A DNA stretch of 64,000 nt, from assembly GCF_029457495.1 (NCBI RefSeq), contig NZ_CP120363.1, positions 1-64,000 on the forward strand. The letters are read 5' to 3'. The stretch is from Chelativorans sp. AA-79. Its GTDB lineage: Bacteria > Pseudomonadota > Alphaproteobacteria > Rhizobiales > Rhizobiaceae. Both the position numbers and the translations under genes were made by a program. Below, piece by piece: positions 1 through 64,000 of the stretch (positions are counted from its first letter, which is position 1; every line of letters begins with the position of its first letter). The notes below the pieces were generated by a model. It did not search any database. It saw nothing but the letters and a program-made list of their open reading frames with translations, and had not been told where the DNA came from.

Positions 1-2191
1 GCGACTTGAGATCGCGGGCGAGCACCTCCATGGCTGCGACACCGCCGGTTTCGATCGCCGCGACGAATTCGCCCCGGGCAGAGAAGGGGAAGTCAGCGCC
101 ACCCCAGAGGCCAAGACGCTGCGCGTAGCAGAGATCATCGACCTCGGTGGCGCCGGTGGCCGAGCCGTAAACGATGCGCGCCTCGGGCAGCGCATGCTGG
201 AGGCGCAGCCCCGCCCTGCCCTGCTGCGACGCGGCGGCTTGGCCGCGATCGGACTTGCCGCCGACGGCATTGGCCATGGCGTGGGCTTCGTCGAAGATGA
301 TGACCCCGTTGAAATCCGCCCCGAGCCAATCGACGATCTGCTGGACCCGCGAGGCCTTGCCCTCGCGCTCATCCGAGCGCAGCGTCGCATAGGTGCAAAA
401 CAGAATTCCCTCGTTGAGCAGGATCGGCTTGCCCTGCTTGAAGCGGGAGAGCGGCTGGATCAGGAGCTTTTCCTGCCCGAGACCTGACCAGTCGCGCTGC
501 GCGTCCTCGATCAGCTCGGTCGAGCGCGATAACCACAGATGCCGACGGCGCCCCTGGCACCAATTGTCGAGGATGATGCCGGCGATCTGGCGGCCCTTGC
601 CGACGCCGGTGCCGTCCCCGAGATACCAACCCTGGCGGAATTGGACCGTGTCGGCAGCGTCGTCACTGGCGAGCTGCACGACGTCCCAACTTTTGTCGAC
701 GCTCCAGCGACCGGGCAGATGCTGGCTATGGGCCTCGCCGGCATAGATGACGCTTTCGAGCTGGGCGTCGGAGAGCAAGCCCTCGGTGACGACGCGCTCT
801 GGCAGGACCGGCCGATAGGTCGGCAGCGGGGGGCTGACCGAGGCCATGGCCGCAGATTGCACAAGCGGCGAGGGATGGGGTTGCGCTCCCGCGATCTCGA
901 TGGCCTGGGCGCCATACGGTTCGTAGATCGTGTCGGTCAGCGAGGCGCCCGGCTCTTCGGTTTTGTCGATCGGGCGATAAGGAACCGGCAGCGGCGCGGG
1001 GTCGTCCCGCCCGGTTCTCACCGAGGTCGGACGTGGCCGCGAGGCCTTCCTGCTGGTCGCGATTGCCGCCGGGCGCATGGTTCCGGCTGCCTTGCTGGTG
1101 GCCATTTTCGCCGCGACAGCGCGCATGACCCCGTTCGACAGCGCGCCAATGGAATTGGCGGCCGTCGATGGCGAGCGCGGCGGGATGTCCATGATCCAGT
1201 CGAGCAAGGTTTCGAGGTTTGGGGCGACACCGCGCGAGGTCACGAGCTGGTCGGGATCGGATGCCGGGATCTTGTCGATGACGGTGAGCCTGGTTTCGAC
1301 CGTCGTGCCGTGTCTCGCATAGACGCGGCCGGCGATCGCGGCGCTGAAGGCGAGGTGGCCTTCGGCCTGAAGCCGCAGGAAGCCGTCGCGCCAGCCCGGA
1401 TTGTCGGGGGAGAGGTTGGCTCCGGTGATGGCGACCAGGCGGCCGCCCGGCGCGAGACGGGCAAAGGCCGATGTCAGGTGTCGCCATGCGGCGTCGGTCA
1501 CGCGGCCCTCGACATGGGCGCCCACCGAAAAGGGCGGGTTCATCACGATGACGGTCGGGCGGATTGCGGCATCGAGCCAGTCATGAATATGGGCGGCGTC
1601 GAAGCGGGTGACCGGCGCCTCCGGGAAGACGGCCTTGAGCAGATCGGCGCGGGTTTCGGCATAGTCGTTGAGGACCAGGCGGGAGCGGGCAACCGCGCCG
1701 AAGCATGCGAGCATGCCGGTGCCGGCCGAAGGTTCGAGGACGATGTCGTCGACCAGCATGCCCGCGGCGCGCGTGGCGACGAAGGCGAGCGGGAGGGGCG
1801 TCGATAGCTGCTGCAGGGCTTGGCTCTCCTCGCTGCGCCGCGTGTGGGTTGGCCCGAGGTCGGCGACGCGGGAAATCATGCCGAGCGCTGCCCGCAGGGT
1901 TCCGGACTGGGAGAGGATGGCGGGCCCGAAGCGGCGCATGAAGAGAACCTGCGCGATCTCAGTGGCCTCATAGGCGTCCTTCCAGAGCCAATAGCCTTCG
2001 GCGTCGCTGCCGCCGAAGGCCTCGATCATCACGCCGCGCAGGGTGGAGCTGCTAATCGCCTCGCCCCGGGCGAGACAGGCGAGCAGCTCGCCGGCGGCGA
2101 CGAGGATCTGCGTGGCGCGTGAGGCACCGGGCAAGGGTTCCGGCTGGTGGCGAACGGCCGCGAGCGAGCCGGTGGATGAGATGGGGGTCAT
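1..2191 (-). CDS. Methyltransferase / Strawberry-notch helicase fusion (DarB-like), partial
   Basis: Partial gene: it starts at 2191 and its carboxyl end lies beyond base 1, leaving about 730 residues. The visible part joins two enzymes. Residues about 140-230 form an adenine methyltransferase with the AdoMet motif EPSAGTG (about 153-159) and the catalytic NPPF (218-221). From roughly residue 470 a Strawberry-notch type helicase begins, with Walker A GDGTGVGKG near 523 and Walker B FDEAH near 632. The same fusion is known in DarB of phage P1, which protects incoming DNA from type I restriction; a similar job here is inference. It is the last visible gene of the leftward run, 222 bases after ardB and behind structured leader E1. 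Its Shine-Dalgarno is weak. No internal stop was found in the visible part. Confidence 0.85.
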   Translation of the reverse strand, partial: MTPISSTGSLAAVRHQPEPLPGASRATQILVAAGELLACLARGEAISSSTLRGVMIEAFGGSDAEGYWLWKDAYEATEIAQVLFMRRFGPAILSQSGTLRAALGMISRVADLGPTHTRRSEESQALQQLSTPLPLAFVATRAAGMLVDDIVLEPSAGTGMLACFGAVARSRLVLNDYAETRADLLKAVFPEAPVTRFDAAHIHDWLDAAIRPTVIVMNPPFSVGAHVEGRVTDAAWRHLTSAFARLAPGGRLVAITGANLSPDNPGWRDGFLRLQAEGHLAFSAAIAGRVYARHGTTVETRLTVIDKIPASDPDQLVTSRGVAPNLETLLDWIMDIPPRSPSTAANSIGALSNGVMRAVAAKMATSKAAGTMRPAAIATSRKASRPRPTSVRTGRDDPAPLPVPYRPIDKTEEPGASLTDTIYEPYGAQAIEIAGAQPHPSPLVQSAAMASVSPPLPTYRPVLPERVVTEGLLSDAQLESVIYAGEAHSQHLPGRWSVDKSWDVVQLASDDAADTVQFRQGWYLGDGTGVGKGRQIAGIILDNWCQGRRRHLWLSRSTELIEDAQRDWSGLGQEKLLIQPLSRFKQGKPILLNEGILFCTYATLRSDEREGKASRVQQIVDWLGADFNGVIIFDEAHAMANAVGGKSDRGQAAASQQGRAGLRLQHALPEARIVYGSATGATEVDDLCYAQRLGLWGGADFPFSARGEFVAAIETGGVAAMEVLARDLKS

Positions 2192-2220
2192 GGGGATGAT
2201 CCGTGGAGAGCCAGGTGGAG

Positions 2221-2287
2221 GGCGGTCCGCGGGGCGCTCTCTCCTCCGCCGCGGGAACCGCCTCCTCCCGGCCCGCCTCTGCCTCTC
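2221..2287 (-). promoter_or_regulatory. Structured leader E1
   Basis: First of six related elements, each just upstream of a leftward gene. On the sense (minus) strand it starts with a purine box at 2287-2272 (GAGAGGCAGAGGCGGG) and then folds: CCGCGG 2227-2232 pairs with 2249-2254, GGCGGT 2221-2226 pairs with ACCGCC 2257-2262, and the loop carries GGAGGAGAGAG. It ends 30 bases before the start codon of the methyltransferase-helicase. Confidence 0.6.
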
Positions 2288-2372
2288 GACCGCGAGCGCT
2301 CGGCGGCCGACGGTGCTCGCCGGGGGCGTCAATGCCGGGCTCGCACGCGTCGGCGTCTCTCGCGCCGTTGGC

Positions 2373-2402
2373 AAAAAAAGCGCCCCGACGGTCGCCGGGG
2401 CG
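2373..2402 (-). terminator. Intrinsic terminator after ardB
   Basis: Stem CGCCCCG (2381-2387) pairs with CGGGGCG (2396-2402) around an 8-base loop. On the minus strand it is followed directly by seven T (2379-2373). It lies 12 bases past the ardB stop and should end leftward transcription before leader E1. Confidence 0.85.
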
Positions 2403-2413
2403 TGGGGATCGTG

Positions 2414-2836
2414 TCAGTCGATGGCCTGGAAGATCTGCGAGGCTTCCAGATGATCGCCAGCGTAGCTGAATAGCCGATGATAGCCCTCCGCCATGCGACT
2501 GGACTCGAACTTTATGGAGAGGTGCGAGAAGGTGAAGAGGGTGGCGATGATGCCTGCCGCATCCGTCGTCACCTCGCCCGAATAGTCGTTGGTTCGACAA
2601 ATTATGCGATAGCGCGGCTTCTTCGGAGGCACTAGGTAGAGCGGCTTTCCATCGAGCTCGTAAAAGTCCCAGAATCCGCCGCCATAGTCTTCGGGGCTCA
2701 GCCACTCCATCATATAATAGAGCGTATTTTCTGCCATGATGAGGAATTGCAGGCCGAACAGCTCGGGTAGGAATTCGGGACGGCGATCCTCTGGGACAAG
2801 GGTTGCGACACGGGTCTGGGGTTGGGACAGTGACAT
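2414..2836 (-). CDS. ardB: ArdB/KlcA-family antirestriction protein
   Basis: A 140-residue cytoplasmic protein of the ArdB/KlcA family, which blocks type I restriction of incoming plasmid DNA in vivo without a known enzymatic activity. The family signature is clear: a central GGGFWDFYEL stretch (residues 52-61), a YLVPP segment, then TTDAAGIIATLFTFSHLS and a C-terminal IFQAID. The length matches the family norm of about 140. The start at 2836 is the only reasonable ATG, and leader E2 ends 26 bases upstream. An intrinsic terminator follows the stop. The gene sits between the methyltransferase-helicase and a divergent DUF1173 gene, which fits an anti-restriction group at one end of a conjugative element. 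Confidence 0.85.
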   Translation of the reverse strand: MSLSQPQTRVATLVPEDRRPEFLPELFGLQFLIMAENTLYYMMEWLSPEDYGGGFWDFYELDGKPLYLVPPKKPRYRIICRTNDYSGEVTTDAAGIIATLFTFSHLSIKFESSRMAEGYHRLFSYAGDHLEASQIFQAID

Positions 2837-2861
2837 GGGATTTCTCCGGAGAGAGCGGAGT

Positions 2862-2924
2862 GGGGCGAGCCGGCGGCCTCTCTCTCAACCGGACCGGCTG
2901 CCCCGACCCCGCCCTCCTCTCCCT
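2862..2924 (-). promoter_or_regulatory. Structured leader E2
   Basis: Same design as E1. The purine box AGGGAGAGGAGGGC is at 2924-2911 (minus strand). The stem is GGGGC 2862-2866 with GCCCC 2900-2904, AGCCGG 2868-2873 with CCGGCT 2894-2899, and CGG 2874-2876 with CCG 2889-2891. The loop carries GAGAGAGAGG on the minus strand. It lies 26 bases upstream of the ardB start. Confidence 0.6.
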
Positions 2925-3047
2925 TTCCGGCCCGCTCGCACCCGGCGCGCCGAGACGTCGTGCCGTGCCGGCAACCCCTCGGATTTGACGGGTTGCGCAG
3001 CTCGCCTTCGGCGGGTTGGCTGCTGGTTTTCGAAGGGAAGGAGCGCG

Positions 3048-4247
3048 ATGCGCAGATTCGAGATCGGCGGCGTTGTTCTCGATGAGGCCGATCCAGATCT
3101 GACGGCCGCCGTTGCTGCCGCCCATCGCGACCGTGTGCGACCGCTATGTCTGTGCCGCCAGCCGGGCGTTGCGATGTATGTAGCGCGTATCGGCGATCAG
3201 CATGTGATCAAGCGCATGCCGCTGACCGGCGGCCTGCATGATCCGGAATGCGATTCCTATGAACCGCCGCTGGAGTTGTCAGGGCTCGGGCCGCTGATGG
3301 GAAATGCGATCCGACTCGACCCGGAGACCGGTCAGGCGGCGTTACGGCTGGAGTTCAGCCTGTCGCGAACCGGAAGCCGGGCACCGCCGACACCCGGGGC
3401 GTCTGAGGCGAGCTCGGTGAAGAGTGAGGCGCGGCGACTGTCATTGCGGGCGCTGTTGCATTTCCTCTGGAATGAAGCGGGTCTGACCAAGCGGACGTCG
3501 GTCTGGTCGGGCAAGCGGCAGTGGTGGAACCTGCGTTGGCATCTGATCGAGGCCGCCAAGACGATGGTCGTCAAGGGCGCGCCACTGAGCGAGGTCCTGC
3601 TGCTGCCCGAGCCGTTTCGCGCGTCGAGCAAGGCTGCGATCGAGGAGCGGCGAGCGGCCGCCTTGAGAGCGATCCTGCCACAGAAGACCGGGCCGCGACG
3701 GCTCATGGTGCTGGTGGGGGAGATCAAGGAGTTTCAGGCGGCGCGGGGCGGTCACCGGGTCGTCGTCAAGCACATGCCCGGCTTTCCACTGCTGCTCGAC
3801 GACAAGGGCTGGCAGAGTCTCAAGGCGCGCTTCGAGATTGAGCTGGCGCTGTGGAGCGCCAATGATGCTGCCCATCTCGTCGCCATCGCGACCTTCGGGG
3901 TCAACGACGCCGGGCTTGCGGCAATCGAAGAGATCGCCCTGATGATGGTGACAGAGAACTGGATTCCCTATGAATCCGTGCATGAGGAGCGCCTGGTCGG
4001 CGCGCTCGCCAAACTGCGCGAGCAAAGCATCAAGGGCTTGCGTTATGGCCTGCCGTCCGACCAGCCGATGGTCGCAGCGCTGCTCATGCAACGCAAGCCG
4101 AAGCCGCTGGCACTCTATATCGTTCCGGGGAGCGCGGACGATGCCTATGAGGCCGAATTGAACGAGATGGTTGCGGCGCGGCCCGATTTCGACAGCTGGA
4201 TCTGGCGTGTCGCCCAGGGCGACATGCCGCCGCTGCCGGCCCGGTGA
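3048..4247 (+). CDS. DUF1173 family protein, copy 1
   Basis: A 399-residue protein of the DUF1173 family, common on alphaproteobacterial plasmids and integrative elements; its function is not known to me. Near the N terminus it has a conserved metal-ligand-like pattern, C34-x-C36 followed by H64-x3-C68, which suggests a small zinc site. A conserved WWNLRWHLIEAA stretch follows in the middle, and the C terminus reads WRVAQGDMPPLPAR. A second copy at 31314-32510 shares the whole length and the same four putative ligands at identical positions. The start at 3048 is chosen because GGGAAGGAG precedes it at good spacing. It is one of the few rightward genes of the first 18 kb and diverges from ardB. 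Confidence 0.85.
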   Translation: MRRFEIGGVVLDEADPDLTAAVAAAHRDRVRPLCLCRQPGVAMYVARIGDQHVIKRMPLTGGLHDPECDSYEPPLELSGLGPLMGNAIRLDPETGQAALRLEFSLSRTGSRAPPTPGASEASSVKSEARRLSLRALLHFLWNEAGLTKRTSVWSGKRQWWNLRWHLIEAAKTMVVKGAPLSEVLLLPEPFRASSKAAIEERRAAALRAILPQKTGPRRLMVLVGEIKEFQAARGGHRVVVKHMPGFPLLLDDKGWQSLKARFEIELALWSANDAAHLVAIATFGVNDAGLAAIEEIALMMVTENWIPYESVHEERLVGALAKLREQSIKGLRYGLPSDQPMVAALLMQRKPKPLALYIVPGSADDAYEAELNEMVAARPDFDSWIWRVAQGDMPPLPAR

Positions 4248-4253
4248 CCCCGG

Positions 4254-4556
4254 TCAGGCCGTTGCCTTGGATTGCTCCCACACATCGGGGCGCCAGAACG
4301 CGATGAGCTTTTCGATCTCGGCGCGATATTCGACCGGGTGCTCGGCATTGGAGAGATTGGCCATGTGGGAAAAGACCGTCGCCATATCCTGGGCAATAGC
4401 GCGGTCGAGGGTGAACACGTCGGTGATGTCGAACCGACCGAGGCTGTAGGGATTCCACCAGGCGAGGATGAAATCGGCGACCCGGCGCGCCTGTCCGGTG
4501 TCGCTGTGCGCGATCGTAAGGAGGCGCTCGAACGCCGCGCGTGTCCGCTGGTCCAT
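4254..4556 (-). CDS. Small conserved protein, DUF7673-like
   Basis: A 100-residue soluble protein resembling a small family I know as DUF7673, found on rhizobial plasmids; the family name is recalled, not checked. It is mostly helical by composition, with a conserved-looking AFERLLTIAHSDTGQARRVADFILAWW-type N-terminal half. The start at 4556 is preferred over an upstream ATG at 4586 because GGAGGTGG lies five bases before it. It runs convergently with the DUF1173 gene (6-base gap) and follows the 4590-5489 gene by 33 bases, so the two leftward genes are probably cotranscribed. No function can be given. Confidence 0.65.
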   Translation of the reverse strand: MDQRTRAAFERLLTIAHSDTGQARRVADFILAWWNPYSLGRFDITDVFTLDRAIAQDMATVFSHMANLSNAEHPVEYRAEIEKLIAFWRPDVWEQSKATA

Positions 4557-4589
4557 GATCCACCTCCCGGGCCATATAGTATTCACAGA

Positions 4590-5489
4590 CTATTGTCTGC
4601 TGCGAAGCGTGTCGAGCACGGATGTGAGGAAGATTTCCGGCTGGCCGTGCCGTTCCGGGCCGTGAATGGTCCAGTCGAGATTCTCGACGAGCGCCGGTAT
4701 GAACTCGAAGTCGTAGGACCAGAAACCGGCATCGATCTCGTCACTGAGATCGGTATGGACGTCGAGGGCGAAGTCCGCGATCTGAATGGCGTAGCGACGC
4801 ATGCTGACCGAGCCCAATTCCTCCCAGACCGTCATCATCGCGCGAATGCCAGGCTTTCGTGCGGGGTTGTCGTCATGGGCGGCTCGAAGATCGAGCATTG
4901 CTTCCCAGACGCACAGAGCGGTTTCGAGCAGCTGCGGTGACGATGCTGCTGCATCGGGTTTGGCAATGGTCCCGTCGTTGTCCTCTGCGTCGGATTGCAG
5001 CTCGTCCAACATGTCGGTCGTGGATTTTCCGGAAATCGTCTCCGCGGTGATCAGGGTCACGGCGCCGCCGAAGCCGTCGGGCCGCATCTTGCTGCAGGTA
5101 AAGGACGTGGTGACGACGATTTCGTCGAGTGCCGTCGAGCGCCGGACGATATCCTGGAGAATGAACGCCCAGGATGTCCCAGACATATCAATGTCGAGAT
5201 ATTGGTCCTGTGGGCCGCCCTCGAGGTTCGCCTGGTCGAGCTTTCCGGTGAGATAGGTCTTTGCCGTGCTGGGGGACGGATCGTCGGATGTCTCGATTGC
5301 GGAGGCCAATTCTCCGCGATCGAGGCTGATCGTGTCGTTTGGTCCTGTCTCGCTGAAGAGGTAAATACAGCGGCCATCTGTATCGATTTCGCTATCAAAG
5401 ACGGCCTCCAGAACCAGCAGTTCAAGGGCGGTTATAGCGGCAAGCGGAATGAGTGGCGTTACCACCGTTGGAGAATGATAGTCGGCCAT
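4590..5489 (-). CDS. Conserved hypothetical protein, 299 aa
   Basis: I do not recognise this 299-residue protein. It has no signal peptide and no convincing membrane helix apart from a mildly hydrophobic N terminus (LIPLAAITALELLVLEAVF, about residues 13-31). The middle (about residues 150-190) is acidic and low in complexity, and the last 110 residues look like a compact helical domain rich in Trp and Asp. Codon use matches the neighbours. AAAGGA precedes the start at 5489. A GC hairpin (5512-5532) separates it from the DUF6117-like gene upstream. Its place among plasmid-type small genes suggests a mobile-element accessory role, but nothing more specific can be supported. Confidence 0.6.
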   Translation of the reverse strand: MADYHSPTVVTPLIPLAAITALELLVLEAVFDSEIDTDGRCIYLFSETGPNDTISLDRGELASAIETSDDPSPSTAKTYLTGKLDQANLEGGPQDQYLDIDMSGTSWAFILQDIVRRSTALDEIVVTTSFTCSKMRPDGFGGAVTLITAETISGKSTTDMLDELQSDAEDNDGTIAKPDAAASSPQLLETALCVWEAMLDLRAAHDDNPARKPGIRAMMTVWEELGSVSMRRYAIQIADFALDVHTDLSDEIDAGFWSYDFEFIPALVENLDWTIHGPERHGQPEIFLTSVLDTLRSRQ

Positions 5490-5511
5490 TGCTTGTTCCT
5501 TTGAACAGCGA

Positions 5512-5532
5512 AGCCCGGCGCGAGGCCGGGCT
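5512..5532 (-). terminator. Intergenic GC hairpin
   Basis: AGCCCGGC (5512-5519) pairs with GCCGGGCT (5525-5532) around a five-base loop, with possible outer pairing of GAACAG and CTGTTC. It lies between two leftward genes, just before the Shine-Dalgarno of the second. It lacks a strong T run, so it may pause or process RNA rather than terminate. Confidence 0.5.
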
Positions 5533-5555
5533 GTTCGCGGTTTGAGTTGGAGGGT

Positions 5556-5822
5556 TCAGTTCGTGTCGGCGGGCGCCGTCGCCGGCAGGAAGCCGGTGGG
5601 ATCGTCAGGATCTGGCGGGAGATAGGCATCGTAGGGGTTGCCATCGGCCAGGTGGCCGAAGGGCGTCATCACAATGTCAGAGCCGTCGCGCCCGACGGCG
5701 CAGATCACGTAGCAGATCTCACCGCATTGCGCGTCGAGGCATTCCATGAGCGCCAGATTGCCGTCTCCGGCGGCGCGCAGAAGCGTGTGGAAATTGGCGC
5801 GGGCGTGGTCGGGAATGGCCAT
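5556..5822 (-). CDS. DUF6117-like small protein
   Basis: An 88-residue protein close to a small family I recall as DUF6117, recurrent on rhizobial plasmids, of unknown function. Seen in the sequence are the N terminus MAIPDHARANFHTLLRAA, a central YVICAVGRDGSDIVMTPFG strand-rich segment and an acidic Pro-rich tail (DPDDPTGFLP). The start at 5822 is preceded by GGAGGAGAATGAG, a strong site. Only one base separates it from the stop of the 5824-6498 gene, so the two are almost certainly coupled. A downstream hairpin at 5512-5532 closes the pair. Confidence 0.7.
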   Translation of the reverse strand: MAIPDHARANFHTLLRAAGDGNLALMECLDAQCGEICYVICAVGRDGSDIVMTPFGHLADGNPYDAYLPPDPDDPTGFLPATAPADTN

Positions 5823-5823
5823 C

Positions 5824-6498
5824 TCATTCTCCTCCAGCGGTGGGGCCCGTCGCAATCCGATGATGACGGCGGAGCGCAACGAGACCTGTCTGGAACGTGG
5901 CGTTCCAGACTTCTCGTGACAGGTCGGTCGAGGCGGCGGTCTCCTTGCAGGCCAAATGAATATCCTGGTCGCTGACATCATCTGCGCGAAGGTCGCCGAA
6001 CTCGGCACGATGATCGTGAACGATCCCGGGCAGCATCTCTCGGACCCGGGTTTCATCGATCGCGGCAATCACGTGCGGGAAGCGCGGAGCGTCATCCTCC
6101 GAGGTGGGACCCCTGGCCCCGTCGAGGATGGCGTGAGCAAGAGCGATCGCCCAATTGGCCTTGGTAAGCCATTCCGGCGTGGTCGGCCGGCTCGCCTGCG
6201 CGTCGGCCACGATGATCTTGAGCAGTCCGAGCAGAAGCTCGAAATGACCGGCCTTGCGTTGCACGGTTTCATCGAAGTGGGGAGGCACGGTGATGGCGTC
6301 GCCCCAATATGCGGCGTCCGTGCCAGACCAGATGCCGGTCACATAGGTTTCACCGGCACACTCATAGTCCTGTTTGCCCTCGTCCCAATCCTCATCCTCG
6401 ATCGCCAGGCGACAGGCCGCCTCCGGGGTCTCGGCGGAATAGGTCCCGTGCCGATAGATCGGCAGGCGGTAGGTCGTTTCTATGGTGAAGTTCGGCAT
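5824..6498 (-). CDS. Conserved hypothetical protein, 224 aa
   Basis: A 224-residue soluble protein whose first 70 residues (MPNFTIETTYRLPIYRHGTY...) form a recurrent beta-rich unit of rhizobial plasmid proteins; I think it belongs with DUF5983-type proteins but am not sure. The region after residue 90 is helical and contains a LLLGLLKIIVADAQA segment. The start at 6498 is chosen over an in-frame upstream ATG (6786) because AAGGAG precedes it and the upstream extension is basic, low-complexity and overlaps the DUF3085 gene. It follows a good terminator (6524-6546), so it may have its own promoter or depend on readthrough. No catalytic motif was seen. Confidence 0.65.
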   Translation of the reverse strand: MPNFTIETTYRLPIYRHGTYSAETPEAACRLAIEDEDWDEGKQDYECAGETYVTGIWSGTDAAYWGDAITVPPHFDETVQRKAGHFELLLGLLKIIVADAQASRPTTPEWLTKANWAIALAHAILDGARGPTSEDDAPRFPHVIAAIDETRVREMLPGIVHDHRAEFGDLRADDVSDQDIHLACKETAASTDLSREVWNATFQTGLVALRRHHRIATGPTAGGE

Positions 6499-6523
6499 GG
6501 CTGAATCTCCTTGGTGGAAATGC

Positions 6524-6546
6524 AAAAGCCCCGCGCGAGGCGGGGC
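6524..6546 (-). terminator. Intrinsic terminator after DUF3085 gene
   Basis: GCCCCGC (6528-6534) pairs with GCGGGGC (6540-6546), followed on the minus strand by TTTT (6527-6524). It sits 25 bases upstream of the next start codon, a pattern repeated several times in this run. Confidence 0.75.
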
Positions 6547-6550
6547 GGCG

Positions 6551-6952
6551 TCAGGGTTTGGCGACAACGGCGATGAAGACGCTGCTGGCGCTGAGATCGA
6601 TGCGCAGATGGGTTGCGTCTGGGCGCTTATCGGCCAGGATGAGAATTTCATCGGCGGCGAGAAAGACGACGTCATCGTCGCCGCCGAAGTGATGCGCCTT
6701 GTAGTCGTACCAATCCGGGTCGATGTTCGGATTGCACTGGTCGGCATAGACGACCATGGCCCGGTCGCCTTCGGCGATATGGCCATTGGACATCACATAG
6801 ACTCCATGATCGCCGACCAGCCAAAGGCCTGGCTCCTCGTCCTTGCCGGGAGCCAGACCGAAATGGGGATTGCGGTAGCCGCCATTGACGCGTGCATCGG
6901 CCTGACCACGCGCGATAACGGCGCGCACCGCAGAAAGCGGGAACGTGAACAT
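6551..6952 (-). CDS. DUF3085 family protein
   Basis: A 133-residue protein of the DUF3085 type, a small family of plasmid-borne proteins of unknown function. It opens with MFTFPLSAVRAVIARGQADARV, has the motif GLWLVGDHGVYVMSNG (about residues 43-58) and ends in a RPDATHLRIDLS strand pair. The length is close to the family norm. GAGGAAA lies before the start at 6952. It is followed within four bases by the terminator at 6524-6546. It lies in the leftward run between the DUF1281 gene and the 224-residue gene; its partners and role are unknown. Confidence 0.7.
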   Translation of the reverse strand: MFTFPLSAVRAVIARGQADARVNGGYRNPHFGLAPGKDEEPGLWLVGDHGVYVMSNGHIAEGDRAMVVYADQCNPNIDPDWYDYKAHHFGGDDDVVFLAADEILILADKRPDATHLRIDLSASSVFIAVVAKP

Positions 6953-7027
6953 GATGGTTTCCTCTGGTGAGGGACGCGAGGATGAGCCGGGTGGGCCCGG
7001 CTGAGGGCGATCCAGCCGCGGCTTGTG

Positions 7028-7759
7028 TCAGTCTTCGGCGGGGGCCGGACGAGCGTAGACCTGCTGGTAAAGCGCCTCGGACGCCTCGACATATTCGCCA
7101 AGATAATGACCGTTGCGGATCGATCCGACGAAGGCAAAATTCCAGCCTTCATCAAACCCGTGGACGGTGATCGTCAGGCCATGAGCTTCGGGCCGGCCGG
7201 CGAGTGCGGCAAAGATGGGTTCAGGCGAGGACCAGGCGGTGTTGAAGAGGAATTCAAGGCGGTCATCCCCGTCGCTGACCATCTCGAAATCGTAGGAGTT
7301 CCACTTGGTGCCCCAATGGGCGAGCGACCAGCTGTACCACGACGTGTGGCCATAGTTGTCGTAGGCCTCGACGGCGTGCCTGGCCTTTTCCAGGCAGCCG
7401 GGACTGCGTGCGAGCAGGAGGCTCTTGAGGCCTTCGAAATCGGTCACGCCGGCTTCCCTGACCCAGGCATAGGACAGATAGAGATCGAGCTGCTCCTGCC
7501 AGGTTCTCGCCAGGCCGAAATCGTCGCGAATAGCGGGGCGGCCGAGAATGAGCAGCCCGTCGGACACGGTCGAGCTGCTCTCGGTGTTCCGGATGGCTTC
7601 GGGCATCGGCACAAGAACCTCGAAGTCCAGACGGGTGAATTCGCGGTCGACGCCGTCGTCGTCCCGGTCTCTGGTCGTGACGATGAAGGTGTTCTTGAAT
7701 TGGGCGACCGTCTCGGCCGGGCCGGTGATGACGACGCGATGGGTGACATGATTGGGCAT
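7028..7759 (-). CDS. DUF1281 (Api92-like ferredoxin-fold) protein
   Basis: A 243-residue protein of the DUF1281/Api92-like family, named after a protein of phage APSE and spread on phages and conjugative elements. It begins MPNHVTHRVVITGPAETVAQF, the usual start of the family, and contains the typical LAHWGTKWNSYDFE motif (about residues 146-159) and a GWNFAFVGSIRNG-type C-terminal segment. Family members have a ferredoxin-like fold; no enzymatic role is established to my knowledge. The start at 7759 is set by homology of the N terminus and lies 28 bases from leader E3. The gene is the only one between E3 and the DUF3085 gene. Confidence 0.75.
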   Translation of the reverse strand: MPNHVTHRVVITGPAETVAQFKNTFIVTTRDRDDDGVDREFTRLDFEVLVPMPEAIRNTESSSTVSDGLLILGRPAIRDDFGLARTWQEQLDLYLSYAWVREAGVTDFEGLKSLLLARSPGCLEKARHAVEAYDNYGHTSWYSWSLAHWGTKWNSYDFEMVSDGDDRLEFLFNTAWSSPEPIFAALAGRPEAHGLTITVHGFDEGWNFAFVGSIRNGHYLGEYVEASEALYQQVYARPAPAED

Positions 7760-7786
7760 AGTGGTGCTCCGCGAGGGTTGAGGGAA

Positions 7787-7849
7787 CGGGCGCGCGGCGG
7801 CCTCTCCCCGACCGGCCGCAGCCCGCCCCTCCCCGGCCCTCCTCTCCCT
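7787..7849 (-). promoter_or_regulatory. Structured leader E3
   Basis: Purine box AGGGAGAGGAGGGC at 7849-7836 (minus strand), identical in sequence to that of E2. The stem is CGGGC 7787-7791 with GCCCG 7821-7825 and GCGGC 7794-7798 with GCCGC 7815-7819; the loop carries GGGGAGAGG. It ends 28 bases before the DUF1281 start codon. Confidence 0.55.
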
Positions 7850-7938
7850 CGACACGACGCAGGCGCGCGCTGCCGCGCGCGGGAGCGGCATGCTGGCGTT
7901 GCTATGGCGACTGGTGGGGAATGCGTGAGGCTAGCGCA

Positions 7939-8373
7939 TTATGGACGCTCGACGTCGTAGCGAGGATCGCACCCGTCCTCGCCGGGGAACTTGCCGTTTG
8001 GGTCACAAACCATGACCTGGAGCACGCCGTAGGTCTCATGCCCGAAATATTGGCCCGCCTGTATGGTGAAACGGCTGCGGGCAGCCGGACCGGCAATGCG
8101 CATCTTGACCGGCACCGACCATCCGATGTCGACCAGGCCCAGTGCAAGGGGACGGCCGTCCTCGCGCATCTTCGCGCCAAGATCATTGAGCAGAGCCGCG
8201 CTGATATGGGCCGGAAAGTCGCCGATCATCAGAAGTTCGGGCAGGCCGTGCTCGGCATTACCGATGGTGTAGGTGAAGCCGGAGGTCTCGGCATCGCCGA
8301 AGACCTGGAACAGGTGCTGGCCGAAGGCTTCGATATTCTGCCGGACTTGACGCATCTTGCCGGGCGGTGTCAT
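7939..8373 (-). CDS. DUF4262 domain protein
   Basis: A 144-residue protein of the DUF4262 family. The family core is visible as GFTYTIGNAEHGLPELLMIG (about residues 32-51) followed by a helix with LLNDLGAKM, and a C-terminal HETYGVLQVMVCDPNG. The family is widespread in bacteria and of unknown function. The start overlaps the stop of the DUF1419 gene by four bases (ATGA, 8370-8373), so its translation is coupled to that gene. About 90 bases of GC-rich DNA and leader E3 separate it from the next gene downstream. Confidence 0.75.
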   Translation of the reverse strand: MTPPGKMRQVRQNIEAFGQHLFQVFGDAETSGFTYTIGNAEHGLPELLMIGDFPAHISAALLNDLGAKMREDGRPLALGLVDIGWSVPVKMRIAGPAARSRFTIQAGQYFGHETYGVLQVMVCDPNGKFPGEDGCDPRYDVERP

Positions 8374-8972
8374 CGCTGCTCTCCCTTGGTGAAGGGTCGC
8401 AGGAGGTCGGCAATCTCATTGTCGGTGAGATCGTCGAGCGGCCTTGTGACCGTGCCATGCTCTCCATGGTCGAAGATGATGGCCCGTTCGTCTCGCTGGT
8501 GCGGAATCGAAGCCGCAGCATCGCCGCCTTCGGCAGTTCCCTTGAAATCGTCGGGGGTGAGAATCCAGATGGCCTCGAGTTTTTCGGCGCGGGTCATGCT
8601 GTCGAAAGCGTGCCATTCGAAGGCGATGATGGCCGCGCGCATGCGGTCCGGAGCGAAACGGTCGCTCATGTCACAAAAGCCGTGGAACCAGCGGCGCCGG
8701 CCGTGAATGGTGATCCCGAAGAACACTGAGGTGACGTTGCCGGCTTTGAACTCAGACATGCCGAACATGCCGGTGCGCATGAAGAGCGGCGGCAGGATGT
8801 CGAGCATGAAGGCGTAGTCGGCCTGGGTGATCTCGAACCAGGCACCGGCATAGGCCGTGCCGTCGATGCGCTGCTCGATCGGCAGGTCCGCGCCGGGATT
8901 GAGGAGTTCAAACATTTTCTTCCCGGTGGCGACGCCCGGAAACGTCTTGCGAAAGGGTTGGTCGGTTGTCAT
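8370..8972 (-). CDS. DUF1419 family protein
   Basis: A 200-residue protein of the DUF1419 family, found almost only on alphaproteobacterial plasmids and integrative elements. The typical segments are GVATGKKMFELLNPGADLP near the N terminus, FEITQADYAFMLDILPPLFMR in the middle and FDSMTRAEKLEAIWILTPDDF in the second half. The function is unknown. The start at 8972 is chosen because the family begins close to this point; the Shine-Dalgarno is weak. The ATGA overlap with the DUF4262 gene makes the two a translationally coupled pair. A perfect 7-bp hairpin (8985-8991 with 9003-9009) lies just upstream but lacks the purine box of leaders E1-E6. Confidence 0.75.
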   Translation of the reverse strand: MTTDQPFRKTFPGVATGKKMFELLNPGADLPIEQRIDGTAYAGAWFEITQADYAFMLDILPPLFMRTGMFGMSEFKAGNVTSVFFGITIHGRRRWFHGFCDMSDRFAPDRMRAAIIAFEWHAFDSMTRAEKLEAIWILTPDDFKGTAEGGDAAASIPHQRDERAIIFDHGEHGTVTRPLDDLTDNEIADLLRPFTKGEQR

Positions 8973-9060
8973 TGAACTGTCCTCGATTGGGCGCGCGCGA
9001 ACCGGCCGCGCCCAGGGGCGCGACCGGGTCACGGCGCGGATGGTGGGGAGATGTCCGGCG

Positions 9061-9248
9061 TCAGAGCCGGAAGCGGTCGGCGAGTTGCTGGGCGTCCTGG
9101 TGGTGTTTCATCATCTCGCGGTAAAACACCTTGCGGAGCGCCCGCTTGGCGGGGTCATGGTGTGCCGCCGGAGTGAGCCGGCGGGACGCGGCGCGCACGA
9201 CGTCGCGCCAGGAAGCGCCGACGTGGATTTGGAGGCGGTGCCGATCAT
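9061..9248 (-). CDS. Small ORF with missing start, about 62 aa
   Basis: A short reading frame ending at 9061 encodes a protein-like sequence rich in His, Arg and Ala (GASWRDVVRAASRRLTPAAH, then ALRKVFYREMMKHHQDAQQL). It looks like a real helical protein, but it has no in-frame start after the DUF6915 stop. An ATG at 9248, four bases after the upstream stop codon, is in the wrong frame by one base. One extra base just after that ATG would join them. This may be a further single-base error or lesion of the kind seen in the adjacent DUF6915 gene. I do not recognise the family. Confidence 0.4.
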
Positions 9249-9250
9249 GG

Positions 9251-9630
9251 CTATGCCGTCTCCGTCTTCGCCATTGCCAGGAAAGGATCGACTTCATGCT
9301 CGATACGTTGCGCCCGTCCCATCCAGGGCATCGGCCGGATAGCCTTGACCCAGTCGGCGAAGCTCGGAATGAAGCCGAGATCCTCACGGACATGCTGCTC
9401 ACCGACCCAACGGGTCGGGATGACGCGGCCGGTTGAAAGGGTGATGGTCGGACCGAAGATGGTCTCGGCCATGAAGATTCCTTCCGCATGGTGCCGCAGG
9501 GCCCGGTGCCGGAAATCGGCGGTGATCTCCTTGGACGCATCGAACCAGCTATGGATGGGCAGATAGTCGTCGACCGTTCCGCCCATTTCTTCACCGAGGA
9601 GAGCGCGTGGTGATATGGATGTGCCATCAT
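9251..9630 (-). pseudogene. DUF6915-like gene with frameshift
   Basis: Two frames together encode a DUF6915-like protein. The first 16 residues (MMAHPYHHALSSVKKW) read in one frame from 9630 and GGTVDDYLPIHSWFDASKEI onward in the next. The shift is at the G run 9582-9584 (minus strand GGG); one more G would restore KKW-GGTVDDY. The rest, including FRHRALRHHAEGIF and GRVIPTRWVGEQHVREDLG, is intact to the stop at 9251, for about 126 residues. GGGAGGCG precedes the start. The family occurs on rhizobial plasmids with no known function. A sequencing or assembly error is as likely as a true mutation, because two other genes nearby have the same type of lesion. Confidence 0.7.
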
Positions 9631-9638
9631 CGCCTCCC

Positions 9639-10127
9639 TCAGAACTCGTAATTAAAGTTGTTCGAAGCGCTGTAGCGCTCGTTGTAGTCGAGCGTGACCG
9701 TGCGGCTGGCGACATCGAAGACGAATTCACCGTCGGCGCCGTCATTAATTTCCCAGCCCGCATGCGTTCGCTCCAGGAAGTCGTAGGCCATCGATTCGAT
9801 TGCCTCTGCGAGCGACATGGCCTTGCTTACGGGTTTGGTGCTGCCCGACTGGGCAAGGGTGAGCGTCACCGACAGATCGGGAAGGTCGACTTTATCATCG
9901 CCAGCCCTGGCTTCGATTTCCTCGATCTGGCCGCTGTCGCCATAGCCGTCGAAGGTGACGACGACCTGCGAAACGCCATTGGTCGAAAGTGCGTCAAACA
10001 GGACCGCCTTGTTGGCGGGATCGAGCCGGGCGGCCAGCTCACGATACTCGGCTTCCTCCCTGAGATATCGGGCGACAAAGTCGTCAACTTGGGTGTAGGC
10101 CGGCGCATCCTTGTCGGGGTTGGACAT
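9639..10127 (-). CDS. DUF6878 family protein
   Basis: A 162-residue acidic protein of a family I know as DUF6878. Its signatures are FDGYGDSGQIEEIEAR (about residues 60-75), an AIESMAYDFLERTHAGWEIN helix-turn segment and a FVFDVASRTVTLDYNERY strand pair. The function is unknown. The start at 10127 has AGGAGA seven bases upstream. Leader E4, the best-formed of the series, ends 21 bases before the start. The stop is eight bases from the start of the frameshifted DUF6915 gene, so both are probably in one transcript. A distant relative with the same G-x-GDSG and W-x-N patterns is at 34370-34831. Confidence 0.75.
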   Translation of the reverse strand: MSNPDKDAPAYTQVDDFVARYLREEAEYRELAARLDPANKAVLFDALSTNGVSQVVVTFDGYGDSGQIEEIEARAGDDKVDLPDLSVTLTLAQSGSTKPVSKAMSLAEAIESMAYDFLERTHAGWEINDGADGEFVFDVASRTVTLDYNERYSASNNFNYEF

Positions 10128-10147
10128 GGTCAATCTCCTATAAGCTT

Positions 10148-10220
10148 GAGGGGGCGAGCCCGTGGCCCTCTCTCTCGACGCCACGCAGACTCGCCCCCTC
10201 GCCGGCCCTCTTCTGCCTCC
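10148..10220 (-). promoter_or_regulatory. Structured leader E4 (best-formed copy)
   Basis: Purine box GGAGGCAGAAGAGGGC at 10220-10205 (minus strand). The outer stem is a perfect 11 bp: 10148-10158 (GAGGGGGCGAG) with 10190-10200. The inner stem CGTGGC 10161-10166 pairs perfectly with GCCACG 10180-10185. The loop reads GTCGAGAGAGAGG on the minus strand. It ends 21 bases before the DUF6878 start. Confidence 0.7.
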
Positions 10221-10237
10221 TCGGTTGCGCAGCTGTT

Positions 10238-10832
10238 TCAGTCGGTCGTCGATGTCGAGGGATACTTGCGAACCCATTTGAGGACGTCGTGGGTCGTGAG
10301 GCGCCAGGGCCGCTGGCGATCGAGCGGCAGGATCATGGCGTCCTTGAACGCCTGATACAGATCCAATGCGCGCTCGTCGGAGTCGAGCGCGTGGCAGAGG
10401 ATGGCGAGCGCGAGTTGCGCCGGCCCCGAACCGCTATAACCCCAGGCGAATCCAGTCGGGCTGTGGTTGCGCAGATCAAGGCGCGGGTCGAGTGCATGTG
10501 CTGCGCCGGTCTGGTCGAGGACTTGAACCCGGAAATCCTCGGGATCGCCACAACAGGCAGAACCGTGATCGATTGACGAAGGGCGTTCGGCAACTGGCGT
10601 GGCTGGCGCGGAGTCGTCGATCGTGAAGACCACCGTGTCGCCATCGACATGGTAGGGCGCCAGCGCCCGACAGGAGCTGGTGCGCCGCGTTGTCGGGAAC
10701 GCCGGGCCAGCCATCGACGATGACGCGGCGCAGCACGGCGCGATCCCGCTTGAAATGATAGCCATTGATGGCCCAGGCGACGACGCCGGGCGCGTGGACA
10801 AGCTCGTTCGACCCGAGCCGGTAGATCGGCAT
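10238..10832 (-). pseudogene. DUF6166-like gene with frameshift
   Basis: Two frames encode one protein of about 197 residues. The N-terminal part (MPIYRLGSNELVHAPGVVAW...NAAHQLLS) reads from 10832, and the remainder from ALAPYHVDGDTVVFTIDD to the stop at 10238 reads in the next frame. The change lies at the C run 10666-10668; removing one base would give LLSALAPYHV. The C-terminal 100 residues carry the DUF6166 signature LDLRNHSPTGFAWGYSGSGP (about residues 122-141). GGAGGTTGCC precedes the start. The family is plasmid-associated and of unknown function. The lesion may be a sequencing error. Confidence 0.65.
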
Positions 10833-10865
10833 GGCAACCTCCATCGCAATCTGGAATGGGAAAGG

Positions 10866-10890
10866 AGAGCCCGGCAACGGTCCGGGCTCT
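10866..10890 (-). terminator. Intergenic hairpin, bidirectional type
   Basis: AGAGCCCGG (10866-10874) pairs perfectly with CCGGGCTCT (10882-10890) around a seven-base loop. On the minus strand it is followed by CCTTTCCC. It lies between the 10906-11295 gene and the start of the DUF6166-like gene. Confidence 0.6.
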
Positions 10891-10905
10891 CTTTGACGGG
10901 TCAAT

Positions 10906-11295
10906 TCATGCGGCGTGGGCAACCGTGCCGGTCGCTGTCTGACCGACACCGGTGATGGCATGCACCGTGGCGGCAAGAGCCGGAATGTCGTCGAGCAGCG
11001 AGAGCGCCGCGAAGTGATTGGCGCCGCCGGTATAGTCGCGCCGGCCGTCACAGGTGCGGATCAGGATCCCGTGGCCAGAGGAAAGACCAAACTGGCCAAC
11101 CTGAACATAGGCCCTGTCGTGGTGCAGGGTGACTTCGCCCGAGACAGCGATTCCGCCTCGATTGGAGCGGATTTCGAATGTGCCGGGCGGCAGGCGCAGC
11201 GCGGCGGCGAGCTGTTTGAGGCGCGAACGCGCCGTGGCGTGGAAACGACGCTTCTGCGCATCGTCATAGGAGCAGGATTTGGTCCAGTCGAACAT
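10906..11295 (-). CDS. Conserved hypothetical protein, 129 aa
   Basis: A 129-residue basic N-terminal, neutral C-terminal protein that I cannot place in a family. It begins MFDWTKSCSYDDAQKRRFHATARSR, suggesting a helical nucleic-acid-facing face, followed by a beta-rich middle (GTFEIRSNRGGIAVSGEVTL) and a helix LLDDIPALAATVHAIT near the end. The start at 11295 is preferred to 11307 because GGAG lies seven bases upstream of it. It is flanked by hairpins on both sides (11313-11348 upstream, 10866-10890 downstream), so it may be a single-gene unit. Confidence 0.6.
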   Translation of the reverse strand: MFDWTKSCSYDDAQKRRFHATARSRLKQLAAALRLPPGTFEIRSNRGGIAVSGEVTLHHDRAYVQVGQFGLSSGHGILIRTCDGRRDYTGGANHFAALSLLDDIPALAATVHAITGVGQTATGTVAHAA

Positions 11296-11312
11296 GATGA
11301 TCTCCATGAAAG

Positions 11313-11348
11313 AAAAGCGCCCGGCGATCGCGGGGGCGATGCCGGGCG
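11313..11348 (-). terminator. Intrinsic terminator after the 11373-11849 gene
   Basis: CGCCCGGC (11318-11325) pairs with GCCGGGCG (11341-11348) and is followed on the minus strand by CTTTTC (11317-11312). It lies immediately upstream of the Shine-Dalgarno of the next gene. Confidence 0.75.
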
Positions 11349-11372
11349 GAACGGTGCGGATGGGATGAGGCG

Positions 11373-11849
11373 TCAGGCGGCGGCGCGCCCCTCGACCACG
11401 TCGGCGCTGACCTCGTCGGCTGTGACGTCTTCGAGGCGTGCCCGGCTGTAGCCGGCCTTGGCGACCCAGAGCTCGGCGGCTTCGCGGTTCTCGGCGAGAT
11501 GCAGAAGCTCGATATTGTCGCCGACATTCTGGATGACCCGGACCTGCCCGACCTTCGGGCGTTCGATCACCCGGAAGGTCAGATCGCTGTCGGTGGTGTA
11601 GGTGCGCATCACCGTCACCAGAATGATCCCGCCCGAGCCGAAATCCCCTTCGTGCAGGGTGAAGCAGGGCGGGCTGGAATAGGTCGGACGCTCGCGGGCG
11701 GGTTCCTTGCGCACGAGGCGCCCGGTGCCGTTGTTGCGTTCCCAGGCCGCAAGCTTTTTTGTGAAGCGGGCCGGTGGCTTCGGGACATTGTTGGAATAGG
11801 CGATGAGACTGCCCAGGGGCGCCTCGGCGAAAATCTGCTGCGCGGACAT
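11373..11849 (-). CDS. Conserved hypothetical protein, 158 aa
   Basis: A 158-residue soluble protein of a type I have seen repeatedly next to ParB-like genes on rhizobial mobile elements, but without a family name I can give. Visible features are an N-terminal GSLIAYSNNVPKPPARFTKK segment, a central HEGDFGSGGIILVTVMRTY strand region and an acidic C-terminal helix (ADEVSADVVEGRAAA). AAGGAGAACAGT precedes the start at 11849. The gene lies between two terminator-like hairpins (11877-11900 before it, 11313-11348 after it). Its constant placement next to the ParB-family gene suggests shared expression but not a defined role. Confidence 0.65.
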   Translation of the reverse strand: MSAQQIFAEAPLGSLIAYSNNVPKPPARFTKKLAAWERNNGTGRLVRKEPARERPTYSSPPCFTLHEGDFGSGGIILVTVMRTYTTDSDLTFRVIERPKVGQVRVIQNVGDNIELLHLAENREAAELWVAKAGYSRARLEDVTADEVSADVVEGRAAA

Positions 11850-11876
11850 ACTGTTCTCCTTGTCCGGAAATGAGAA

Positions 11877-11900
11877 AGGCCCGGCGCTGTGGCCGGGCCT
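11877..11900 (-). terminator. Intrinsic terminator after parB-like gene
   Basis: AGGCCCGGC (11877-11885) pairs perfectly with GCCGGGCCT (11892-11900), and the minus-strand 3' side continues TTCTC. It lies 24 bases after the ParB-family stop and 28 bases before the next start. Confidence 0.75.
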
Positions 11901-11924
11901 CGGGGTGGTTGGTGGAAACAGCCG

Positions 11925-14018
11925 TTACTCGGCCGCCTGCATCGTCTCGGCAGGATCGGCGCTATCGTCCTGCTCGGCGCCGTCGCTCAGATAGGCTGGG
12001 AGCTCGGCACTCTCATCGATGATGTCCGCATCGGCATCCTGCGGCGCATCGACGTCAACAAGATCATCGAGCCGGAGCACCTCGGGAAGCCAGCCGGTGC
12101 CGTTGAGCACACGGGCAGCTTCGGTCACCATCTTCGCCTTGGGCTGATCTTCCATGAGGTAGGCCTGCTCTTCGCCGCATGCTTCCCGGACGGCTTCAAG
12201 GATGCGCCGCTTGGTCACCCGGGCGAGATAGGATTCCGGCGTGGGCTGCCATCCCGCTTCCGCCATGTCGAAGCCGATCGTGCGCGCGATCTCGTCGGCA
12301 TGGGCGATCGCGCCCGGGCGCTTGGCCCACGGTTCGATGACCGCGTTGAGTCCCTGCACGGCGCAATGGCCGAACAGCGCCTGCCGGCTGGCAGGATCGA
12401 GAGCGAGGAGGAACGGCCAGAGATCGTCGGGAGACTTGGGCAGGTCCTTGCCCCAGTTCTCGTGCCGCTGATCGATCTCCTTGGCCCAGATGCTCTGGCC
12501 TAACCCTTCAACCTGACCGAAACTGGCATTCTTCACCGTCAGGCCGATGCAGGTGTCGGACGTGTTGTGGAAGAATACCTGCAGCACGAGGGCGTGCAGG
12601 ACCGCGACGTAGGCGGTGTCGGGGTCCTGGGCCAGGGCATTGCGCAGCGCCAATGTCCGATGGGCGGTGAGGTCGAGGATGAGCCGGTCCGGCAATGGCC
12701 GGATCGTGTCTTCCTCGTCGTCGCCAGACGACACTGCGGCGCCATTGGCGCCGGGCCGTTCACCGACATTGCGGTCGCCGTCGGCATGGCCGGCGGCAGC
12801 CTCAACATCAGCAACGTCTTCGTCGACCGGCGCCTCGTCCTCGGAACGAACGAAGCCACGCTCAATGCGAAGCTCGCCATTAGCATCGAGGGTAACGAAG
12901 GCGCCGGCCCGGGCGACCTCGTCCGGATCGTAGATGTCGGGCCGGTCGTTGAAGACATCGATCGCATCGCCAAGCGTTGCGAGCTTCTTTTCGGTCTCCT
13001 CGTCATAGTCCGGCGACTCGGCATATTCGGCGTCGAGCTTTTCATACTCTTCCTGCAGCGCGTCCTGCCGGGCGAGCTCTTCTTCGCTCAGTTCGGCCGG
13101 TTCACCATAGACGCGGCGCATGCCCGAGGTGTGGCCGTAGCCGAAGTCGATGGCCGAGACGACCCACTTCCAGCCTTCGGCCCGGACCGCCTCGGCATCC
13201 GCCTCGAGCTTGTCGAGCACCAGCTTTTCGAGCAGCGCCGGGTCCTGGAACCACCCGCCGCCATCCTGCTGGAAGAGGTCGCGCAGGATGATGCCGCCGG
13301 CCGCTTCATATGCGGCGGCGCCGATATAGACCGCGCGGCGATCATCGGCGCGAACCGCGGTCTCGGTGAGCAGCCGCTTGATGTAATACGGCTCCTGCAC
13401 CGTCGAGCGCGACACGGTGGCCCAGACGTCTTCCTGCCGGGCATGGTCGGACGTGATGGAAAACGCCTTGACCTGCTCGAGCTTGAGCTCTCCCTTGCCA
13501 TAGAGATCGAGGAGCTTGGGCGAGACGTCGGCGAGACGCAGGCGCTGCTTGACCGTCGCCGGCGCCACCTTGTAGCGGGCAGCGATTTCCTCCTCGCCGA
13601 GCCCCTGGTCGAAGAGAACCTTGAAGGCCCGGAACTCATCAAGCGGATGCAGGGTTTCGCGCGCCATGTTCTCGGCGAGCGAGTCATCATCGGCCGAGGT
13701 CGTCTCCTTGCGGTTGACGATGCAGGGCGTCGGCTGGTCCTTCGCCATGCGCTTCTGCTTGATGAGTATGCCGAGAGCGAGAAAGCGCCTGCCGCCAGCG
13801 GGCACCTCATACTGCCCGGTCTCCTCGCCGTTCTCGTCGCGCAAGGGGCGGACGTTGAGGCTCTGGATGAGCCCGCCGCGTAGCGCAATATCCTCGGCAA
13901 GATCCTCGATCGTCACGCCGTCCTTGATGCGTCGGACGTTCTTCTGGGAGAGCACCAGTCTGTCGTAGGGGATGTTCTCCGACTGGTTCAGAGAGATTTT
14001 CGGTGTGGCCTTCGCCAT
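11925..14018 (-). CDS. ParB/RepB/Spo0J family protein, orphan, 697 aa
   Basis: A 697-residue ParB-family protein, much longer than a chromosomal ParB (about 290). The N-terminal ParB/Srx-like domain shows NVRRIKDGVTIEDLAEDIA (residues about 27-45), a PAGGRRFLALGIL motif corresponding to the GERRxRA box of ParB, and ENMARETLHPLDEFRAF. A helix-turn-helix follows (EEEIAARYKVAPATVKQRLR). The rest is a long acidic region with an Asp/Glu-rich middle and no recognised domain. No parA lies beside it, so plasmid partition is unlikely. Similar long orphan ParB-like proteins are common in accessory regions of rhizobial plasmids, often beside anti-restriction genes. The start at 14018 lies 13 bases from leader E5; GGAG is the Shine-Dalgarno. 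Confidence 0.85.
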   Translation of the reverse strand: MAKATPKISLNQSENIPYDRLVLSQKNVRRIKDGVTIEDLAEDIALRGGLIQSLNVRPLRDENGEETGQYEVPAGGRRFLALGILIKQKRMAKDQPTPCIVNRKETTSADDDSLAENMARETLHPLDEFRAFKVLFDQGLGEEEIAARYKVAPATVKQRLRLADVSPKLLDLYGKGELKLEQVKAFSITSDHARQEDVWATVSRSTVQEPYYIKRLLTETAVRADDRRAVYIGAAAYEAAGGIILRDLFQQDGGGWFQDPALLEKLVLDKLEADAEAVRAEGWKWVVSAIDFGYGHTSGMRRVYGEPAELSEEELARQDALQEEYEKLDAEYAESPDYDEETEKKLATLGDAIDVFNDRPDIYDPDEVARAGAFVTLDANGELRIERGFVRSEDEAPVDEDVADVEAAAGHADGDRNVGERPGANGAAVSSGDDEEDTIRPLPDRLILDLTAHRTLALRNALAQDPDTAYVAVLHALVLQVFFHNTSDTCIGLTVKNASFGQVEGLGQSIWAKEIDQRHENWGKDLPKSPDDLWPFLLALDPASRQALFGHCAVQGLNAVIEPWAKRPGAIAHADEIARTIGFDMAEAGWQPTPESYLARVTKRRILEAVREACGEEQAYLMEDQPKAKMVTEAARVLNGTGWLPEVLRLDDLVDVDAPQDADADIIDESAELPAYLSDGAEQDDSADPAETMQAAE

Positions 14019-14030
14019 GGTGAGTTACTC

Positions 14031-14106
14031 CGCGACGGAGCGGTTCGGAGCCTCTCTCCGGACCTCCAACCCCGTCGCGAAGCCCCCTCGCCCGCCTCTT
14101 CCTCTC
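14031..14106 (-). promoter_or_regulatory. Structured leader E5
   Basis: Purine box GAGAGGAAGAGGCGGG at 14106-14091 (minus strand). CGCGACGG 14031-14038 pairs perfectly with CCGTCGCG 14072-14079, and GGTTCGGA 14042-14049 pairs with TCCGGACC 14057-14064 (one G-T). The loop is GAGAGGC on the minus strand. The Shine-Dalgarno GGAG of the ParB-family gene abuts the base of the outer stem. Confidence 0.65.
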
Positions 14107-14184
14107 GGGCGCCGGCCTCTCCGCAGCTCCAGCGGCGCCGGCTGGCCACCGGCGCGGGCGCCGATCGCGGTCGAGCTGCGGCCG

Positions 14185-14385
14185 TTAGCCGGCATCATTG
14201 ATCTTGACCTGCCCGACATGCCGCAGCGCCTCGACCATGTGCGCATGGTCCATGAGAATGTGGATGAGGGCGTCGCGCGCTACCGCGACCGTCTTGCTGG
14301 TGCTGCGGGTCCGGTCGTGACGTTCATGGAGGTGCTCGAACTCCTCCATCGTGGTGTAGAGCTCGATCAAGGGACGCGCGCTCAT
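14185..14385 (-). CDS. Small hypothetical protein, 66 aa
   Basis: A 66-residue mostly helical protein (MSARPLIELYTTMEEFEHLH, then DALIHILMDHAHMVEALRHV). I do not recognise it. It is supported by an ATGA overlap of four bases with the stop of the upstream gene (14382-14385), the usual sign of translational coupling, and by codon use like its neighbours. His and Glu are abundant, but no clear metal motif is present. Downstream lies leader E5 of the ParB-family gene. Confidence 0.55.
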   Translation of the reverse strand: MSARPLIELYTTMEEFEHLHERHDRTRSTSKTVAVARDALIHILMDHAHMVEALRHVGQVKINDAG

Positions 14386-14789
14386 GACCCCGGTTCCTCG
14401 CTGCGCCGATCACCCGGCGGCTGGATGCCGGGGACGTTCCAGACCTCGGCGCCAGCTTCGGCATAGTTGCGCGCAATTGCCTGCAATGACGCGAATGACA
14501 GGCTATGCAATGGCTTGGGGTCTGGGTCTCGGCCCACGGCGATCATCGGTCCACGAATGGCGAGTTCGGCAACGGCGTCGAATGGCGCGGCCAGGCTGTC
14601 GATGACAGGCAGGCCGGCTGCGATACACTCGGCCTTGATGGGCTCGATATCGTATCCGGATAGACGGGCGCTGTTGCCATAGTGAAGCGTGAAGCCGCCG
14701 CGCCCGATACTGAGGTGGCCGCCGGCCGTATTCAATGCGGCGTTGATGTCGTGCTTGTAGCGGGAGGGGCTTGGCTGGTGGATGGTCAT
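14382..14789 (-). CDS. Conserved hypothetical protein, 135 aa
   Basis: A 135-residue soluble protein with no family I can name. It starts MTIHQPSPSRYKHDINAALN, has a Gly-rich strand region (GGHLSIGRGGFTLHYG, about residues 23-38) and a C-terminal stretch ending EVWNVPGIQPPGDRRSEE. It is translationally coupled to the 66-residue gene that follows. Upstream (14797-14842) the DNA resembles leader E6 in its stem sequence (GACGG 14803-14807 with CCGTC 14838-14842) but lacks the purine box, so this may be a decayed leader. The Mom-like gene ends 104 bases upstream, behind a terminator-like hairpin. Confidence 0.55.
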   Translation of the reverse strand: MTIHQPSPSRYKHDINAALNTAGGHLSIGRGGFTLHYGNSARLSGYDIEPIKAECIAAGLPVIDSLAAPFDAVAELAIRGPMIAVGRDPDPKPLHSLSFASLQAIARNYAEAGAEVWNVPGIQPPGDRRSEEPGS

Positions 14790-14848
14790 GACAATTCTCC
14801 GCGACGGCCGGCCGGGATGTCCTCGACCTCATCAAACCGTCACGGCGA

Positions 14849-14875
14849 AAAGCCGCCCCCTGGTGAGGGACGGCC
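14849..14875 (-). terminator. Terminator-like hairpin after the Mom-like gene
   Basis: An imperfect GC stem (GCCGCCCC around 14853-14860 with GGGACGGC around 14868-14875) is followed on the minus strand by TTTT (14852-14849). It closes the ArdC-to-Mom-like operon. Confidence 0.55.
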
Positions 14876-14893
14876 ATTCGGTCTCGGGTTGTG

Positions 14894-15400
14894 TCAGGGC
14901 TGGGCGCGGCGATTTCGCAGGCCGGCATCGTCGCACCAGCCCCAGATAACCTTGCTGCGACCCTGCCTTGCCGTTCGCTTGTCGACGCCACTACGTGAAC
15001 GGCCAATCATCATCCAGCCGTCGAAGCGGTAGAGGTTTCCGGTATGCACAAGAGCATCCTGGTAGCTGACAGCCCAGCCATATCCGCCTTCCGCGCAGAT
15101 CGCCGGAAAGACGAAGGCGCGCCAAAGGCGCAAGGCGACGCGGGACAGGTCCGGTCGCGCTGCAGCAAGGCGGGACAGTTCGATGGCCTCGGTCCGGTCG
15201 AACCCAGCCACTCGCTCGCGGATCAGCCGGTCGGTCGCCACAACGGCGACCGGAACATCGCCGTGAAACAGACCATGCGACCAGCCATGGTTCGGTAGCC
15301 GAACCGGGCCCATGCGATGTTCCCACTCCATCAGGAGCAGATTGAGATCGGACCGTTGGATCGTCCGGAAACAGACCTCGGAAAAGCGGGCGCTAGACAC
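14894..15400 (-). CDS. Mom-like GNAT-fold putative DNA modification protein
   Basis: A 168-residue protein with the layout of Mom-like acetyltransferase-fold proteins. Phage Mu Mom converts adenine in DNA to N6-methylcarbamoyl adenine. Seen here are a VAVVATDR strand, EAIELSRLAAARPDLSRVAL (about residues 74-93), GWAVSYQDALVHTGNLYRF and a GWMMIGRS segment, matching the ELSRL ... SY ... G-x-(I/L)YR ... W order that I associate with the family. This is pattern-level homology, so the function is inferred. The proposed start is GTG 15400, overlapping the upstream stop by eight bases; ATG 15331 is an alternative. It is the last gene of the ArdC-DUF6884-PP-loop operon and is followed by a terminator-like hairpin. 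Confidence 0.55.
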   Translation of the reverse strand: MSSARFSEVCFRTIQRSDLNLLLMEWEHRMGPVRLPNHGWSHGLFHGDVPVAVVATDRLIRERVAGFDRTEAIELSRLAAARPDLSRVALRLWRAFVFPAICAEGGYGWAVSYQDALVHTGNLYRFDGWMMIGRSRSGVDKRTARQGRSKVIWGWCDDAGLRNRRAQP

Positions 15401-16310
15401 CGCACATGCCTTCGCATTCGAGAGGCCAGAGGTCGAGCTGCCCGCTGTCGTCGGACAGGTCGGCCTGATCGAGCGGGACGCAGGATCGATGGAGATAGAG
15501 CTCGGCGCGCATGCCGCGGAAGCCCGTTCGAATACTGCGATCTGCCTCAACGGCGTCGGCCCATCCGGCCGGGTCCTCATCGCGGATCTGACGCCAGCGG
15601 GCATTCGAATGGAACGGACAGCCGAGGCACGCACTTTTCGGGGGGATCGGATAGCCGTGCTGGCGCAACCAGATCAGACAATCGGAGCGGCTCATCCGCT
15701 TTTCGAGCAAGGGCCAGCGATTGACCTGCCAGGCCTGAAAGCTCGGCTTCATCCGAATCGCCTCGTCGGTCGAGATCCCGATCCACTGTTCGACGACGGG
15801 GTAGCCGGGCGCGCGCAGGCCGGAGAGACCGGCCAGAATACGAACATGGCGTCGGATTGGCTCGAGCTTATACTCGGTCGTGCATTGCCTCGTGATCATG
15901 CCGATCGCGACCTCGTCGCGCGCGAGAACACGCTGGCCTACCGGCCGCTTCTCGCCATCAGCGTCCTCTTCGTAGTGGACGATGCGCGTGCCCGCCGGGG
16001 TGACCGTCCGCGTGAAGGCAGGGATGGACGCCCAGCGTTCGCCGCGTGCGCCCCGCAGGAGACCGTCCCGGATATTGCCGGCCGAGACGACATGGATGGC
16101 AAACGGCAGGACATTGTCCGATGCCAGCCATTGCAGGTGCTCATAGACGCGGGCCGGCTCCCATCCGGTGTCGGCAAATACGGCGAGATCGGGCATGGGT
16201 GTCACCTCGCCGTGAGCGGCCATCAGCGCCAGCGTGGTCGATTGCACGCCGGCGCCGAGACTGAGGACGCGCAGCCGTATCCGATCGATATCGTAGGAGG
16301 GGGTCAGCAT
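15393..16310 (-). CDS. PP-loop ATPase of the PAPS-reductase superfamily
   Basis: A 305-residue adenine-nucleotide alpha hydrolase of the PAPS-reductase/PP-loop group. The PP-loop LSLGAGVQS is at residues 17-24, and FADTGWEPARVYEHL, typical of the group, is at about 45-59. Cysteines C143 (in RQCTTEYKL), C211, C228 and C231 (CLGC) could hold an Fe-S cluster as in DndC and TtcA-like enzymes; further Cys are at 277, 299 and 303. Members activate a base, carbonyl or phosphate by adenylation, often in DNA or tRNA modification. The start at 16310 overlaps the stop of the DUF6884-like gene by seven bases. Position between a DUF6884-like and a Mom-like gene, directly under ArdC, argues for nucleic-acid modification rather than sulfate assimilation. 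Confidence 0.8.
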   Translation of the reverse strand: MLTPSYDIDRIRLRVLSLGAGVQSTTLALMAAHGEVTPMPDLAVFADTGWEPARVYEHLQWLASDNVLPFAIHVVSAGNIRDGLLRGARGERWASIPAFTRTVTPAGTRIVHYEEDADGEKRPVGQRVLARDEVAIGMITRQCTTEYKLEPIRRHVRILAGLSGLRAPGYPVVEQWIGISTDEAIRMKPSFQAWQVNRWPLLEKRMSRSDCLIWLRQHGYPIPPKSACLGCPFHSNARWRQIRDEDPAGWADAVEADRSIRTGFRGMRAELYLHRSCVPLDQADLSDDSGQLDLWPLECEGMCGV

Positions 16311-16878
16311 GGCCGCTTCCCCCGAATCGGTTCCTTGAGCCAGGTGGCCATGCGCTGACGCATGATGCCGATCGGCCCGGTGATCTGGATAACCCTGGCG
16401 TCTTCGGCAACGCATCCCATGCGCTGGAATCCGGTAACGAAGGCGCGCCCATGACCTCGACATAGAGGGCGCCCCCGACCAGGGCGACGTCGCGGAACGG
16501 CACCTTTCCGCCGCGTATGAGAGACAAGGACGCAATCTCGGCGCCCGGGTGCATGCCGCAATTGTCTGGCCGGTTCGGCGATGGCGGCCGGGGCCAGCGT
16601 GTGATCATGCCGCCGGCGATCATGCGGTCGGCGAGCTCGCGAGTCAGTCGGGCGTCGTAGTTCTCGATCGGCGTGTCGTCGCCGCGGAAACCGAAACGGG
16701 CGGACAGGAAGCCGACCTTGGCGAGATCGCCGTTCGGATCGGTGACGCGCAAGGTACGCCAGAGCGGTCCGTCATAGCGCTCACGAGCCGGGATCCGGCC
16801 AGGATCAGGGCGCTTTCTGGCCGAACAGGCGAGAATGAGCAGTCGGTAGTCGCGAAGGTGCGGAGCCGTGTCCATCAT
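16304..16878 (-). pseudogene. DUF6884-like gene with frameshift
   Basis: Two frames together encode a protein of about 190 residues. From 16878 it reads MMDTAPHLRDYRLLILACSA, with CSARKRPDPGRIPARERYDG and a FLSARFGF motif, the pattern of DUF6884/YaaA-like proteins of phages and mobile elements. After VEVMG the frame changes at the C run 16448-16450. With one added base it continues RAFVTGFQRMGCVAEDARVI to the stop at 16304. GGAGGTGG precedes the start, which overlaps the ArdC stop by four bases. DUF6884 relatives are suspected base- or nucleoside-processing enzymes, but I know of no proven activity. The lesion may be a sequencing error, since everything else in the operon is intact. Confidence 0.6.
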
Positions 16879-17792
16879 GCCACCTCCGGGTGCAACATTT
16901 GGGCGGTCGCACTGTCGGGCTGGCTTGCGCGCATCCAGTCCGCGGCCGCCTGGGCTTGACCGGCGGCGGCGAAGATTGCGCGGGGATCCTTCTGAAGAGC
17001 GTCGATCCAGCTGGCGACATAAGCGGCGTGGTCGGGGCGAGGCTGGAAGGCAAGACCGAGGTCGGCCAGAATGAAAGCGGCCGTTAGTTCGGCAACGATT
17101 TCTTCCATGGCCGCAGCTCGAGTCGAAAACCGCTTCTCGAGGTTTCGGTCGAGCCGGTGCTTCGCCCCCGTGGCATGCCCTGCCTCATGAAAGAGGACGC
17201 CGTAGAATGCCAGGGGATCGACGAATGCCGAGAAGGGCGGCATGAAGATGCGATCGTCGGAGGGACGATAGAAGGCGGACGCCGCGTCGAACCGGGCCGG
17301 GATCCGCAGAGCGTTGAAGAACGCATCGGCATGCCGGATCCGCTCGGCCTCGTCGAGGCGAGGGATCTCCTCGTCCTCGAAGCCGTCAACCTGGCAGCGA
17401 TTGAACACGGTGTAGCCGCGTCCGAACATCCGCGGACGGCCGTGCGCCGGCACAGAGTCACCGTCGGTTGCGCTCTCGTTCTCGTCGGTTGAAGCCAGCC
17501 GCCAGAATATGATGGTCGTGCCGCGCTCGCCCTGCCGGACCTGCGCGCCACGTGCAGTCCACTGGCGGTATGTGCCCCAGATGCCGCTTGTGAAGCCTGC
17601 CGTTTCGGCGGCTGCCCACAGAACGAGAATATTGGCGCCACGATAGCCCCTGCCGCTGGCAATGTTGGTCGGCCGCGTCGTGACGGAACCGTCATGATGC
17701 CATGGCATTCGGAAAGTCTCGGCACCGCGCTCGATCGCGGCGACGATCTGGTTGGTGATGCGCTCATAGATGCTTGCGCGCTCGTCGGTCAT
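16875..17792 (-). CDS. ardC: ArdC-like antirestriction protein, zincin metallopeptidase
   Basis: A 305-residue ArdC-family protein. The N-terminal half (MTDERASIYERITNQIVAAI, PWHHDG, GYRGANILVLW) is the ssDNA-binding ArdC N-terminal domain, and the C-terminal half is a zincin with the catalytic HEAGHATG (about residues 202-209) followed by a downstream EEIVAELTAAF helix that supplies the third zinc ligand. ArdC of plasmid pSA binds single-stranded DNA and protects incoming DNA from restriction. The start at 17792 has GGAG upstream, and leader E6 precedes it by 13 bases. Its stop overlaps the start of the DUF6884-like gene, so it heads a four-gene operon that ends with the Mom-like gene. Confidence 0.9.
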   Translation of the reverse strand: MTDERASIYERITNQIVAAIERGAETFRMPWHHDGSVTTRPTNIASGRGYRGANILVLWAAAETAGFTSGIWGTYRQWTARGAQVRQGERGTTIIFWRLASTDENESATDGDSVPAHGRPRMFGRGYTVFNRCQVDGFEDEEIPRLDEAERIRHADAFFNALRIPARFDAASAFYRPSDDRIFMPPFSAFVDPLAFYGVLFHEAGHATGAKHRLDRNLEKRFSTRAAAMEEIVAELTAAFILADLGLAFQPRPDHAAYVASWIDALQKDPRAIFAAAGQAQAAADWMRASQPDSATAQMLHPEVA

Positions 17793-17804
17793 GGTGGGAA
17801 CTCC

Positions 17805-17878
17805 GCGACGGGCGGCCGGAAGCCTCTCCTCCAGCCCTCCTCCCGTCACGGCTCCCGGCCGCGACCTCTGCCTCTTGG
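17805..17878 (-). promoter_or_regulatory. Structured leader E6
   Basis: Purine box AAGAGGCAGAGGTCG at about 17876-17862 (minus strand). Two pairings are possible: GACGGG 17807-17812 with CCCGTC 17842-17847, and CGGCCGG 17813-17819 with CCGGCCG 17855-17861. If both form together they make a pseudoknot. The loop carries GGAGGAGAGGC. The ardC Shine-Dalgarno GGAG abuts the stem. Confidence 0.55.
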
Positions 17879-18006
17879 CGAGCCGCGCACGCGTTGTCGT
17901 GTTGCCGTCACGATGCCAACGAGATTGATGGAACGAGGCGGAAAGGCTTTGCGATTGATCTGCGTTCCCTGTATGTTCACAGGATCAATCGAAGCGCTCA
18001 CGGCCG

Positions 18007-18543
18007 ATGACAATGAGCTTTGACTGGGACGACATCGTTGCGACCTATATGAGCCAACCATGGTGGGTGTGGCTGGTCGGCGGCGTAGTCGCCTGGTTGG
18101 GAATGAAGTCGCTGATCGGAGCGATGCGTGCTTATCGCGAACGGCCGATCCTGTCCGCCGATGGCTTCAGGCAGTGTGGCGTGCGGGTCGACTATCGGGA
18201 GGGGACGATCACCCTGCCGCGCGGAGATAGCTACCCTGTCCAGCAGGTCCGGGGGATGCGCTGGGTGGACTATGCAAGGTCGGGGTCCTATCGCGCCATA
18301 ATCGATATCGACGATCTGGCGCGTCCCATCCATCCGGTCGGATTTTCGACGCCGGCCGGTCCGGAAGCGTTCGTGGCCCGGCTGAGGACGGCAATCGAGA
18401 AGGCCGGTGGACCGCGGTTTTCGGTGGCGGCGAATGACAGGATGGAGATTGTTGAGCGAGATCTCAGCGATCCGGTCACGGCGGCCATTGCGACACGTGT
18501 CCGTCCATTGGGCCGGCGCGTGTCGTATTCCAGAGTGGACTGA
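18007..18543 (+). CDS. Hypothetical single-pass membrane protein, 178 aa
   Basis: A 178-residue protein with one clear N-terminal membrane helix (about residues 19-38, containing WWVWLVGGVVAWLGMKSLIG) followed by a soluble domain of about 130 residues with alternating strands (GVRVDYREGTITLPRGD, SYRAIIDIDDLARPIHPVGF) that looks like a PH- or PilZ-like small beta domain. I do not recognise the family. Two ATG codons (18007 and 18013) are possible starts; the Shine-Dalgarno is poor. It is rightward and diverges from the ArdC operon, 215 bases away, and is followed by the MucR-like gene after 124 bases. Confidence 0.6.
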   Translation: MTMSFDWDDIVATYMSQPWWVWLVGGVVAWLGMKSLIGAMRAYRERPILSADGFRQCGVRVDYREGTITLPRGDSYPVQQVRGMRWVDYARSGSYRAIIDIDDLARPIHPVGFSTPAGPEAFVARLRTAIEKAGGPRFSVAANDRMEIVERDLSDPVTAAIATRVRPLGRRVSYSRVD

Positions 18544-18667
18544 AATCCACGCACGCTGATTGATCGATATTGCGCGTGTGGGGTCGGGCCTTTGACTTTT
18601 CCGGCTATCTCGTTTCAGTTTCGGGAACCTGCCTGCGGGCAGGTCAAGTCATTCCCAAGGTCGATTC

Positions 18668-19192
18668 ATGGCGACCATTAGCGAGGACCGTCCAATGCCG
18701 GAGGCTGACAAGCCCGATTTCACCACGTTGACCGTGCAATTGCTGAGCGCCTATGTCGCGAACAATGCGGTTCCCAGCGACGCACTCGCCGATCTGATCC
18801 GCACGACCAAGGCCGCGCTGGCCGAGGACGACAAGGTGGAGACGCCTGCGGAGCCGGCTCCGATTCCGGCGGTGTCGGCAAAGACGAGCCTGGCGTCGAA
18901 GGATCACATCGTCAGCATGATCGATGGCAAGCCGTACAAGACGCTGAAACGGCATCTTGCCGGACACGGACTGACGCCGGAAGAGTACCGCGCTCGCTTC
19001 AATCTGCCGGCGAATTATCCCATGGTCGCACCCAACTATTCGGCGCAGCGAAGGCAGGTCGCCAAAGAACTCGGTCTGGGACGAAAGAAGGGCGATAGCG
19101 TCAGCGCGCCGGCGCCGTCCGCCGGCACGGCCCCGAAGCGGGCGAAGGCGGGAAAGCGCACCCCGTCTCGCAAGGCGCCTGCTGCTGTGTAG
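18668..19192 (+). CDS. MucR/Ros-family regulator lacking zinc-binding cysteines
   Basis: A 174-residue MucR/Ros-type transcriptional regulator. MucR proteins bind AT-rich DNA and act as H-NS-like silencers in Rhizobiales. The family core is present as DGKPYKTLKRHLAGHGLTPEEYR (about residues 88-110) and NLPANYPMVAPNYSA. The usual C-x2-C/D zinc ligands before the DGK are replaced by Ser-Met-Ile-Asp (SMID), so the first Cys is missing. Zinc-independent relatives are known in Mesorhizobium (the Ml proteins). The C terminus is a Lys/Ala/Pro-rich tail. It precedes the SRAP gene by only 10 bases and is probably cotranscribed with it. A second, damaged mucR lies at 36390-36863. Confidence 0.85.
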   Translation: MATISEDRPMPEADKPDFTTLTVQLLSAYVANNAVPSDALADLIRTTKAALAEDDKVETPAEPAPIPAVSAKTSLASKDHIVSMIDGKPYKTLKRHLAGHGLTPEEYRARFNLPANYPMVAPNYSAQRRQVAKELGLGRKKGDSVSAPAPSAGTAPKRAKAGKRTPSRKAPAAV

Positions 19193-19202
19193 GCTGACGG
19201 TC

Positions 19203-19796
19203 ATGTGCAACGCCTACGAGCAGCATGTAAAATGGGTCGAGTACTGCAAGATGATGCAGGATCTCGAGCTGGGCATTCCGACCCAGCAGACCGAGCTCGA
19301 CCTGCCGCAATCGGATATGGTGCGGATCAACGACATGGCGCCCGTCATGCGTCCGGCCGGCAACGGCGTCGAACTCGCGCAGATGAATTTCAGCTTTCCG
19401 CCTGGCCGGCCGAAAGGAGGGCCGGTGTTCAATTTCAGGTCTGAGGGGCGCGATTTCTCCAAGAGCCTGCGGTCTCTCATCCCCGCCTCCGGATTCTTCG
19501 AATATGTCGGGACGAAATATCCAAAATCGCAGTACCGCTTTAGCCTCGTCGGCGCGCCGTTCCTTTGCATCGCCGGGCTTTGGCGTGAGGCCGAGGGCAA
19601 TCATCCAGCGAGCTTCACCATGCTCACCACCTCACCCGGCCCTGACATTGCTCCCTACCATGATCGCCAGGTCGTCGTGCTGAAGCCTGAGGACTGGGCG
19701 GCCTGGCTTTATCTCACCAAGCCACAGTCCGAACTGCTGCGACCGCTGCCGGAGCATTCGCTCGATGTTGAGTTGGTCCGCCAGGGCGCAGGCTGA
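19203..19796 (+). CDS. SRAP (HMCES/YedK-like) abasic-site processing protein
   Basis: A 197-residue SOS-response-associated peptidase. These proteins form a covalent thiazolidine link with abasic sites in single-stranded DNA through Cys2, protecting them from cleavage. The catalytic set is visible: MCNAYE at the N terminus with Cys2 exposed after Met removal, NFRSEG (about residues 76-81), GFFEY with the conserved Glu (about 97-101) and PYHDRQ with the conserved His (about 153-158; the usual form is H-x-R-M-P). The start follows the MucR-like stop by 10 bases. No LexA box was seen directly upstream. Its position next to the SOS mutasome fits a DNA-damage role on the element. Confidence 0.85.
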   Translation: MCNAYEQHVKWVEYCKMMQDLELGIPTQQTELDLPQSDMVRINDMAPVMRPAGNGVELAQMNFSFPPGRPKGGPVFNFRSEGRDFSKSLRSLIPASGFFEYVGTKYPKSQYRFSLVGAPFLCIAGLWREAEGNHPASFTMLTTSPGPDIAPYHDRQVVVLKPEDWAAWLYLTKPQSELLRPLPEHSLDVELVRQGAG

Positions 19797-19819
19797 GCCC
19801 TTGCCCTTGTGGCGCTTCT

Positions 19820-20356
19820 CTAGATGATCGGCTTGCCCGCCTGTTCCATCACCGCGATGAACACCGAATAGGGCAGCACCAATGACAGGGGCGCCTTGGG
19901 AATCGTGACGGCGCCGTAGGACCTGTACCAAGCCGCGGCCCGCTCGTCCTTCGCATCGATGAACAGCAGCGTGCCGCCGACCTCCGTCGAGGCGCGAATG
20001 CAGCGACGTGCCGCAGCAATCAGCAGTTCGCCGCCCAGGCCGTGACCTTGATGGGCTGTGGCGACGGCCAGCCGTCCAAGCCGAAATCCTCCGATGGCAT
20101 GGCGGCCGCCACCAGCTGGGCGTGCCACGTCGGGCACGGCTTCGAAATCGATCTGCGCCGGGCTTAGGGTATAGAACCCGAGAATGGTCGTCCTGTTGCC
20201 GCTGTCGACGGCGACATAGGTCTTTGAAGCGCCGCTCTCGCTCGCCTGACGTGCGTAGCGCATCAGGAAATCATTGAGTTCGGGCTGTCCGCAGTCGAAC
20301 CCCTTGCGATCATGGGCCTTCGCGATCGGCTCCTCGCGCCAATCCGGAAGGGTCAT
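19820..20356 (-). CDS. GNAT-family toxin (TacT-like)
   Basis: A 178-residue GNAT N-acetyltransferase of the type II toxin group that acetylates the amino group of charged tRNA. The family pattern is seen as KAHDRKGFDCGQPELNDFL near the N terminus, GFYTLSPAQI, and the acetyl-CoA loop QGHGLGGELL (about residues 103-112), followed by FIDAKDERAAAWYRSYG. The start overlaps the stop of the DUF1778 antitoxin gene by four bases (ATGA), the usual order of antitoxin then toxin. The pair is leftward and is separated from dnaE2 by about 120 bases. It may stabilise the element. Confidence 0.88.
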   Translation of the reverse strand: MTLPDWREEPIAKAHDRKGFDCGQPELNDFLMRYARQASESGASKTYVAVDSGNRTTILGFYTLSPAQIDFEAVPDVARPAGGGRHAIGGFRLGRLAVATAHQGHGLGGELLIAAARRCIRASTEVGGTLLFIDAKDERAAAWYRSYGAVTIPKAPLSLVLPYSVFIAVMEQAGKPII

Positions 20357-20631
20357 TTACGAGCAGCGAGCGAACGGGCAGCTTTGCGCAGCTTCGCATT
20401 GGGCGCCGGCGGATGGTCGAGCAGATCGAGCATGAAGCGTGTCTGTTCTTCATCGAGAGTGACCCGCTCCGCCCGCTCGATCACGATTTCGGCGGCCTGG
20501 AGCGCATTGCGCAGCACGAACTCCTTGAGGCTCGTGCGCTCAAGCGCGGCGGCCCGCATCAGCCGAGCCTTGTCGGCGGGCGGGATTTGCATGGGGAAGC
20601 GGCTGGTGTTTTCGGCGGCGGCTCTGGGCAT
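20353..20631 (-). CDS. DUF1778 ribbon-helix-helix antitoxin (TacA-like)
   Basis: A 92-residue DUF1778 antitoxin. The N-terminal ribbon-helix-helix segment is SRFPMQIPPADKARLMRAAA followed by SLKEFVLRNALQAAEIVIERAE, and the C-terminal tail (TLDEEQTRFMLDLLDHPPAP) is the part that neutralises the GNAT toxin in the family. The start at 20631 is preferred (AAAGGAC upstream); 20652 is possible. It is coupled to the toxin gene by an ATGA overlap. The AT-rich stretch 20640-20700 just upstream probably holds the autoregulated promoter. Confidence 0.85.
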   Translation of the reverse strand: MPRAAAENTSRFPMQIPPADKARLMRAAALERTSLKEFVLRNALQAAEIVIERAERVTLDEEQTRFMLDLLDHPPAPNAKLRKAARSLAARK

Positions 20632-20748
20632 GGGTTTCGTCCTTTGTCGCATCCTATATAGCGCGTCGATGCGGCAAACTCAACGTATGTTCAATGAAAG
20701 CACATAGAGACCATCCGGAAACGCTTCTTGTCAATTCCGCGCGAGCCG

Positions 20749-23700
20749 TCATCTGAAATCCCGGGTCCTTATATGGATCGGCTCGACCTTGAGGGTGGGA
20801 TCGACCATATCACGGGGACGGAACCCTTTGGGCAGGCTGCGCGGATCCAGTCCCGGCCCGCCGTGATGGGCTTCATCACCAGGCCCATGGGGAAGTGGAA
20901 ACGGTACGTCCCGGTTGCCGACGCTGGCGAGCTCGGCCGAGAGGTCGGTGACGGAGTTGGCAACCAGGTGAACGACGTCGCCCTCGCGCTGGATGCGGCC
21001 GCGCACGGCGAGCATGGAGGCCGACAGCAAGGTGCTGCGGAATTTCTCGAACACCTTCACCCACACCACGATGTTGGCGGCGCTGGTCTCATCTTCCATG
21101 GTGATAAACATCACGCCTTTGGCTGAGCCCGGCCGTTGACGCACAAGGACCAGGCCGGCGGCTTCGAGCCAGCGGCCATCGCGCGCCGCCATGGCCTCGG
21201 CGCAGGTGACGATGCGGCGTTTGCTGAGACCAGCGCGCAGGAAGCTCAGCGGATGTTGCCTGAGGGTCAGACCGACGTGACCATAATCTTCGACCACTTC
21301 TCGCCCGGCGACCATCGGGCGCAGCGCGACGGCAGGCTCGTGACGTTCGATGATGATGCGCCGTTCGCGTTCCGCTGCCGCTGCGAACAGCGGCAGCGGC
21401 TCGTCATGCAAGCCCTTGATGGCCCAAAGGGCCTCACGCCGTGCCAGGCCGAATGCCGGAAGGAATGCGTCGGCCTCGGCGAGTTGCACGAGCGAAGCTG
21501 CCGGCACGCCGGCGCGGTGCCAGAGATCATCGACCGAGGAGAATGGCTGGTCCGCACGCGCGGCGATAATCGCGGCGGCATCGTCATTTGCCAAGCCTTT
21601 CACCAGCCTCATGCCGAGGCGCACGGCAAACCGCCCTTCCCTTTCTGTTGGTTCGAGGGTGCAATCCCAGCGGCTGGCCTGCACACAAACCGGACGGATC
21701 TCGACACCGTGCATGCGCGCGTCCCGCACGAGCTGCGCCGGCAGATAAAATCCCATGGGTTGCGAATTGAGGATCGCGGCACAGAACACATCGGGGTGGT
21801 GGCATTTCATCCAACTCGAGGCGTAAGCCACCAAAGCGAAGCTGGCGGCGTGGGATTCTGGAAAGCCATAGCTGCCAAAGCCTTCGAGCTGCTTGAACGT
21901 GTTGGCGGCGAAATCCGGCGTATAACCGTTGGCGATCATGCCGCTGATCAGCTTTTCCTTGAACTTGCTGACTCCGCCCGTGTGCTTAAAAGTAGCCATG
22001 GCGCGGCGGAGCTGGTCCGCCTCGCCGGCGGAGAAGCCCGCGCAGACCATGCAGAGCTGCATCGCCTGTTCCTGAAATAAAGGGACGCCTAAGGTCTTGC
22101 CCAATACCCGCTCCAGTTCGGGTGTGGGGAAGTCGATCGGCTCCTTGCCTTCGCGCCGGCGCAGATAGGGATGAACCATGTCGCCCTGGATCGGGCCCGG
22201 CCGGACGATGGCAACCTCGACCACAAGGTCATAGAATGTCCTGGGCTTGATCCTCGGTAACATGCTCATCTGCGCGCGGCTTTCGATCTGAAAGACCCCG
22301 ACGGTGTCGGCCTTGCGGATCATGGCGTAGGTCGCCGGGTCCTCGGCCGGGATGGTGGCAAGATCGAGGGTAATGCCCTTGTGCTCGGCCAAGAGATCGA
22401 AGCTGCGCTTCATGCAGGTCAACATCCCGAGCGCTAACACGTCGACCTTCATGAATTTGAGGATGTCGATATCGTCTTTGTCCCATTCAATAACTTGGCG
22501 ATCCGCCATCCGGGCCGGCTCGATCGGCACGAGTTCGTCGAGCCGGTCGTGGGTCAGGACGAACCCGCCTGGATGCTGGGAAAGGTGTCGGGGCGTGCCT
22601 TCGAGCTGTTGCGCCAGCTCGAGGGTCAGGGTCAGTCGCCGGTCGGCAAGATTGAGGTTGAGCTCGCGGGCACGCGTCTCGTCGATCCCCTCACCGTGTC
22701 CCCAGACCTGTGAGGAAAGGAGCTTGGTGACATCTTCCGGCAGGCCGAGCGCCTTGCCGACATCGCGAACGGCGCCGCGGCTGTGGTAGCGCACCACAGT
22801 CGAGCAGAGCGCGGCGTGATCGCGGCCGTAGGTCTCATAGACCCACTGCATGACGATCTCGCGCCGCTCGTGCTCGAAGTCGACGTCGATGTCGGGCGGC
22901 TCCTTGCGCTCCTGGGAGACGAAGCGCTCGAACAAGAGATTATTTGTGTCGGGGTCGATGCTGGTAATGCCCAGGACGTAACATACCGCCGAGTTAGCTG
23001 CGGATCCCCTGCCCTGGCAAAGAATGTCCTGCGACCGGGCAAACTGCACGATCGAATTGACCGTCAGGAAATACGGCGCATAACCCAGCGTCTCGATCAG
23101 ACCGAGCTCGTGCTTGAGCAAACCGACCACCTTGTCGGGGAGACCTTCGGGGTAGCGACGGGCGGCCCCCTCCCAGGTCAGCTTTTCGAGGGCCTGCTGG
23201 GCGGTCAGGCCCGGCATCGTCTTTTCTTCTGGGTATTGATAGGCGAGCTCGTCCAACGAGAAGCGGCACTGCTCGGCGATCGCCACCGTCCGCGACAATG
23301 CCTCCGGGTAGCGGCTGAATAGCCTGGCCATTTCCTCTGGCGTCTTCAAATGCCGGTCGGCATGCCGCTCGCGCTGGAAGCCGGCATCGTCGATGGTGAT
23401 GTTGTGTCGGATGCAGGTGACTACATCCTGCAGCACCCGACGCTCCGGGTGATGGAACAGGACATCGTTCGTGACCACGGTCGCGACCCGCATCTGCGTC
23501 GCCATGTTGGCGAGTTCATGGATGCGGAGCTGGTCATTGGGGCGTCGCCGCAGGGTCAGCGCGACATGGGCGTCCCTGCCGAAGGCCTCGCGTAGCCGGC
23601 GTAATTGCAGCGCGCACACATCATCGGCGACGTCGGGCACCAGGACGGCGATCAAACCCTCGCCATAGGCAACGACATCGGCCCATTCCAGATGGCAGAG

Positions 23701-24012
23701 ACCCTTGCCGCCGCGCGACTTGCCGAGCGACAGCAAGCGGCAGAGGCGGCCATAGGCCGGACGATCCTTTGGGTAGACGAGCAGTGATATGCCATCTGCC
23801 AGATCGAGGCGACAGCCGACGATGAGGCGAATGCCGGTGGCCTTGGCCGCTTCATGCGCGCGCACGACGCCCGCCAAGCTGTTGCGGTCGACGATGGCGA
23901 GGGCCTCGATGCCGAGCAGCGCGGCTTGCGCGAACAATTCGTCACAGGAACTCGCGCCTCTCAGAAATGAGAAATGCGAGGTGACCTGCAGCTCGGCATA
24001 GCGCGCGTTCAT
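20749..24012 (-). CDS. dnaE2: Error-prone DNA polymerase DnaE2
   Basis: A 1087-residue C-family polymerase of the ImuC/DnaE2 type, which performs translesion synthesis and SOS mutagenesis with ImuA and ImuB. The N-terminal PHP domain begins at [20 protein letters not shown], and the catalytic palm carries [15 protein letters not shown] (about residues 378-392). A C-terminal OB-like region ends at the stop. The length matches the family (about 1080). The start at 24012 is fixed by the family N terminus and by the ATGA overlap with the imuB stop (24009-24012), so the longer upstream frame to 24162 is rejected. It is the last gene of the imuA-imuB-dnaE2 operon. Confidence 0.95.
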
Positions 24013-25529
24013 CCGAAGATCCCGTGGATGAACCAGCGATGCGACCCGGTCGCCGGATCCTCGCCGTCGCCGGCGCGATAGATCCAGAACCGCTCGCCGC
24101 CCTCGTCCTCGACCCGGAAATAATCCCGCACCGCATTCGTCTCGGCTTCGCGCCGCCACCACTCGCCGAATATGCGCTCCGGCCCGTCGGCGTGGGCGAC
24201 GCGGCGGCGGATGCCGCGCCAGGTAAACCAGGCCGGGGGATGATCGGGCAACAGCGCCATGGTGTCGATCGGTTCGGGCGGCGTTAGTAGTCGCGACGGC
24301 CGCGGCCAGTCGCCGCGCCAGCTCGCTCCGTCGTCCGGGGAGGTCGGGGCCACGCGCTTGACCGAACGTTCCGGCACGTCGCTCTCGACCGGAGCGAAAC
24401 GATAGAGGCGGCTTGGCCCGAGACGATTGGCGATGACGTCGATGAGGTCGGAGATGTCCGGCTCTTCCGGCTCGACCAGCGATGAGATCGCCTGGCGGTC
24501 GCGGATGGGCTCGACCAACGTCGCCGTCAGCGTCATGAGCTCGATACCGAAGCCGGGATCGATCTTCTCGATGCGATCGGTGAGAAGCCGCGTCAGGCGG
24601 CGCGCTTCGCGCACCGGAGTGGCCGTGCCGACGCGGATCGCCTCGATGCGGTTGTCGACGCGATGGAACAGAAGATCGAGCCGGCGCGCGCCGAGCCCTC
24701 TTTTCTCCAGACCGGCACAGAGCTGGTCGACCAGCCTGCCGGTATATTTCGTGATCGTGTCGGCGGCGCCGATCGGCTCGCCGAAGGCGCGACGGACCTC
24801 GACCAGCTCGGGGGGACGAACGGGCTCGAAGGGCTCGGGCGCGCGGCCCATGGCCTGGTCCAGGCGGCGCATGAGCTCGGGACCGAACCGGTGTGTGAGG
24901 GGCGCCTTCGGCGTGTCCTCAATGTCGCCGATCCGCTCGAAGCCCAGAACGTGAAGCCCTTCGATGATGTGTGCTGGCAGGTGCAGCGCCCGGATTGGGA
25001 GATCCCGCATGGCGGTCGCAGCCTGCCCGGCCGGGATGACGGCAATCGGCCGCGCCAGGAAACGGGCAGCGGCGTGTGCGGCGCCCCAGCTATCCGCCAC
25101 TGCGGCGCGTGCGGCAACGCCCGAGCCCCTCATGCGCGAAACAAGGTTGGCGAGCATTGCCTCCTCGCCGCCATGCAAATGGTCGGCGCCGCTGGTGTCG
25201 ATGATGAGGCCATCCGGCGGATCGGGCGAGACGATCGGTGCGTAGCGCAGTGCCCACAGCGCCAGGCGGTCGAGCGCCGCGGCATCTTCGGCTGGCTCGA
25301 GCTCGATGTTGACGAGACCGGGAACGAGGACCTGGGCTTTGCTCGCGGGCATGCCGATGCGCAGGCCGGCCTGACGCGCTGCCTCATCGAGAGCGAGGAC
25401 CTCGCGGCGGCGGCCGTGCCGGCCGAACATGACGATAGGCACATCAGCCGGCGGCGCCGAAGCGCCGAGCTTGCGGCGAAGCCGATCGGTCGGCCAGGTC
25501 GGCAGAAAGAGCGAGACGACCCTTGTCAT
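24009..25529 (-). CDS. imuB: ImuB, inactive Y-family polymerase-like protein
   Basis: A 506-residue ImuB protein, the Y-family-like adaptor that links ImuA and DnaE2 to the sliding clamp. It begins [19 protein letters not shown], typical of ImuB, and retains the Y-family palm segment [15 protein letters not shown] (about residues 137-151) without the full catalytic acid set of DinB. The C-terminal part (from about residue 440, [22 protein letters not shown]) is the family tail domain. The start at 25529 is set by homology; it lies within the end of imuA, giving an 86-base overlap, unusually long for this operon. The stop overlaps the dnaE2 start by four bases. Confidence 0.92.
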
Positions 25530-26232
25530 CACAGGATTCCACTTCAAAGTCGGCGCTCTCCCCTGCCCTGACGCGCAGCAGTTCGAGCCGCCAGCGGGGG
25601 CGGCCGACGCCGGGGACCGGAAGCGGTCGGGAAGGAAGAGTGGAGACGCGCCAGCGGCTGACCGCGGCCGTCGGTTGTCCAAAATCGGTGGCCTCGGTTT
25701 GCCGGCGCCACCGGCGAATAGCGATGCCGAGCGTGCCAGAGGCTTCGGCCGCAAGTTGCAGGCGGCGTGAGGCGGTCATCGGCAGGCGCGCCAATTCGGC
25801 GACGACAGCGCCGAGGCCGCCATGACGAAGACCTTCCTCGAAGCAGGCGAGAACGGCCGCCTCGTCGCCGGCCTCGACATAGATTACCCGGCCCGGCGGC
25901 AAGCCGGCCTGGGCAAGCGAGGGCGCGAACATATCTTGCCGGGTGACGCACCATAGGACGCGACCGCGCATTCTGGCGGCGACGCCGGCGGCCCAAAGGG
26001 CGGCGGCGGCCCCATCGACGGCCCCGTTGGCGCCGCCGGCAACCTCATGCAGCGCTCCGAGCGCCAGCCCACCTCCCGGCAATACCCGGTCGATCTCGGG
26101 GACGCCGAAAGGCAGGACCTCGCGACGGCGTGCAGAGCCACCCTCGAGCCGCGCGATGCGTTCTCGAAGCTGGGCGATATGAGGTTTTGCCGCGCGATCG
26201 GCCAAAATCCGGGTCTCCTGAGGGCTTTGCAA
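25444..26232 (-). CDS. imuA: ImuA, RecA-like mutasome protein
   Basis: A 262-residue ImuA, a RecA/SulA-related protein that works with ImuB and DnaE2 in damage-induced mutagenesis. It has the RecA-like core start VLPFGVPEIDRVLPGGGLAL (about residues 39-58), followed by the family segment ALHEVAGG and a WCVTRQDMFAPSLAQAGL motif. A canonical Walker A lysine is absent, as is usual for ImuA. The start at 26232 lies 20 bases from the LexA box at 26252-26266. Its last 28 residues overlap imuB in another frame. It is the first gene of the SOS operon. Confidence 0.9.
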   Translation of the reverse strand: MQSPQETRILADRAAKPHIAQLRERIARLEGGSARRREVLPFGVPEIDRVLPGGGLALGALHEVAGGANGAVDGAAAALWAAGVAARMRGRVLWCVTRQDMFAPSLAQAGLPPGRVIYVEAGDEAAVLACFEEGLRHGGLGAVVAELARLPMTASRRLQLAAEASGTLGIAIRRWRRQTEATDFGQPTAAVSRWRVSTLPSRPLPVPGVGRPRWRLELLRVRAGESADFEVESCDDKGRLALSADLADRSASPQARRFGAAG

Positions 26233-26251
26233 CGCGCCAATGGGCTGTTAT

Positions 26252-26266
26252 GTTCATTATTTGTTC
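26252..26266 (-). promoter_or_regulatory. LexA box (GTTC-N7-GTTC)
   Basis: A perfect alphaproteobacterial SOS box, GTTC-ATTATTT-GTTC, lies in an AT-rich patch 20 bases upstream of imuA and 129 bases upstream of the divergent UvrD-like gene. It should place the mutasome, and possibly the helicase, under host LexA control. Confidence 0.88.
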
Positions 26267-26394
26267 TCTTTCGGAAAATGAGTCAATCGGACTCCGGCGA
26301 GAGTCTTTCGGAAGCGAGCGGGGACCTTGGGGAAAGCAACGGCGCAGTATTGGCCGATTGTCGTTGCGAGTCAGGTGCATAGGAGCGGGGCGGC

Positions 26395-28464
26395 ATGGAT
26401 GCGGCGTATCTGGAAAAATTGAATGACGGACAGCGCGCCGCCGTCGTGCACGGCATGGGCCTGCCCGACGGCAGCGTTGGCGGGCCGCTGCTGATCATCG
26501 CCGGGGCGGGATCGGGCAAGACCAACACGCTGGCGCATCGCGTGGCGCAGCTCATTATCTCCGGAGCCGACCCTCGGCGCATCCTGCTGATGACGTTCTC
26601 ACGACGTGCCGCCGCCGAGATGGGCAAGCGCGTCGAGCGTATCTGCGCCAAGGTTCTCGGCGACAAGGCAGGAATCCTGACTGACGGGCTTGCGTGGTCC
26701 GGCACGTTCCATGGTATCGGCGCCCGGCTGTTGCGCGAATATGCCGTCGAGCTCGGGCTCGATCCGCAATTCACCATCCACGACCGCGAGGATTCCGCGG
26801 ACCTCATGAACCTCGTCCGGCACGATCTCGGCTTCTCGAAGATGGAAAGCCGGTTCCCCGCCAAGGGGACGTGCCTCTCCATCTATTCGCGCGTCGTCAA
26901 CGCCGAGGCGCCGCTCGACGAGATACTGCGCGCCAGCTTTCCTTGGTGCGCCGGCTGGGAGAAGGAGCTGCGCGAACTTTTCGCCGGCTATGTAGAGGCC
27001 AAGCAGGTCCAGAACGTCCTCGATTATGATGACCTGCTGCTCTACTGGGCGCAGACGATGGGAGACGCCACGCTGGCCGACGAGATCGGCGGCAAATGGG
27101 ATCACGTTCTGGTCGACGAATACCAGGACACGAACCGCCTGCAGGCGACTATTCTCACAGGGTTGAAGCCGGCCGGGCGTGGTCTGACCGTCGTCGGCGA
27201 CGACGCGCAAGCGATCTATTCTTTTCGGGCGGCGACGGTGCGCAACATCCTCGACTTCCCGGGGGAGTTCTCGCCGGCGGCCGACGTGATCACGCTCGAC
27301 CGCAATTACCGTTCGACCCAGCCGATCCTCGCCGCCGCGAACGGGGTGATTGGCTTGGCGCGGGAGCGGTTCACCAAGAACCTTTGGACCGATCGGCCCT
27401 CGAACGAGCGGCCGCGGTTGGTCACGGTGCGCGATGAGGCCGACCAGGCGAAATTCGTGGCGAACGAGGTATTGGAAAACCGAGAGAGCGGGATGCGCCT
27501 TAAGGATCAGGCGGTTCTGTTTCGGGCAAGCCATCACAGCGGGCCGCTTGAGATCGAACTGACGCGTCGCAACATTCCGTTCAAGAAATTCGGCGGCCTC
27601 AAATTCCTCGACAGCGCCCATGTCAAGGACATGCTGGCGGCCTTGCGTTTCGCGCAGAACCTGCGCGATCGGGTCTCGGGTTTCCGCGTGCTGCAGCTCC
27701 TGCCCGGCGTCGGGCCAGCTACGGCGCAAGCCGCGCTCGATGCCGTGGCAGACAGCGCCGACCCGATCGATACGCTCGACAATCTGCCCTGCCCTGCCCG
27801 CGCCCAGGCTGAATGGTCAGGCTTCGTCGAGCTGATCGCCGGCCTACGCTCCGGTTCGTCAGGATGGCCGGCAGAGATCGGGCAGGCCCGGTCCTGGTAC
27901 GAACCGCATCTCGAACGCATCCATGAGGACTTCGAGATGAGGCGGGCCGACCTGCTGCAGCTCGAAGACATCGCTGCCGGCTATCCGACCCGCGAGCGCT
28001 TTCTTACCGAACTCGCGCTCGATCCTCCGGACGCGACGTCAGGTCAGGCTGGTGTGCCCCTGCTCGACGAGGACTATCTGATCCTCTCGACGATCCATTC
28101 CGCCAAAGGCCAGGAATGGCACTCGGTCTTCGTGCTCAACACCGTCGATGGCTGCATTCCTTCCGACCTCGGCGTCGGCACGACAGATGAGATCGAGGAG
28201 GAGCGACGCCTGCTCTATGTCGCAATGACTCGCGCAAAGGACAGTCTCAATCTCGTCGTGCCGCAGCGCTTTTTCACCCACGGCCAGTCCTCGACCGGCG
28301 ATCGGCATGTCTATGCCTCGCGGACGCGGTTCATTCCGGCTAGTCTGCTGAAACTGTTCGAGTGCCGGACCTGGCCGGTGGTTGCACCTGGAGCCGCAGG
28401 CGACAGCGGTCCGCGACAGGTTCGCTTGGATGTCGGGGCGCGCATGCGCGGCATGTGGCGTTAG
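26395..28464 (+). CDS. UvrD/Rep-family ATP-dependent DNA helicase
   Basis: A 689-residue superfamily 1A helicase. Walker A is AGAGSGKTNT (residues about 36-45), motif II is DEYQDTN (about 241-247), motif III is GDDAQAIYSFRA, motif V is STIHSAKGQEWHSV and motif VI is LYVAMTRAKD. It is shorter than host UvrD (about 720 or more) and lacks the usual C-terminal tail, as expected for a plasmid-borne copy. It may unwind damaged or transferred DNA, or support translesion synthesis with DinB, whose gene follows after 42 bases. It diverges from imuA across the LexA-box region, so it may share SOS control. Confidence 0.9.
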   Translation: MDAAYLEKLNDGQRAAVVHGMGLPDGSVGGPLLIIAGAGSGKTNTLAHRVAQLIISGADPRRILLMTFSRRAAAEMGKRVERICAKVLGDKAGILTDGLAWSGTFHGIGARLLREYAVELGLDPQFTIHDREDSADLMNLVRHDLGFSKMESRFPAKGTCLSIYSRVVNAEAPLDEILRASFPWCAGWEKELRELFAGYVEAKQVQNVLDYDDLLLYWAQTMGDATLADEIGGKWDHVLVDEYQDTNRLQATILTGLKPAGRGLTVVGDDAQAIYSFRAATVRNILDFPGEFSPAADVITLDRNYRSTQPILAAANGVIGLARERFTKNLWTDRPSNERPRLVTVRDEADQAKFVANEVLENRESGMRLKDQAVLFRASHHSGPLEIELTRRNIPFKKFGGLKFLDSAHVKDMLAALRFAQNLRDRVSGFRVLQLLPGVGPATAQAALDAVADSADPIDTLDNLPCPARAQAEWSGFVELIAGLRSGSSGWPAEIGQARSWYEPHLERIHEDFEMRRADLLQLEDIAAGYPTRERFLTELALDPPDATSGQAGVPLLDEDYLILSTIHSAKGQEWHSVFVLNTVDGCIPSDLGVGTTDEIEEERRLLYVAMTRAKDSLNLVVPQRFFTHGQSSTGDRHVYASRTRFIPASLLKLFECRTWPVVAPGAAGDSGPRQVRLDVGARMRGMWR

Positions 28465-28506
28465 ATGGAGATGGCGTCACCGAGCTTGCGCAGGAAGGAG
28501 GCGCCG

Positions 28507-29634
28507 ATGACAGAGGAATTGGTCGGCGCCGCACCGTTTGACACCGGCGAAAAGCAAGGTGAGAAACCCGTCCGCAAAATAATACATTGCGACATGGATG
28601 CTTATTATGCCGCGGTCGAGCAGCGCGACAATCCCGAGCTGCGCGGCAAACCGGTAGCCGTCGGCGGGTCGGCCGCCCGTGGCGTCGTCGCGGCGGCAAG
28701 TTACGAAGCGCGCGCCTTCGGCGTGCGATCAGCTTTGCCTTCGGTGACCGCGAAACGCCGCTGCCCCGAGCTGATCTTCGTCAAACCCCGCTTCGACGTC
28801 TATCGGGCAGTTTCGGCGCAGATTCGCGAGATCTTCGCCGAGCATACCGATCTCATCGAACCACTCTCGCTCGACGAGGCCTATCTCGACGTCACCGAGA
28901 ACAAGCAGAACATCGGCATCGCCACCGAGATCGCGACCCTGATCCGTGCTCGGATCAAAGAGGTGACCGGGCTCAACGCATCGGCCGGGATTTCCTACTG
29001 CAAGTTTTTGGCAAAAATGGCGAGCGATCTCAACAAGCCCAACGGCCAGGCCGTCATCACCCCCGCTATGGGACCGGGTTTCGTGGCGACATTGCCGGTG
29101 AAGAAGTTCCACGGCATTGGACCGGCGACAGCCGCGAAGATGGAGAACCTTGGGATCGAAACGGGCGCCGACCTACGTGAGAAGCCGTTGGCGTTCCTGC
29201 AGGAACATTTTGGCAAGGCGGGCGGGTGGTACTACCGGATCGCGCGGGGGAGTGATGATCGTCCCGTGCAGCCGGACCGGCCGCGCAAATCTATCGGCGC
29301 CGAAGACACGTTTACGTCCGACATCTTCGAGCTCGAAGTGGCCAAGGCGGAGTTGGCGCCCCTGGTCGCTAAGGTCTGGCGTCATTGCGAGGACCGCGGC
29401 TTCTCCGGCAAGACGGTGACCGTGAAGGTGAAATATGCGGACTTCCAGATTATCACCCGGAGCCGAACCATTCACGGATCCATCCGGTGCGAAGGCAAGC
29501 TGCGCGAGCTTGCGGTCAGCCTCCTGGAAGCGACGTTTCCGGCATCGAAAGGCATCCGCTTGTTGGGGATCACACTTTCATCCCCGGTATCGGAATCTGA
29601 TACGCTTGAGGCCCAGCTTTCGTTACCGATCTGA
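28507..29634 (+). CDS. dinB: DNA polymerase IV
   Basis: A 375-residue Y-family polymerase IV for translesion synthesis. Catalytic motifs are intact: HCDMDAYYAAVE (about residues 26-37) and SLDEAYLDVT (about 119-128). The helix-hairpin-helix region (FHGIGPATAAKMENLGIETG) and the little-finger domain follow. The C terminus ends QLSLPI, which resembles the beta-clamp binding motif QL-S/D-LF. The start at 28507 has AAGGAGG upstream, better than an in-frame ATG at 28465. It lies 42 bases after the UvrD-like gene and completes a cassette with the imuABC mutasome on the other strand. Confidence 0.95.
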   Translation: MTEELVGAAPFDTGEKQGEKPVRKIIHCDMDAYYAAVEQRDNPELRGKPVAVGGSAARGVVAAASYEARAFGVRSALPSVTAKRRCPELIFVKPRFDVYRAVSAQIREIFAEHTDLIEPLSLDEAYLDVTENKQNIGIATEIATLIRARIKEVTGLNASAGISYCKFLAKMASDLNKPNGQAVITPAMGPGFVATLPVKKFHGIGPATAAKMENLGIETGADLREKPLAFLQEHFGKAGGWYYRIARGSDDRPVQPDRPRKSIGAEDTFTSDIFELEVAKAELAPLVAKVWRHCEDRGFSGKTVTVKVKYADFQIITRSRTIHGSIRCEGKLRELAVSLLEATFPASKGIRLLGITLSSPVSESDTLEAQLSLPI

Positions 29635-29755
29635 ATTGTGTGCCACCGAGTGCAGTCCAAACTCGTCAATATCGCGCGGTTGTGATCAAAAGTCGTCGCA
29701 CAATCTGGACAATCCGGACGTTCTGCACTATCTATGCCTTGAAACGTTGGAGGCG

Positions 29756-30475
29756 ATGATGGTCGCAACAGCTCGCAAACCCGGAACTGACATGCAGCTC
29801 AATGTAAGCCGCGCGGCGGTTGCCGACATTCTCGATGTGCTCGCGCGTCACAATCCGGGCGTTCCCAAGGCAGCATTGAAGGGCAAGAGCAAGGTCGTTG
29901 CCGCAGTTGCAGCTGCCACTGTGGGGCTGTCCGAGGAACAGCAACGGCGTATCCTGGCCTATGAGAAAGTGCTCGGGAAGACCATGGAATCGGTTGTTGC
30001 TGACCTTGGCGGTGAGCATCCTGACGAGCTTATCAGGGTCGAAGCCGACAAAATCGTCGAGATCAGCCAAGGTGAAGGTCTGGGTGATCTGCTGGATGAG
30101 TCCGAGGGTCGTCGGCGGCTCGAGGCGATCGCGGCGCCGGTTCGCCTCGAAGACTGGGCTGGCCCGGTCGCTGGACCGAGTGAGATCGAGCGCAAGTTCG
30201 GCACACGACGGTCTACGCTTCACGAATGGCAGAAGCGCGGGGCGGTAATCGGCCTTCTACGGGGGGAACGCAAGCATGTTTTCCCTCTCGCACAGTTCGT
30301 CGATGGCCGACCGATTGAGGGTATGTCCGAAATCGTGCGTGTGATCGGCAATCCACGGGCGGCCTGGCAATGGCTCGTTCAGTCCAAGCCGAGCATCGGA
30401 GGAGCTCCTCTGGAACGCCTCAAGAAGGGACACGTCTCTCAGGTCGTCGAAGCGGCCGAACGCGATTTCGGCTGA
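29756..30475 (+). CDS. Xre/MbcA/ParS-type antitoxin of RES toxin, long form
   Basis: A 239-residue protein that occupies the antitoxin position before a RES toxin. The middle (VVADLGGEHPDELIRVEADKI) and the C-terminal region, ending in an RVIGNPRAAWQWL-like segment that matches the DUF2384/MbcA antitoxin end, support this. A helix-turn-helix-like stretch (SEIERKFGTRRSTLHEWQKR, about residues 142-161) would bind the operator. It is longer than typical Xre antitoxins (about 140), with an extra Ala/Lys-rich N-terminal region. TTGGAGGCG precedes two tandem ATG codons at 29756 and 29759. The toxin start follows the stop by two bases. Confidence 0.75.
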   Translation: MMVATARKPGTDMQLNVSRAAVADILDVLARHNPGVPKAALKGKSKVVAAVAAATVGLSEEQQRRILAYEKVLGKTMESVVADLGGEHPDELIRVEADKIVEISQGEGLGDLLDESEGRRRLEAIAAPVRLEDWAGPVAGPSEIERKFGTRRSTLHEWQKRGAVIGLLRGERKHVFPLAQFVDGRPIEGMSEIVRVIGNPRAAWQWLVQSKPSIGGAPLERLKKGHVSQVVEAAERDFG

Positions 30476-30477
30476 CC

Positions 30478-31059
30478 GTGAAGCTGGATCCGAAAGTCGT
30501 CGCGGAACTGGCCATTCCGTTCCGCCCCTTGGCCTATTTGCGCGTTATGCCCAAGGTCCATGCCGGCATGCCTCTCGGCATGGGCTTTGGGCAGACGCGG
30601 TTTTCCGCTCCGGACAACTCGTTCAAGGTTCTCTACATCGCACGCGACATCGCTACGGCAATTGCCGAGACGATCATCCGGGATCGGTTTGAGGGGCGAG
30701 CAAAGCGTATCCTCGACTTCACGGAGGTGGACGATTGGGCCTTTTCCGAAGTGTCGACGACAGGTCCGTTGACGGTGCTCGACCTTCGGACCACGGGTCT
30801 GCTCAGACTGGGCGTGTCCACCAATGCGGCGCGCGCTAAGAGCCATGCAACAGGGAAGCGGTTGAGCCACGCGCTCTATCATCGTTTTGCGATCGACGGC
30901 ATCCTCTACGCATCGAGGCTGACTTCGGCGGAGTGTGTTGCCGTCTATGATCGGGCCGTCCCTACCAAATTGGTTTCGACCTCCGCGAAAAGTCTTGTCC
31001 GAAATCCTTACCTGATTGATGCGCTTCGATCACTGAACGTGACAGTGCGGGCTTCCTGA
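30478..31059 (+). CDS. RES-domain toxin
   Basis: A 193-residue RES-family toxin; characterised members degrade NAD+. Family features are GMGFGQTRFSAPDNSFKVLY (about residues 35-54, the position of the R-x-G-x-R-F motif), the AIAETIIRDRF helix with the conserved Glu (about 63-73), and a SHALYHRFAIDGILYAS segment near the end. The proposed start is GTG 30478, two bases after the antitoxin stop, giving a length typical of the family; an upstream in-frame ATG at 30370 would lie inside the antitoxin gene. The pair follows dinB and would act as an addiction module on the element. Confidence 0.8.
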   Translation: MKLDPKVVAELAIPFRPLAYLRVMPKVHAGMPLGMGFGQTRFSAPDNSFKVLYIARDIATAIAETIIRDRFEGRAKRILDFTEVDDWAFSEVSTTGPLTVLDLRTTGLLRLGVSTNAARAKSHATGKRLSHALYHRFAIDGILYASRLTSAECVAVYDRAVPTKLVSTSAKSLVRNPYLIDALRSLNVTVRAS

Positions 31060-31313
31060 TAGATTCAATGCTGAGCAATGAAAGGGACAACCCAGGTTTC
31101 GATTCCTTGCGGCACGGCGAGCCTCTTGTGTCGCGCAATTCGTGAAATCTGCTACGACGCAGGCTTCAGCTTGCCCATGTCATAGGTGCCTACCAGGCCG
31201 GTGTAGCGACTGTCAGCACGTTTGTTGGTGCGGATTCCAGAGGGTTGCGCCGACCCGAAAACCGTGAATCAATCGAGATGGGGACGCGGCGGCCTTCGGA
31301 GTGTGTCGAGGTA

Positions 31314-32510
31314 ATGCGACGTTTCAGACTTGCTGGCCAGGTTATCAACGAAACGGATTCAGGCCTGCAGAGTATTTTGGCGAATGCGTATGATTTACGC
31401 ATTCGACCTCTCTGCCTTTGTCGGGAGCCCGGCTTGGCGATGTATATTGCGCGCGTCGGCACTCAGTACGTTGTCAAACGAATGCCGCTGTCCGGGAGCG
31501 GGCATGACCCTCAATGCCCATCCTATGAAGCGCCTGACGAACTCTCGGGCCTCGGTGTGCTGATGGCCAGCGCCATTCAGGTGGATCCGGAGACCGGCAT
31601 TTCGGCACTCAAGGTCAGTTTCACTCTCACAAAAACAGGCTCGCGCCCAACACCGGTAAGCAGTTCTGGAGGCACTGAAGACGTCAGCGGCGACCCTAAG
31701 AAATTATCCCTACGAAGTTTGCTGCACTACCTATGGCATCAGGCTGAGCTGACGGAATGGACCTCTCGATGGCAAGGCAAACGTCACTGGTGGAACATTC
31801 GGTGGCACCTCATCGAAGCCGCGCGACAAATGGTTGTGAAGGGCGGTACGCTAGCTGACGTCATGTTTGTTCCAGAGTCGTTTCGCGCCACGGACAAGGC
31901 AGCGATCGAACAGCGGCGTGCTGCTGAACTGGCTCCGAGTGTTGCATCCACGAGAGGGCCCCGACGCTTGATGATCCTGGTCGGTGAGGTCAAGGAAATT
32001 ATCCCGGCTCGCAGCGGTCATCGCCTGATCATCAAGCACATGCCGGGCTTCCCCTTTATGCTGGACGATAGTCTGCATCGCCGCCTGCAGGTCCGATATG
32101 AAAATGAGCTAGCTCTCTGGGCCGCTGATGATGCGTCGCACCTCATGATAATCGCCACCTTTGGTCTTTCGTCGGCGGGACTGGCAAGCGCTGAGGAATT
32201 GGCATTGATGGTGGTCGCGGAGAATTGGGTCCCCTACGAATCGCTCTATGAGAAGAAATTGGTAGACGTCTTGGCGAAGGTAAAGCTACGGAGCGTCAAG
32301 GGTCTGCGCTACAATCTTCCTATAGACTTGCCTTTCGCGGCGGCATGGCTGCAACGTCATCCTGTGCCGCTTGCCATGTATGTCGTTCCTCCGTCAGCGG
32401 ACAAGGTCTATGAAGAGGCGCTTGGTGAGCTCATTGCCTCGAGGCCAGAGGTTGACGCTTGGGTTTGGCGCACGGTGGAAGGTGACATGCCGCCACTACC
32501 CTTTCGGTGA
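31314..32510 (+). CDS. DUF1173 family protein, copy 2
   Basis: A 398-residue DUF1173 protein, full-length paralogue of the gene at 3048-4247. The putative metal ligands C34-x-C36 and H64-x3-C68 are at the same positions, the central WWNIRWHLIEAARQMVVKGG and the C-terminal VEGDMPPLPFR are conserved, and differences are spread evenly. Its codon third positions look less GC-rich than those of copy 1, suggesting a different history or longer residence. The start at 31314 has GAGGT upstream. It is rightward, 254 bases after the RES toxin gene. The function is unknown; two copies in one element are unusual. Confidence 0.85.
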   Translation: MRRFRLAGQVINETDSGLQSILANAYDLRIRPLCLCREPGLAMYIARVGTQYVVKRMPLSGSGHDPQCPSYEAPDELSGLGVLMASAIQVDPETGISALKVSFTLTKTGSRPTPVSSSGGTEDVSGDPKKLSLRSLLHYLWHQAELTEWTSRWQGKRHWWNIRWHLIEAARQMVVKGGTLADVMFVPESFRATDKAAIEQRRAAELAPSVASTRGPRRLMILVGEVKEIIPARSGHRLIIKHMPGFPFMLDDSLHRRLQVRYENELALWAADDASHLMIIATFGLSSAGLASAEELALMVVAENWVPYESLYEKKLVDVLAKVKLRSVKGLRYNLPIDLPFAAAWLQRHPVPLAMYVVPPSADKVYEEALGELIASRPEVDAWVWRTVEGDMPPLPFR

Positions 32511-32718
32511 CTTCATTCTTTCGACCGTTCTTGCGGTAGTCACTTGTCGCGAAAAGCGGCTCTCTCTCCATGTAGCCACTGACGCTCGATCAGGCGAAGG
32601 TGGACAAGACGTCAAGAGGCGGGCCTCCAATACCGCTCATGCTTGTCTTCGAGGGCCCAAACGAAGGTACGGCTCGCAAAGTCACCGCCAGCGAACAAAA
32701 AATGCGTTCTGGCAACCA

Positions 32719-33057
32719 TTATGAGCGTTGCGATGTAGGGTCCTCTACGAGATGGACTATGCCTGCGACTTCTGAGACCGGAACGACGAAGGCCAGTCCG
32801 TGGCCAGGTGCCGTCAGTTCAGCGGCTTCCACGATCTTCTGAAGGATCACTGACTTCATATCCGCCGGAACAACGGTGAAAACGATCTCTTTTTCTGGTT
32901 CGATCTGGATTCCGAATACACGCATTTGTTCGTTGCGTCCGATTCCACGCGCGAGCAGAATGGTGCCGCCATGTGCGCCGGCCTCCATAGAGGCTTTGAG
33001 AACTGTGTCGCCCCAGCCTTTGCGAACGATACTGACGATCAGGCAAGGGTCCTTCAT
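32719..33057 (-). CDS. P-II-like regulatory protein
   Basis: A 112-residue protein of the PII/GlnB-like fold. The ferredoxin-like strands are visible as CLIVSIVRKGWGDTVLKASMEAG at the N terminus and EIVFTVVPADMKSVILQKIV in the middle, with HGLAFVVPV near the end. It lacks the full T-loop of classical GlnB with its uridylylated Tyr. Proteins of this kind are encoded next to DUF1538 membrane proteins and probably control them by small-molecule binding. The start overlaps the stop of the DUF1538 gene by four bases (33054-33057). The upstream partner is truncated, so the operon may no longer work. Confidence 0.75.
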   Translation of the reverse strand: MKDPCLIVSIVRKGWGDTVLKASMEAGAHGGTILLARGIGRNEQMRVFGIQIEPEKEIVFTVVPADMKSVILQKIVEAAELTAPGHGLAFVVPVSEVAGIVHLVEDPTSQRS

Positions 33058-33788
33058 TTCTCCTGCTCCCGTGTACGGCTCATCCGGATAAGAAATCCCA
33101 ACAACATGACAGATGTGATCGGCGCGAGGGCGATGAGGGCGACGAAGCCGAAGCCCTGCACAACTGGCTCCAGACCTCCCAACGCTGTGGAGGCGCCGAG
33201 AGCTAGCGCGAGAAGAAAGCTGTTAGCCAAGGGTCCTGTCGCAACACCGCCGCTATCGACGGCGATCATGACGAAATCCTTGTCGCTAAACCACATCAGG
33301 CCGCTCACCAGAAGATAACCCGGAATCAGAAGATAAAGCAGCGGGATACCATAGGCGATCCTCAACATGCCGATCCCGGTCCACAGCGCGACGCCGGCAC
33401 AAACGGCATAAAGTACCAGCGAGCCGCGAATGGAGCCACTCGACGCCTCCTCTACCTCGCCAGCCAGGATGCGTACCGCAGGTTCACCCCAGGTGGTCAG
33501 AAAACCCAGCACGAGGCCGATGAGTACGAACAGCCATGTCGCGTTCAGTCTGCCGAGGGCTTCACCTACTGCCAGACCGAAGGGCAGGAAGCCTATGCCC
33601 ATGCCAAGAAGGAACAGGAATAGGCCAAATGCTGCAATTGCCGTCCCTTTCAGGACGTCGGCCACCTGCTGGCGTGGCAACCTCAGCAGGAATATCTGAA
33701 ACAAGAGGAAGAGCACGATCAGTGGGACGATGGCGATCGCCACGCTCCAAATGGTCGACTGGAGTTCTTCAAGCCAAGTTTCCGTCAC
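33054..33788 (-). CDS. DUF1538 membrane protein
   Basis: A 244-residue polytopic membrane protein of the DUF1538 family, thought to be a transporter of unknown substrate. At least six hydrophobic stretches are visible, for example IVPLIVLFLLFQIFLLRL near residue 20, a second around 45-65 and a third around 90-105. Conserved Gly/Asn-rich turns such as GEALGRLNATWLF and TTWGEPAVRILA (about residues 105-116) match the family. The start at 33788 overlaps the stop of another DUF1538 segment (33785) by four bases. The PII-like gene follows, also overlapping, forming a DUF1538-DUF1538-PII operon whose first gene is broken. Confidence 0.8.
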   Translation of the reverse strand: MTETWLEELQSTIWSVAIAIVPLIVLFLLFQIFLLRLPRQQVADVLKGTAIAAFGLFLFLLGMGIGFLPFGLAVGEALGRLNATWLFVLIGLVLGFLTTWGEPAVRILAGEVEEASSGSIRGSLVLYAVCAGVALWTGIGMLRIAYGIPLLYLLIPGYLLVSGLMWFSDKDFVMIAVDSGGVATGPLANSFLLALALGASTALGGLEPVVQGFGFVALIALAPITSVMLLGFLIRMSRTREQEK

Positions 33789-34041
33789 GACACGAACGTC
33801 CAGAGCAATAGCACGATAATGACGGGGCCGATGGATGCAAGTCCGAGAAGCCCAAATCCGTCCGATACTGATGAGCGATCGGCAAGAACGCCGCTCAGCC
33901 CCAACGCGAGAGCGATGATAATGGGGGCGGAAAGTATTCCGGTCGTAACGCTGCCGGCGTCGAAGGCGAGCGGTACGATCATCGTCGGCGCAGCAAGAGC
34001 CAGGAGGACGACGAGTCCGTAGGCGATTGTCAGCAGTACGC
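33785..34041 (-). pseudogene. Truncated first DUF1538 gene (C-terminal part)
   Basis: Only about 85 C-terminal residues remain, with hydrophobic helices LLTIAYGLVVLLALAAPTMI and PIIIALALGLSGVLADRS and the motif SDGFGLLGLASIGPVIIVLL. Upstream of about 34041 the reading frame changes from membrane-like to unrelated sequence that belongs, on the other strand, to an IS66 accessory gene. The gene was cut at its 5' side by the IS66 remnant. It would have been the first gene of the DUF1538-PII operon, and its promoter is lost with it. Confidence 0.7.
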
Positions 34042-34323
34042 TTTGTCCCCGCAGCAACTGTTCACCTGGCGTCGGGCCGCTCGCCAGCCGGCGGCCGAGA
34101 GGGCGGCGATGCCGGAATCGTTGTTCGTGCCGGCAGTGGTGGCGGCTCCGATGCCGGAACCGGCGGCGAAGCTGCCGCCACGAAAGCGGAAAGCCGCTCG
34201 TGACGCCGGCGTGATCGAGCTCGAGATCGACGGCGTCGCCATGCGGGTTGGCCGTGGTGCTGATTCCAAGACGGTCGCGGCGGTGATCCGTGCGTTGAAG
34301 GCGACGTCGTGATCGGGCCGACG
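34042..34323 (+). mobile_element. IS66-family remnant (end of tnpA, start of tnpB)
   Basis: A fragment of an IS66-type element. The rightward frame SPQQLFTWRRAARQPAAERA to VAAVIRALKATS is the last about 90 residues of TnpA; a GTG at 34310, overlapping the tnpA stop region, begins a TnpB-like peptide (VIGPT) that stops matching after five codons at about 34323. The left edge truncates the DUF1538 gene. No inverted repeats were found. A C-terminal piece of IS66 TnpC in the same orientation lies at 48365-48585. Confidence 0.7.
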
Positions 34324-34369
34324 AGACGGCCATCGGCGATAGTCTTGAGGTGGGACCAGGATCGGCTGC

Positions 34370-34831
34370 TCATGGCGCAACCTCCCCGACCAGAACCTGA
34401 ACCGCTACGGCAAGCGGACCATCGTCATCGTCGTCGTCGTCGACCAGGTCATCATCGACGAATTGGTCGTCACCATCGTCATCGCCATAATCACCGTCTT
34501 CGCGATAGGACATATCGCATTCGATGATCAGCTCTTCCTCGTCCTCGAAAGGACGGACATAGACGGTGCCATATCCGCCCTCATTATTGACCCAGTCGCC
34601 TTCTGGCGCATCGGCGACGATGTTTTCAAGCAGTTCAGGCAAGTGCCGGATCTCGCCGCGATCGCCGATAAAGATCGGGACATCCGGCAGATCATGCGCC
34701 AGCGGATCGTCCCTATAGGTGACGCGTTCAAGCGTCGTTTCACCGGAATCGCCGCCGCCACTGAGCGAATATTCGATCTCGGTGATCTGGAGGGCGCGCA
34801 GGATCGCACCCAGCCGCTCCGCCATTTCCAT
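34370..34831 (-). CDS. Acidic hypothetical protein, DUF6878-like
   Basis: A 153-residue protein with a folded N-terminal part and an extremely acidic C-terminal part that includes a run of seven Asp (about residues 132-138), encoded by GAC/GAT repeats. The N-terminal part has YSLSGGGDSGETTLERVTYR (about residues 21-40) and DWVNNEGGYGTVYVRP (about 80-95), patterns also found in the DUF6878 protein at 9639-10127, so the two are probably distant relatives. The function is unknown. The start at 34831 (ATG) is preferred; a GTG at 34873 would add 14 residues. It is the last gene before the IS66 remnant, which lies 46 bases downstream. Confidence 0.55.
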   Translation of the reverse strand: MEMAERLGAILRALQITEIEYSLSGGGDSGETTLERVTYRDDPLAHDLPDVPIFIGDRGEIRHLPELLENIVADAPEGDWVNNEGGYGTVYVRPFEDEEELIIECDMSYREDGDYGDDDGDDQFVDDDLVDDDDDDDGPLAVAVQVLVGEVAP

Positions 34832-34981
34832 TGTCTTGCCCTTCCCTTGGGTGTTGAACACACCTTCGGGCACGCCGCCTCTCCGCCCGGGCGGGTCAGG
34901 GGCCGGCTTTAGCCGGGCGAAGCTTCACCCTTGAGGCGACCGGCGGGCATGCGGCATGCGGGTCTCTTTCTCCGCTCTTTA

Positions 34982-35743
34982 TTATCCTTTCCTCACCTGC
35001 TCGCGCAGGGCATCGTTCCAATCGTCGGCCGGCGGGATCAGCCGCAGCCAGTCGCAGCCAGTCTCCTCGGCAAGGTCTCGCAGCCGTTCAGCAAACACGG
35101 CGCCTTGGGCATTGGCATCGGTCGCCGCCTCGGTCACGCAAAGACGAAGAGCATCCGGGCGACCGAGACGGAACAGGACCTTCGCGCCACCGGATGCAAA
35201 GCCGCGCCAATCGGGTCCGCGCTCCTCCCAGCCGGTCACGGCCCCGTCGATATTGGTATGCGCCGCCCACATGCTGCCATGCGGACCCTCCCGCAGCATA
35301 TTGGTGGAGTTGGCGATACGGATGATCCGCTCGGGTAGACCGCGATCCCCGGCGAGATAACGCCAGGTGGCCGAGCCCTTCCATGGCTTTCGCCGGGTCT
35401 TCCAACGTTCGGCAATGGAGATATCCGGCTCCTGATTACGGGATTCCCGCTTCCAGATGGGTTGCGCGGGCACGATGCCGACAAGGGCGGCAACCTCGTG
35501 CATAGCTTCGGCGAAGCGCACTCCCTGCAGATGTTCGACCAAATTGAACACGTCACCCTTGTCGTCGCCGAGCGGGTCGAACCAGCCTTTACCGTCATGA
35601 ATGACAATGATGATCTCAGCGCCGCGACGATACTTCATCGCCCTGCGTGTGCTTTCCTTGAGATCGAGCGCAAATCCCTCCTGCTCCAGCACCGCGCTGC
35701 AGGGCACTTTCTCTCTCAAATCTTCCAGATCTGCTTTTTCCAT
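34982..35743 (-). CDS. DUF3991/toprim-type protein with internal deletion
   Basis: A 253-residue member of the plasmid primase-like DUF3991/toprim group. The N-terminal zinc-free primase-like part (VPCSAVLEQEGFALDLKEST, DDKGDVFNLVEHLQG) and the central DUF3991 part (WRYLAGDRGLPERIIRIANS) are complete. In the C-terminal toprim region the Glu motif LCVTEA is followed at once by TDANAQGAVFAERL; in relatives about 50 residues separate these two motifs and include the STGGGW-like strand. An in-frame deletion seems to have removed the middle of the catalytic domain, so activity is doubtful. The start at 35743 is an internal ATG chosen by homology; the upstream frame to 35848 is low-complexity. Confidence 0.7.
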   Translation of the reverse strand: MEKADLEDLREKVPCSAVLEQEGFALDLKESTRRAMKYRRGAEIIIVIHDGKGWFDPLGDDKGDVFNLVEHLQGVRFAEAMHEVAALVGIVPAQPIWKRESRNQEPDISIAERWKTRRKPWKGSATWRYLAGDRGLPERIIRIANSTNMLREGPHGSMWAAHTNIDGAVTGWEERGPDWRGFASGGAKVLFRLGRPDALRLCVTEAATDANAQGAVFAERLRDLAEETGCDWLRLIPPADDWNDALREQVRKG

Positions 35744-35943
35744 TCTTCGCGCCTGCACTGCCCTTGCTCCTTTTACCCGATTCCCGCTCCCGATCCTTTC
35801 GGGGGCAGATACCGGAGGCCGCGAAGAGCAAGGCGGGCAAGGGCGCAACGGTCAACCCGGCATTTCAGAGGGGGTCAGCAGGGTCGGGACTGCAGCGGCG
35901 AAGCTTCCCTTGCCGGCCGCCGCGCGCAAGCGGCACGGGACCT

Positions 35944-36216
35944 TCAGCGGCTCCGGCGCTTTTGCTCGGACACGATCTCGCGCAGCGTTACGATATTCAT
36001 CTCAACCTGGGGCGAAATCCGGGCCACTTCGGCCGCGACCTTGGCCCAGTGATAAAATTCAGCTTTCTCGCCACGTACTCGGGCCCGGGTCGCACGGCGC
36101 TGCGCCTCGTAATAGGCGCCAAGTTCTTCGGCAACGAGAAGGCGGCACGCGTCATCTTGCCAGCGGCGGCGTAGCGCGCGACGATCATCGACCCAGCGTG
36201 CGAATGCTGCGAACAT
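35944..36216 (-). CDS. Small hypothetical protein, 90 aa
   Basis: A 90-residue basic helical protein (MFAAFARWVDDRRALRRRWQ, then LLVAEELGAYYEAQRRATRA and FYHWAKVAAEVARISPQ). It is of a type I have met on rhizobial mobile elements beside toprim proteins, without a firm family name. AAGGAAGG precedes the start at 36216 with good spacing. It is leftward and lies 200 bases upstream of the toprim gene, so the two are likely in one transcript. The high Arg content suggests nucleic-acid contact, but this is only inference. Confidence 0.55.
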   Translation of the reverse strand: MFAAFARWVDDRRALRRRWQDDACRLLVAEELGAYYEAQRRATRARVRGEKAEFYHWAKVAAEVARISPQVEMNIVTLREIVSEQKRRSR

Positions 36217-36389
36217 GAACGCCTTCCTTCGCATCACGGCCGGGGTTCCTCTCGACGAAGGCCTGCCGAAACTTCGGCTCTGCCAACTGCCGGCCCGTAA
36301 GGCAGGACCATATTCAATTATTGTGTTGCAAAGCTGCAATCCATTAAGTGGCCATGCAGCAATCGTGTTGGTGAAAAGAGGCATTAAAC

Positions 36390-36863
36390 GTGAGCGAAAC
36401 CCCCATCGATGGATCTGACAGGCTAATCGAGCTGACCGCAGATGTCGTTTCGGCCTAAGTGTCGAACAATCCTGTACCTGTCGCCGAATTGCCCGGCTTG
36501 ATCTCCAGGGTGTATACGAGCCTGCTGCAGCAGACCGATGTCCCCACGGAAGTCGTATCAGAATCCAAAAAGCCCGCAGTCCCAATCAAGAAGTCGGTGA
36601 CGCCGGACTACATCGTCTGTCTCGAGGACGGAAAACAGTTCAAATCCCTGAAGCGCCACTTGTCGACCCACCATGGCCTCACCCCGGACGAATATCGTGT
36701 GAAATGGGGCCTGCCGGCAGACTATCCGCTGGTCGCGCCAAACTACGCCGCAGCGCGTTCCGCACTGGCAAAATCGATGGGATTAGGACGCAAGCCAAAG
36801 CCCGTCGAAGAACCGCCAGCGGCTCCTGCCAGACGGAAGAGACTCGGCCTCAAATTCTCATAG
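36390..36863 (+). pseudogene. mucR-like gene with an in-frame nonsense codon
   Basis: Read through, this encodes a 157-codon MucR/Ros-type regulator. From GTG 36390 it starts SETPIDGSDRLIELTADVVS, the usual MucR N terminus, but codon 23 is TAA (36456-36458) where relatives have Tyr (SAYVSNN). The frame resumes at GTG 36459 with [18 protein letters not shown], so restart could give a 134-residue protein. The zinc-finger region [20 protein letters not shown] keeps one Cys, an Asp and two His (C-x2-D type), as in Mesorhizobium homologues, and [14 protein letters not shown] follows. Whether the restarted product works is unknown; the lost residues belong to the oligomerisation domain in characterised MucR. 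Confidence 0.75.
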
Positions 36864-37211
36864 GGCCTCTTTCGACCGTTCCCAGGTTGCACCGGAACAA
36901 CTCGCCGCCCCATTTGCGCGATTCAATAGATGCCGTCCTGAATGCACCGGCGCTTCTCCATCGCGAACGGTGAGCAGGGTCAACGGCAGTTCGAAGAACA
37001 GACCACCGATGACCCGCACCACTACGGCACCGATGACGAATGTCAGATTCTGAAGGGCAATCCCAGCCGTGCGGCAGGAAGGCCGGTGCGCATCGGGGTC
37101 TTCACGTCATCTCCTAGTAAAGAGCTGCCCTCTCGCGGTTCGGTGCGGGAGGGCAAGCAGGAACACCGTTCATGGATGTTGTCGCCGCAAGTCACTGCTT
37201 GCGCAACGGCG
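36864..37211. other. Gene-poor stretch between mucR-like and cupin genes
   Basis: No convincing gene. On the minus strand a GTG at about 37104 could start a short peptide (MKTPMRTGLPAARLG) that in the next frame continues as a hydrophobic stretch, ALQNLTFVIGAVVVRVIGG, so a small decayed membrane-protein gene is possible. The long rightward frame across 36942-37646 is the antisense of the cupin gene. Confidence 0.3.
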
Positions 37212-37607
37212 TTATTCGGTGGTCTTGCCGTCGAAGTGTTCATGCGCGGCGTCGGCTTCAGCCTTGGTTGGATGAACGACACCGTCGACGTGCTCGGGAG
37301 GGCTGTAGATCGTATAAAGCTTCAGCGGCTCATTCCCGGTGTTTTTGACGTTATGCCGCGCACCGGCCGGTACGATCATGGCCATATCGGCCCTGATCCT
37401 GCTCACATTGCCGTCGATCAGGATTTCGCCTTCGCCGTCCTCGACACGGAAGAACTGATCGCCGTCGTCGTGAACCTCTTCGCCGATCTCCTCGCCGGGC
37501 TGAAGCGCCATCAGCACGAGCTGCATATTTCTTGCCGTATAAAGAACACGGCGAAAATCCGTGTTTCCTTCGGTCAGTTCCTCGATGTCATCAACAAATC
37601 CACGCAT
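37212..37607 (-). CDS. Cupin-domain protein
   Basis: A 131-residue single-domain cupin. The two cupin motifs are visible as GEEIGEEVHDDGDQFFRVEDGEGEI (about residues 40-64, with Glu and His ligands) and MAMIVPAGARHNVKNTG (about 77-93, with the second-motif His). It ends in a PEHVDGVVHPTKAEADAAH tail typical of small stress-related cupins. The substrate or ligand is unknown; many relatives bind a metal and act in stress or sugar metabolism. The start at 37607 is preferred over 37619 because GGAG lies seven bases upstream. It is leftward, alone, at the edge of the metal-resistance segment. Confidence 0.8.
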   Translation of the reverse strand: MRGFVDDIEELTEGNTDFRRVLYTARNMQLVLMALQPGEEIGEEVHDDGDQFFRVEDGEGEILIDGNVSRIRADMAMIVPAGARHNVKNTGNEPLKLYTIYSPPEHVDGVVHPTKAEADAAHEHFDGKTTE

Positions 37608-37628
37608 GATATGCTCCATTTCATTGGT

Positions 37629-37949
37629 TTATTGCAAAAATGTTAGCTCGTCGTTGATCTCACTCAAGTCTCCCCATAAGACTTTCGCATATGGTCGTGT
37701 CGCCGATGCGACTTTGGTAAGAGTATCCTCAAGCTGTCCTTCCAGCAGCGGCGCGTCCACATCAAAGCATCCGCCAGGGAATCGAGACTTGTCGACCTGT
37801 GCATTTACGCACGGAAATCCCTTTGGTTTAGGCGGCAATTCCACCACAGCTCCCCATGTGGTCGCCCGACGAACCAGAACCAAGGCAGCGGCCTGTGCAT
37901 TCATGCAAGCCTGGCTTGCCGGTTTCACCAATCGCAATGCGGGGTCCAA
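37629..37949 (-). CDS. Doubtful hypothetical protein, 106 aa
   Basis: A leftward open frame of 106 codons directly upstream of the cupin gene, with only a TTG start at 37949. The sequence (for example LVLVRRATTWGAVVELPPKP and DTLTKVASATRPYAKVLWGD) is protein-like, with balanced composition, but I do not recognise it and the Shine-Dalgarno is poor. It could be a remnant of a gene cut at its 5' end near 37950, where the rightward metal genes begin. It could equally be a chance frame. Confidence 0.3.
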   Translation of the reverse strand: MDPALRLVKPASQACMNAQAAALVLVRRATTWGAVVELPPKPKGFPCVNAQVDKSRFPGGCFDVDAPLLEGQLEDTLTKVASATRPYAKVLWGDLSEINDELTFLQ

Positions 37950-38006
37950 CCCTTAGATCAATGAGGCAGGGGACACCCCTTCCCCACTATCGAAAGGAAC
38001 CCGATC

Positions 38007-38228
38007 ATGACCCAGAAAACCATCCTTCGCAGCGATGAGCTTTCCTGCCCCTCCTGCGTACCCAAGATCGAGAAGGCGCTCAACGCCCTTCCCGGTGTGG
38101 CAAAGGCCGAGGTGCGCTTCAACACCGGCAAGATCGAGGTCGAGCACGACCCCGCGCAATCGAGCGTTGAAGCGCTGGTCGAGGCAGTGCGTGGAACCGG
38201 CTACGAGGCGCGGCCTGCCGCCTTTTGA
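38007..38228 (+). CDS. Heavy-metal-associated (HMA) domain protein
   Basis: A 73-residue single HMA domain, the fold of copper chaperones such as CopZ. The metal-binding motif is LSCPSCVPKIEKAL (CxxC at residues 14-17), with PS between the two Cys, followed by the typical VAKAEVRFNTGKIEVEHDP. It lacks the usual Met before the first Cys (Leu-Ser instead), which may alter metal preference. AAAGGA precedes the start. The P-type ATPase gene follows after 86 bases; that ATPase has no HMA domain of its own, so the small protein may deliver metal to it in trans. Confidence 0.85.
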   Translation: MTQKTILRSDELSCPSCVPKIEKALNALPGVAKAEVRFNTGKIEVEHDPAQSSVEALVEAVRGTGYEARPAAF

Positions 38229-38314
38229 TCGGCACTCCGCCTTTTTCGCCGCGCCGCGTGCCGGCGCGGCAGGCACGCTTTTCCGACATGGATGAAGATG
38301 AAAGGAGCGAGGAG

Positions 38315-40264
38315 ATGAGCAATCTTGTCAGCAGGATCAAGAGCGCCTTCGTGCATCCGGCACGGCGGCGTTTCTGGCTGACGGTCGGCAGCGGCGGGTT
38401 GATCGCGGCCGGTCTTCTGGCGCGCTACGGCTTCGGCATGGTCGAGGCATGGACCGCGCTGATGGTCGCGGCCGCATTTCTTGCCGGCTCCGACATCGCG
38501 ATCCGTGCCTGGCGCTCGCTGCGTGTAAAGCATTTCAGCATCGAATTGCTCGTCACCGTCGCGGCGGTCGGCGCGCTCATTATTGGCGAAGTCTGGGAGT
38601 CGGCGGCCGTCACCTTCCTGTTCATGTTCGGCGGCTGGCTGGAGGCGCGCACCATGGGGCAGACCCGTGGCGCGCTGAAGGCATTGCTTGATGCCGCGCC
38701 CGCCACCGCGACCGTGCTGCGCGACGGCGATCCCGTCGAGGTGCCGGCGCATATGGTCCAGCTTGGCGAGACCGTGCTGGTCAGGGCCGGTCAACGCATC
38801 CCGGTGGATGGTGAAGTAACCGAAGGCACCGCCGCCGTCAGCGAGGCGGCGATTACCGGTGAGCCGATGCCGGCCGAGAAAGCGCCTGGCAGCCACGTCC
38901 ATGCAGGAACGATCGCCGAGAACGGGTTGCTGCGCATCCGCGCCACCAATGTCGGCGCCGACACCACCCTTGCCCGCATTATTCAGCGCGTCGAGGAAGC
39001 GCAGGAGGAAAAGGCCCCGAGCCAGCGCATGATCGAGCGCTTTGCGCAATGGTATACGCCGTCGATCATCGGGCTCGCGGTCGCCGCCTTCGCGGTGACG
39101 CAGGACATCCGCCTGGCGCTGACGCTGCTGGTCGTCGGTTGCCCCGGCGCGCTGGTCATCTCGACGCCGGTCTCCATCGTCGCCGGCATCGGCCGGGCGG
39201 CGCGCAGCGGCATCCTGATCAAGGGCGGCCAGCATCTGGAAAGTGCGGGCCGCATCGATACGCTGGCGCTCGACAAGACCGGCACGCTGACGGAAGGCAA
39301 GCCGCAGCTCGCCTCTATCGTCGCGCTCGGCGGCATTGCCGAGGCCGAGTTGCTGCATCTGGCTGCGACCGCCGAGACCGGATCGACCCATCCGCTCGGC
39401 CGTCCGATCGTCGAGGCCGGCCGCAAGCAGGGGCCGCTTTCCACGCTCGAATCGCTGGAGGAACATGCCGGCATGGGCCTGAGCGCCCGCATCGACGGCC
39501 GCATCATCGCCGCCGGCAACCGGCGCCTCATGGACACGCTCGGCATTGCGCTGGGCCAGGAGGGCGAAGCCGCTCTGGACCGTCTGCTGTCCAATGGCCA
39601 GACGCCGATCCTGGTGGCGCGTGACGGGCAGTTGATCGGGATGCTGGGCATGTCCGACATGGCCCGTGAAGGCGCGGCGGAAGCCATCACCCGGCTGCGT
39701 AACATCGGCATAGGCCGTGTGGTCATGCTGACCGGCGACCAGCATGGCGCAGCCGAAGCCATCGCCCGCGAGGTCGGTATCGACGAGGTCCATGCCGGGC
39801 TGATGCCCGAGGACAAGCTGGAACTGATCCGGAAGATGAAGGCGGATGGCGCGCATGTCGCCATGGTCGGCGACGGCATCAACGATGCCCCCGCTCTTGC
39901 CGCCGCCGACACCTCGATCGCCATGGGCGCCGCCGGCAGCGACGTCGCCATCGAGACCGCCGACATCACGCTCCTGAAAGACGATCTCGGCAAGATCCCC
40001 GAGGCGATGGCGATCTCGCGCGCAACGCTGGGCAATATGCGCCAGAACCTCGTCATCGCACTGGTGACGGTGGCCGGACTGCTGGCGGGCGTGTTCTCCG
40101 GCAATGTCCATATGGCCGGCGGCATGCTGGTCCACCAACTTTCGGTGCTGATCGTCATCGCCAACGGCATGCGCCTTCTGCGCATGCCGAAGACGACCGC
40201 ACCCGGCGGGAGGGCCTCAAAGGTCGCCACCGCCCGGCCCGCAACTGTGGCCGCGCGAGGCTGA
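38315..40264 (+). CDS. Heavy-metal P1B-type ATPase with CPG motif
   Basis: A 649-residue metal-translocating P-type ATPase. Visible are the phosphorylation loop [12 protein letters not shown], the TGEPMPAEK motif of the actuator domain, the [16 protein letters not shown] hinge and several membrane helices. The transmembrane metal motif is GCPGALVIS (CPG) instead of the CPC of copper and zinc exporters, so its metal cannot be predicted. There is no N-terminal HMA or His-rich domain; the HMA protein just upstream may serve in trans. The start at 38315 has AAAGGAGCGAGGAG upstream; 38288 is an alternative. Confidence 0.88.
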   Translation: MSNLVSRIKSAFVHPARRRFWLTVGSGGLIAAGLLARYGFGMVEAWTALMVAAAFLAGSDIAIRAWRSLRVKHFSIELLVTVAAVGALIIGEVWESAAVTFLFMFGGWLEARTMGQTRGALKALLDAAPATATVLRDGDPVEVPAHMVQLGETVLVRAGQRIPVDGEVTEGTAAVSEAAITGEPMPAEKAPGSHVHAGTIAENGLLRIRATNVGADTTLARIIQRVEEAQEEKAPSQRMIERFAQWYTPSIIGLAVAAFAVTQDIRLALTLLVVGCPGALVISTPVSIVAGIGRAARSGILIKGGQHLESAGRIDTLALDKTGTLTEGKPQLASIVALGGIAEAELLHLAATAETGSTHPLGRPIVEAGRKQGPLSTLESLEEHAGMGLSARIDGRIIAAGNRRLMDTLGIALGQEGEAALDRLLSNGQTPILVARDGQLIGMLGMSDMAREGAAEAITRLRNIGIGRVVMLTGDQHGAAEAIAREVGIDEVHAGLMPEDKLELIRKMKADGAHVAMVGDGINDAPALAAADTSIAMGAAGSDVAIETADITLLKDDLGKIPEAMAISRATLGNMRQNLVIALVTVAGLLAGVFSGNVHMAGGMLVHQLSVLIVIANGMRLLRMPKTTAPGGRASKVATARPATVAARG

Positions 40265-40356
40265 AGCCTCCTCGCAGACCCCGCAGCGATGCGGAGTCTG
40301 TTGTTTTTGCGACGTCAACCCTGTCTCATCGCTCGCATTTGTCGGAAAGGATCGAC

Positions 40357-41001
40357 ATGAATGCCAGGACCGCCCCATGGAACGACGTTTTCGACTTCTG
40401 GTTTCCCGAAGGCCGCTCCTCACAGATAAAGGCTGAAACTCACCGCGATCACTGGTCGTGGCGGCTGCACGGCGGAGCGGATGACATGATCGTCGAGCGC
40501 TTCGCCGACCTCACGAGAAGCGCAGCTTCAGGCGATCTCGACGACTGGACCAGCGACCCCGAAGGCAGGCTGGCGCTAATCATCGTGCTCGACCAGTTCT
40601 CGCGCTCGCTCTGGCGCAACACACAGCGCGCATTCGCGCAGGACCCTGCCGCGCTGTCGCTGGCGATGGAGGGGTTTTCGAACGGCCACTACGCATCGCT
40701 GGACATGCCCTGGTTCAGAATCGTCTACAGTCAGCCCCTTGGCCATTGCGAAGGCCCGGATCACCTCGCGCGCATCGACCTGCTCATCAGGCTTCGCGAA
40801 GAGATAGCGGCGGAAGCGTCCGCTTCCCTTCAACCGATATACCAGTCGCTGGTGGATCAGGCTGGCGACGTACGCAAGGTCATCGCCGCTTTCGACCGTC
40901 ATCCGCACCGCAATAACGTCCTCGGCCGAGAATCGACGCCGGCGGAAGAAGCTTACATCGCCGGAAGGGATTTCCCGCACGAAAGGGCGTTTCAGGCGTG
41001 A
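40357..41001 (+). CDS. DUF924 family protein
   Basis: A 214-residue DUF924 protein, a TPR-like helical family found in bacteria and plants, of unknown function. Typical segments are DVFDFWFPEGRSSQI near the N terminus, LIIVLDQFSRSLWRNTQRAF (about residues 69-88) and the C-terminal VIAAFDRHPHRNNVLGRESTPAEEAY. The start at 40357 has GGAAAGG upstream and is preferred over 40339. It lies 92 bases after the P-type ATPase gene and 96 before the haem-protein gene, so it is likely part of the same rightward transcript, but it is not known as a metal-resistance factor. Confidence 0.85.
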   Translation: MNARTAPWNDVFDFWFPEGRSSQIKAETHRDHWSWRLHGGADDMIVERFADLTRSAASGDLDDWTSDPEGRLALIIVLDQFSRSLWRNTQRAFAQDPAALSLAMEGFSNGHYASLDMPWFRIVYSQPLGHCEGPDHLARIDLLIRLREEIAAEASASLQPIYQSLVDQAGDVRKVIAAFDRHPHRNNVLGRESTPAEEAYIAGRDFPHERAFQA

Positions 41002-41097
41002 CGCCTGGAGGCGAAGCGCATCGCGGGTTGATGCTTTCGTCGGCTGCTCGGGTAGATTACGGTTGTTGCGTATTCATATTCTCTGGAAGGAAAAAAC

Positions 41098-41328
41098 ATG
41101 GCTGACATCTGGCTTCCCTCACTCAAGACAGCGACCCCGCAGGAGGGGTTCGACCTTGCCACCAAAATGGCGCGGGTCGGCGTCAAGGTCACCCAACCGT
41201 CCGCAGAAATTCGCGACAAGCTGCGCGCGGCCTACGATCAGGACACCGCGCAACTGATCGCCTCCTCACAGGTGATCGCCATCCATTTCCAGACGGTGGC
41301 GGCCGCCAACAATTACTGGCGCGACTGA
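41098..41328 (+). CDS. Hexameric tyrosine-coordinated haem protein (HTHP)
   Basis: A 76-residue HTHP-family protein. Characterised HTHP from Silicibacter pomeroyi forms a hexamer with one Tyr-ligated haem per subunit and has peroxidase and catalase activity. The family pattern is seen in WLPSLKTATPQEGFDLATKM, AEIRDKLRAAYDQDTAQLI (with the likely ligand Tyr45 in RAAYDQD) and the C-terminal IHFQTVAAANNYWRD. There is no signal peptide. GGAAGGAAAAAAC precedes the ATG. It lies between DUF924 and the convergent copper ATPase, suggesting a role in oxidative protection during metal stress. Confidence 0.88.
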   Translation: MADIWLPSLKTATPQEGFDLATKMARVGVKVTQPSAEIRDKLRAAYDQDTAQLIASSQVIAIHFQTVAAANNYWRD

Positions 41329-41378
41329 CGCCCTCGCCTACGACTGACGCCAGGGCGTCAGTCGCGTCAGCGTTTCAG

Positions 41379-43730
41379 TCACAGTTTCAGACCCCGCAAC
41401 CGCAGCGCGTTGGCGATGACGCTGACCGACGACAGCGACATGGCGGCTGCTGCGATGATCGGTGACAGGAGCAGGCCGAAAGAAGGGTAGAGCACGCCTG
41501 CGGCAACCGGGATGCCGGCGGCATTGTAGATGAAGGCGAAGAACAGGTTCTGGCGGATGTTCGCCATCGTCGCCTCGGATAACCGCCGCGCCTTGACGAT
41601 CCCCATCAGATCGCCCTTGAGCAGGGTGACGCCGGCGCTTTCGATGGCGACATCGGTGCCCGAGCCCATGGCGATCCCGACATCGGCGGCGGCAAGCGCG
41701 GGCGCGTCGTTGACGCCGTCGCCCGCCATCGCCACCACCCGGCCTTCTGCCTTGAGCCGGCTTATGACCGCGCTCTTTGCGTCCGGCAGCACGTCCGCTT
41801 CAACCTCATCGATGCCGAGTTGCCGCGCGACGGCTTCGGCCGTGGTTTTATTGTCGCCGGTCAGCATGACGATGCGGATGCCCTCGCCATGCAGCGCGTT
41901 CAGCGCCTCCTGCGTCGTCGCCTTGACCGGATCGGCGATGGCGAAGATGCCGCCGGCCCTGCCATCGATCCCGATATAGATCGCGGTGGCGCCATCATGA
42001 CGCAACGCATCTGCCTGGCCGGACAATTCCGCGACGTCGACGTCGTGTTCCTTGAGGAACACCGCATTGCCGACCACGATCGCCTTGCCTTCGACGCTGC
42101 CGAGCGCGCCCTTGCCAAGCGGAGAGTCGAAATCCACTACGGGCGGGATGGCGATGCCCTTCTTCTCCGCCGCCTCCACGATCGCCAATGCCAGCGGATG
42201 TTCCGACGCCTTCTCGACACCGGCGGCAAGCCGCAGGATTTCCGTTTCGTCGAAGCCGGCCGCCGCAACGACCGCCGTCACCGACGGCTTGCCCTCGGTG
42301 AGCGTGCCGGTCTTGTCGACCACCAGCGTGTCGACCTTTTCCATATGCTCGAGCGCCTCGGCGTTCTTGATCAGGACGCCGGCACTAGCGCCCTTGCCGA
42401 CGCCAACCATGATCGACATTGGCGTCGCCAGCCCAAGTGCGCAGGGACACGCGATGATCAGCACCGAAACGGCCACGACCAGCCCATAGGCAAAGCGCGG
42501 CTCCGGCCCCCAGATGCCCCAGACAATGAAGGCGAGAATTGCGATGACGATGACCAGCGGTACGAACCAGCCCGAGACGTGGTCGGCCATGCGCTGGATC
42601 GGCGCACGCGAACGCTGCGCATCGGCGACCATCTGGACGATCCGCGACAGCATCGTATCGCGGCCGACCTTTTCCGCACGGATCACCAGCGCCCCGGTCT
42701 GGTTCAGCGTACCGCCGATGACCTGATCGCCCACAGTGCGGGTGACAGGCATGGATTCGCCGGTAACCATCGCCTCGTCGAGCGATGAGCGTCCGTCCTC
42801 CACCACGCCATCGACCGGCACGGTCTCGCCGGGCCGCACGCGCAGCCTGTCGCCGAGAATAACGTGCTCGACCGGCACGTCTTCCTCTGTGCCGTCATCG
42901 CCGATGCGCCGCGCCGTCTTCGGCGCCAGATCAAGCAGCGCCCTGATCGCGCCCGAGGTCTGTTCGCGGGCGCGCAGTTCCAGCACTTGGCCAAGCAGCA
43001 CCAGAACGGTGATGACCGCCGCCGCCTCGAAATAGACCGCGACCGTGCCATCTTCCGCGCGGAAAGCGGCGGGGAAAATTCCCGGCGCAAGGGCGGCGAC
43101 GATGCTGTAGGCCCAGGCGACGCCGGTGCCCATGGCGATCAAAGTGAACATGTTGAGGCTGCGATTGATCAGCGAGGCCCAGGCGCGCTCGAAAAACGGC
43201 CATCCGCACCACAAAACCACCGGCGTCGCCAGAACGAGCTGAATCCAGATCGATATCCGCATTGGCACCAGATGGTGCAGGGCCGGGAAAAGATGACCGC
43301 CCATTTCGAGCACGAAGACCGGAGCGGCGAGAACCAGCCCGATCCAGAAACGCCGTGTCATGTCGGCGAGTTCGGGGCTGGGGCCGCTGTCGGCCGTCAC
43401 CACCAGCGGCTCCAGCGCCATGCCGCAGATCGGGCAGCTTCCCGGCCCGTCCTGCCGGATCTCGGGATGCATCGGGCAGGTCCAGATCGCGCCCTCGGGC
43501 GCTTCCGGTATGGGCGACGCTTCCCCTGCAAGATATCGCGCCGGGTCCGCCTCGAATTTCGCATTGCAGGACGCCGAGCAGAAATAGTGAGTGTGGCCCC
43601 CATGGGTCAGGCGATGTTCTGCGGTTTGCGGGTCGACCTCCATCCCGCAGACCGGGTCCGTCACAAGATGCGCATGACCCGAATGGTCATGATCATGCGA
43701 ATGGTGCCGATGCTCATCGTGTCCGTTCAT
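41379..43730 (-). CDS. Copper-translocating P-type ATPase with YHS and heavy-metal-binding domains
   Basis: A 783-residue CopA/CopB-like exporter. The N terminus is His-rich ([13 protein letters not shown]), followed by a YHS domain (DPVCGMEV to [15 protein letters not shown], about residues 26-66) and a heavy-metal-binding motif [20 protein letters not shown] (about 83-102). The transmembrane motif is [11 protein letters not shown], and [18 protein letters not shown] and [14 protein letters not shown] complete the P-type core. Such proteins export Cu+ or Ag+ from the cytoplasm. The start at 43730 is the only good one. It is convergent with the HTHP gene, and the flavoprotein gene ends 35 bases upstream, probably in one operon. 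Confidence 0.93.
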
Positions 43731-43765
43731 TCTCTAACCCGCCGCCTCAATGGAACTTGGAAAAC

Positions 43766-45154
43766 TCATCGTTTCGCTACGTTGCCAAATAGCGCGTTCA
43801 GCCCCTCGGCCATTGTCGGGTGCGCAAGAACCGCATCGCGCAGGACACTGTAGGACAGACCGCCAAGCATGGCCGCCTGCACCACGGCCATCACTTCCCC
43901 GGCCTCCGAGCCGATCATGGTAAAGCCTGCGATCCGATCCTGCGGATCGACCAGCGCCTTCATGAAGCCCGCGGTCTGCGATGTCGTCCGTGTCCGCAGC
44001 ACCGCCTTCATCGGCAGTTTGACGACGCGCAAATCCATTCCATTGGCCCGCGCTTGCGCCTCGCTCATGCCGATGCGGGCCAGCGGCGGGTCGATGAACA
44101 TGCAATAGGGCATCAGCCGCCCGGTGGTCGTTCTGTCTCCACCGTCGAGATTGTCCCGGATTATTCGGAAATCATCGAGCGAAGCGTGGGTGAATTGCGG
44201 ACTTCCCGCGCATTCGCCGATGGCCCAAACGTCCTTTGCGGTCGTCTCCAGGCGATCGTTCACCTTGATGGTGCCGGGATCCGTCAGCGCAACCCCTGCC
44301 TCTTCAAGGCCGATGCCTCGCGTGTTGGGCGTGCGGCCGGCTGCAACCAGAATGTCTGTGCCTTCGATCATTCTCGAACCATCCGGCGTCCGAACGGTGA
44401 CGCGCACGCTTCCGGCTGATCGGCCCTCCACGTTCGCAACTTCAGCCGACAAAAGCACCTCGACGCCCTCCGCCTCCAGGATCAGTCGGACCTCGTCGGA
44501 AACATCCTCATCCTCGCGCTTCAGCAGCCGCGGGCCACGGTCCACAACTGTGACGCGACTGCCGAAACGTCGATACGCCTGGGCAAGTTCAAGGCCGACA
44601 TAGCCTCCGCCGAGAACAATCAGATGTGCCGGCAACCGGTCCAGTTCGAGCGCCTCGATATGAGTGAGCGGCCTGGTCTCGGCGAGGCCGGGAACAGGCG
44701 GAATGGTTGCATGCGTCCCAAGATTGAGGAACAGCTTTTCAGTGGCGAGCCGCCGCATCCCGCCGTCGTTCAAGGCAACTTGAATCGTCCCAGGCGCGAC
44801 GAGGCGTGCATTGCCCATGACGAGTTCCGCGCCGGTCGCCTCGTAGCGCTCGAGATGAAACGCCACGAGGCTCTCGACCATGGCGCGCTTGCGCGCCACA
44901 ACCGTCTTCATGTCGACCGAGACGGGGCCGGCGACAACGCCATACTCCCCGGCATGGGCAACGGTATGAGCGACACCCGCGCTCCAGATCTCGTTCTTGC
45001 TGGGCAGGCAGTTGATGTTGGGACACGAACCGCCGATCCAGCGCCGCTCCATGACGGCTACCTTCTGGCCGGCTTGCGCCATATCCCAGGCGAGGTATTT
45101 GCCGCCCTCGCCATTGCCGATCACGACAGCGTCGTAGCGCTCCGCTTCCGTCAT
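43766..45154 (-). CDS. Mercuric-reductase-like FAD/NAD(P) oxidoreductase
   Basis: A 462-residue pyridine nucleotide-disulfide oxidoreductase. The N-terminal FAD loop (VVIGNGEGGKYLAWDMA; GxGxGG is altered to GNGEGG) is followed by the redox-active pair GGSCPNINCLPSK (C-x4-C). The NAD(P) Rossmann motif VLGGGYVGLELAQAYRRFG and the C-terminal dimerisation domain (TMIGSEAGEVMAVVQAAML, HPTMAEGLNALF) are present. It lacks the C-terminal Cys pair and the HMA domain of true MerA, so it is not a mercuric reductase proper. Relatives often stand next to copper ATPases; the physiological substrate is unknown. The start at 45154 is the second of two adjacent possible starts. Confidence 0.85.
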   Translation of the reverse strand: MTEAERYDAVVIGNGEGGKYLAWDMAQAGQKVAVMERRWIGGSCPNINCLPSKNEIWSAGVAHTVAHAGEYGVVAGPVSVDMKTVVARKRAMVESLVAFHLERYEATGAELVMGNARLVAPGTIQVALNDGGMRRLATEKLFLNLGTHATIPPVPGLAETRPLTHIEALELDRLPAHLIVLGGGYVGLELAQAYRRFGSRVTVVDRGPRLLKREDEDVSDEVRLILEAEGVEVLLSAEVANVEGRSAGSVRVTVRTPDGSRMIEGTDILVAAGRTPNTRGIGLEEAGVALTDPGTIKVNDRLETTAKDVWAIGECAGSPQFTHASLDDFRIIRDNLDGGDRTTTGRLMPYCMFIDPPLARIGMSEAQARANGMDLRVVKLPMKAVLRTRTTSQTAGFMKALVDPQDRIAGFTMIGSEAGEVMAVVQAAMLGGLSYSVLRDAVLAHPTMAEGLNALFGNVAKR

Positions 45155-45446
45155 CAACTACGTATCCTTCTGCAACAGCGACTCACCGCACGATGAAAAT
45201 ATGGCGCTCGGACATATATGCGGAATCATGTCATACTCTTGCGGGGTCGAACAATTACTGTTGCTTTTGCGGGCGGCCCCTTGAGGTGGCCTTACTGCCA
45301 GTATCCGTGCCGTCGCATCATTTCCAGGCCACGGCCTTAAAATGGGCCGGGATCATGGAGTGGAGTGGGTTCTGCTCCGGCTGTATTGCCCGGAAAGGGA
45401 ACATGCTGGCTGCACAGGATTGGCCGACTTTCTGTAGGAGAAAATC

Positions 45447-46226
45447 ATGTCGTTGAATGGCAAAGTCATTTTGGTAACCGGCGCTGGCCAGGGGATCGGA
45501 CGCGGTATTGCGCTGCGGCTTGCAAAGGAAGGCGCTGATCTCGCGCTGGCCGACGTCAAGGCCGATAAGCTCGACTCCGTTCGCAAGGAAGTCGAAGCGC
45601 TCGGACGCAAGGCCACCACCGTCGTCGCCGATGTCAGCAAGCGCGACGAAGTCTACGCCGCCATCGACCATGCAGAGAAGCAACTCGGCGGGTTCGACGT
45701 CATGGTCAACAATGCCGGCATCGCCCAGGTCAAGCCGATCGCCGACGTCACGCCCGAGGACATGGACCTGATCTTCCGGATCAATGTCGACGGCGTGCTC
45801 TGGGGCATCCAGGCGGCTTCGCAGAAATTCAAGGATCGAGGTCAGAAGGGCAAGATCATCAATGCCTGCTCGATTGCCGGACATGACGGCTTCGCCATGC
45901 TCGGCGTCTATTCGGCAACCAAGTTCGCCGTGCGTGCGCTGACGCAAGCCGCCGCCAAGGAATATGCCAGCGCGGGCATCACGGTGAACGCCTACTGCCC
46001 CGGCATCGTCGGCACCGACATGTGGGTGGAGATCGACGAGCGCTTTTCCGAGATCACCGGAACGCCGAAGGGCGAAACCTACAAGAAATACGTCGAGGGC
46101 ATCGCTTTGGGCCGCGCGCAGACACCGGAGGACGTGGCAGCGTTGGTCGCCTTCCTCGCGGGCGCCGATTCCGACTACATCACGGGACAGTCGATCCTGA
46201 CCGATGGCGGTATCGTCTATCGATAA
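45447..46226 (+). CDS. budC: Diacetyl/acetoin reductase, SDR family
   Basis: A 259-residue short-chain dehydrogenase closely matching (S)-acetoin-forming diacetyl reductases, which use NAD(H) to interconvert diacetyl, acetoin and butanediol. The cofactor motif is [10 protein letters not shown] (about residues 11-20), NNAG is at about 89-92, the catalytic Ser is in [12 protein letters not shown] and the YxxxK in YSATKFA. The C-terminal region [20 protein letters not shown] and [20 protein letters not shown] is characteristic of the butanediol group. GTAGGAG precedes the start. It is a single gene, divergent from the flavoprotein gene; the 292-base space between holds no clear gene. Confidence 0.88.
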
Positions 46227-46485
46227 AGCCGCCTGCCAAATCGCGAACGTTCAGAAGCGCCCACACCGGGAAACGGCCTTGTGAGAATTTTTCTCTCCAG
46301 CGGAATGGTTCCGTCTGGAAGAACCGCGTTTTGTCGGAGAGAATTGTTCTCTTGTTGCTTGGCATGGTCATCGCCGCCTTCGGTCGCCATTCGCACTACA
46401 GGTTCTTGACCGGCAATCGACACCTGCTGAAGATCGATCGGTTTCCTCATCTACGCGCGTTTCGAGCGGGATTGCCGTCATCCGG

Positions 46486-46806
46486 TCAAACCCCTGACTG
46501 GTATGAAGGCTCTACAGGGCCGGCGTTGGATTGGCGTCGCAGTGAGGTTGCACTGCGCGCCCGGATCGGGTCGGCGAGTAGCCTGAGGCCGTTCAGCACC
46601 ACCAGCACCGTGCCGCCTTCGTGTCCGACGACCGCGAGCGGCAGAGGCAGGGCGAAGAACAGGCTCGAGGCGACCAGAAGCAGCATCATGCCGATGGCGA
46701 AAATCAGATTCTGGCGGATAATCCGGTGGGTGCGCCGCGCCAGCCGATGCGCGGCGGCAAGCCGGGCCATGTCCTCCGACAACAGCGCGACATCGGCCGC
46801 GAAACC
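46486..46806 (-). pseudogene. C-terminal remnant of a third metal P-type ATPase
   Basis: A leftward frame encodes about 105 residues of the C-terminal end of a P1B ATPase: DVALLSEDMARLAAAHRLAR after the lost hinge, RIIRQNLIFAIGMMLLLVAS, then PLPLAVVGHEGGTVLVVLNG and GLRLLADP, the last two membrane helices. The reading frame runs into the ISKra4 left repeat at 46804, and everything upstream (phosphorylation and nucleotide domains) is missing. The other side of the IS carries an unrelated IS66 fragment, so the rest of the gene was lost in a later rearrangement. Confidence 0.75.
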
Positions 46807-46824
46807 GGTAATTTCTCTGGGGTC
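46804..46824 (+). repeat. ISKra4 left inverted repeat
   Basis: 21 bases beginning ACCGGTAATTTC and ending GGGGTC; a perfect inverted copy is at 48340-48360. Confidence 0.85.
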
Positions 46825-46883
46825 GAATACGTGTTGTTAGGTCCGAGCGGTCCATCACCGTCGCTTTGTTCGGAGGGAGAGCG

Positions 46884-48341
46884 ATGGCGGTGGAGTGGAC
46901 GATCACGATCGAGGGCAAGAACGAGTTTGGCGATACCTGCCGGAAGGAACTCCGGATCGACAAGACCTGGGAGAGGCTGTTCGACGGCGACGTTGGCTTG
47001 TCGGTCGAGGACGGCAAGAAGATCATGGCGGCGCTGCAGAGCGCGGTCGTGAACCACGAGGCGGAGACATATGCCCAGTTTCGCCGACCCTGCCCCGATT
47101 GTCACACATTCCGGCCGGTCAAAGATTACACGACACGCCGGATCCGAACGGTCTTCGGCACGGTGAAGGTGCGCAATCCTCGCTGGATGATTTGCCGAGA
47201 TTGTTACCCGGGCATGGACGGCGCCCTCGCACCGCTAAAGGAAATCTGTCCCGATCGGGCGATGTCGGAGCTGATGGAGTTGACAGCACGGCTGGGGAGC
47301 ATGATGCCCTACCGGCAGGCGGCGAAGGTGCTGGCCGAATTCCTGCCCATTGAGCCAACCGAGTCGCACGCGACCGTGCGCAAGCGCACCATCAGGATCG
47401 GCAAGCGGCTCGACGACCAAATCATGCGGGAAACATGGCGGGTTAGGTCTCAAATGGATGACCGTCACCAGCTTGAGATGCAGCTTCCCGGCGATCGGCG
47501 CAAAGAGTTCGTTGTCAGCATCGATACCGCTCATGTTCGCAGCGCCGAGCCCAATTCAGCGCGGAATTTCGAACTCGTCGTTGCCAGATGCGGCCGCGGG
47601 GGACGGGGTGAACCAGGTGGACGCTATTTCGTCACCGGCAGCACCGCCCAGCATGCGATCCGCGATCGCACTCTCCACTCCCTCCGGGAAGTCGGGTATC
47701 GCGGCTTTGGCGATGTGACGGTTATCTCCGACGGGGCCGAAATTCTGAAGCGGCTGCCCCGTGCCATGCCGAAACCGACGGCTCACATCATCGACTGGTT
47801 TCATATTGCCATGAAGATCCAGCCCATGCAGCAAATCGCCGATCACATCGTGCGATCCCGATCCGATCCCTTTGATGCGCTTCCAACCATCGACAGGGAC
47901 ATCAGAGCCGTGAAATGGCGCTTGTGGCATGGCCGCGTCGATCGCGCGATCCGCGACCTGGAGAGCCTTCTCACCGGCCTCAAGCAGCCGCAAGGAAACG
48001 CCGAATTCTCGATCGCACGCCTTCACAGCCTCGGCGCGCAACTCCTGACCTACGCCCGCTCGAACCGCGGCGCGATCATCGACTACGGAAAGCGCTATCG
48101 GGGCGGTCTGCGGGTCGCCACCACCCTTGCCGAGTCAGCGGTGAATTCACTCGTCGGCAAGCGGATGGTCAAGAAGCAGCAGATGCGATGGTCGCTCCAC
48201 GGCGCTCACATGCTCATGCAGGTCCGAACGGCCGAACTGAACGGCGAACTTCGCAACCGGCTGAGGGCACCGCTCCGACAGCCTGAACGGAACGCGCCGC
48301 TAATATTCAAGCCAAAACCGCCTCTTCTGCGCGCCGCCTGA
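46884..48341 (+). CDS. ISKra4-family transposase
   Basis: A 485-residue DDE-type transposase of the ISKra4 family. A Cys pair cluster near residues 70-105 (PCPDCHTFRPVK, then MICRDCYPGMDG) is a zinc-ribbon-like site. Catalytic acids are probably in VSIDTAHVRS, TVISDGAEIL and a C-terminal Glu in TLAESAVNSLVGKRM. The start at 46884 has GGAGGGAGAGCG upstream and is preferred over 46866. The stop overlaps the right inverted repeat by two bases (48340-48341), a tight fit that supports an intact element. Confidence 0.88.
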   Translation: MAVEWTITIEGKNEFGDTCRKELRIDKTWERLFDGDVGLSVEDGKKIMAALQSAVVNHEAETYAQFRRPCPDCHTFRPVKDYTTRRIRTVFGTVKVRNPRWMICRDCYPGMDGALAPLKEICPDRAMSELMELTARLGSMMPYRQAAKVLAEFLPIEPTESHATVRKRTIRIGKRLDDQIMRETWRVRSQMDDRHQLEMQLPGDRRKEFVVSIDTAHVRSAEPNSARNFELVVARCGRGGRGEPGGRYFVTGSTAQHAIRDRTLHSLREVGYRGFGDVTVISDGAEILKRLPRAMPKPTAHIIDWFHIAMKIQPMQQIADHIVRSRSDPFDALPTIDRDIRAVKWRLWHGRVDRAIRDLESLLTGLKQPQGNAEFSIARLHSLGAQLLTYARSNRGAIIDYGKRYRGGLRVATTLAESAVNSLVGKRMVKKQQMRWSLHGAHMLMQVRTAELNGELRNRLRAPLRQPERNAPLIFKPKPPLLRAA

Positions 48342-48360
48342 CCCCAGAGAAATTACCGGT
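48340..48360 (-). repeat. ISKra4 right inverted repeat
   Basis: 21 bases, exact inverse of 46804-46824; it includes the last bases of the transposase stop codon. Confidence 0.85.
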
Positions 48361-48364
48361 CTCC

Positions 48365-48585
48365 ATGGAAACCTGGCTCACCCTTCACCGTGCCCGCGTT
48401 GCCGCCAAATCACCGCTCCGCGAAGCCCTGAGCTGCATCGCCAAATACTGGAATGGCCTGCTTCTCTTCCTGACCGACGGCCGCATCGAGGTGGACAACA
48501 ACAGTGTCGAAAGAACCATCCGGCCGATAGCTCTCAGTCGGAAGAACGCACTCTTCGCAGGCCACGACGCAGGAGCAGAAGGTAT
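48365..48585 (+). pseudogene. IS66 transposase TnpC remnant
   Basis: A C-terminal piece of the IS66 TnpC transposase. The segment WLTLHRARVAAKSPLREALS is followed by LFLTDGRIEVDNNSVERTIR, with the conserved Glu of the DDE triad probably in NNSVERTIRP, and RKNALFAGHDAGAEG. The match ends at about residue 73, where relatives continue with a short WAIIASL-type tail. It begins directly after the ISKra4 right end. It shares orientation with the tnpA-tnpB remnant at 34042-34323, so both may derive from one IS66 element later split. Confidence 0.75.
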
Positions 48586-48796
48586 GAGCGTGACACCGCT
48601 TACCTTCGGACGGGAGTGAAGATGACTCATTCAATCAATCGGCACGCGCGGGCTTGCCTTTACGGGGTCGCGGCCGGAGCTTCTCTAGGCGCCGCGGGCC
48701 TCTCCACGGCTCACCACTGCACTGAATTCCGCAAAGCGATTCCATTAGAGGCTGAAACGATCGAGCCTTCCGCCACACGCACGCGCGGTCTTCGGT

Positions 48797-51136
48797 TCAG
48801 GCAGGTAAGACGTAGACCGGGCTCGTCCATGCCTGGTGGCCGTTCTCGGTGACGACCGCGATCCAGATCGGGTTGTCACGGCCTGGAACGATATCGATCT
48901 CGCAGGCATGTGCTATCTCACGCGCGATTGGCTCGTCGGGCAGTCGGTATGCCATGAGGCACCTGTGCAGCCCTCCGGCGTCGAGAATGCGATCCTCGAC
49001 GCCCATCTGCTCCAGTTCCGCTTCCAGCGTGCCGTGATTGGTTTCAATGCGCACACGGCCTGCGGGCTCCGACAGCCAGGCATCGAAGCCCGCGAGGTTG
49101 CCGGCCACGGGAGCCTCGAACCGCAGGCGCGACGCATCCGCCAAGCTGAAACGCCGCTCGTGGTTCCAGATTGCGATCTTGTCGAACCGCTCGATACGTG
49201 CGCGGGAGAACGAAGCCTCTCCCTCCCATGACGTGGTGCGGCCCCGGCCGCGATATTCGGCGCCTGCCCAGCGCACGCGAAGGCGCCTGCCGAGGTCTGT
49301 CTCGCCGTAGCCGCGAACGGTGTCGACCGGCCTGTCGCCGTTCCTGACCTCTACGCGCTCGATTCCCATCGTCCCGGCGACACGGAAGGAAAGGCGTACC
49401 CTCTCTGCCGAAGTCCGCGCTATGTCGCCCATCATCGCGGTGGCCGAAGGAATGCCGGCGATGCCGGGCGCGACGTTCGGATCGCGCTCGAACACGAGGC
49501 CGCCCGAACCCAGCTCGACGCCGAGTTCGATGTGCAGGCGGCAGCCCGACGTGGCGTAGTGATGGCGTCTGCGCATCGCCTCGAATATGGCGTCGCGATC
49601 GAGCCGCTCCGCGAGAAAGCAGGTCAGGCCACCATAGGCGCCAAAACCGCCGGTGCCGGGATAGCTTGCCCCGGGCCGGGCATCATGGCTGTCGCTGTTT
49701 GCTACGACGCCGACCCGGCGCTTCAGGTCGAAGCTGTCGGTCAGCATCCATTCGAAGGTGCCCCAGTCGGAATGGATCTCGACCGCGGTCTCCAATACGG
49801 GATCGTGTCCAAAGGCCAAATTGGCATACCGGCCCCCCACATGGGCGTACATGACGCTGTCCTTGCCGGCGAGCGCACGATAGAGCGCGTCGAGGTCGGC
49901 TGCGTCGAGATGGCTGTCGGAGCGGTCGGCCAAGAGCGCGTGCGAGCAGCGACGGATGTCCTCGCCCTCGTGACGGAAGAAAACGTTGTGGTCGCCGCCC
50001 ACGGCGGTGTTGCCGGACCACTCGTAGCCGGGAAAGGCGACGAAACGGCCAGGTTCGTCGAACTCGGCGGTCACTTCGTTCAGACGCTTCCAGAAGCGCC
50101 GGTTGATCTGGAAGTCGTTGCCCTGATGGCTCGAAACATCCAGGAAGGCCTTGTTGCGGGCATAGTCGAAATAGCTCTCGACGGTGTTGATTCCGACCGT
50201 CTCGCCCGACTGCCCGTGAAGGTCGCCCCAATAGGATGCCAGCCGCGCTTCGCCGATGTGCAGCGGCCCCGCTTCCGCGACCAGTTGCCCGTCGACGTGA
50301 ACGGCGACGGTGATCGGTTCGCCGGCATCGGCCGACAATCCTTCGAAACGCATCGATTGGCTGTCGGCGTATTCGAACGATTCGGGCAGGCCGTCGACAG
50401 GCCGCGAGGGCGCAAGGCGCACCTTGCCGCTTGCCAGCGGCGTCGGGTTGCCCCACGCGTCCTCGGCGCGCAGCCCTAAGAAGAATTCTTCGCCCGGCCG
50501 GCGCATCGTCGGCATGACGGCCACCCAGCGATCCGCCTTGCCGGCGACGATCGGCACGAAGAGCTGGTCTTCCAGCGGAACGAAAATGCCGGTTGCCTGC
50601 ACGTCCGCCAGAACCTTGAACTCGGCGGCGGCCTCGGCGAAGGACTGTACGGCAAGCCCGCGCGAGCCACCGCTCGTATCGCCGAAGACGATAGTGATCG
50701 TCTGGCCGGGACGCAGGTAGCCGCCCCGTTGCTGGACGGTGACGGCGCGTGTCCAGGGGCGGTGACCGTTGAGGCCCGTGGACAGTTCCAGACGGCCCTC
50801 GCCGTCGCTGTGGGCAGATACATAATTGTCGCCCTTGGGATCGTCGGTCTGAAAATGCAGATCGGTGATGAAGCGAAAGGCGATCCTGATCGCTCCGGTG
50901 TCGTCGAGCCCGAGGCGGCCGACCGTATAGGTGACGCGGAAGGTGGCGAAGGAACGGGCGGTCACGGCCGCGGGCGCAGACAGCACCGCCCGGCCCAGCG
51001 TCTCAGGGTCGTCGAAGGGGACCGTGTCCGGCCGGAAGTCGCCCACCAGTTCGCGGGCCACCAGCCCTGCGCGGCTCTCCTTGATCGTCTCCGCGCCTTG
51101 CGGCGAGGACAAGCGGTCCGGTGCCGAGTCGTTCAT
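48797..51136 (-). CDS. DUF3604 (PHP-like) protein
   Basis: A 779-residue cytoplasmic protein of the DUF3604 family, metal-dependent hydrolase-like proteins related to the PHP fold, with no well-established substrate. Putative metal-site motifs are seen in order: YWGDLHGQSGETVG (about residues 305-318), FPGYEWSG, a YAHVGGRYAN segment, EIHSDWG and VANSDSHDARPG. The first 280 residues form a beta-rich N-terminal region. No signal peptide is seen. It diverges from the lactonase gene, and both share the 166-base intergenic region with a regulon-type site at 51197-51215. It may hydrolyse a phosphate or amide of the catabolic substrate, but this is inference. Confidence 0.82.
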   Translation of the reverse strand: MNDSAPDRLSSPQGAETIKESRAGLVARELVGDFRPDTVPFDDPETLGRAVLSAPAAVTARSFATFRVTYTVGRLGLDDTGAIRIAFRFITDLHFQTDDPKGDNYVSAHSDGEGRLELSTGLNGHRPWTRAVTVQQRGGYLRPGQTITIVFGDTSGGSRGLAVQSFAEAAAEFKVLADVQATGIFVPLEDQLFVPIVAGKADRWVAVMPTMRRPGEEFFLGLRAEDAWGNPTPLASGKVRLAPSRPVDGLPESFEYADSQSMRFEGLSADAGEPITVAVHVDGQLVAEAGPLHIGEARLASYWGDLHGQSGETVGINTVESYFDYARNKAFLDVSSHQGNDFQINRRFWKRLNEVTAEFDEPGRFVAFPGYEWSGNTAVGGDHNVFFRHEGEDIRRCSHALLADRSDSHLDAADLDALYRALAGKDSVMYAHVGGRYANLAFGHDPVLETAVEIHSDWGTFEWMLTDSFDLKRRVGVVANSDSHDARPGASYPGTGGFGAYGGLTCFLAERLDRDAIFEAMRRRHHYATSGCRLHIELGVELGSGGLVFERDPNVAPGIAGIPSATAMMGDIARTSAERVRLSFRVAGTMGIERVEVRNGDRPVDTVRGYGETDLGRRLRVRWAGAEYRGRGRTTSWEGEASFSRARIERFDKIAIWNHERRFSLADASRLRFEAPVAGNLAGFDAWLSEPAGRVRIETNHGTLEAELEQMGVEDRILDAGGLHRCLMAYRLPDEPIAREIAHACEIDIVPGRDNPIWIAVVTENGHQAWTSPVYVLPA

Positions 51137-51196
51137 CGGATATTTTCCCCGAGCTGCAATCTGGTCGGGATAGCCTGCTTGCTCCCCGGAATCAAC

Positions 51197-51215
51197 TACT
51201 ATATAGGATTATAGC
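51197..51215. promoter_or_regulatory. Putative regulon operator, DUF3604/lactonase
   Basis: TACTATATAGGATTATAGC, with a second half-site-like TAGCTAT at 51231-51237, in the divergent region between the DUF3604 and lactonase genes. It shares TACTATATAG exactly with the site before the gntR gene (62094). Confidence 0.5.
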
Positions 51216-51302
51216 ATTCTTTGACCCACATAGCTATGAAGTGAGACAATTGTTCTGGCGCCGCGCCGGGTACGGCACCGCCAAGCACGAGGGACACGCG
51301 CA

Positions 51303-52349
51303 ATGGCCACATTCGAAATCCCGTCCGGCGAAAGACTCCTGGTCGCTGGCCGGGGAGCCGGACAATCAGACGGGCTGCATCAGTGGACCTTCGGCGAGGG
51401 CGGATGGCGCGGTGTCCACCTCGCGACCGTCGATCAGCTGGCCTCGCTTGCTCCCCATCGCTCGCTTGCCGTCGTCTACGGGTCGTCGGGCACCGGCGAC
51501 GAAGGGTTCATCCACGGCTGGCGGCTCGATGGCGAACGGGCGGATCGCATAGGCGGCAAATCGAGCGAGGGACTCTCGCCCTGTCACGTCGCCGTAGACC
51601 CCGAAGGCCGGTTTCTCGTCGTGACGAACTACCGGACCAGCGCACTCGGCGTGCAGCGGCTGACACCGCAAGGCGGCTTCGACGGCGAGATCGACCTGAT
51701 CCCGCTCAGCGGCCGAGGCCTCGATCCGGAGCGCCAGAGCGGCCCACGCCCGCACCAGACCCTGTTTCACCAGGGTCGCGTGTATGTCGTCGACCTCGGC
51801 GCCGACCGTGTGCGGGAATTCGAGATCGACAAGGCAGCGACCGGCGAAGCCGGCCTGCGCGAGACCGGCGCAACCCCGGTACCGCCCGGGACCGGTCCGC
51901 GACACGGCGTGTGGCTCCCCGACGGCCGACTGGCGATCGCGGCGGAACTCGCCTCGACGATCGTCCTGGGGCGACCAGGCATCGCCGCCGAAGAGTGGGG
52001 CGTCACAAAAAGCACCACCCATACCGGACCGGCGAAGACGCGGTTCGATCGCAACTATCCGGGCGACATCCGTTGCTCGGCCGACGGCAGATACGCCTAC
52101 CTGGCAAACCGCGGCTACGACACGATCGCTACTTTCGACGTCAGCGGCCCCCTGCCCGTCATGGTCTCCGAGATCGATGCCGGCGTGGCATGGCCCCAGC
52201 ATCTGCTCATCCATGGCGATCACCTCCTCGTCGCGGGGTGGGAATCGTCGCGTGTCGTGGCGATGCCGCTCGTGGACGGCCTGCCGGCGGCTGCCGAACC
52301 CGTCTTCGACTGCGGCGGAGCCGGCTGGCTGACCCTCATGCGCTATTGA
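51303..52349 (+). CDS. Beta-propeller lactonase (6-phosphogluconolactonase-like family)
   Basis: A 348-residue seven-bladed propeller of the lactonase/YkgB family, whose members open sugar lactones such as 6-phosphogluconolactone. Family motifs are CHVAVDPEGRFLVVTNY (about residues 94-110), a GPRPHQTLFHQGRVYVVDLG segment with the conserved PHQ, GTGPRHGVWLPDGRLAIAAE and WPQHLLIHGDHLLVAG near the end. No signal peptide is seen. It would hydrolyse a lactone formed by one of the SDR dehydrogenases of the locus, which is an inference from gene order. GAGGGA precedes the start; the operator region lies about 90 bases upstream. Confidence 0.8.
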   Translation: MATFEIPSGERLLVAGRGAGQSDGLHQWTFGEGGWRGVHLATVDQLASLAPHRSLAVVYGSSGTGDEGFIHGWRLDGERADRIGGKSSEGLSPCHVAVDPEGRFLVVTNYRTSALGVQRLTPQGGFDGEIDLIPLSGRGLDPERQSGPRPHQTLFHQGRVYVVDLGADRVREFEIDKAATGEAGLRETGATPVPPGTGPRHGVWLPDGRLAIAAELASTIVLGRPGIAAEEWGVTKSTTHTGPAKTRFDRNYPGDIRCSADGRYAYLANRGYDTIATFDVSGPLPVMVSEIDAGVAWPQHLLIHGDHLLVAGWESSRVVAMPLVDGLPAAAEPVFDCGGAGWLTLMRY

Positions 52350-52389
52350 AGCCGTAGGCGTTCGGGACGCGCCGTCCGGTCCGTCGGTT

Positions 52390-53394
52390 TCATCGCAAAT
52401 GGCATGCTGCCCAGTGCCCGGGCCTGACTTCACGCAACGCCGGACTTTCGGAGCGGCAGCGATCGAAGGCATAGGGGCAGCGCGTGCGGAAATGGCAGCC
52501 CGACGGCGGATTTGACGGGCTCGGCAGATCGCCCTTGAGGATGATCCGCTTCGGCCGCTTCACCTGCGGGTCGGGAACCGGGATCGCCGAAAGCAGGCAT
52601 TCGGTATAGGGGTGCTGCGGTTCGCGGAAAAGCGCGTCGCGGTCGCTGAGTTCCACGATCCGGCCGAGATACATGACCGCGATGCGGCGGCTGACGTGGC
52701 GCACGACCGCCAGGTCGTGGGCGATGAACAAATAGGCGAGATCGAACTCCTGCTGCAGGTCGGCCAAGAGGTTGATCACCTGCGCCTGGATCGAAACGTC
52801 GAGCGAGGAAACCGGCTCGTCGCAGACGATCAGGCGCGGATTGAGGATCAGGGCGCGGGCTATGCCGATACGCTGGCGCTGCCCGCCAGAAAACTCGCTC
52901 GCATATTTCGAGCGCGAATCGGGATGGAGCCCCACGCGGCGCATCACCGAGACGACGCGATCCTCGCGCTCCTGCCCTTTTGCGATGCCGTGGATGACGA
53001 GCGGTTCGCCAATGATGTCGCCCGCCCTCATGCGTGGATTGAGCGACGAATAGGGATCCTGGAACACGATCTGCATCTCGCGGCGGAACGGCCGCATCTC
53101 GGCCTCCGACAGGCCGGTGATGTCCTTGCCTTTCAGCGAGATCGTGCCCGCCGTGGGCGCGATCAGCTTCAGCACGGTGCGGCCGACGGTCGACTTGCCG
53201 CAGCCGCTCTCGCCGACAAGTCCCAGCGATTCGCCGTGGTGGACGCCGAAGGAAACACCGTCGACCGCGTAGACCTTGCCTTTGGCGCGCGACAGGATGC
53301 CGCCGCCGATGGGGAAGTGCTTCTTGAGGCCCTCGACCTCGAGCAATGGCCGGGATTCCGGGGCTGGCGCCGTGATGTTGGACGGGATGTTCAT
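52390..53394 (-). CDS. ABC transporter ATP-binding protein, DppF/OppF type
   Basis: A 334-residue ATPase of the dipeptide/oligopeptide/nickel import group, energising uptake with DppD and the two permeases. Walker A is [15 protein letters not shown], the signature is LSGG-like [16 protein letters not shown], Walker [13 protein letters not shown] and the H-loop [10 protein letters not shown]. The C-terminal oligopeptide-ABC domain has the four-Cys-type cluster [14 protein letters not shown] before the end. The start at 53394 is set by the ATGA overlap with the dppD-like stop. It is the last gene of the transporter operon. Confidence 0.9.
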
Positions 53395-54428
53395 GCGACG
53401 CCCTCCGGCAGACGATCCGAGTGCCAGCATGCCGCCCAGTGCCCCGGGCGCTTCTCCTCGAACAGCGGTACCTCGCGTCGGCACCTGTCGGTGGCGAAGG
53501 CGCAGCGGGGTGCAAACAGGCAACCCGGCGGCGGGTCGAGAAGCATCGGCACCATCCCCGGAATTTCGTTGAGCCTCACAGGACCGGCGACGCCTGCGTC
53601 GTTGCCGTCAAGGCGCGGGATGGAACCGAGCAGGCCCCGCGTATAGGGATGGCGCGGCGCCGCGAACAACGCCGTCGTCGCCGCCTCCTCCACCTTCCTG
53701 CCGGCATACATGACCACGACGCGGGTGGTATTCTCGGCAATGACACCCATGTCGTGCGTGATCAGGATTATGGCGGTCCCCAGCCGCTCCTGCAGCTCCC
53801 GCATCAGGTCGAGCACCTGTGCCTGGATGGTGACGTCGAGCGCCGTGGTCGGCTCGTCGGCGATCAGGACCTGGGGATTGCAGGACAGCGCCATGGCGAT
53901 CATCACCCGCTGGCGCATGCCTCCGGATAGCTGATGCGGAAATTTGTGGATCGCCGTTTCGGCTTCCGGGATGTTGACCAGCCGGATCATCTCCACCACC
54001 CGATCGAGCGCGTCGCGACGCGACAGGCCGGCATGGATCTCCAGGGGCTCCCCTATCTGCCGGCCGATGGTGAGCAGCGGGTTGAGCGACGTCATCGGCT
54101 CCTGGAAGATCATCGAGATCCGGTTGCCGCGGATGGTGCGCATCTCGCGCTCCGGAAGCGCGAGAAGATCCTTCCCCTCGAAGATGGCCGAGCCTCCGAC
54201 GATCCTGCCCGGCGGCTCGGGAATCAGGCGCAGCAGCGACATCGCCGTCACGCTCTTGCCGCAGCCCGACTCGCCGACGACGCCGAGCGTTTCGCCTCGG
54301 TTCACAGCATAGGAGGCGCCGTCCACGGCCTGCACGATGCCTCTCGGCGTGCGGAACTGGACGCGCAGCTGCTCGAGCGAGAGAATCGGTTCGCCGTCGC
54401 GGTCGTCCCGGGCCGGCAACATGTTCAT
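53391..54428 (-). CDS. ABC transporter ATP-binding protein, DppD/OppD type
   Basis: A 345-residue ATPase, partner of the DppF-like protein. Walker [20 protein letters not shown], signature [15 protein letters not shown], Walker [13 protein letters not shown] and H-loop [10 protein letters not shown] are intact. The C-terminal Cys motif [15 protein letters not shown] is typical of the oligopeptide group. The start at 54428 (ATG) is preferred over an upstream GTG-type start at 54473, though no strong Shine-Dalgarno is visible. It overlaps the next gene by four bases and follows the DppB-like permease gene after 70 bases. Confidence 0.9.
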
Positions 54429-54498
54429 GCCCGACCGTCCGGCTCGCAGAAAGCTTCGCGACCGCACGACCACCGAATGGAGCCTGTCGTCTTCATGC

Positions 54499-55455
54499 CT
54501 ATTTTGCTGCCCCGTGGAGCCGGATGCGCGGATCGATGACGGAATACAGGATGTCCGTCACCAGGTTCGACACGATGACCAGCACGATAAAGACGAGGAA
54601 GGTCGCCTGGACGACCGGGAAATCACGGTTGTTGATCGCCCCGAGCATGAGTTGTCCCAGCCCCGGCCAGGCGAAGATCACTTCCACGATGATGGTTCCG
54701 GACAGCAGGCGCCCGAAATGCACGCCGAGTGCGGTGACTACCGGAATGAGAGCATTGCGCAGAGCGTGACGCGTGACGATGAGCCGGCCCGGAACCCCTT
54801 TGCTGCGCGCGGTGCGGATGTAGTCCTCCGTAAGGATCTCCGCCATCGAGGTGCGCACGAAGCGCGTCAGGATCGCCGCCATGTAGAGGGACAGCGTAAG
54901 CGCCGGCATGAATACCAGTTGCGCGAACCGCAGTGGTGACTCGGCCGGCGACACATAGCCGCCGGCCGGCAGCCAGTTCAGGTTCACGGCGAAGAGCAGC
55001 ACCAAAAGGATACCGAGCCAGAAATGCGGGATCGATATCGCCACGGAGGTCACGATGGAGACGAAGCGATCGAACCAGCGTCCTCTTTGCAATGCCGTGA
55101 AGATGCCGAGCGGGAACGAGATGGCGATCGCCATCATCATCGCCACGACGGCCAGCGACAGGGTCGCCGGAATCCGGCTGACGAGCAGTTCCCTCACCGT
55201 AAAGTCGGACATGACGGACCTGCCGAAGTCCCCGGTGACGACTCCCGCGGCCCACCGCAGATACTGCCGCCAGAGAGGCAGGTTGAGGCCCAGGCGCTCG
55301 CGCATCGCCTCGATGGTCTCGGTCGGCGCCTCGACCCCGAGCAGCATGAGGACGGGATCGCCTTCGGCCATGTGGATGACCAGGAAGACCGGGATCGAGG
55401 CGAGCACGATCACCGGGATCGCGGCGAGCAGACGACGGACCACATAGGAGATCAT
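54499..55455 (-). CDS. ABC transporter permease, DppB type
   Basis: A 318-residue inner-membrane permease of the dipeptide/oligopeptide group. It begins [20 protein letters not shown], has about six membrane helices and the EAA-type loop ([20 protein letters not shown]) that contacts the ATPases, then [20 protein letters not shown], a hallmark of DppB-type proteins. The start at 55455 overlaps the DppC-like stop by four bases. It is part of an operon dppC-dppB-dppD-dppF, an order in which C precedes B, less usual than B before C. Confidence 0.92.
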
Positions 55456-56336
55456 CCGGCACTCCTGAGGACGCGGCGCGGATTGTACATCTCGGCCAGC
55501 GCGTCGGAGATGAAACTGATCGTCATCAGGAACATGGTCAGCAGCAGTCCGGGAAAGATCGCGTACCAGGCGGCGTCGGAGAGGAAGGGCCGTGAATCCC
55601 GCAGCATGGTGCCGAGGGATGCCTGCGGCGGCTGCGCGCCGAGCCCGAGGAAGCTCAGTCCCGCCTCGATGATCATGGCGTCGGCCATGGTCAGCGTCAC
55701 CTGGACGAGGATGATCGGGAAGATGTTGGGCAGAAGATGGCGCACGAGGATGCGGATCGGAGAAGCGCCGATCGCCCGCGCGGCGAGCGTGTATTCCTTC
55801 TCCTGTTCGCTCAAGACCCCTGCCCGCGCCAGCCTGGCGATGAGCGGGACGTTGATGATGGCGGCCGCCAGCGCGGCGTTGACGACGCCCTTGCCCATAA
55901 GCACGGCCACGGCGATTCCGAAAAGCAGGCCCGGAAAGGACAGGATCGTGTCGAATATCCTGCCGAGAATGCCGTCTACCGGCCCCCGCAGATATCCGGC
56001 GATCATGCCGAGCGCCGTGCCCAGCAGTCCCGCAAGCAGGGCCGCGAGCAGACCCGTCACCAGCGAAAGCTGGGCGCCGTAGAGGCAGCGCGACAGGAGG
56101 TCCCGACCGAGATCGTCCGTCCCGAACCAGAAGCCCGGGCGCGGCCCGAGCAGTTCCTCGCCATAGTATTGATGGGTCGGCGGATGCGGGCTGACGAGCG
56201 GGGCCGCAAGCACAACGAGGCCGAGCACGGCCAGAACGACGAGGCTGGCAAATCCTGCCCTGTCCTGTCGGAAGCGCTGCCACCCCGACGGCGCCGCCGC
56301 CTGTACGCCCGAGACGGATTCCATCGGGATGGTCAT
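55452..56336 (-). CDS. ABC transporter permease, DppC type
   Basis: A 294-residue permease of the DppC type. The N-terminal cytoplasmic part is followed by a first helix (LVVLAVLGLVVLAAPLVSP), then FGTDDLGRDLLSRCLYGAQ, typical of DppC, and the EAA loop KEYTLAARAIGASPIRILVR. GLSFLGLGAQPPQASLGTML is another group hallmark. The start at 56336 is chosen downstream of the operator-like site at 56397-56417; an upstream TTG start at 56396 would abut that site. It is the first gene of the transporter operon. Confidence 0.9.
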   Translation of the reverse strand: MTIPMESVSGVQAAAPSGWQRFRQDRAGFASLVVLAVLGLVVLAAPLVSPHPPTHQYYGEELLGPRPGFWFGTDDLGRDLLSRCLYGAQLSLVTGLLAALLAGLLGTALGMIAGYLRGPVDGILGRIFDTILSFPGLLFGIAVAVLMGKGVVNAALAAAIINVPLIARLARAGVLSEQEKEYTLAARAIGASPIRILVRHLLPNIFPIILVQVTLTMADAMIIEAGLSFLGLGAQPPQASLGTMLRDSRPFLSDAAWYAIFPGLLLTMFLMTISFISDALAEMYNPRRVLRSAG

Positions 56337-56396
56337 GCAGCGTTCCGCGACGGGGCTCGGGATCTGCTCGCCATCAAACGTCCTCCTCGCGCCCAA

Positions 56397-56417
56397 GTAC
56401 TATGTATGACTATAGCA
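56397..56417 (-). promoter_or_regulatory. Putative regulon operator, transporter operon
   Basis: The segment GTACTATGTATGACTATAGC at 56397-56416 is a variant of the TACTATATAG-type site and lies 61 bases upstream of the dppC-like start codon. Confidence 0.4.
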
Positions 56418-56623
56418 CTTCGCTCGCGGCGGTCAAGGCAACACACCCTCGTCGCAGCAGAGGTCAAGACGCGCCGAGCCGTCCGGATCATCGGGCGGGA
56501 CGAGAGAAATCTGTCCGGGCAGCCGCACTGTCGCGAAGCCACCGATGCGCCGCGTCTTGCGTGGAAACGAGAGGTATCTTCAGGAAATGGAGCGCACCTG
56601 CTCGTCGGACAGGCGTGGTCTGC

Positions 56624-57388
56624 TCAGCCGAGCGCGGCGTAGCCGCCGTCGAGCAGCAGTGCCGTGCCGGTGACGAAATCACTCGCCGGACTGGCCAGGA
56701 AGACCGCGATCCCCTCGCAGTCGTCGAGGGTCCCCCATCGCCCCGCGGGCGTGCGCGAAAGCACCCGCTCCTCGGTGCCGGGAACCTCCTGCCTGGCCGA
56801 TTTCGCCATGTCGGTGTCGATGTAGCCCGGAAGGATCGCGTTGACCTGAATGTTGTCGCGCCCCCACGCGCAGGCCAGCGATTTCGTCATCTGCAGCAGT
56901 CCACCCTTGCTGGCGGCATAGGCGGTCGTGAAGGGCGCGCCCAGGATCGAGGCGTGCGACCCGACATTGATGACCTTGCCCGCGCCGAGGCGCCGGAATT
57001 CGGAATAGGCCGACTGGCACGTCCAGAACGCGCTGGAAAGGTTCGTGTCGATGACGAGCCGCCAATCCTCCGTCGTGTGGTCCTGCGGCAGCTTGCGCAT
57101 CGGAACACCTGCATTGTTGACGAGTATGTCGAGGCGGCCGAAGCGTTCGAGGGTGCGCGGCGCGAGCGAGCGTGCATCCGATTCCCGGGACAGGTCGGCG
57201 ACGACCGAATCGCAATCGACGCCGATTGCCGAAAGGTCCGCGACGGCGGCGGCATTCTTTTGCGCGTTGCGTCCGGCAATCATGATCCGGGCTCCCGCCC
57301 GCGCAAGGCCCCGCGACATGCCGAGGCCGATGCCGCCGTTTCCACCCGTCACGAGGGCGACCTTGCCGCCGAGATCGAAACACTTCAT
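56624..57388 (-). CDS. SDR-family dehydrogenase
   Basis: A 254-residue short-chain dehydrogenase. The cofactor motif is TGGNGGIGLGMS (about residues 15-26), the NNAG at about 89-92, the catalytic Ser in INVGSHASILGAP and the YxxxK in YAASKGG (about 157-163). The family includes gluconate 5-dehydrogenase and polyol or hydroxy-acid dehydrogenases; the substrate cannot be read from the sequence. It lies 37 bases after another SDR gene in the same operon, which suggests two successive oxidations. The start at 57388 is fixed by the family N terminus (MKCFDLGGKVALVTGG). Confidence 0.85.
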   Translation of the reverse strand: MKCFDLGGKVALVTGGNGGIGLGMSRGLARAGARIMIAGRNAQKNAAAVADLSAIGVDCDSVVADLSRESDARSLAPRTLERFGRLDILVNNAGVPMRKLPQDHTTEDWRLVIDTNLSSAFWTCQSAYSEFRRLGAGKVINVGSHASILGAPFTTAYAASKGGLLQMTKSLACAWGRDNIQVNAILPGYIDTDMAKSARQEVPGTEERVLSRTPAGRWGTLDDCEGIAVFLASPASDFVTGTALLLDGGYAALG

Positions 57389-57425
57389 GTCGCGATTTCC
57401 TGTTTTCTCGGGGCGCGCGGCGGCG

Positions 57426-58169
57426 TCAGACCATCAGGTCGCCGCCGTTGATGTCAAGCGACGCACCGGTGATGTAGGCGGCATTGTCGGAGGCGAGAAA
57501 GCAGACCAGGTCGGCGACTTCTTCGGGCAGGCCGAGGCGCTTGATCGGGAAGGAGCCGGCGTAGGCGTCGATGCGCTCCTGTCCGATGCTGTTGCGCACC
57601 ATGGGCGTGTCGATCAGGCCGGGGCAGACGGCATTCACCGTTATCCCGTCGCCGGCGACCTCCTTGGCAAAATGCCGCGTCAGCCCAAGGACGCCGGCCT
57701 TGGCCGCCGTGTAGTGCGCGCCGCCGAGCGTGGACACGTTCTTGCCGGCGGTCGAGGAGAAATTGACGATACGTCCCCACCCCCTGCCGCGCATCGATGG
57801 CAGCACTGCCTGTGAACAGAGGAACGTCCCCTTCATGTTTACCCCCACGACGAGGTCCCATTCGGCTTCCGATATCCCGGCGACCTCGGTCGGTTTCAAT
57901 ATGCCGGCGCTGTTGATCAGGATGTCGATCGAACCGAACTTTTCGAGCGCGGTGCCGACCAGGCGTTCCACGCTGGCGCCATTCGCGACATCACCCATCG
58001 CGGAGACGGCCTCGGCGCCCAAGGAACGGAGCTCGCGCACGACCGCTTCGGCGCCGGTTGCGCTAAGGTCGTTGATGACGATGCGGTGCCCCTTGCGCGC
58101 AAGCTCGATCGCGCAGGCCCGTCCCATGCCCTGGGCAGCGCCGGTGACGATTGCGACTCGATCGGCCAT
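57426..58169 (-). CDS. SDR-family dehydrogenase, FabG-like
   Basis: A 247-residue short-chain dehydrogenase. The cofactor motif is VTGAAQGMGRACA (about residues 8-20), the catalytic Ser is in IVNFSSTAGKNVS and the YxxxK in YTAAKAG. The C-terminal part VADLVCFLASDNAAYITGAS and LDINGG is of the FabG/beta-ketoacyl type common in catabolic operons. The substrate is unknown. It lies between the substrate-binding protein gene (57 bases upstream, with a hairpin between) and the other SDR gene. AGGGGGGACC precedes the start. Confidence 0.85.
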   Translation of the reverse strand: MADRVAIVTGAAQGMGRACAIELARKGHRIVINDLSATGAEAVVRELRSLGAEAVSAMGDVANGASVERLVGTALEKFGSIDILINSAGILKPTEVAGISEAEWDLVVGVNMKGTFLCSQAVLPSMRGRGWGRIVNFSSTAGKNVSTLGGAHYTAAKAGVLGLTRHFAKEVAGDGITVNAVCPGLIDTPMVRNSIGQERIDAYAGSFPIKRLGLPEEVADLVCFLASDNAAYITGASLDINGGDLMV

Positions 58170-58187
58170 GTTCAGGTCCCCCCTGTA

Positions 58188-58212
58188 GGCGGGGCTCCTT
58201 CAAGGCCCCGCC
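58188..58212 (-). terminator. Hairpin between the binding-protein and SDR genes
   Basis: GGCGGGGC (58188-58195) pairs perfectly with GCCCCGCC (58205-58212) around a nine-base loop. It is not followed by a T run on either strand, so it is more likely an RNA-stabilising or attenuating hairpin that keeps the binding-protein mRNA abundant than a full terminator. Confidence 0.55.
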
Positions 58213-58225
58213 CGGTCATCAGCGA

Positions 58226-59740
58226 TCAGTCGACATGCGCGAATTCGAGGGTGAGGAAACCTTCCAGCGAATAGCGGATGTCTTTGATCTTGCTGTTGTA
58301 GGCAAAGAGGGTCGGCGCCGTGGCGACCGGCACGGTGAACTGCTCCTCGCGTATCAGCTTGTTGATCTCCCCGTAGATCTCGCGCCGCTTGGCCTCGTCC
58401 AGCGTCGATGCGCCCGCCGTCACGAGATCGGTGTAGCGCTGGGATTCGAATCCGGAGGTCATGCCTTTCGGACGCCAGGTCGAGGTCATGCCGAGCATGG
58501 CGGCGGGATCGCGGATCGCCCGGCCGGTCTGCGACATGATGATCTGGAAGCCCAGATTGTTGTGCAGCTTGACGTATTCGGCGGTCTCGGTGTCGCGAAC
58601 CGTCGCCCTGATGCCGATCTCGGCGAAATCGTGCTGCATGATCTCGGCGAGCTTCGTCATGCCGAAATACCACTGCGTCGAGGTGATGATCTCGACGTCG
58701 AGGCCATCGGGATAGCCGGCTTCCGTCAACAGCTGCTTGGCCTTGACCAGGTCGAACTCGCAGCTCGCCTCGAGCTTCGCGTCATAGGCGATGTTGCTTT
58801 CCTTGACCCAGGGCATGCACATCGGCTTGGCCATGCCGGCAAGGACCACGCGCACGAAGCGGTCGCGGTTGACCGCATGGGTGAAGACCCGGCGCAGCGC
58901 GGCATTGGAGAACGGCTCTTTCGTCGTGTTGAAGACGAAATTGTAGAAGATGCCGGTCGTCGCCGTATCGACCTGGAAGCCGAGAGAGCGAAGATTTTCC
59001 GCATCGCGGACCGGGAAATTGCTGATGGCATGGACGGTGTTCGATTCGAGATTGAGGAGCACCGCCTGCGTGTCGGGCACGATGCGGTACTCGATCTCCT
59101 GGATGACCGGGCCGGGCTTGCGCCAGTAGTCCTTGAAGGGGCGCAGGGTCAGGCTCTGCCCCGGCACACGCTCGGCGAGCACGTAGGGACCGGTCCCGAT
59201 CGGCTGCTTGCGATGCAGTTCGAACTGGTCGTCATCGATAATGTAGAGCATGTCGAGGAGATCGAAGACCGCCGGGTTCGGCGCGTTGAGCACGAGTTCC
59301 ACGGTATGCGGATCGACGACGCGCACCTCCTTGACCGTGGCGGCGATCGGCTTCAGGTTGGCGTGCACGTCGGGATCCAAGGCCCGCGCGAGGCTTCTCT
59401 TGACGTCTTCGGCGACGAATTCACGCCCGCTCTGGAACTTGACGCCGGCGCGCAGCTTGAGCGTCATCACCGTTCCGTCCTCCGAGAAGCTCCAGCTTTC
59501 GGCGAGTTCAGGTTCCGGCGCCTGCGTCTCGGGGTTCTTCCTGACCAGCACGTTGTAGAACTGGGCGAAGAACGGGAAATTGTTGATCGCCGTGTCCCAG
59601 GGCTGGAAATGTGTCGGATCGGCCGTGACGCCGATGACGATCTTCTCGTTGCTTTGCGCTCCCGCCTGGATGATCCCCAGGCCCAGCATGGCAAGCGACA
59701 GGATCGTCGCCCGCAGTGCATTCATCGGGTTCAATCTCAT
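58226..59740 (-). CDS. ABC transporter substrate-binding protein, family 5
   Basis: A 504-residue solute-binding protein of the peptide/nickel/opine group (SBP family 5). It has a Sec signal peptide (NALRATILSLAMLGLGII, cleavage near AGA-QS at about residue 29) and the family segments ELAESWSFSEDGTVMTLKLR, SGREFVAEDVKRSLARALD and QPIGTGPYVL. It would bind the substrate in the periplasm and hand it to the DppBC-like permeases. The substrate is not predictable; group members bind peptides, opines, glycosides and metal chelates. GAGGGAACC precedes the start at 59740. The operator-like inverted repeat 59842-59863 lies about 100 bases upstream. Confidence 0.9.
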   Translation of the reverse strand: MRLNPMNALRATILSLAMLGLGIIQAGAQSNEKIVIGVTADPTHFQPWDTAINNFPFFAQFYNVLVRKNPETQAPEPELAESWSFSEDGTVMTLKLRAGVKFQSGREFVAEDVKRSLARALDPDVHANLKPIAATVKEVRVVDPHTVELVLNAPNPAVFDLLDMLYIIDDDQFELHRKQPIGTGPYVLAERVPGQSLTLRPFKDYWRKPGPVIQEIEYRIVPDTQAVLLNLESNTVHAISNFPVRDAENLRSLGFQVDTATTGIFYNFVFNTTKEPFSNAALRRVFTHAVNRDRFVRVVLAGMAKPMCMPWVKESNIAYDAKLEASCEFDLVKAKQLLTEAGYPDGLDVEIITSTQWYFGMTKLAEIMQHDFAEIGIRATVRDTETAEYVKLHNNLGFQIIMSQTGRAIRDPAAMLGMTSTWRPKGMTSGFESQRYTDLVTAGASTLDEAKRREIYGEINKLIREEQFTVPVATAPTLFAYNSKIKDIRYSLEGFLTLEFAHVD

Positions 59741-59841
59741 GGTTCCCTCTTGTCGCGTGATTCCGCAGCCATCGATCCGACAGGTCGATTGCCGCCGCCC
59801 CCTTCCACGCGTTTTCAAGCGAGGCGACATGCGCTCCTTTA

Positions 59842-59863
59842 TATAGTCCTCTATAGGACTATA
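59842..59863. promoter_or_regulatory. Putative regulon operator, inverted repeat
   Basis: TATAGTCC (59842-59849) and GGACTATA (59856-59863) form a perfect 8-bp inverted repeat with spacer TCTATA. It is the best-formed member of the TATAG-type sites and lies between the ComA-like gene and the binding-protein gene. Confidence 0.6.
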
Positions 59864-59916
59864 AGACGAAGCGCATTGCAAGGCAAAATGCTGAACTTTA
59901 TGGATTTCGGCGGCCG

Positions 59917-60711
59917 CTAGACGTCGTGGATCGGGCCCGGCGCGCTGAGGCCCATGCGCAGCGCCTCGGTCTCCCACACCGCATCCGGCAGGATGTTCGC
60001 GAGATTGACGTCGGGTCCGAACGTCTTCACGAGGAAGACCTTGAGCGCGTAGACGTCCGTGTGATGGGTGCCCGGGATCCACGGCCCGCTCAGTTCGAAG
60101 ATCACGCGACTCAGGTCGAGCCCTTCCTTCAGTCCCGCGATCAGCGCCTGGTCCGGCTGGCGGTTGCGCAGCAACTCGGCGCCTTCGACCAGAATGACAT
60201 TGGCCCCGGCGTCGAAGTCGCGCGTCGCCTGCGCGACCAGCGCCTCGGCAGTCGACGCGTCGTGTTTCGAGCCCACCTCGGCATGGACCTCCAACCCGCG
60301 CGACAACGCCATTTTGATGATTTTCCGGCGATTCTCCTCGGAGATGGGAACGATGTTGTCGGAAACTTCTATCGCGCCGAAACCCAGGCGGCAGGCCTCG
60401 TCCAGGAAGGCGTCCACGCCGCCGACCCCCTGCTTGCGGATGACATATTCGAGGAACTGGCCGCCGATGAAGGGGGCGATGTCGTGGTCGCGGTAGGTCG
60501 CCAGTTTGCGGCGGAGGTAACTTTCTTCGTAGAGCCGCGCGGTTCCGACGACGATCTTGGCAAGGTCGACATGCGGCGCCACCAGGCCAAGCAGCGAGGC
60601 CTGCGATTCGATCGGCATGCCCCAGTCCATCATCATCGTCAGGCCTTGCCTGCGGGGCTTTGTCCTGCTGCGCCCGGCAGGCAGCGGCACCATCGTGAAA
60701 ACTTCGGCCAT
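59917..60711 (-). CDS. Phosphosulfolactate synthase (ComA) homologue
   Basis: A 264-residue TIM-barrel protein of the ComA family. ComA condenses phosphoenolpyruvate with sulfite to phosphosulfolactate, the first step of coenzyme M synthesis in methanogens; bacterial relatives occur in Bacillus and Xanthobacter. Typical motifs are VDLAKIVVGTARLYEES (about residues 48-64), FIGGQFLEYVIRKQG, GFGAIEVSDNIVPIS, VHAEVGSK and DAGANVILVEGAEL. No comB or comC homologue is in the window, so coenzyme M synthesis is unlikely; it may handle a sulfonate or another PEP- or pyruvate-derived compound. It is leftward and upstream of the binding-protein gene, with the inverted-repeat operator between. Confidence 0.85.
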   Translation of the reverse strand: MAEVFTMVPLPAGRSRTKPRRQGLTMMMDWGMPIESQASLLGLVAPHVDLAKIVVGTARLYEESYLRRKLATYRDHDIAPFIGGQFLEYVIRKQGVGGVDAFLDEACRLGFGAIEVSDNIVPISEENRRKIIKMALSRGLEVHAEVGSKHDASTAEALVAQATRDFDAGANVILVEGAELLRNRQPDQALIAGLKEGLDLSRVIFELSGPWIPGTHHTDVYALKVFLVKTFGPDVNLANILPDAVWETEALRMGLSAPGPIHDV

Positions 60712-60794
60712 CGGTCATGCTCCGCTGTGATGCCCCTGACGCGATCTCCCGACACCCGCCCTCTCTCGGGGGGCCAGGTTCCGCATCCTCCGAT

Positions 60795-60813
60795 TGACAT
60801 CTATATAGCTATA
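60795..60813. promoter_or_regulatory. Putative promoter and operator, ComA-like / amidohydrolase
   Basis: A TTGACA -35-like hexamer (60795-60800) is followed at once by CTATATAGCTATA, which contains the palindrome TATAGCTATA (60804-60813); TTATTA 15 bases after the hexamer could be a -10. A repressor bound here would block a rightward promoter. Confidence 0.5.
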
Positions 60814-60925
60814 ACTTATTACCGGCAACATCGACGTGGGCCGATCGATCGGATTGCGGTTTTCGAGCGCCTCGGGCCAATGCCTAGAACGGTCGAGCCG
60901 CCCTGGCTGCGCATGAAGGAATGTG

Positions 60926-62089
60926 ATGTTCGATTTGTTGCTGCGAGGCGGACGGGTGATCGATCCGGTCCGGAATTTCGACGCCATCGCCGATGTCGGC
61001 TTGCGCGACGGCGTGGTCGCGGCAGTCGGCCCGAGCCTGCCGGACGACGGCTGTCGCGACGTGCGCGACGTGAGCGGCAGGCTGGTCCTGCCGGGCATCG
61101 TCGACCTGCACACGCATGTCTATTGGGGCGGCACCTCGCTGGGCGTCGACGCGGAGGAAGTCGCCTATGACAGCGTGACGGCCACGCTCGTCGACGCAGG
61201 CAGCGCCGGTCCCGGCAATTTCCCCGGGTTCCGGCGGCACGTGATAGAACGGGTCGCCCCGCGTGTCCTGTCCTACATCAATGTTTCCTTCGCAGGCATC
61301 TTCGGCTTCAGCGACGCCGTGCGGATCGGTGAATGCGAGGATGTTCGGCTCCTCAACGTGCGCGAATGCGTGCGGGTCGCCAGGGAACACGCCGATGTCA
61401 TCGTCGGCGTGAAGGTTCGCGTCGGGATGATCGCCGGCGGCGGCAGCAGCATCGCCCCGCTCGACATCGCGATCGAAGCGGCGGAGGAACTGGGCCTTCC
61501 GGTCATGACGCATCTCGACTTTCCGCCGCCGACACGCCGCGAGGTGCTGGAGAGACTGCGCCGCGGCGACATTCTCACCCATTGCTTCAGGTCCTTCCCC
61601 AATGCCCCGTCGACCCGTGACGGCGCGGTTAGGGAGGAAGTCCTCGCCGCCCGCGAGCGCGGGGTACTCTTCGACGTGGGCCACGGACGGGGCGCCTTCG
61701 GCTTCGGCACGGCAAGGGCAATGCTTGCGAACGGCTTCATGCCCGACGTGATCTCCAGCGATCTGCACGCGCTATGCATCGCGCCCGACTTCGACCTGCT
61801 CATCACGATGTCGAAGTTCCTCTGCCTCGGCATACCGCTGGCGGATGTCGTGCGGTGCGTGACGAGCGCTCCGGCATCCGCCCTCCGGCGCAAGGACTTG
61901 GGCAGCCTCGAGCCTGGCGTCGCCACCGACGTCTCCATCGTCGAGTTGCTGGAGGGCGACTTCGAGTATCGCGATGTCGACGGTGTGAAGCTGGCAGGCC
62001 GACAGAAGCTGGCGCGGTCGGGCATCGTGCTCAAGGGGCGCTGGTGGGATGGCCCGGCCGACAGGCAGAACAGACCGCATGCTCATTGA
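60926..62089 (+). CDS. Amidohydrolase / deacetylase-family metallohydrolase
   Basis: A 387-residue amidohydrolase-superfamily protein of the deacetylase-like (dihydroorotase-related) group. The first metal motif is VDLHTHVYWGG (about residues 60-70), a carboxylated Lys is probable in VIVGVKVRVGM (about 158-168), and later ligands are in PVMTHLDFPP, ILTHCF and DVISSDLHAL. It would hydrolyse an amide, lactam or ester; the substrate is unknown. GAAGGA precedes ATG 60926 (a GTG at 60923 is possible). It is rightward, behind the operator at 60795-60813, and is followed by the gntR gene after 75 bases. Confidence 0.82.
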   Translation: MFDLLLRGGRVIDPVRNFDAIADVGLRDGVVAAVGPSLPDDGCRDVRDVSGRLVLPGIVDLHTHVYWGGTSLGVDAEEVAYDSVTATLVDAGSAGPGNFPGFRRHVIERVAPRVLSYINVSFAGIFGFSDAVRIGECEDVRLLNVRECVRVAREHADVIVGVKVRVGMIAGGGSSIAPLDIAIEAAEELGLPVMTHLDFPPPTRREVLERLRRGDILTHCFRSFPNAPSTRDGAVREEVLAARERGVLFDVGHGRGAFGFGTARAMLANGFMPDVISSDLHALCIAPDFDLLITMSKFLCLGIPLADVVRCVTSAPASALRRKDLGSLEPGVATDVSIVELLEGDFEYRDVDGVKLAGRQKLARSGIVLKGRWWDGPADRQNRPHAH

Positions 62090-62093
62090 AAGG

Positions 62094-62104
62094 TACTATA
62101 TAGC
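62094..62104 (+). promoter_or_regulatory. Putative operator before the gntR gene
   Basis: TACTATATAGC, identical over ten bases to the site at 51197, lies 61 bases before the gntR start, consistent with autoregulation. Confidence 0.45.
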
Positions 62105-62164
62105 TTTGCTGACGATGACCCTATCATGTAATATTCGGCTCGACATTCCGGTCGGAGGCTATCG

Positions 62165-62980
62165 GTGACTTCATCGCTGGAAGACAATCCGGAACGGATT
62201 GCTGGAACGACCCTCTCGGAGAGGGCTGCTGAAATCTATGCGTCGGTCGACCTGACCTCGCCGCGCGGGATGCCGAAATATTTGCGGGTGTGCCGGATGA
62301 TCGAGGAGGAAATCGCTGCCGGCCGCATGAAGCCGGGCGACCGCCTGCCCTCCGAACTCGAACTGACCCAGGTCCTGCCGACGAGCCTCGGCACCGTGCA
62401 GAAGGCGCTGCAGGCGCTTGCCGAGCGCGGCCTGATCCTGCGCGAACAGGGCAAGGGGACGTTCATCGCCGAAGCGCGCGTCGACGAAAGCAAGCTATGG
62501 CACCTGCGTTTCCTCAAGGACGACGGCGCGCTTGCGCCGGTGTACGCGAAAGTCCAGTCGATCGCCTCGATCAATCGCGTGGGCCCGTGGGCCGATTTCC
62601 TCGGGCGCCACTCCTTCTACATCGAAGTGCGGCGCACCATGAGCATCGACCGGAAGTTCACCGTCGCCTCCAACTTCTACGTCGCCGGCCCGCCTTTCTG
62701 GGAACTGCTGACCATTCCCGAGGAAGAATTCGACGTGACCTCGCTCCGTGGCACGCTGAGCGCCAAGCGCTTCGACGTCGCCACGCTCAGGGCGGTGGAA
62801 CATTTCGGCATCCAGCCCGTGCCGGCCGAGATCGCCGGCATCATCGGCGTCGCGCCCGACTCCGTTGCGATGACCTGCGACGTGATCGGCTACGGCATCA
62901 AGGACACGCCGGTCTACTACCAGCGCTACTGGATTCCGCCCAACCCCTACCGGCTGGAGGCAGGGGCCAGGATTCCCTGA
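62165..62980 (+). CDS. GntR/HutC-family transcriptional regulator with UTRA domain
   Basis: A 271-residue regulator. The N-terminal winged helix-turn-helix is seen as CRMIEEEIAAGRMKPGDRLP and SELELTQVLPTSLGTVQKAL (about residues 42-83), with LAERGLILREQGKGTFIAEA as the wing. The C-terminal half (from about residue 105, ending PVYYQRYWIPPNPYRL) is a UTRA ligand-sensing domain of the HutC subgroup. It probably represses the locus and responds to the substrate or a catabolite. The start is GTG 62165. Five TATAG-type sites in the surrounding intergenic regions are candidate operators, including one 61 bases upstream. Confidence 0.88.
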   Translation: MTSSLEDNPERIAGTTLSERAAEIYASVDLTSPRGMPKYLRVCRMIEEEIAAGRMKPGDRLPSELELTQVLPTSLGTVQKALQALAERGLILREQGKGTFIAEARVDESKLWHLRFLKDDGALAPVYAKVQSIASINRVGPWADFLGRHSFYIEVRRTMSIDRKFTVASNFYVAGPPFWELLTIPEEEFDVTSLRGTLSAKRFDVATLRAVEHFGIQPVPAEIAGIIGVAPDSVAMTCDVIGYGIKDTPVYYQRYWIPPNPYRLEAGARIP

Positions 62981-63010
62981 CCGAAGCCGGGCCACCGACG
63001 AAGGAAAACC

Positions 63011-63778
63011 ATGTCTGACTTCAAGGGCAGCATCGTCCTGATCACCGGCGCAAGCGGTGGACTCGGCCGCGCGCTGTGCGGCCATTTTGCTGACCTCGGG
63101 GCGAAGATCATCGCGCTCGACCGGGATGCGCGCGTCCATGACCTGGCCGGAGCCGAATGTGCCGTCGTCGACGTAAGCGACCCGGAAGCCGTAGCGGAGA
63201 CGATCCGCAAGCTGACGGAGCGCACCGGCCCCGTCGACGTGCTGGTGAACAATGCGGCGATCGGCGGGGCGGAGCGCACGGTCGCGAAAAGCACCGTCGC
63301 AGGGTGGGAAGAGACCGTCGCCATCGACCTGCACAGCGTTTTCTACTGCACCAAGGCGGTTCTTCCGGCGATGCAGGATCGGCAGCGCGGCTCGATCGTG
63401 ATGGTGGCTTCGGTCAACGGGCTGACGACGCTCGGCTCACCCGCCTACAGCGCATCCAAGGCCGCGATGCTGAGCTTCACCAAGTCGGTCGCCGTCGAAT
63501 ATGGCCGCCACGGCATAAGGGCAAACGCCGTCTGTCCCGGAACGATCCGCACGCCGATCTGGCAGCAGCGCCTCGACGGCAACCCGCATTTGTTCGAACA
63601 ATTGGCGAAATGGTACCCGCTCGGGCGCATCGCCGAACCGATCGAAGTCGCCAGGGCGGTGGCCTTCCTCGCAAGCGAGGATGCCAGCTTCATCACCGGC
63701 GCGATCCTCAATGTCGACGGCGGCCTCATGGCCGGCAACGCCGTCATGGCCTCCGAACTGACTGTCGAGAAGTACTGA
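63011..63778 (+). CDS. SDR-family dehydrogenase
   Basis: A 255-residue short-chain dehydrogenase, the third of the locus. The cofactor motif is TGASGGLGRA (about residues 13-22), NNAAIGG at about 79-85, the catalytic Ser in VMVASVNGL and the YxxxK in YSASKAA. The C terminus VARAVAFLASEDASFITGAI and NVDGG is typical. The substrate is unknown. AAGGAAAACC precedes the start. It follows gntR after 30 bases and is followed by the second amidohydrolase after 38 bases, so the three form a rightward operon. Confidence 0.85.
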   Translation: MSDFKGSIVLITGASGGLGRALCGHFADLGAKIIALDRDARVHDLAGAECAVVDVSDPEAVAETIRKLTERTGPVDVLVNNAAIGGAERTVAKSTVAGWEETVAIDLHSVFYCTKAVLPAMQDRQRGSIVMVASVNGLTTLGSPAYSASKAAMLSFTKSVAVEYGRHGIRANAVCPGTIRTPIWQQRLDGNPHLFEQLAKWYPLGRIAEPIEVARAVAFLASEDASFITGAILNVDGGLMAGNAVMASELTVEKY

Positions 63779-63816
63779 GCCGAGTTGCCCGCCGCAGGCC
63801 GCCGAGGGAAATGGCA

Positions 63817-64000
63817 ATGCAGAAGCCGATCGTCATCAAGTGCGGAACCCTCATAGACGGCGAGGCCGACAAGCCTTCCCACGACGTCTCGATCCTGGTC
63901 GAGGACGGCAGGATCGCCGCCGTCGAAGCGGGCGCGGCGCTGGACGGCCTGTCGGACGCCGAAACGATCGACGCTTCCGGCGCCGTCGTCATGCCCGGCA
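63817..64000 (+). CDS. Amidohydrolase, partial (5' end only)
   Basis: Only the first about 61 residues are in the window. The sequence MQKPIVIKCGTLIDGEADKP, then ILVEDGRIAAVEAG and IDASGAVVMPG, is the standard N-terminal beta-sandwich of amidohydrolase-family enzymes (imidazolonepropionase-like group); the metal-binding HxH would follow just beyond the end. GAGGGAA lies eight bases before ATG 63817 (ATG 63811 is possible). It continues the gntR-SDR operon and is the second amidohydrolase of the locus. Confidence 0.75.
   Translation, partial: MQKPIVIKCGTLIDGEADKPSHDVSILVEDGRIAAVEAGAALDGLSDAETIDASGAVVMPG

Follow-up and report, generated by a model that had tools for sequence, protein, structure and literature searches.

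AGAG leaders: a family of structured 5' leaders, probably translational switches, before establishment and anti-defence genes of alphaproteobacterial mobile elements

Main finding

Six leaders, E1 to E6, in the window (the whole 64-kb stretch of DNA that was analysed) are probably cis-acting 5' UTR RNAs of one mobile family, here called AGAG leaders, that would gate the translation of establishment genes. Translational control is a prediction from comparative evidence, held with reasonable rather than high confidence. The family belongs to plasmids and integrated elements of Alphaproteobacteria, stands before establishment and anti-defence genes, and is probably a switch. Sequence comparisons establish the structure of the leaders, the strand that folds, their position and the genes with which they are associated; from these we infer a control of translation initiation, and the kinds of genes behind the leaders suggest, one step further, that expression would be timed to entry into the recipient. 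How mobile elements express anti-defence functions in time and silence them later has been explained for few systems.

The leaders in the window

All six leaders lie on the minus strand upstream of an ATG; each combines a box of the AGAGnnAGAG type with a hairpin whose loop is of the AGAG type. The earlier note had claimed six minus-strand leaders at these places, with an AGAGGnAGAGG box that is exact in E1, E5 and E6, is looser in the other three and has its distal edge about 85-97 bases from the start codon, and a Shine-Dalgarno abutting the stem in E5 and E6. The leaders and boxes were found as described; the distance from box start to ATG was measured at about 83-95 nt (95, 87 and 83 nt for the exact boxes of E1, E5 and E6), and the Shine-Dalgarno of E5 and E6 abuts the stem or lies inside it. 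The single family of six proposed there stands insofar as the six are related, but it divides into two subtypes, type I (E5, E6) and type II (E1-E4), and a seventh copy, E7, has to be added.

The type II leaders were scored with R3, a model whose 31 training leaders all lie outside the window. E1 (2192..2289, minus strand; R3 match at 2189-2289, 63.4 bits, E=1.3e-10) comprises a box at 2276-2286, a hairpin, the purine loop GAGGAGAGAGCG and the tail GCUCUCC, with the start codon at 2191. Behind it lies the N-terminal part of a methylase-helicase gene of the strawberry-notch type (1..2191, minus strand; Pfam AAA_34 and ResIII), in which Pfam MTS scores just under the cut-off; its continuation seems to lie at C3:217248-219443, a part that contains Helicase_C_4. 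E2 (2837..2929, minus strand; R3 63.2 bits, E=1.4e-10), with the loop GAGAGAGAGG and the tail CGCUCUCUCC, precedes an antirestriction gene of the ardB/klcA type (2414..2836, minus strand; Pfam PF03230, E=5.9e-34). E3 (7760..7854, minus strand; R3 30.1 bits, E=3.3e-4) and E4 (10128..10223, minus strand; R3 40.0 bits, E=4.1e-6) are type II leaders without the CUCUC tail. The gene behind E4 (9639..10127, minus strand) is a DUF6878 gene (Pfam PF21798, E=2.3e-53). That behind E3 (7028..7759, minus strand) is better termed DUF1281-like than DUF1281, its label in the earlier note, as DUF1281_C scores 21.5 bits and does not reach the Pfam cut-off of 22.8.

The type I leaders are E5 (14019..14108, minus strand; R1 92.7 bits, R3 E=0.0024) and E6 (17793..17878, minus strand; R1 64.3 bits, R3 E=0.014), both of them training copies of R1, the first model and one of type I. 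The stem base of E5 is the Shine-Dalgarno GGAG paired with CUUC. A ParB-like gene follows E5 (11925..14018, minus strand; Pfam HTH_ParB, E=7.7e-7), and an E5-like element precedes homologs of this gene in all 7 loci examined (L019 left out). Behind E6 lies an ardC-like gene (16875..17792, minus strand; Pfam ArdcN and MPTase-PolyVal). E7 (14790..14866, minus strand, the copy itself at 14794-14866; R1 21.3 bits, E=0.0021; model R2 29.6 bits, E=2.5e-5) is a decayed type I leader that retains the outer stem and the Shine-Dalgarno, with box and loop degenerate, and that has counterparts in the related loci L015 and L016. The small open reading frame after it (14382..14789, minus strand) gives no Pfam match at E<=0.001.

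Evidence that the leaders exceed chance

Folding energy of single sequences is not decisive as proof of the leaders. None of 200 shuffles folds as well as E2 (z=-3.40), E4 (z=-3.45) or E5 (z=-3.37), and E7 reaches z=-3.28; E6 (z=-1.84, 8/200 shuffles), E1 (z=-1.45, 16/200) and E3 (z=-0.75, 42/200) are unexceptional when taken alone, which is what could be said for chance GC-rich pairing, or for a leader simply inherited along with its gene. The comparison across genomes is decisive and settles that the leaders exceed chance. The 5.76-Mb genome has 12 copies of the motif AGAGGnAGAGG and 70 of the reversed pattern, and three of the 12 are boxes of the leaders described here. The six best R3 matches in the 64 kb are exactly E1-E6 (E=0.89 for the seventh), although the training set includes the leaders that correspond to E1 and E2 in close relatives (L015, L016). 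R1 gave only noise-level scores on E1-E4 (8.1-13.9 bits, E 0.21-8.3).

The type II alignment behind R3, A5, was drawn from 45 weak R2 matches, examined on the leader strand or in the window only. Thirty-one were kept; left out were 5 matches lying in the window, 2 E7 counterparts, 2 copies that precede a 162-aa gene, 1 leader of the DUF932 type, 1 truncated copy and 3 without the layout. The selection was not blind, because the downstream gene was used in choosing leaders. R3 found six matches with E<1e-6 outside its training set, one of which (L143) is the truncated copy excluded from A5; L146, the only one of the six whose surroundings were checked, is followed by a methylase-helicase gene. 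Together with the pairing excess and covariation of type I described below, with the occurrence of the element before unrelated gene families and with its presence on pNL1, a plasmid whose transfer type (MOBF) is a different one, the ranking of E1-E6 by R3 makes chance or plain inheritance scarcely credible; covariation and spread across gene families contradict both.

Fold, covariation and folded strand

The conserved part of a leader spans 85-100 nt and forms a single hairpin; a minority of leaders carry an extra block of about 90 nt upstream. Evolutionary changes support this fold. In a model-fitted alignment of type I, 95.4% of the cells pair, compared with 88.9 +/- 0.3% after shuffling (0/500) and 38-51% in slid controls. 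An alignment made from sequence only keeps pairing in 39 of 52 double changes (slid controls, 3-11 of 23-48). This maintenance of pairing answers the earlier note's call for a covariation check as far as type I is concerned; for type II, in a MAFFT alignment, covariation is weak (term -0.34), yet both sides have changed in 8 of 11 pairs. Watson-Crick pairs turned into G-U in 80 events and into A-C in 29, compared with 126 and 143 events of the same kinds in unpaired columns. As G-U is tolerated and A-C avoided, it is the mRNA-sense strand that folds, though this contrast may be inflated, the leaders having been gathered with a covariance model that prefers G-U over A-C.

The outer stem UGACGG/CCGUC and the box are near-invariant, and for the stem a DNA operator could be the cause. 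In such a reading, a shared regulator would bind the box and the repeat UGACGG...CCGUC, which is inverted, as double-stranded DNA, or would act through them in pausing or antitermination. Control of multiple establishment promoters by a single repressor is indeed known, from p576 (PMC8708921). The covariation of the inner stem and the tolerance of G-U speak against an operator or other transcriptional element, which we regard as rather unlikely.

Shine-Dalgarno, start codon and readings at the DNA level

The start codon lies 7-9 nt past the GGAG in 100 of 105 leaders, a further 14 of the 119 having no long frame in the range examined. In type I, as in E5 and E6, the Shine-Dalgarno is located in the stem base, and its columns are paired in most copies, the outermost pair being G-U in 67 of 118. 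The probability that it is unpaired is 0.17 in type I (n=113) and 0.32 in control genes (38 of 44); it falls below 0.2 in 71/113 type I leaders and in 12/38 controls, with overlapping distributions. In type II, loop and tail are complementary over at least 6 nt in 30/31 methylase-helicase leaders and 4/4 ardB leaders. This complementarity is absent from all 4 DUF6878 leaders and from the 1 DUF1281 leader, so occlusion of the Shine-Dalgarno is not general in type II.

In an Frpo-like promoter, RNA polymerase initiates on single-stranded DNA by way of a hairpin in the transferred strand, and the folded strand is the template. The earlier note had offered such a promoter, of the Frpo/ssi kind, as an alternative to a riboregulator. 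The genes behind the leaders are of the entry and anti-defence kind, and they point to a relaxase gene both on the plasmid and in three elements on the chromosome of this genome, the orientation needed if oriT lies there. The link to conjugative entry drawn in that note thus fits the gene families, the same-strand relaxase gene downstream and the translesion-type polymerase genes next to the module. The promoter itself is not supported. TTGACA-like sequences (<=2 mismatches) are found in the stems of 109/113 leaders, compared with 89/113 after shuffling, but such matches are common because UGACGG is conserved; TATAAT (<=2 mismatches) is depleted, occurring in 5/113 type I hairpins compared with 46/113 after one shuffle each. 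The folded strand is the sense strand and not the template that such a promoter requires. With the Shine-Dalgarno at or in the hairpin, a start site below it is impossible and transcription must therefore begin upstream, and stems of about 20-25 bp look, on reasoning, too short to span -35 to +1. The Frpo-like promoter was rejected on the depleted -10, the folded sense strand and the position of the Shine-Dalgarno, and is very unlikely. In 98 leaders, the 110 nt preceding the box showed no fixed-distance promoter, a search that one at variable distance would escape; transcription across the leader is therefore an assumption.

Folding of the sense strand would suit sense-strand DNA as well, and a single-stranded DNA structure might serve transfer by priming the complementary strand or shielding the entering one. 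In pLS20, it is the non-template strand that is transferred (PMC8708921). Against this, the leaders are locked to start codons at the distance given above and to few gene families, occur in several copies per element, and in most type I copies pair their Shine-Dalgarno columns, so that a transfer structure is unlikely. The covariation in the sequence-only alignment, the wobble bias of the sense strand, the constant spacing between Shine-Dalgarno and start codon and, in type I, the paired state of the Shine-Dalgarno support the riboregulator, the other reading of the earlier note.

Spread over genomes and gene families

Further copies, which the earlier note had wanted as a check, were found both as R3 matches outside the training set and by searches for type I, which matched 72/297 genomes of the order (own genome counted), about a quarter of those sampled. 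In draws from the class and the phylum the counts were 23/289 and 31/299, with the own genome in each; the draws from the three ranks overlap, and all 31 genomes with type I in the phylum draw belong to the same class. Type I stands mainly upstream of ParB-like, ArdC and DUF932-like genes, and type II mainly upstream of methylase-helicase genes. R2 gave clear matches in three of 11 named plasmids (MesoLj131b2, pRL7 and pNL1), the first two of which had also given it training copies. On pSymA and pMLa it reached only E 0.27-0.9, and p42a, p42d, pAtC58, pNGR234a, F and R388 had no match (none at E<=1 for F and R388). A defined RNA family of this frequency makes the question of timing directly testable, and the leader may mark candidates for establishment or anti-defence functions, such as the ParB-like, DUF932-like, DUF6878, DUF1281-like and methylase-helicase genes.

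A possible mechanism and its partner

Along a leader, the proposed order of parts is the AGAGknAGAG box, the hairpin with AGAGG or GAGAGAG in its loop, the Shine-Dalgarno and the start codon. In type I (ParB-like, ArdC and DUF932-like genes), the Shine-Dalgarno would itself form the stem base; in most of type II (methylase-helicase and ardB), a CUCUC tail beside the Shine-Dalgarno may pair with a GAGAG, either in the loop, as a pseudoknot, or in the box. The resting leader would be poorly translated, and opening might be decided by a putative conserved host factor recognising the AGAG motifs, or by ribosome standby on these motifs.

A partner was sought among known regulators and neighbouring genes, and none was found. 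CsrA is present in only 2/40 element-bearing genomes and ProQ/FinO in only 1/40. Gene content was compared over 13 chromosomal 80-kb stretches and the plasmid, with four of them as reference and families counted if found in at least 9/14; the ParB-like gene alone reached 13/14 (three references) or 14/14 (reference G351) beside the leaders, at loci picked with a model whose training copies were mostly ParB leaders. DUF736, an example of the single families, occurs in 34/40 element-bearing genomes and is therefore not an obligatory partner. An antisense partner with CTCTnnCTCT was also looked for, and no such site is common to the elements. Leaders within an element show no concerted evolution overall (27 pairs; 0.667 vs 0.667 permuted, 1054/2000 as high), a result that argues against a partner specific to each element and co-evolving fast with its leaders. 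Among the segments, only the bulge is more alike than permuted (0/500), and the loop is less alike (500/500). A wider proposal is that elements of different transfer types across Alphaproteobacteria share a translation-level entry switch, in which one RNA code (AGAG box and loop), read by a conserved host factor, would time anti-defence and establishment proteins in the recipient without single-strand promoters. It is tentative, and we would sooner bet against it than for it.

Comparison with known systems

The Rfam search proposed by the earlier note found no family at the leaders: Rfam 15 gave 0 matches in the window at the gathering score, and none of the four matches at E up to 5 within 1500-19000 falls on a leader. 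The element is not described among the full-text literature matches listed, which scarcely cover subscription papers and preprints, and passages on the ncRNA data for R. etli (PMC2881028) yielded nothing usable. Timed expression of anti-defence genes is known for few systems, namely the single-strand promoters of F and ColIb-P9 and the repressor of p576 (PMC8708921, PMC11541004); the passages matched in the literature listed offer no mechanism for Alphaproteobacteria.

CsrA/Rsm targets are translational leader RNAs with a masked Shine-Dalgarno. AGAG leaders resemble them in having purine motifs in a hairpin loop near the ribosome binding site (for the Rsm motif, PMC9928087), but differ in that CsrA is found in so few of the genomes bearing them (the 2/40 above) and in having no Rfam match. 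With Frpo/ssi of F and ColIb-P9, they share hairpins placed ahead of anti-restriction and related leading-region genes (PMC11541004); unlike these, they have no -10 in the hairpin, fold in the sense strand, and carry the Shine-Dalgarno at or in the stem.

The nearest analogue is EGeRS1 of the Bacillus plasmid pLS20 and its relatives, for which the authors (PMC8708921) argue against a single-strand promoter and leave the choice between RNA and single-stranded DNA undecided. Both elements are repeated before several establishment operons, including ardC. EGeRS1 is a multibranched structure of 400-600 bp from Bacillus plasmids, whereas AGAG leaders comprise 85-100 nt with one hairpin and a box and are found in Alphaproteobacteria; covariation and the folded strand were tested for them.

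Leaders in the window and their genes

The structured leader family is real and widespread, and the genes that it precedes are entry genes of mobile elements in Alphaproteobacteria. The earlier note described six minus-strand leaders in the window (E1-E6) with a common layout, and this description holds: each carries a purine box, a purine-looped hairpin, a Shine-Dalgarno sequence and an ATG. The genes behind them, also on the minus strand, are methylase-helicase, ardB, DUF1281-like, DUF6878, ParB-like and ardC genes. The folding energy of the single sequences is exceptional for E2, E4 and E5 and unexceptional for E1, E3 and E6. The window covers bases 1-64000 of contig C3, a plasmid of 219,481 bp with a relaxase gene, and the same genome has a 5.3-Mb chromosome (C1). 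The ParB-like gene shows 95% identity to Mesorhizobium and 78% to Chelativorans, relatives that put the genome in Alphaproteobacteria.

A decayed seventh leader (E7; 14794-14866, minus strand) is matched by the covariance models R1 and R2 and belongs to type I, the kind of E5 and E6. It retains the outer stem and the Shine-Dalgarno sequence and has lost the box and the AGAGG loop. Counterparts of E7 are present in two loci from other genomes (L015 and L016), and the gene behind it has no assigned function.

Spread of type I leaders

The type I model R1 was built from seven leaders, namely E5, E6 and five homologs preceding ParB-like genes. A covariance-model search of the kind proposed in the earlier note yielded further copies, both in the chromosome of the same genome and in other genomes. 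This chromosome holds eight more strong copies (E 3.3e-12 to 8.0e-9), of which six were inspected: three precede ParB-like genes (one broken), two precede ArdC-like genes, and one a 185-aa gene of unassigned kind. The leader at 1.4476 Mb of C1 precedes a broken ParB-like frame. At E <= 0.001, R1 matches were found in 72 of 297 genomes drawn from the order (high quality: 69 of 283; genera: 38 of 118), in 23 of 289 drawn from the class and in 31 of 299 drawn from the phylum, these draws overlapping and each counting the Chelativorans genome itself. All 31 positives of the phylum draw fall in the same class, the number of drawn genomes from outside it not being stated.

At E <= 1e-4, R1 gave 124 matches in 86 of the loci examined, a set that covers the best genome matches only. 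Among 119 distinct type I leaders, 105 are followed, in the range examined, by a long enough frame after the GGAG; 102 of these frames start with ATG, and 100 of the 105 start 7-9 nt past the GGAG. The 14 leaders without such a frame include several from locus ends or broken frames. BLAST clustering assigned the 105 genes to ParB-like (53), ArdC-like (31), DUF932-like (19) and other (2) groups, the DUF932 label being taken from the annotation of one plasmid and a representative matching Pfam DUF932 only below the cut-off.

Structure, covariation and strand of type I leaders

The type I consensus consists, in order, of AGAGknAGAG, a spacer, UUYCGUGACGG, the bulge GUUGGAGG, an inner stem with an AGAGG loop, and CCCGUCRYGGAG. 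The GGAG sits at the stem base and faces UUYC. On average it is unpaired with a probability of 0.17 (113 leaders, 71 of them below 0.2); the corresponding mean is 0.32 (12 below 0.2) for the 38 of 44 control genes that have a Shine-Dalgarno-like site.

In an alignment of the 119 distinct sequences fitted to the model, 95.4% of pairing cells were paired, versus 88.9 +/- 0.3 after shuffling and 38-51 after sliding, and 14 of 20 pairs were changed on both sides (9 of 9 in the inner stem, 5 of 11 in the outer). Because this alignment was fitted to the model, the count was redone, with a tree, on 113 leaders aligned by sequence alone with MAFFT. Here, 39 of 52 double changes kept pairing (slid controls: 3-11 of 23-48), mean pairing was 0.94 versus 0.38-0.50 after sliding, and of the single changes away from a pair, 140 kept pairing and 78 broke it. 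The covariation that the earlier note proposed to test is found in type I.

Watson-Crick pairs changed 80 times to G-U and 29 times to A-C, with other mismatches at 41 and 21; without the four Shine-Dalgarno pairs, the changes to G-U and A-C numbered 68 and 24. The corresponding kinds of change in unpaired columns numbered 126 and 143. The model-fitted alignment agrees, with 359 cells of G-U and 33 of A-C, where shuffling gave 417 and 109. Since G-U is tolerated more than A-C, it is the mRNA-sense strand whose folding has been maintained, with the caveat that the leaders were gathered with a model favouring G-U over A-C.

Type II leaders

On E1-E4, R1 scores no better than noise. The second subtype came to light through weak R2 matches in the neighbourhood of type I leaders of other elements, where it precedes methylase-helicase, ardB and DUF6878 genes. 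The type II model R3, trained on 31 of 45 places examined, none of the 31 within the window, recovered the leaders of the earlier note as its top six matches there (E1, E2, E4, E3, E5 and E6, in that order), its seventh-best match being noise. Beyond its training set, R3 gave six matches below E = 1e-6. RNAalifold on the type II MAFFT alignment predicted 11 pairs, 8 changed on both sides, with a covariation term of only -0.34.

The loop GAGAGAG(CG) is complementary, over at least 6 nt, to the tail that leads up to the start codon in 30 of 31 methylase-helicase and 4 of 4 ardB leaders, and in none of the four DUF6878 leaders or the single DUF1281 leader; this count takes in the window copies and leaves out the L017 methylase-helicase leader, which has no scorable loop. 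Pairing of the tail with the box is possible too and is seen in the fold of lowest energy for E2. From the loop-tail complementarity, a pseudoknot may form next to the Shine-Dalgarno sequence of such leaders, although the stretch concerned shows too little variation for covariation to be tested.

Genomic setting

The plasmid module points from ardC toward the relaxase gene, which lies on the same (minus) strand at C3:206377-208866 (PF03432, E = 1.1e-7) and was not listed by the genome-wide PF03432 search. In the chromosome, three leader clusters are followed on the same strand, at about 19-28 kb, by three relaxase matches. Relaxase-bearing elements carrying the same leaders are seen at about 2.43, 4.25 and 5.06 Mb of C1. 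When 13 chromosomal stretches and the plasmid were compared, with gene names of our own reading, the leaders were followed by same-direction transfer genes: a putative relaxase in 10 of 14, TraG in 11 of 14, plus Trb-like genes. Two stretches (G351 and G789) lack nearly all putative transfer genes, and G714 lacks several. On the coding strand of the 14 stretches, 34 of 42 occurrences of AGAGnnAGAG coincide with leaders or leader-like matches. A leader is also present on pNL1, a MOBF plasmid of Novosphingobium, its match ending 32 nt upstream of the start of the ArdC match (residue 5); F and R388 gave no R2 match at E <= 1.

The module is adjoined by DNA polymerase III alpha-type and ImuB-type genes (20749-25754, minus strand), much as umu-like genes, according to passages of PMC11541004, border many anti-defence islands elsewhere. 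A ROS/MucR-type regulator gene (18668-19192, plus strand) adjoins its ardC end. In two genomes, similar leader-like matches precede a 162-aa gene with no assigned function (L124 8518-8596 and L121 14918-14996, both minus strand). A three-hairpin block some 90 nt long (GGGGAAAGCCUUCCCC ... CCCCUUCUGCGGGGAGACCCCGCAACGCCCC) was found by a loose pattern at or near the AGAG box in 22 of 104 type I leaders, for example immediately upstream of it in L030, L053, L069, L076 and others; both halves occur in 16, and the match at E6, if not others too, seems to be accidental. This block is possibly an extended leader, or else an oriT or single-strand element of integrative elements.

How the leaders may act

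Sequence comparison establishes the structure, strand, location and gene association of the leaders. We consider it fairly probable that they are 5' UTR RNAs gating translation, a confidence lowered very slightly because the strand test carries a selection bias, and they likely act at translation initiation. Within 110 nt upstream of the box, 98 leaders share no promoter at a fixed distance. Transcription would run through the leader, the resting state would be poorly translated, and opening would be triggered by something recognising the AGAG motifs.

Leaders of the same element resemble each other no more than leaders of different elements do, and no small gene was found to be shared by all 14 stretches compared; it is therefore improbable that the partner is a rapidly evolving product that each element encodes for itself. 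CsrA and ProQ/FinO are ruled out as general partners (in 2 and 1 of 40 element-bearing genomes, respectively), as is DUF736 as an obligatory one (34 of 40). A conserved host factor and ribosome standby on the purine box remain as candidates. Judging from the genes behind the leaders, it is plausible that expression is timed to entry into the recipient.

Comparison with known systems

The Rfam check suggested in the earlier note returned zero matches at the leaders. Among the papers listed by full-text literature searches, whose scope excluded preprints and most subscription papers, none describes the family. The leaders differ from the Frpo/ssi promoters in the folded strand, the -10 element and the relation to the Shine-Dalgarno sequence. 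Among described systems, EGeRS1 of the Bacillus plasmid pLS20 comes closest: there, too, conserved structured sequences precede several establishment operons, ardC included, with a mechanism given as unknown (PMC8708921). Compared with EGeRS1 as described there, the present leaders are shorter, belong to another phylum and come with evolutionary evidence for folding of the sense strand.
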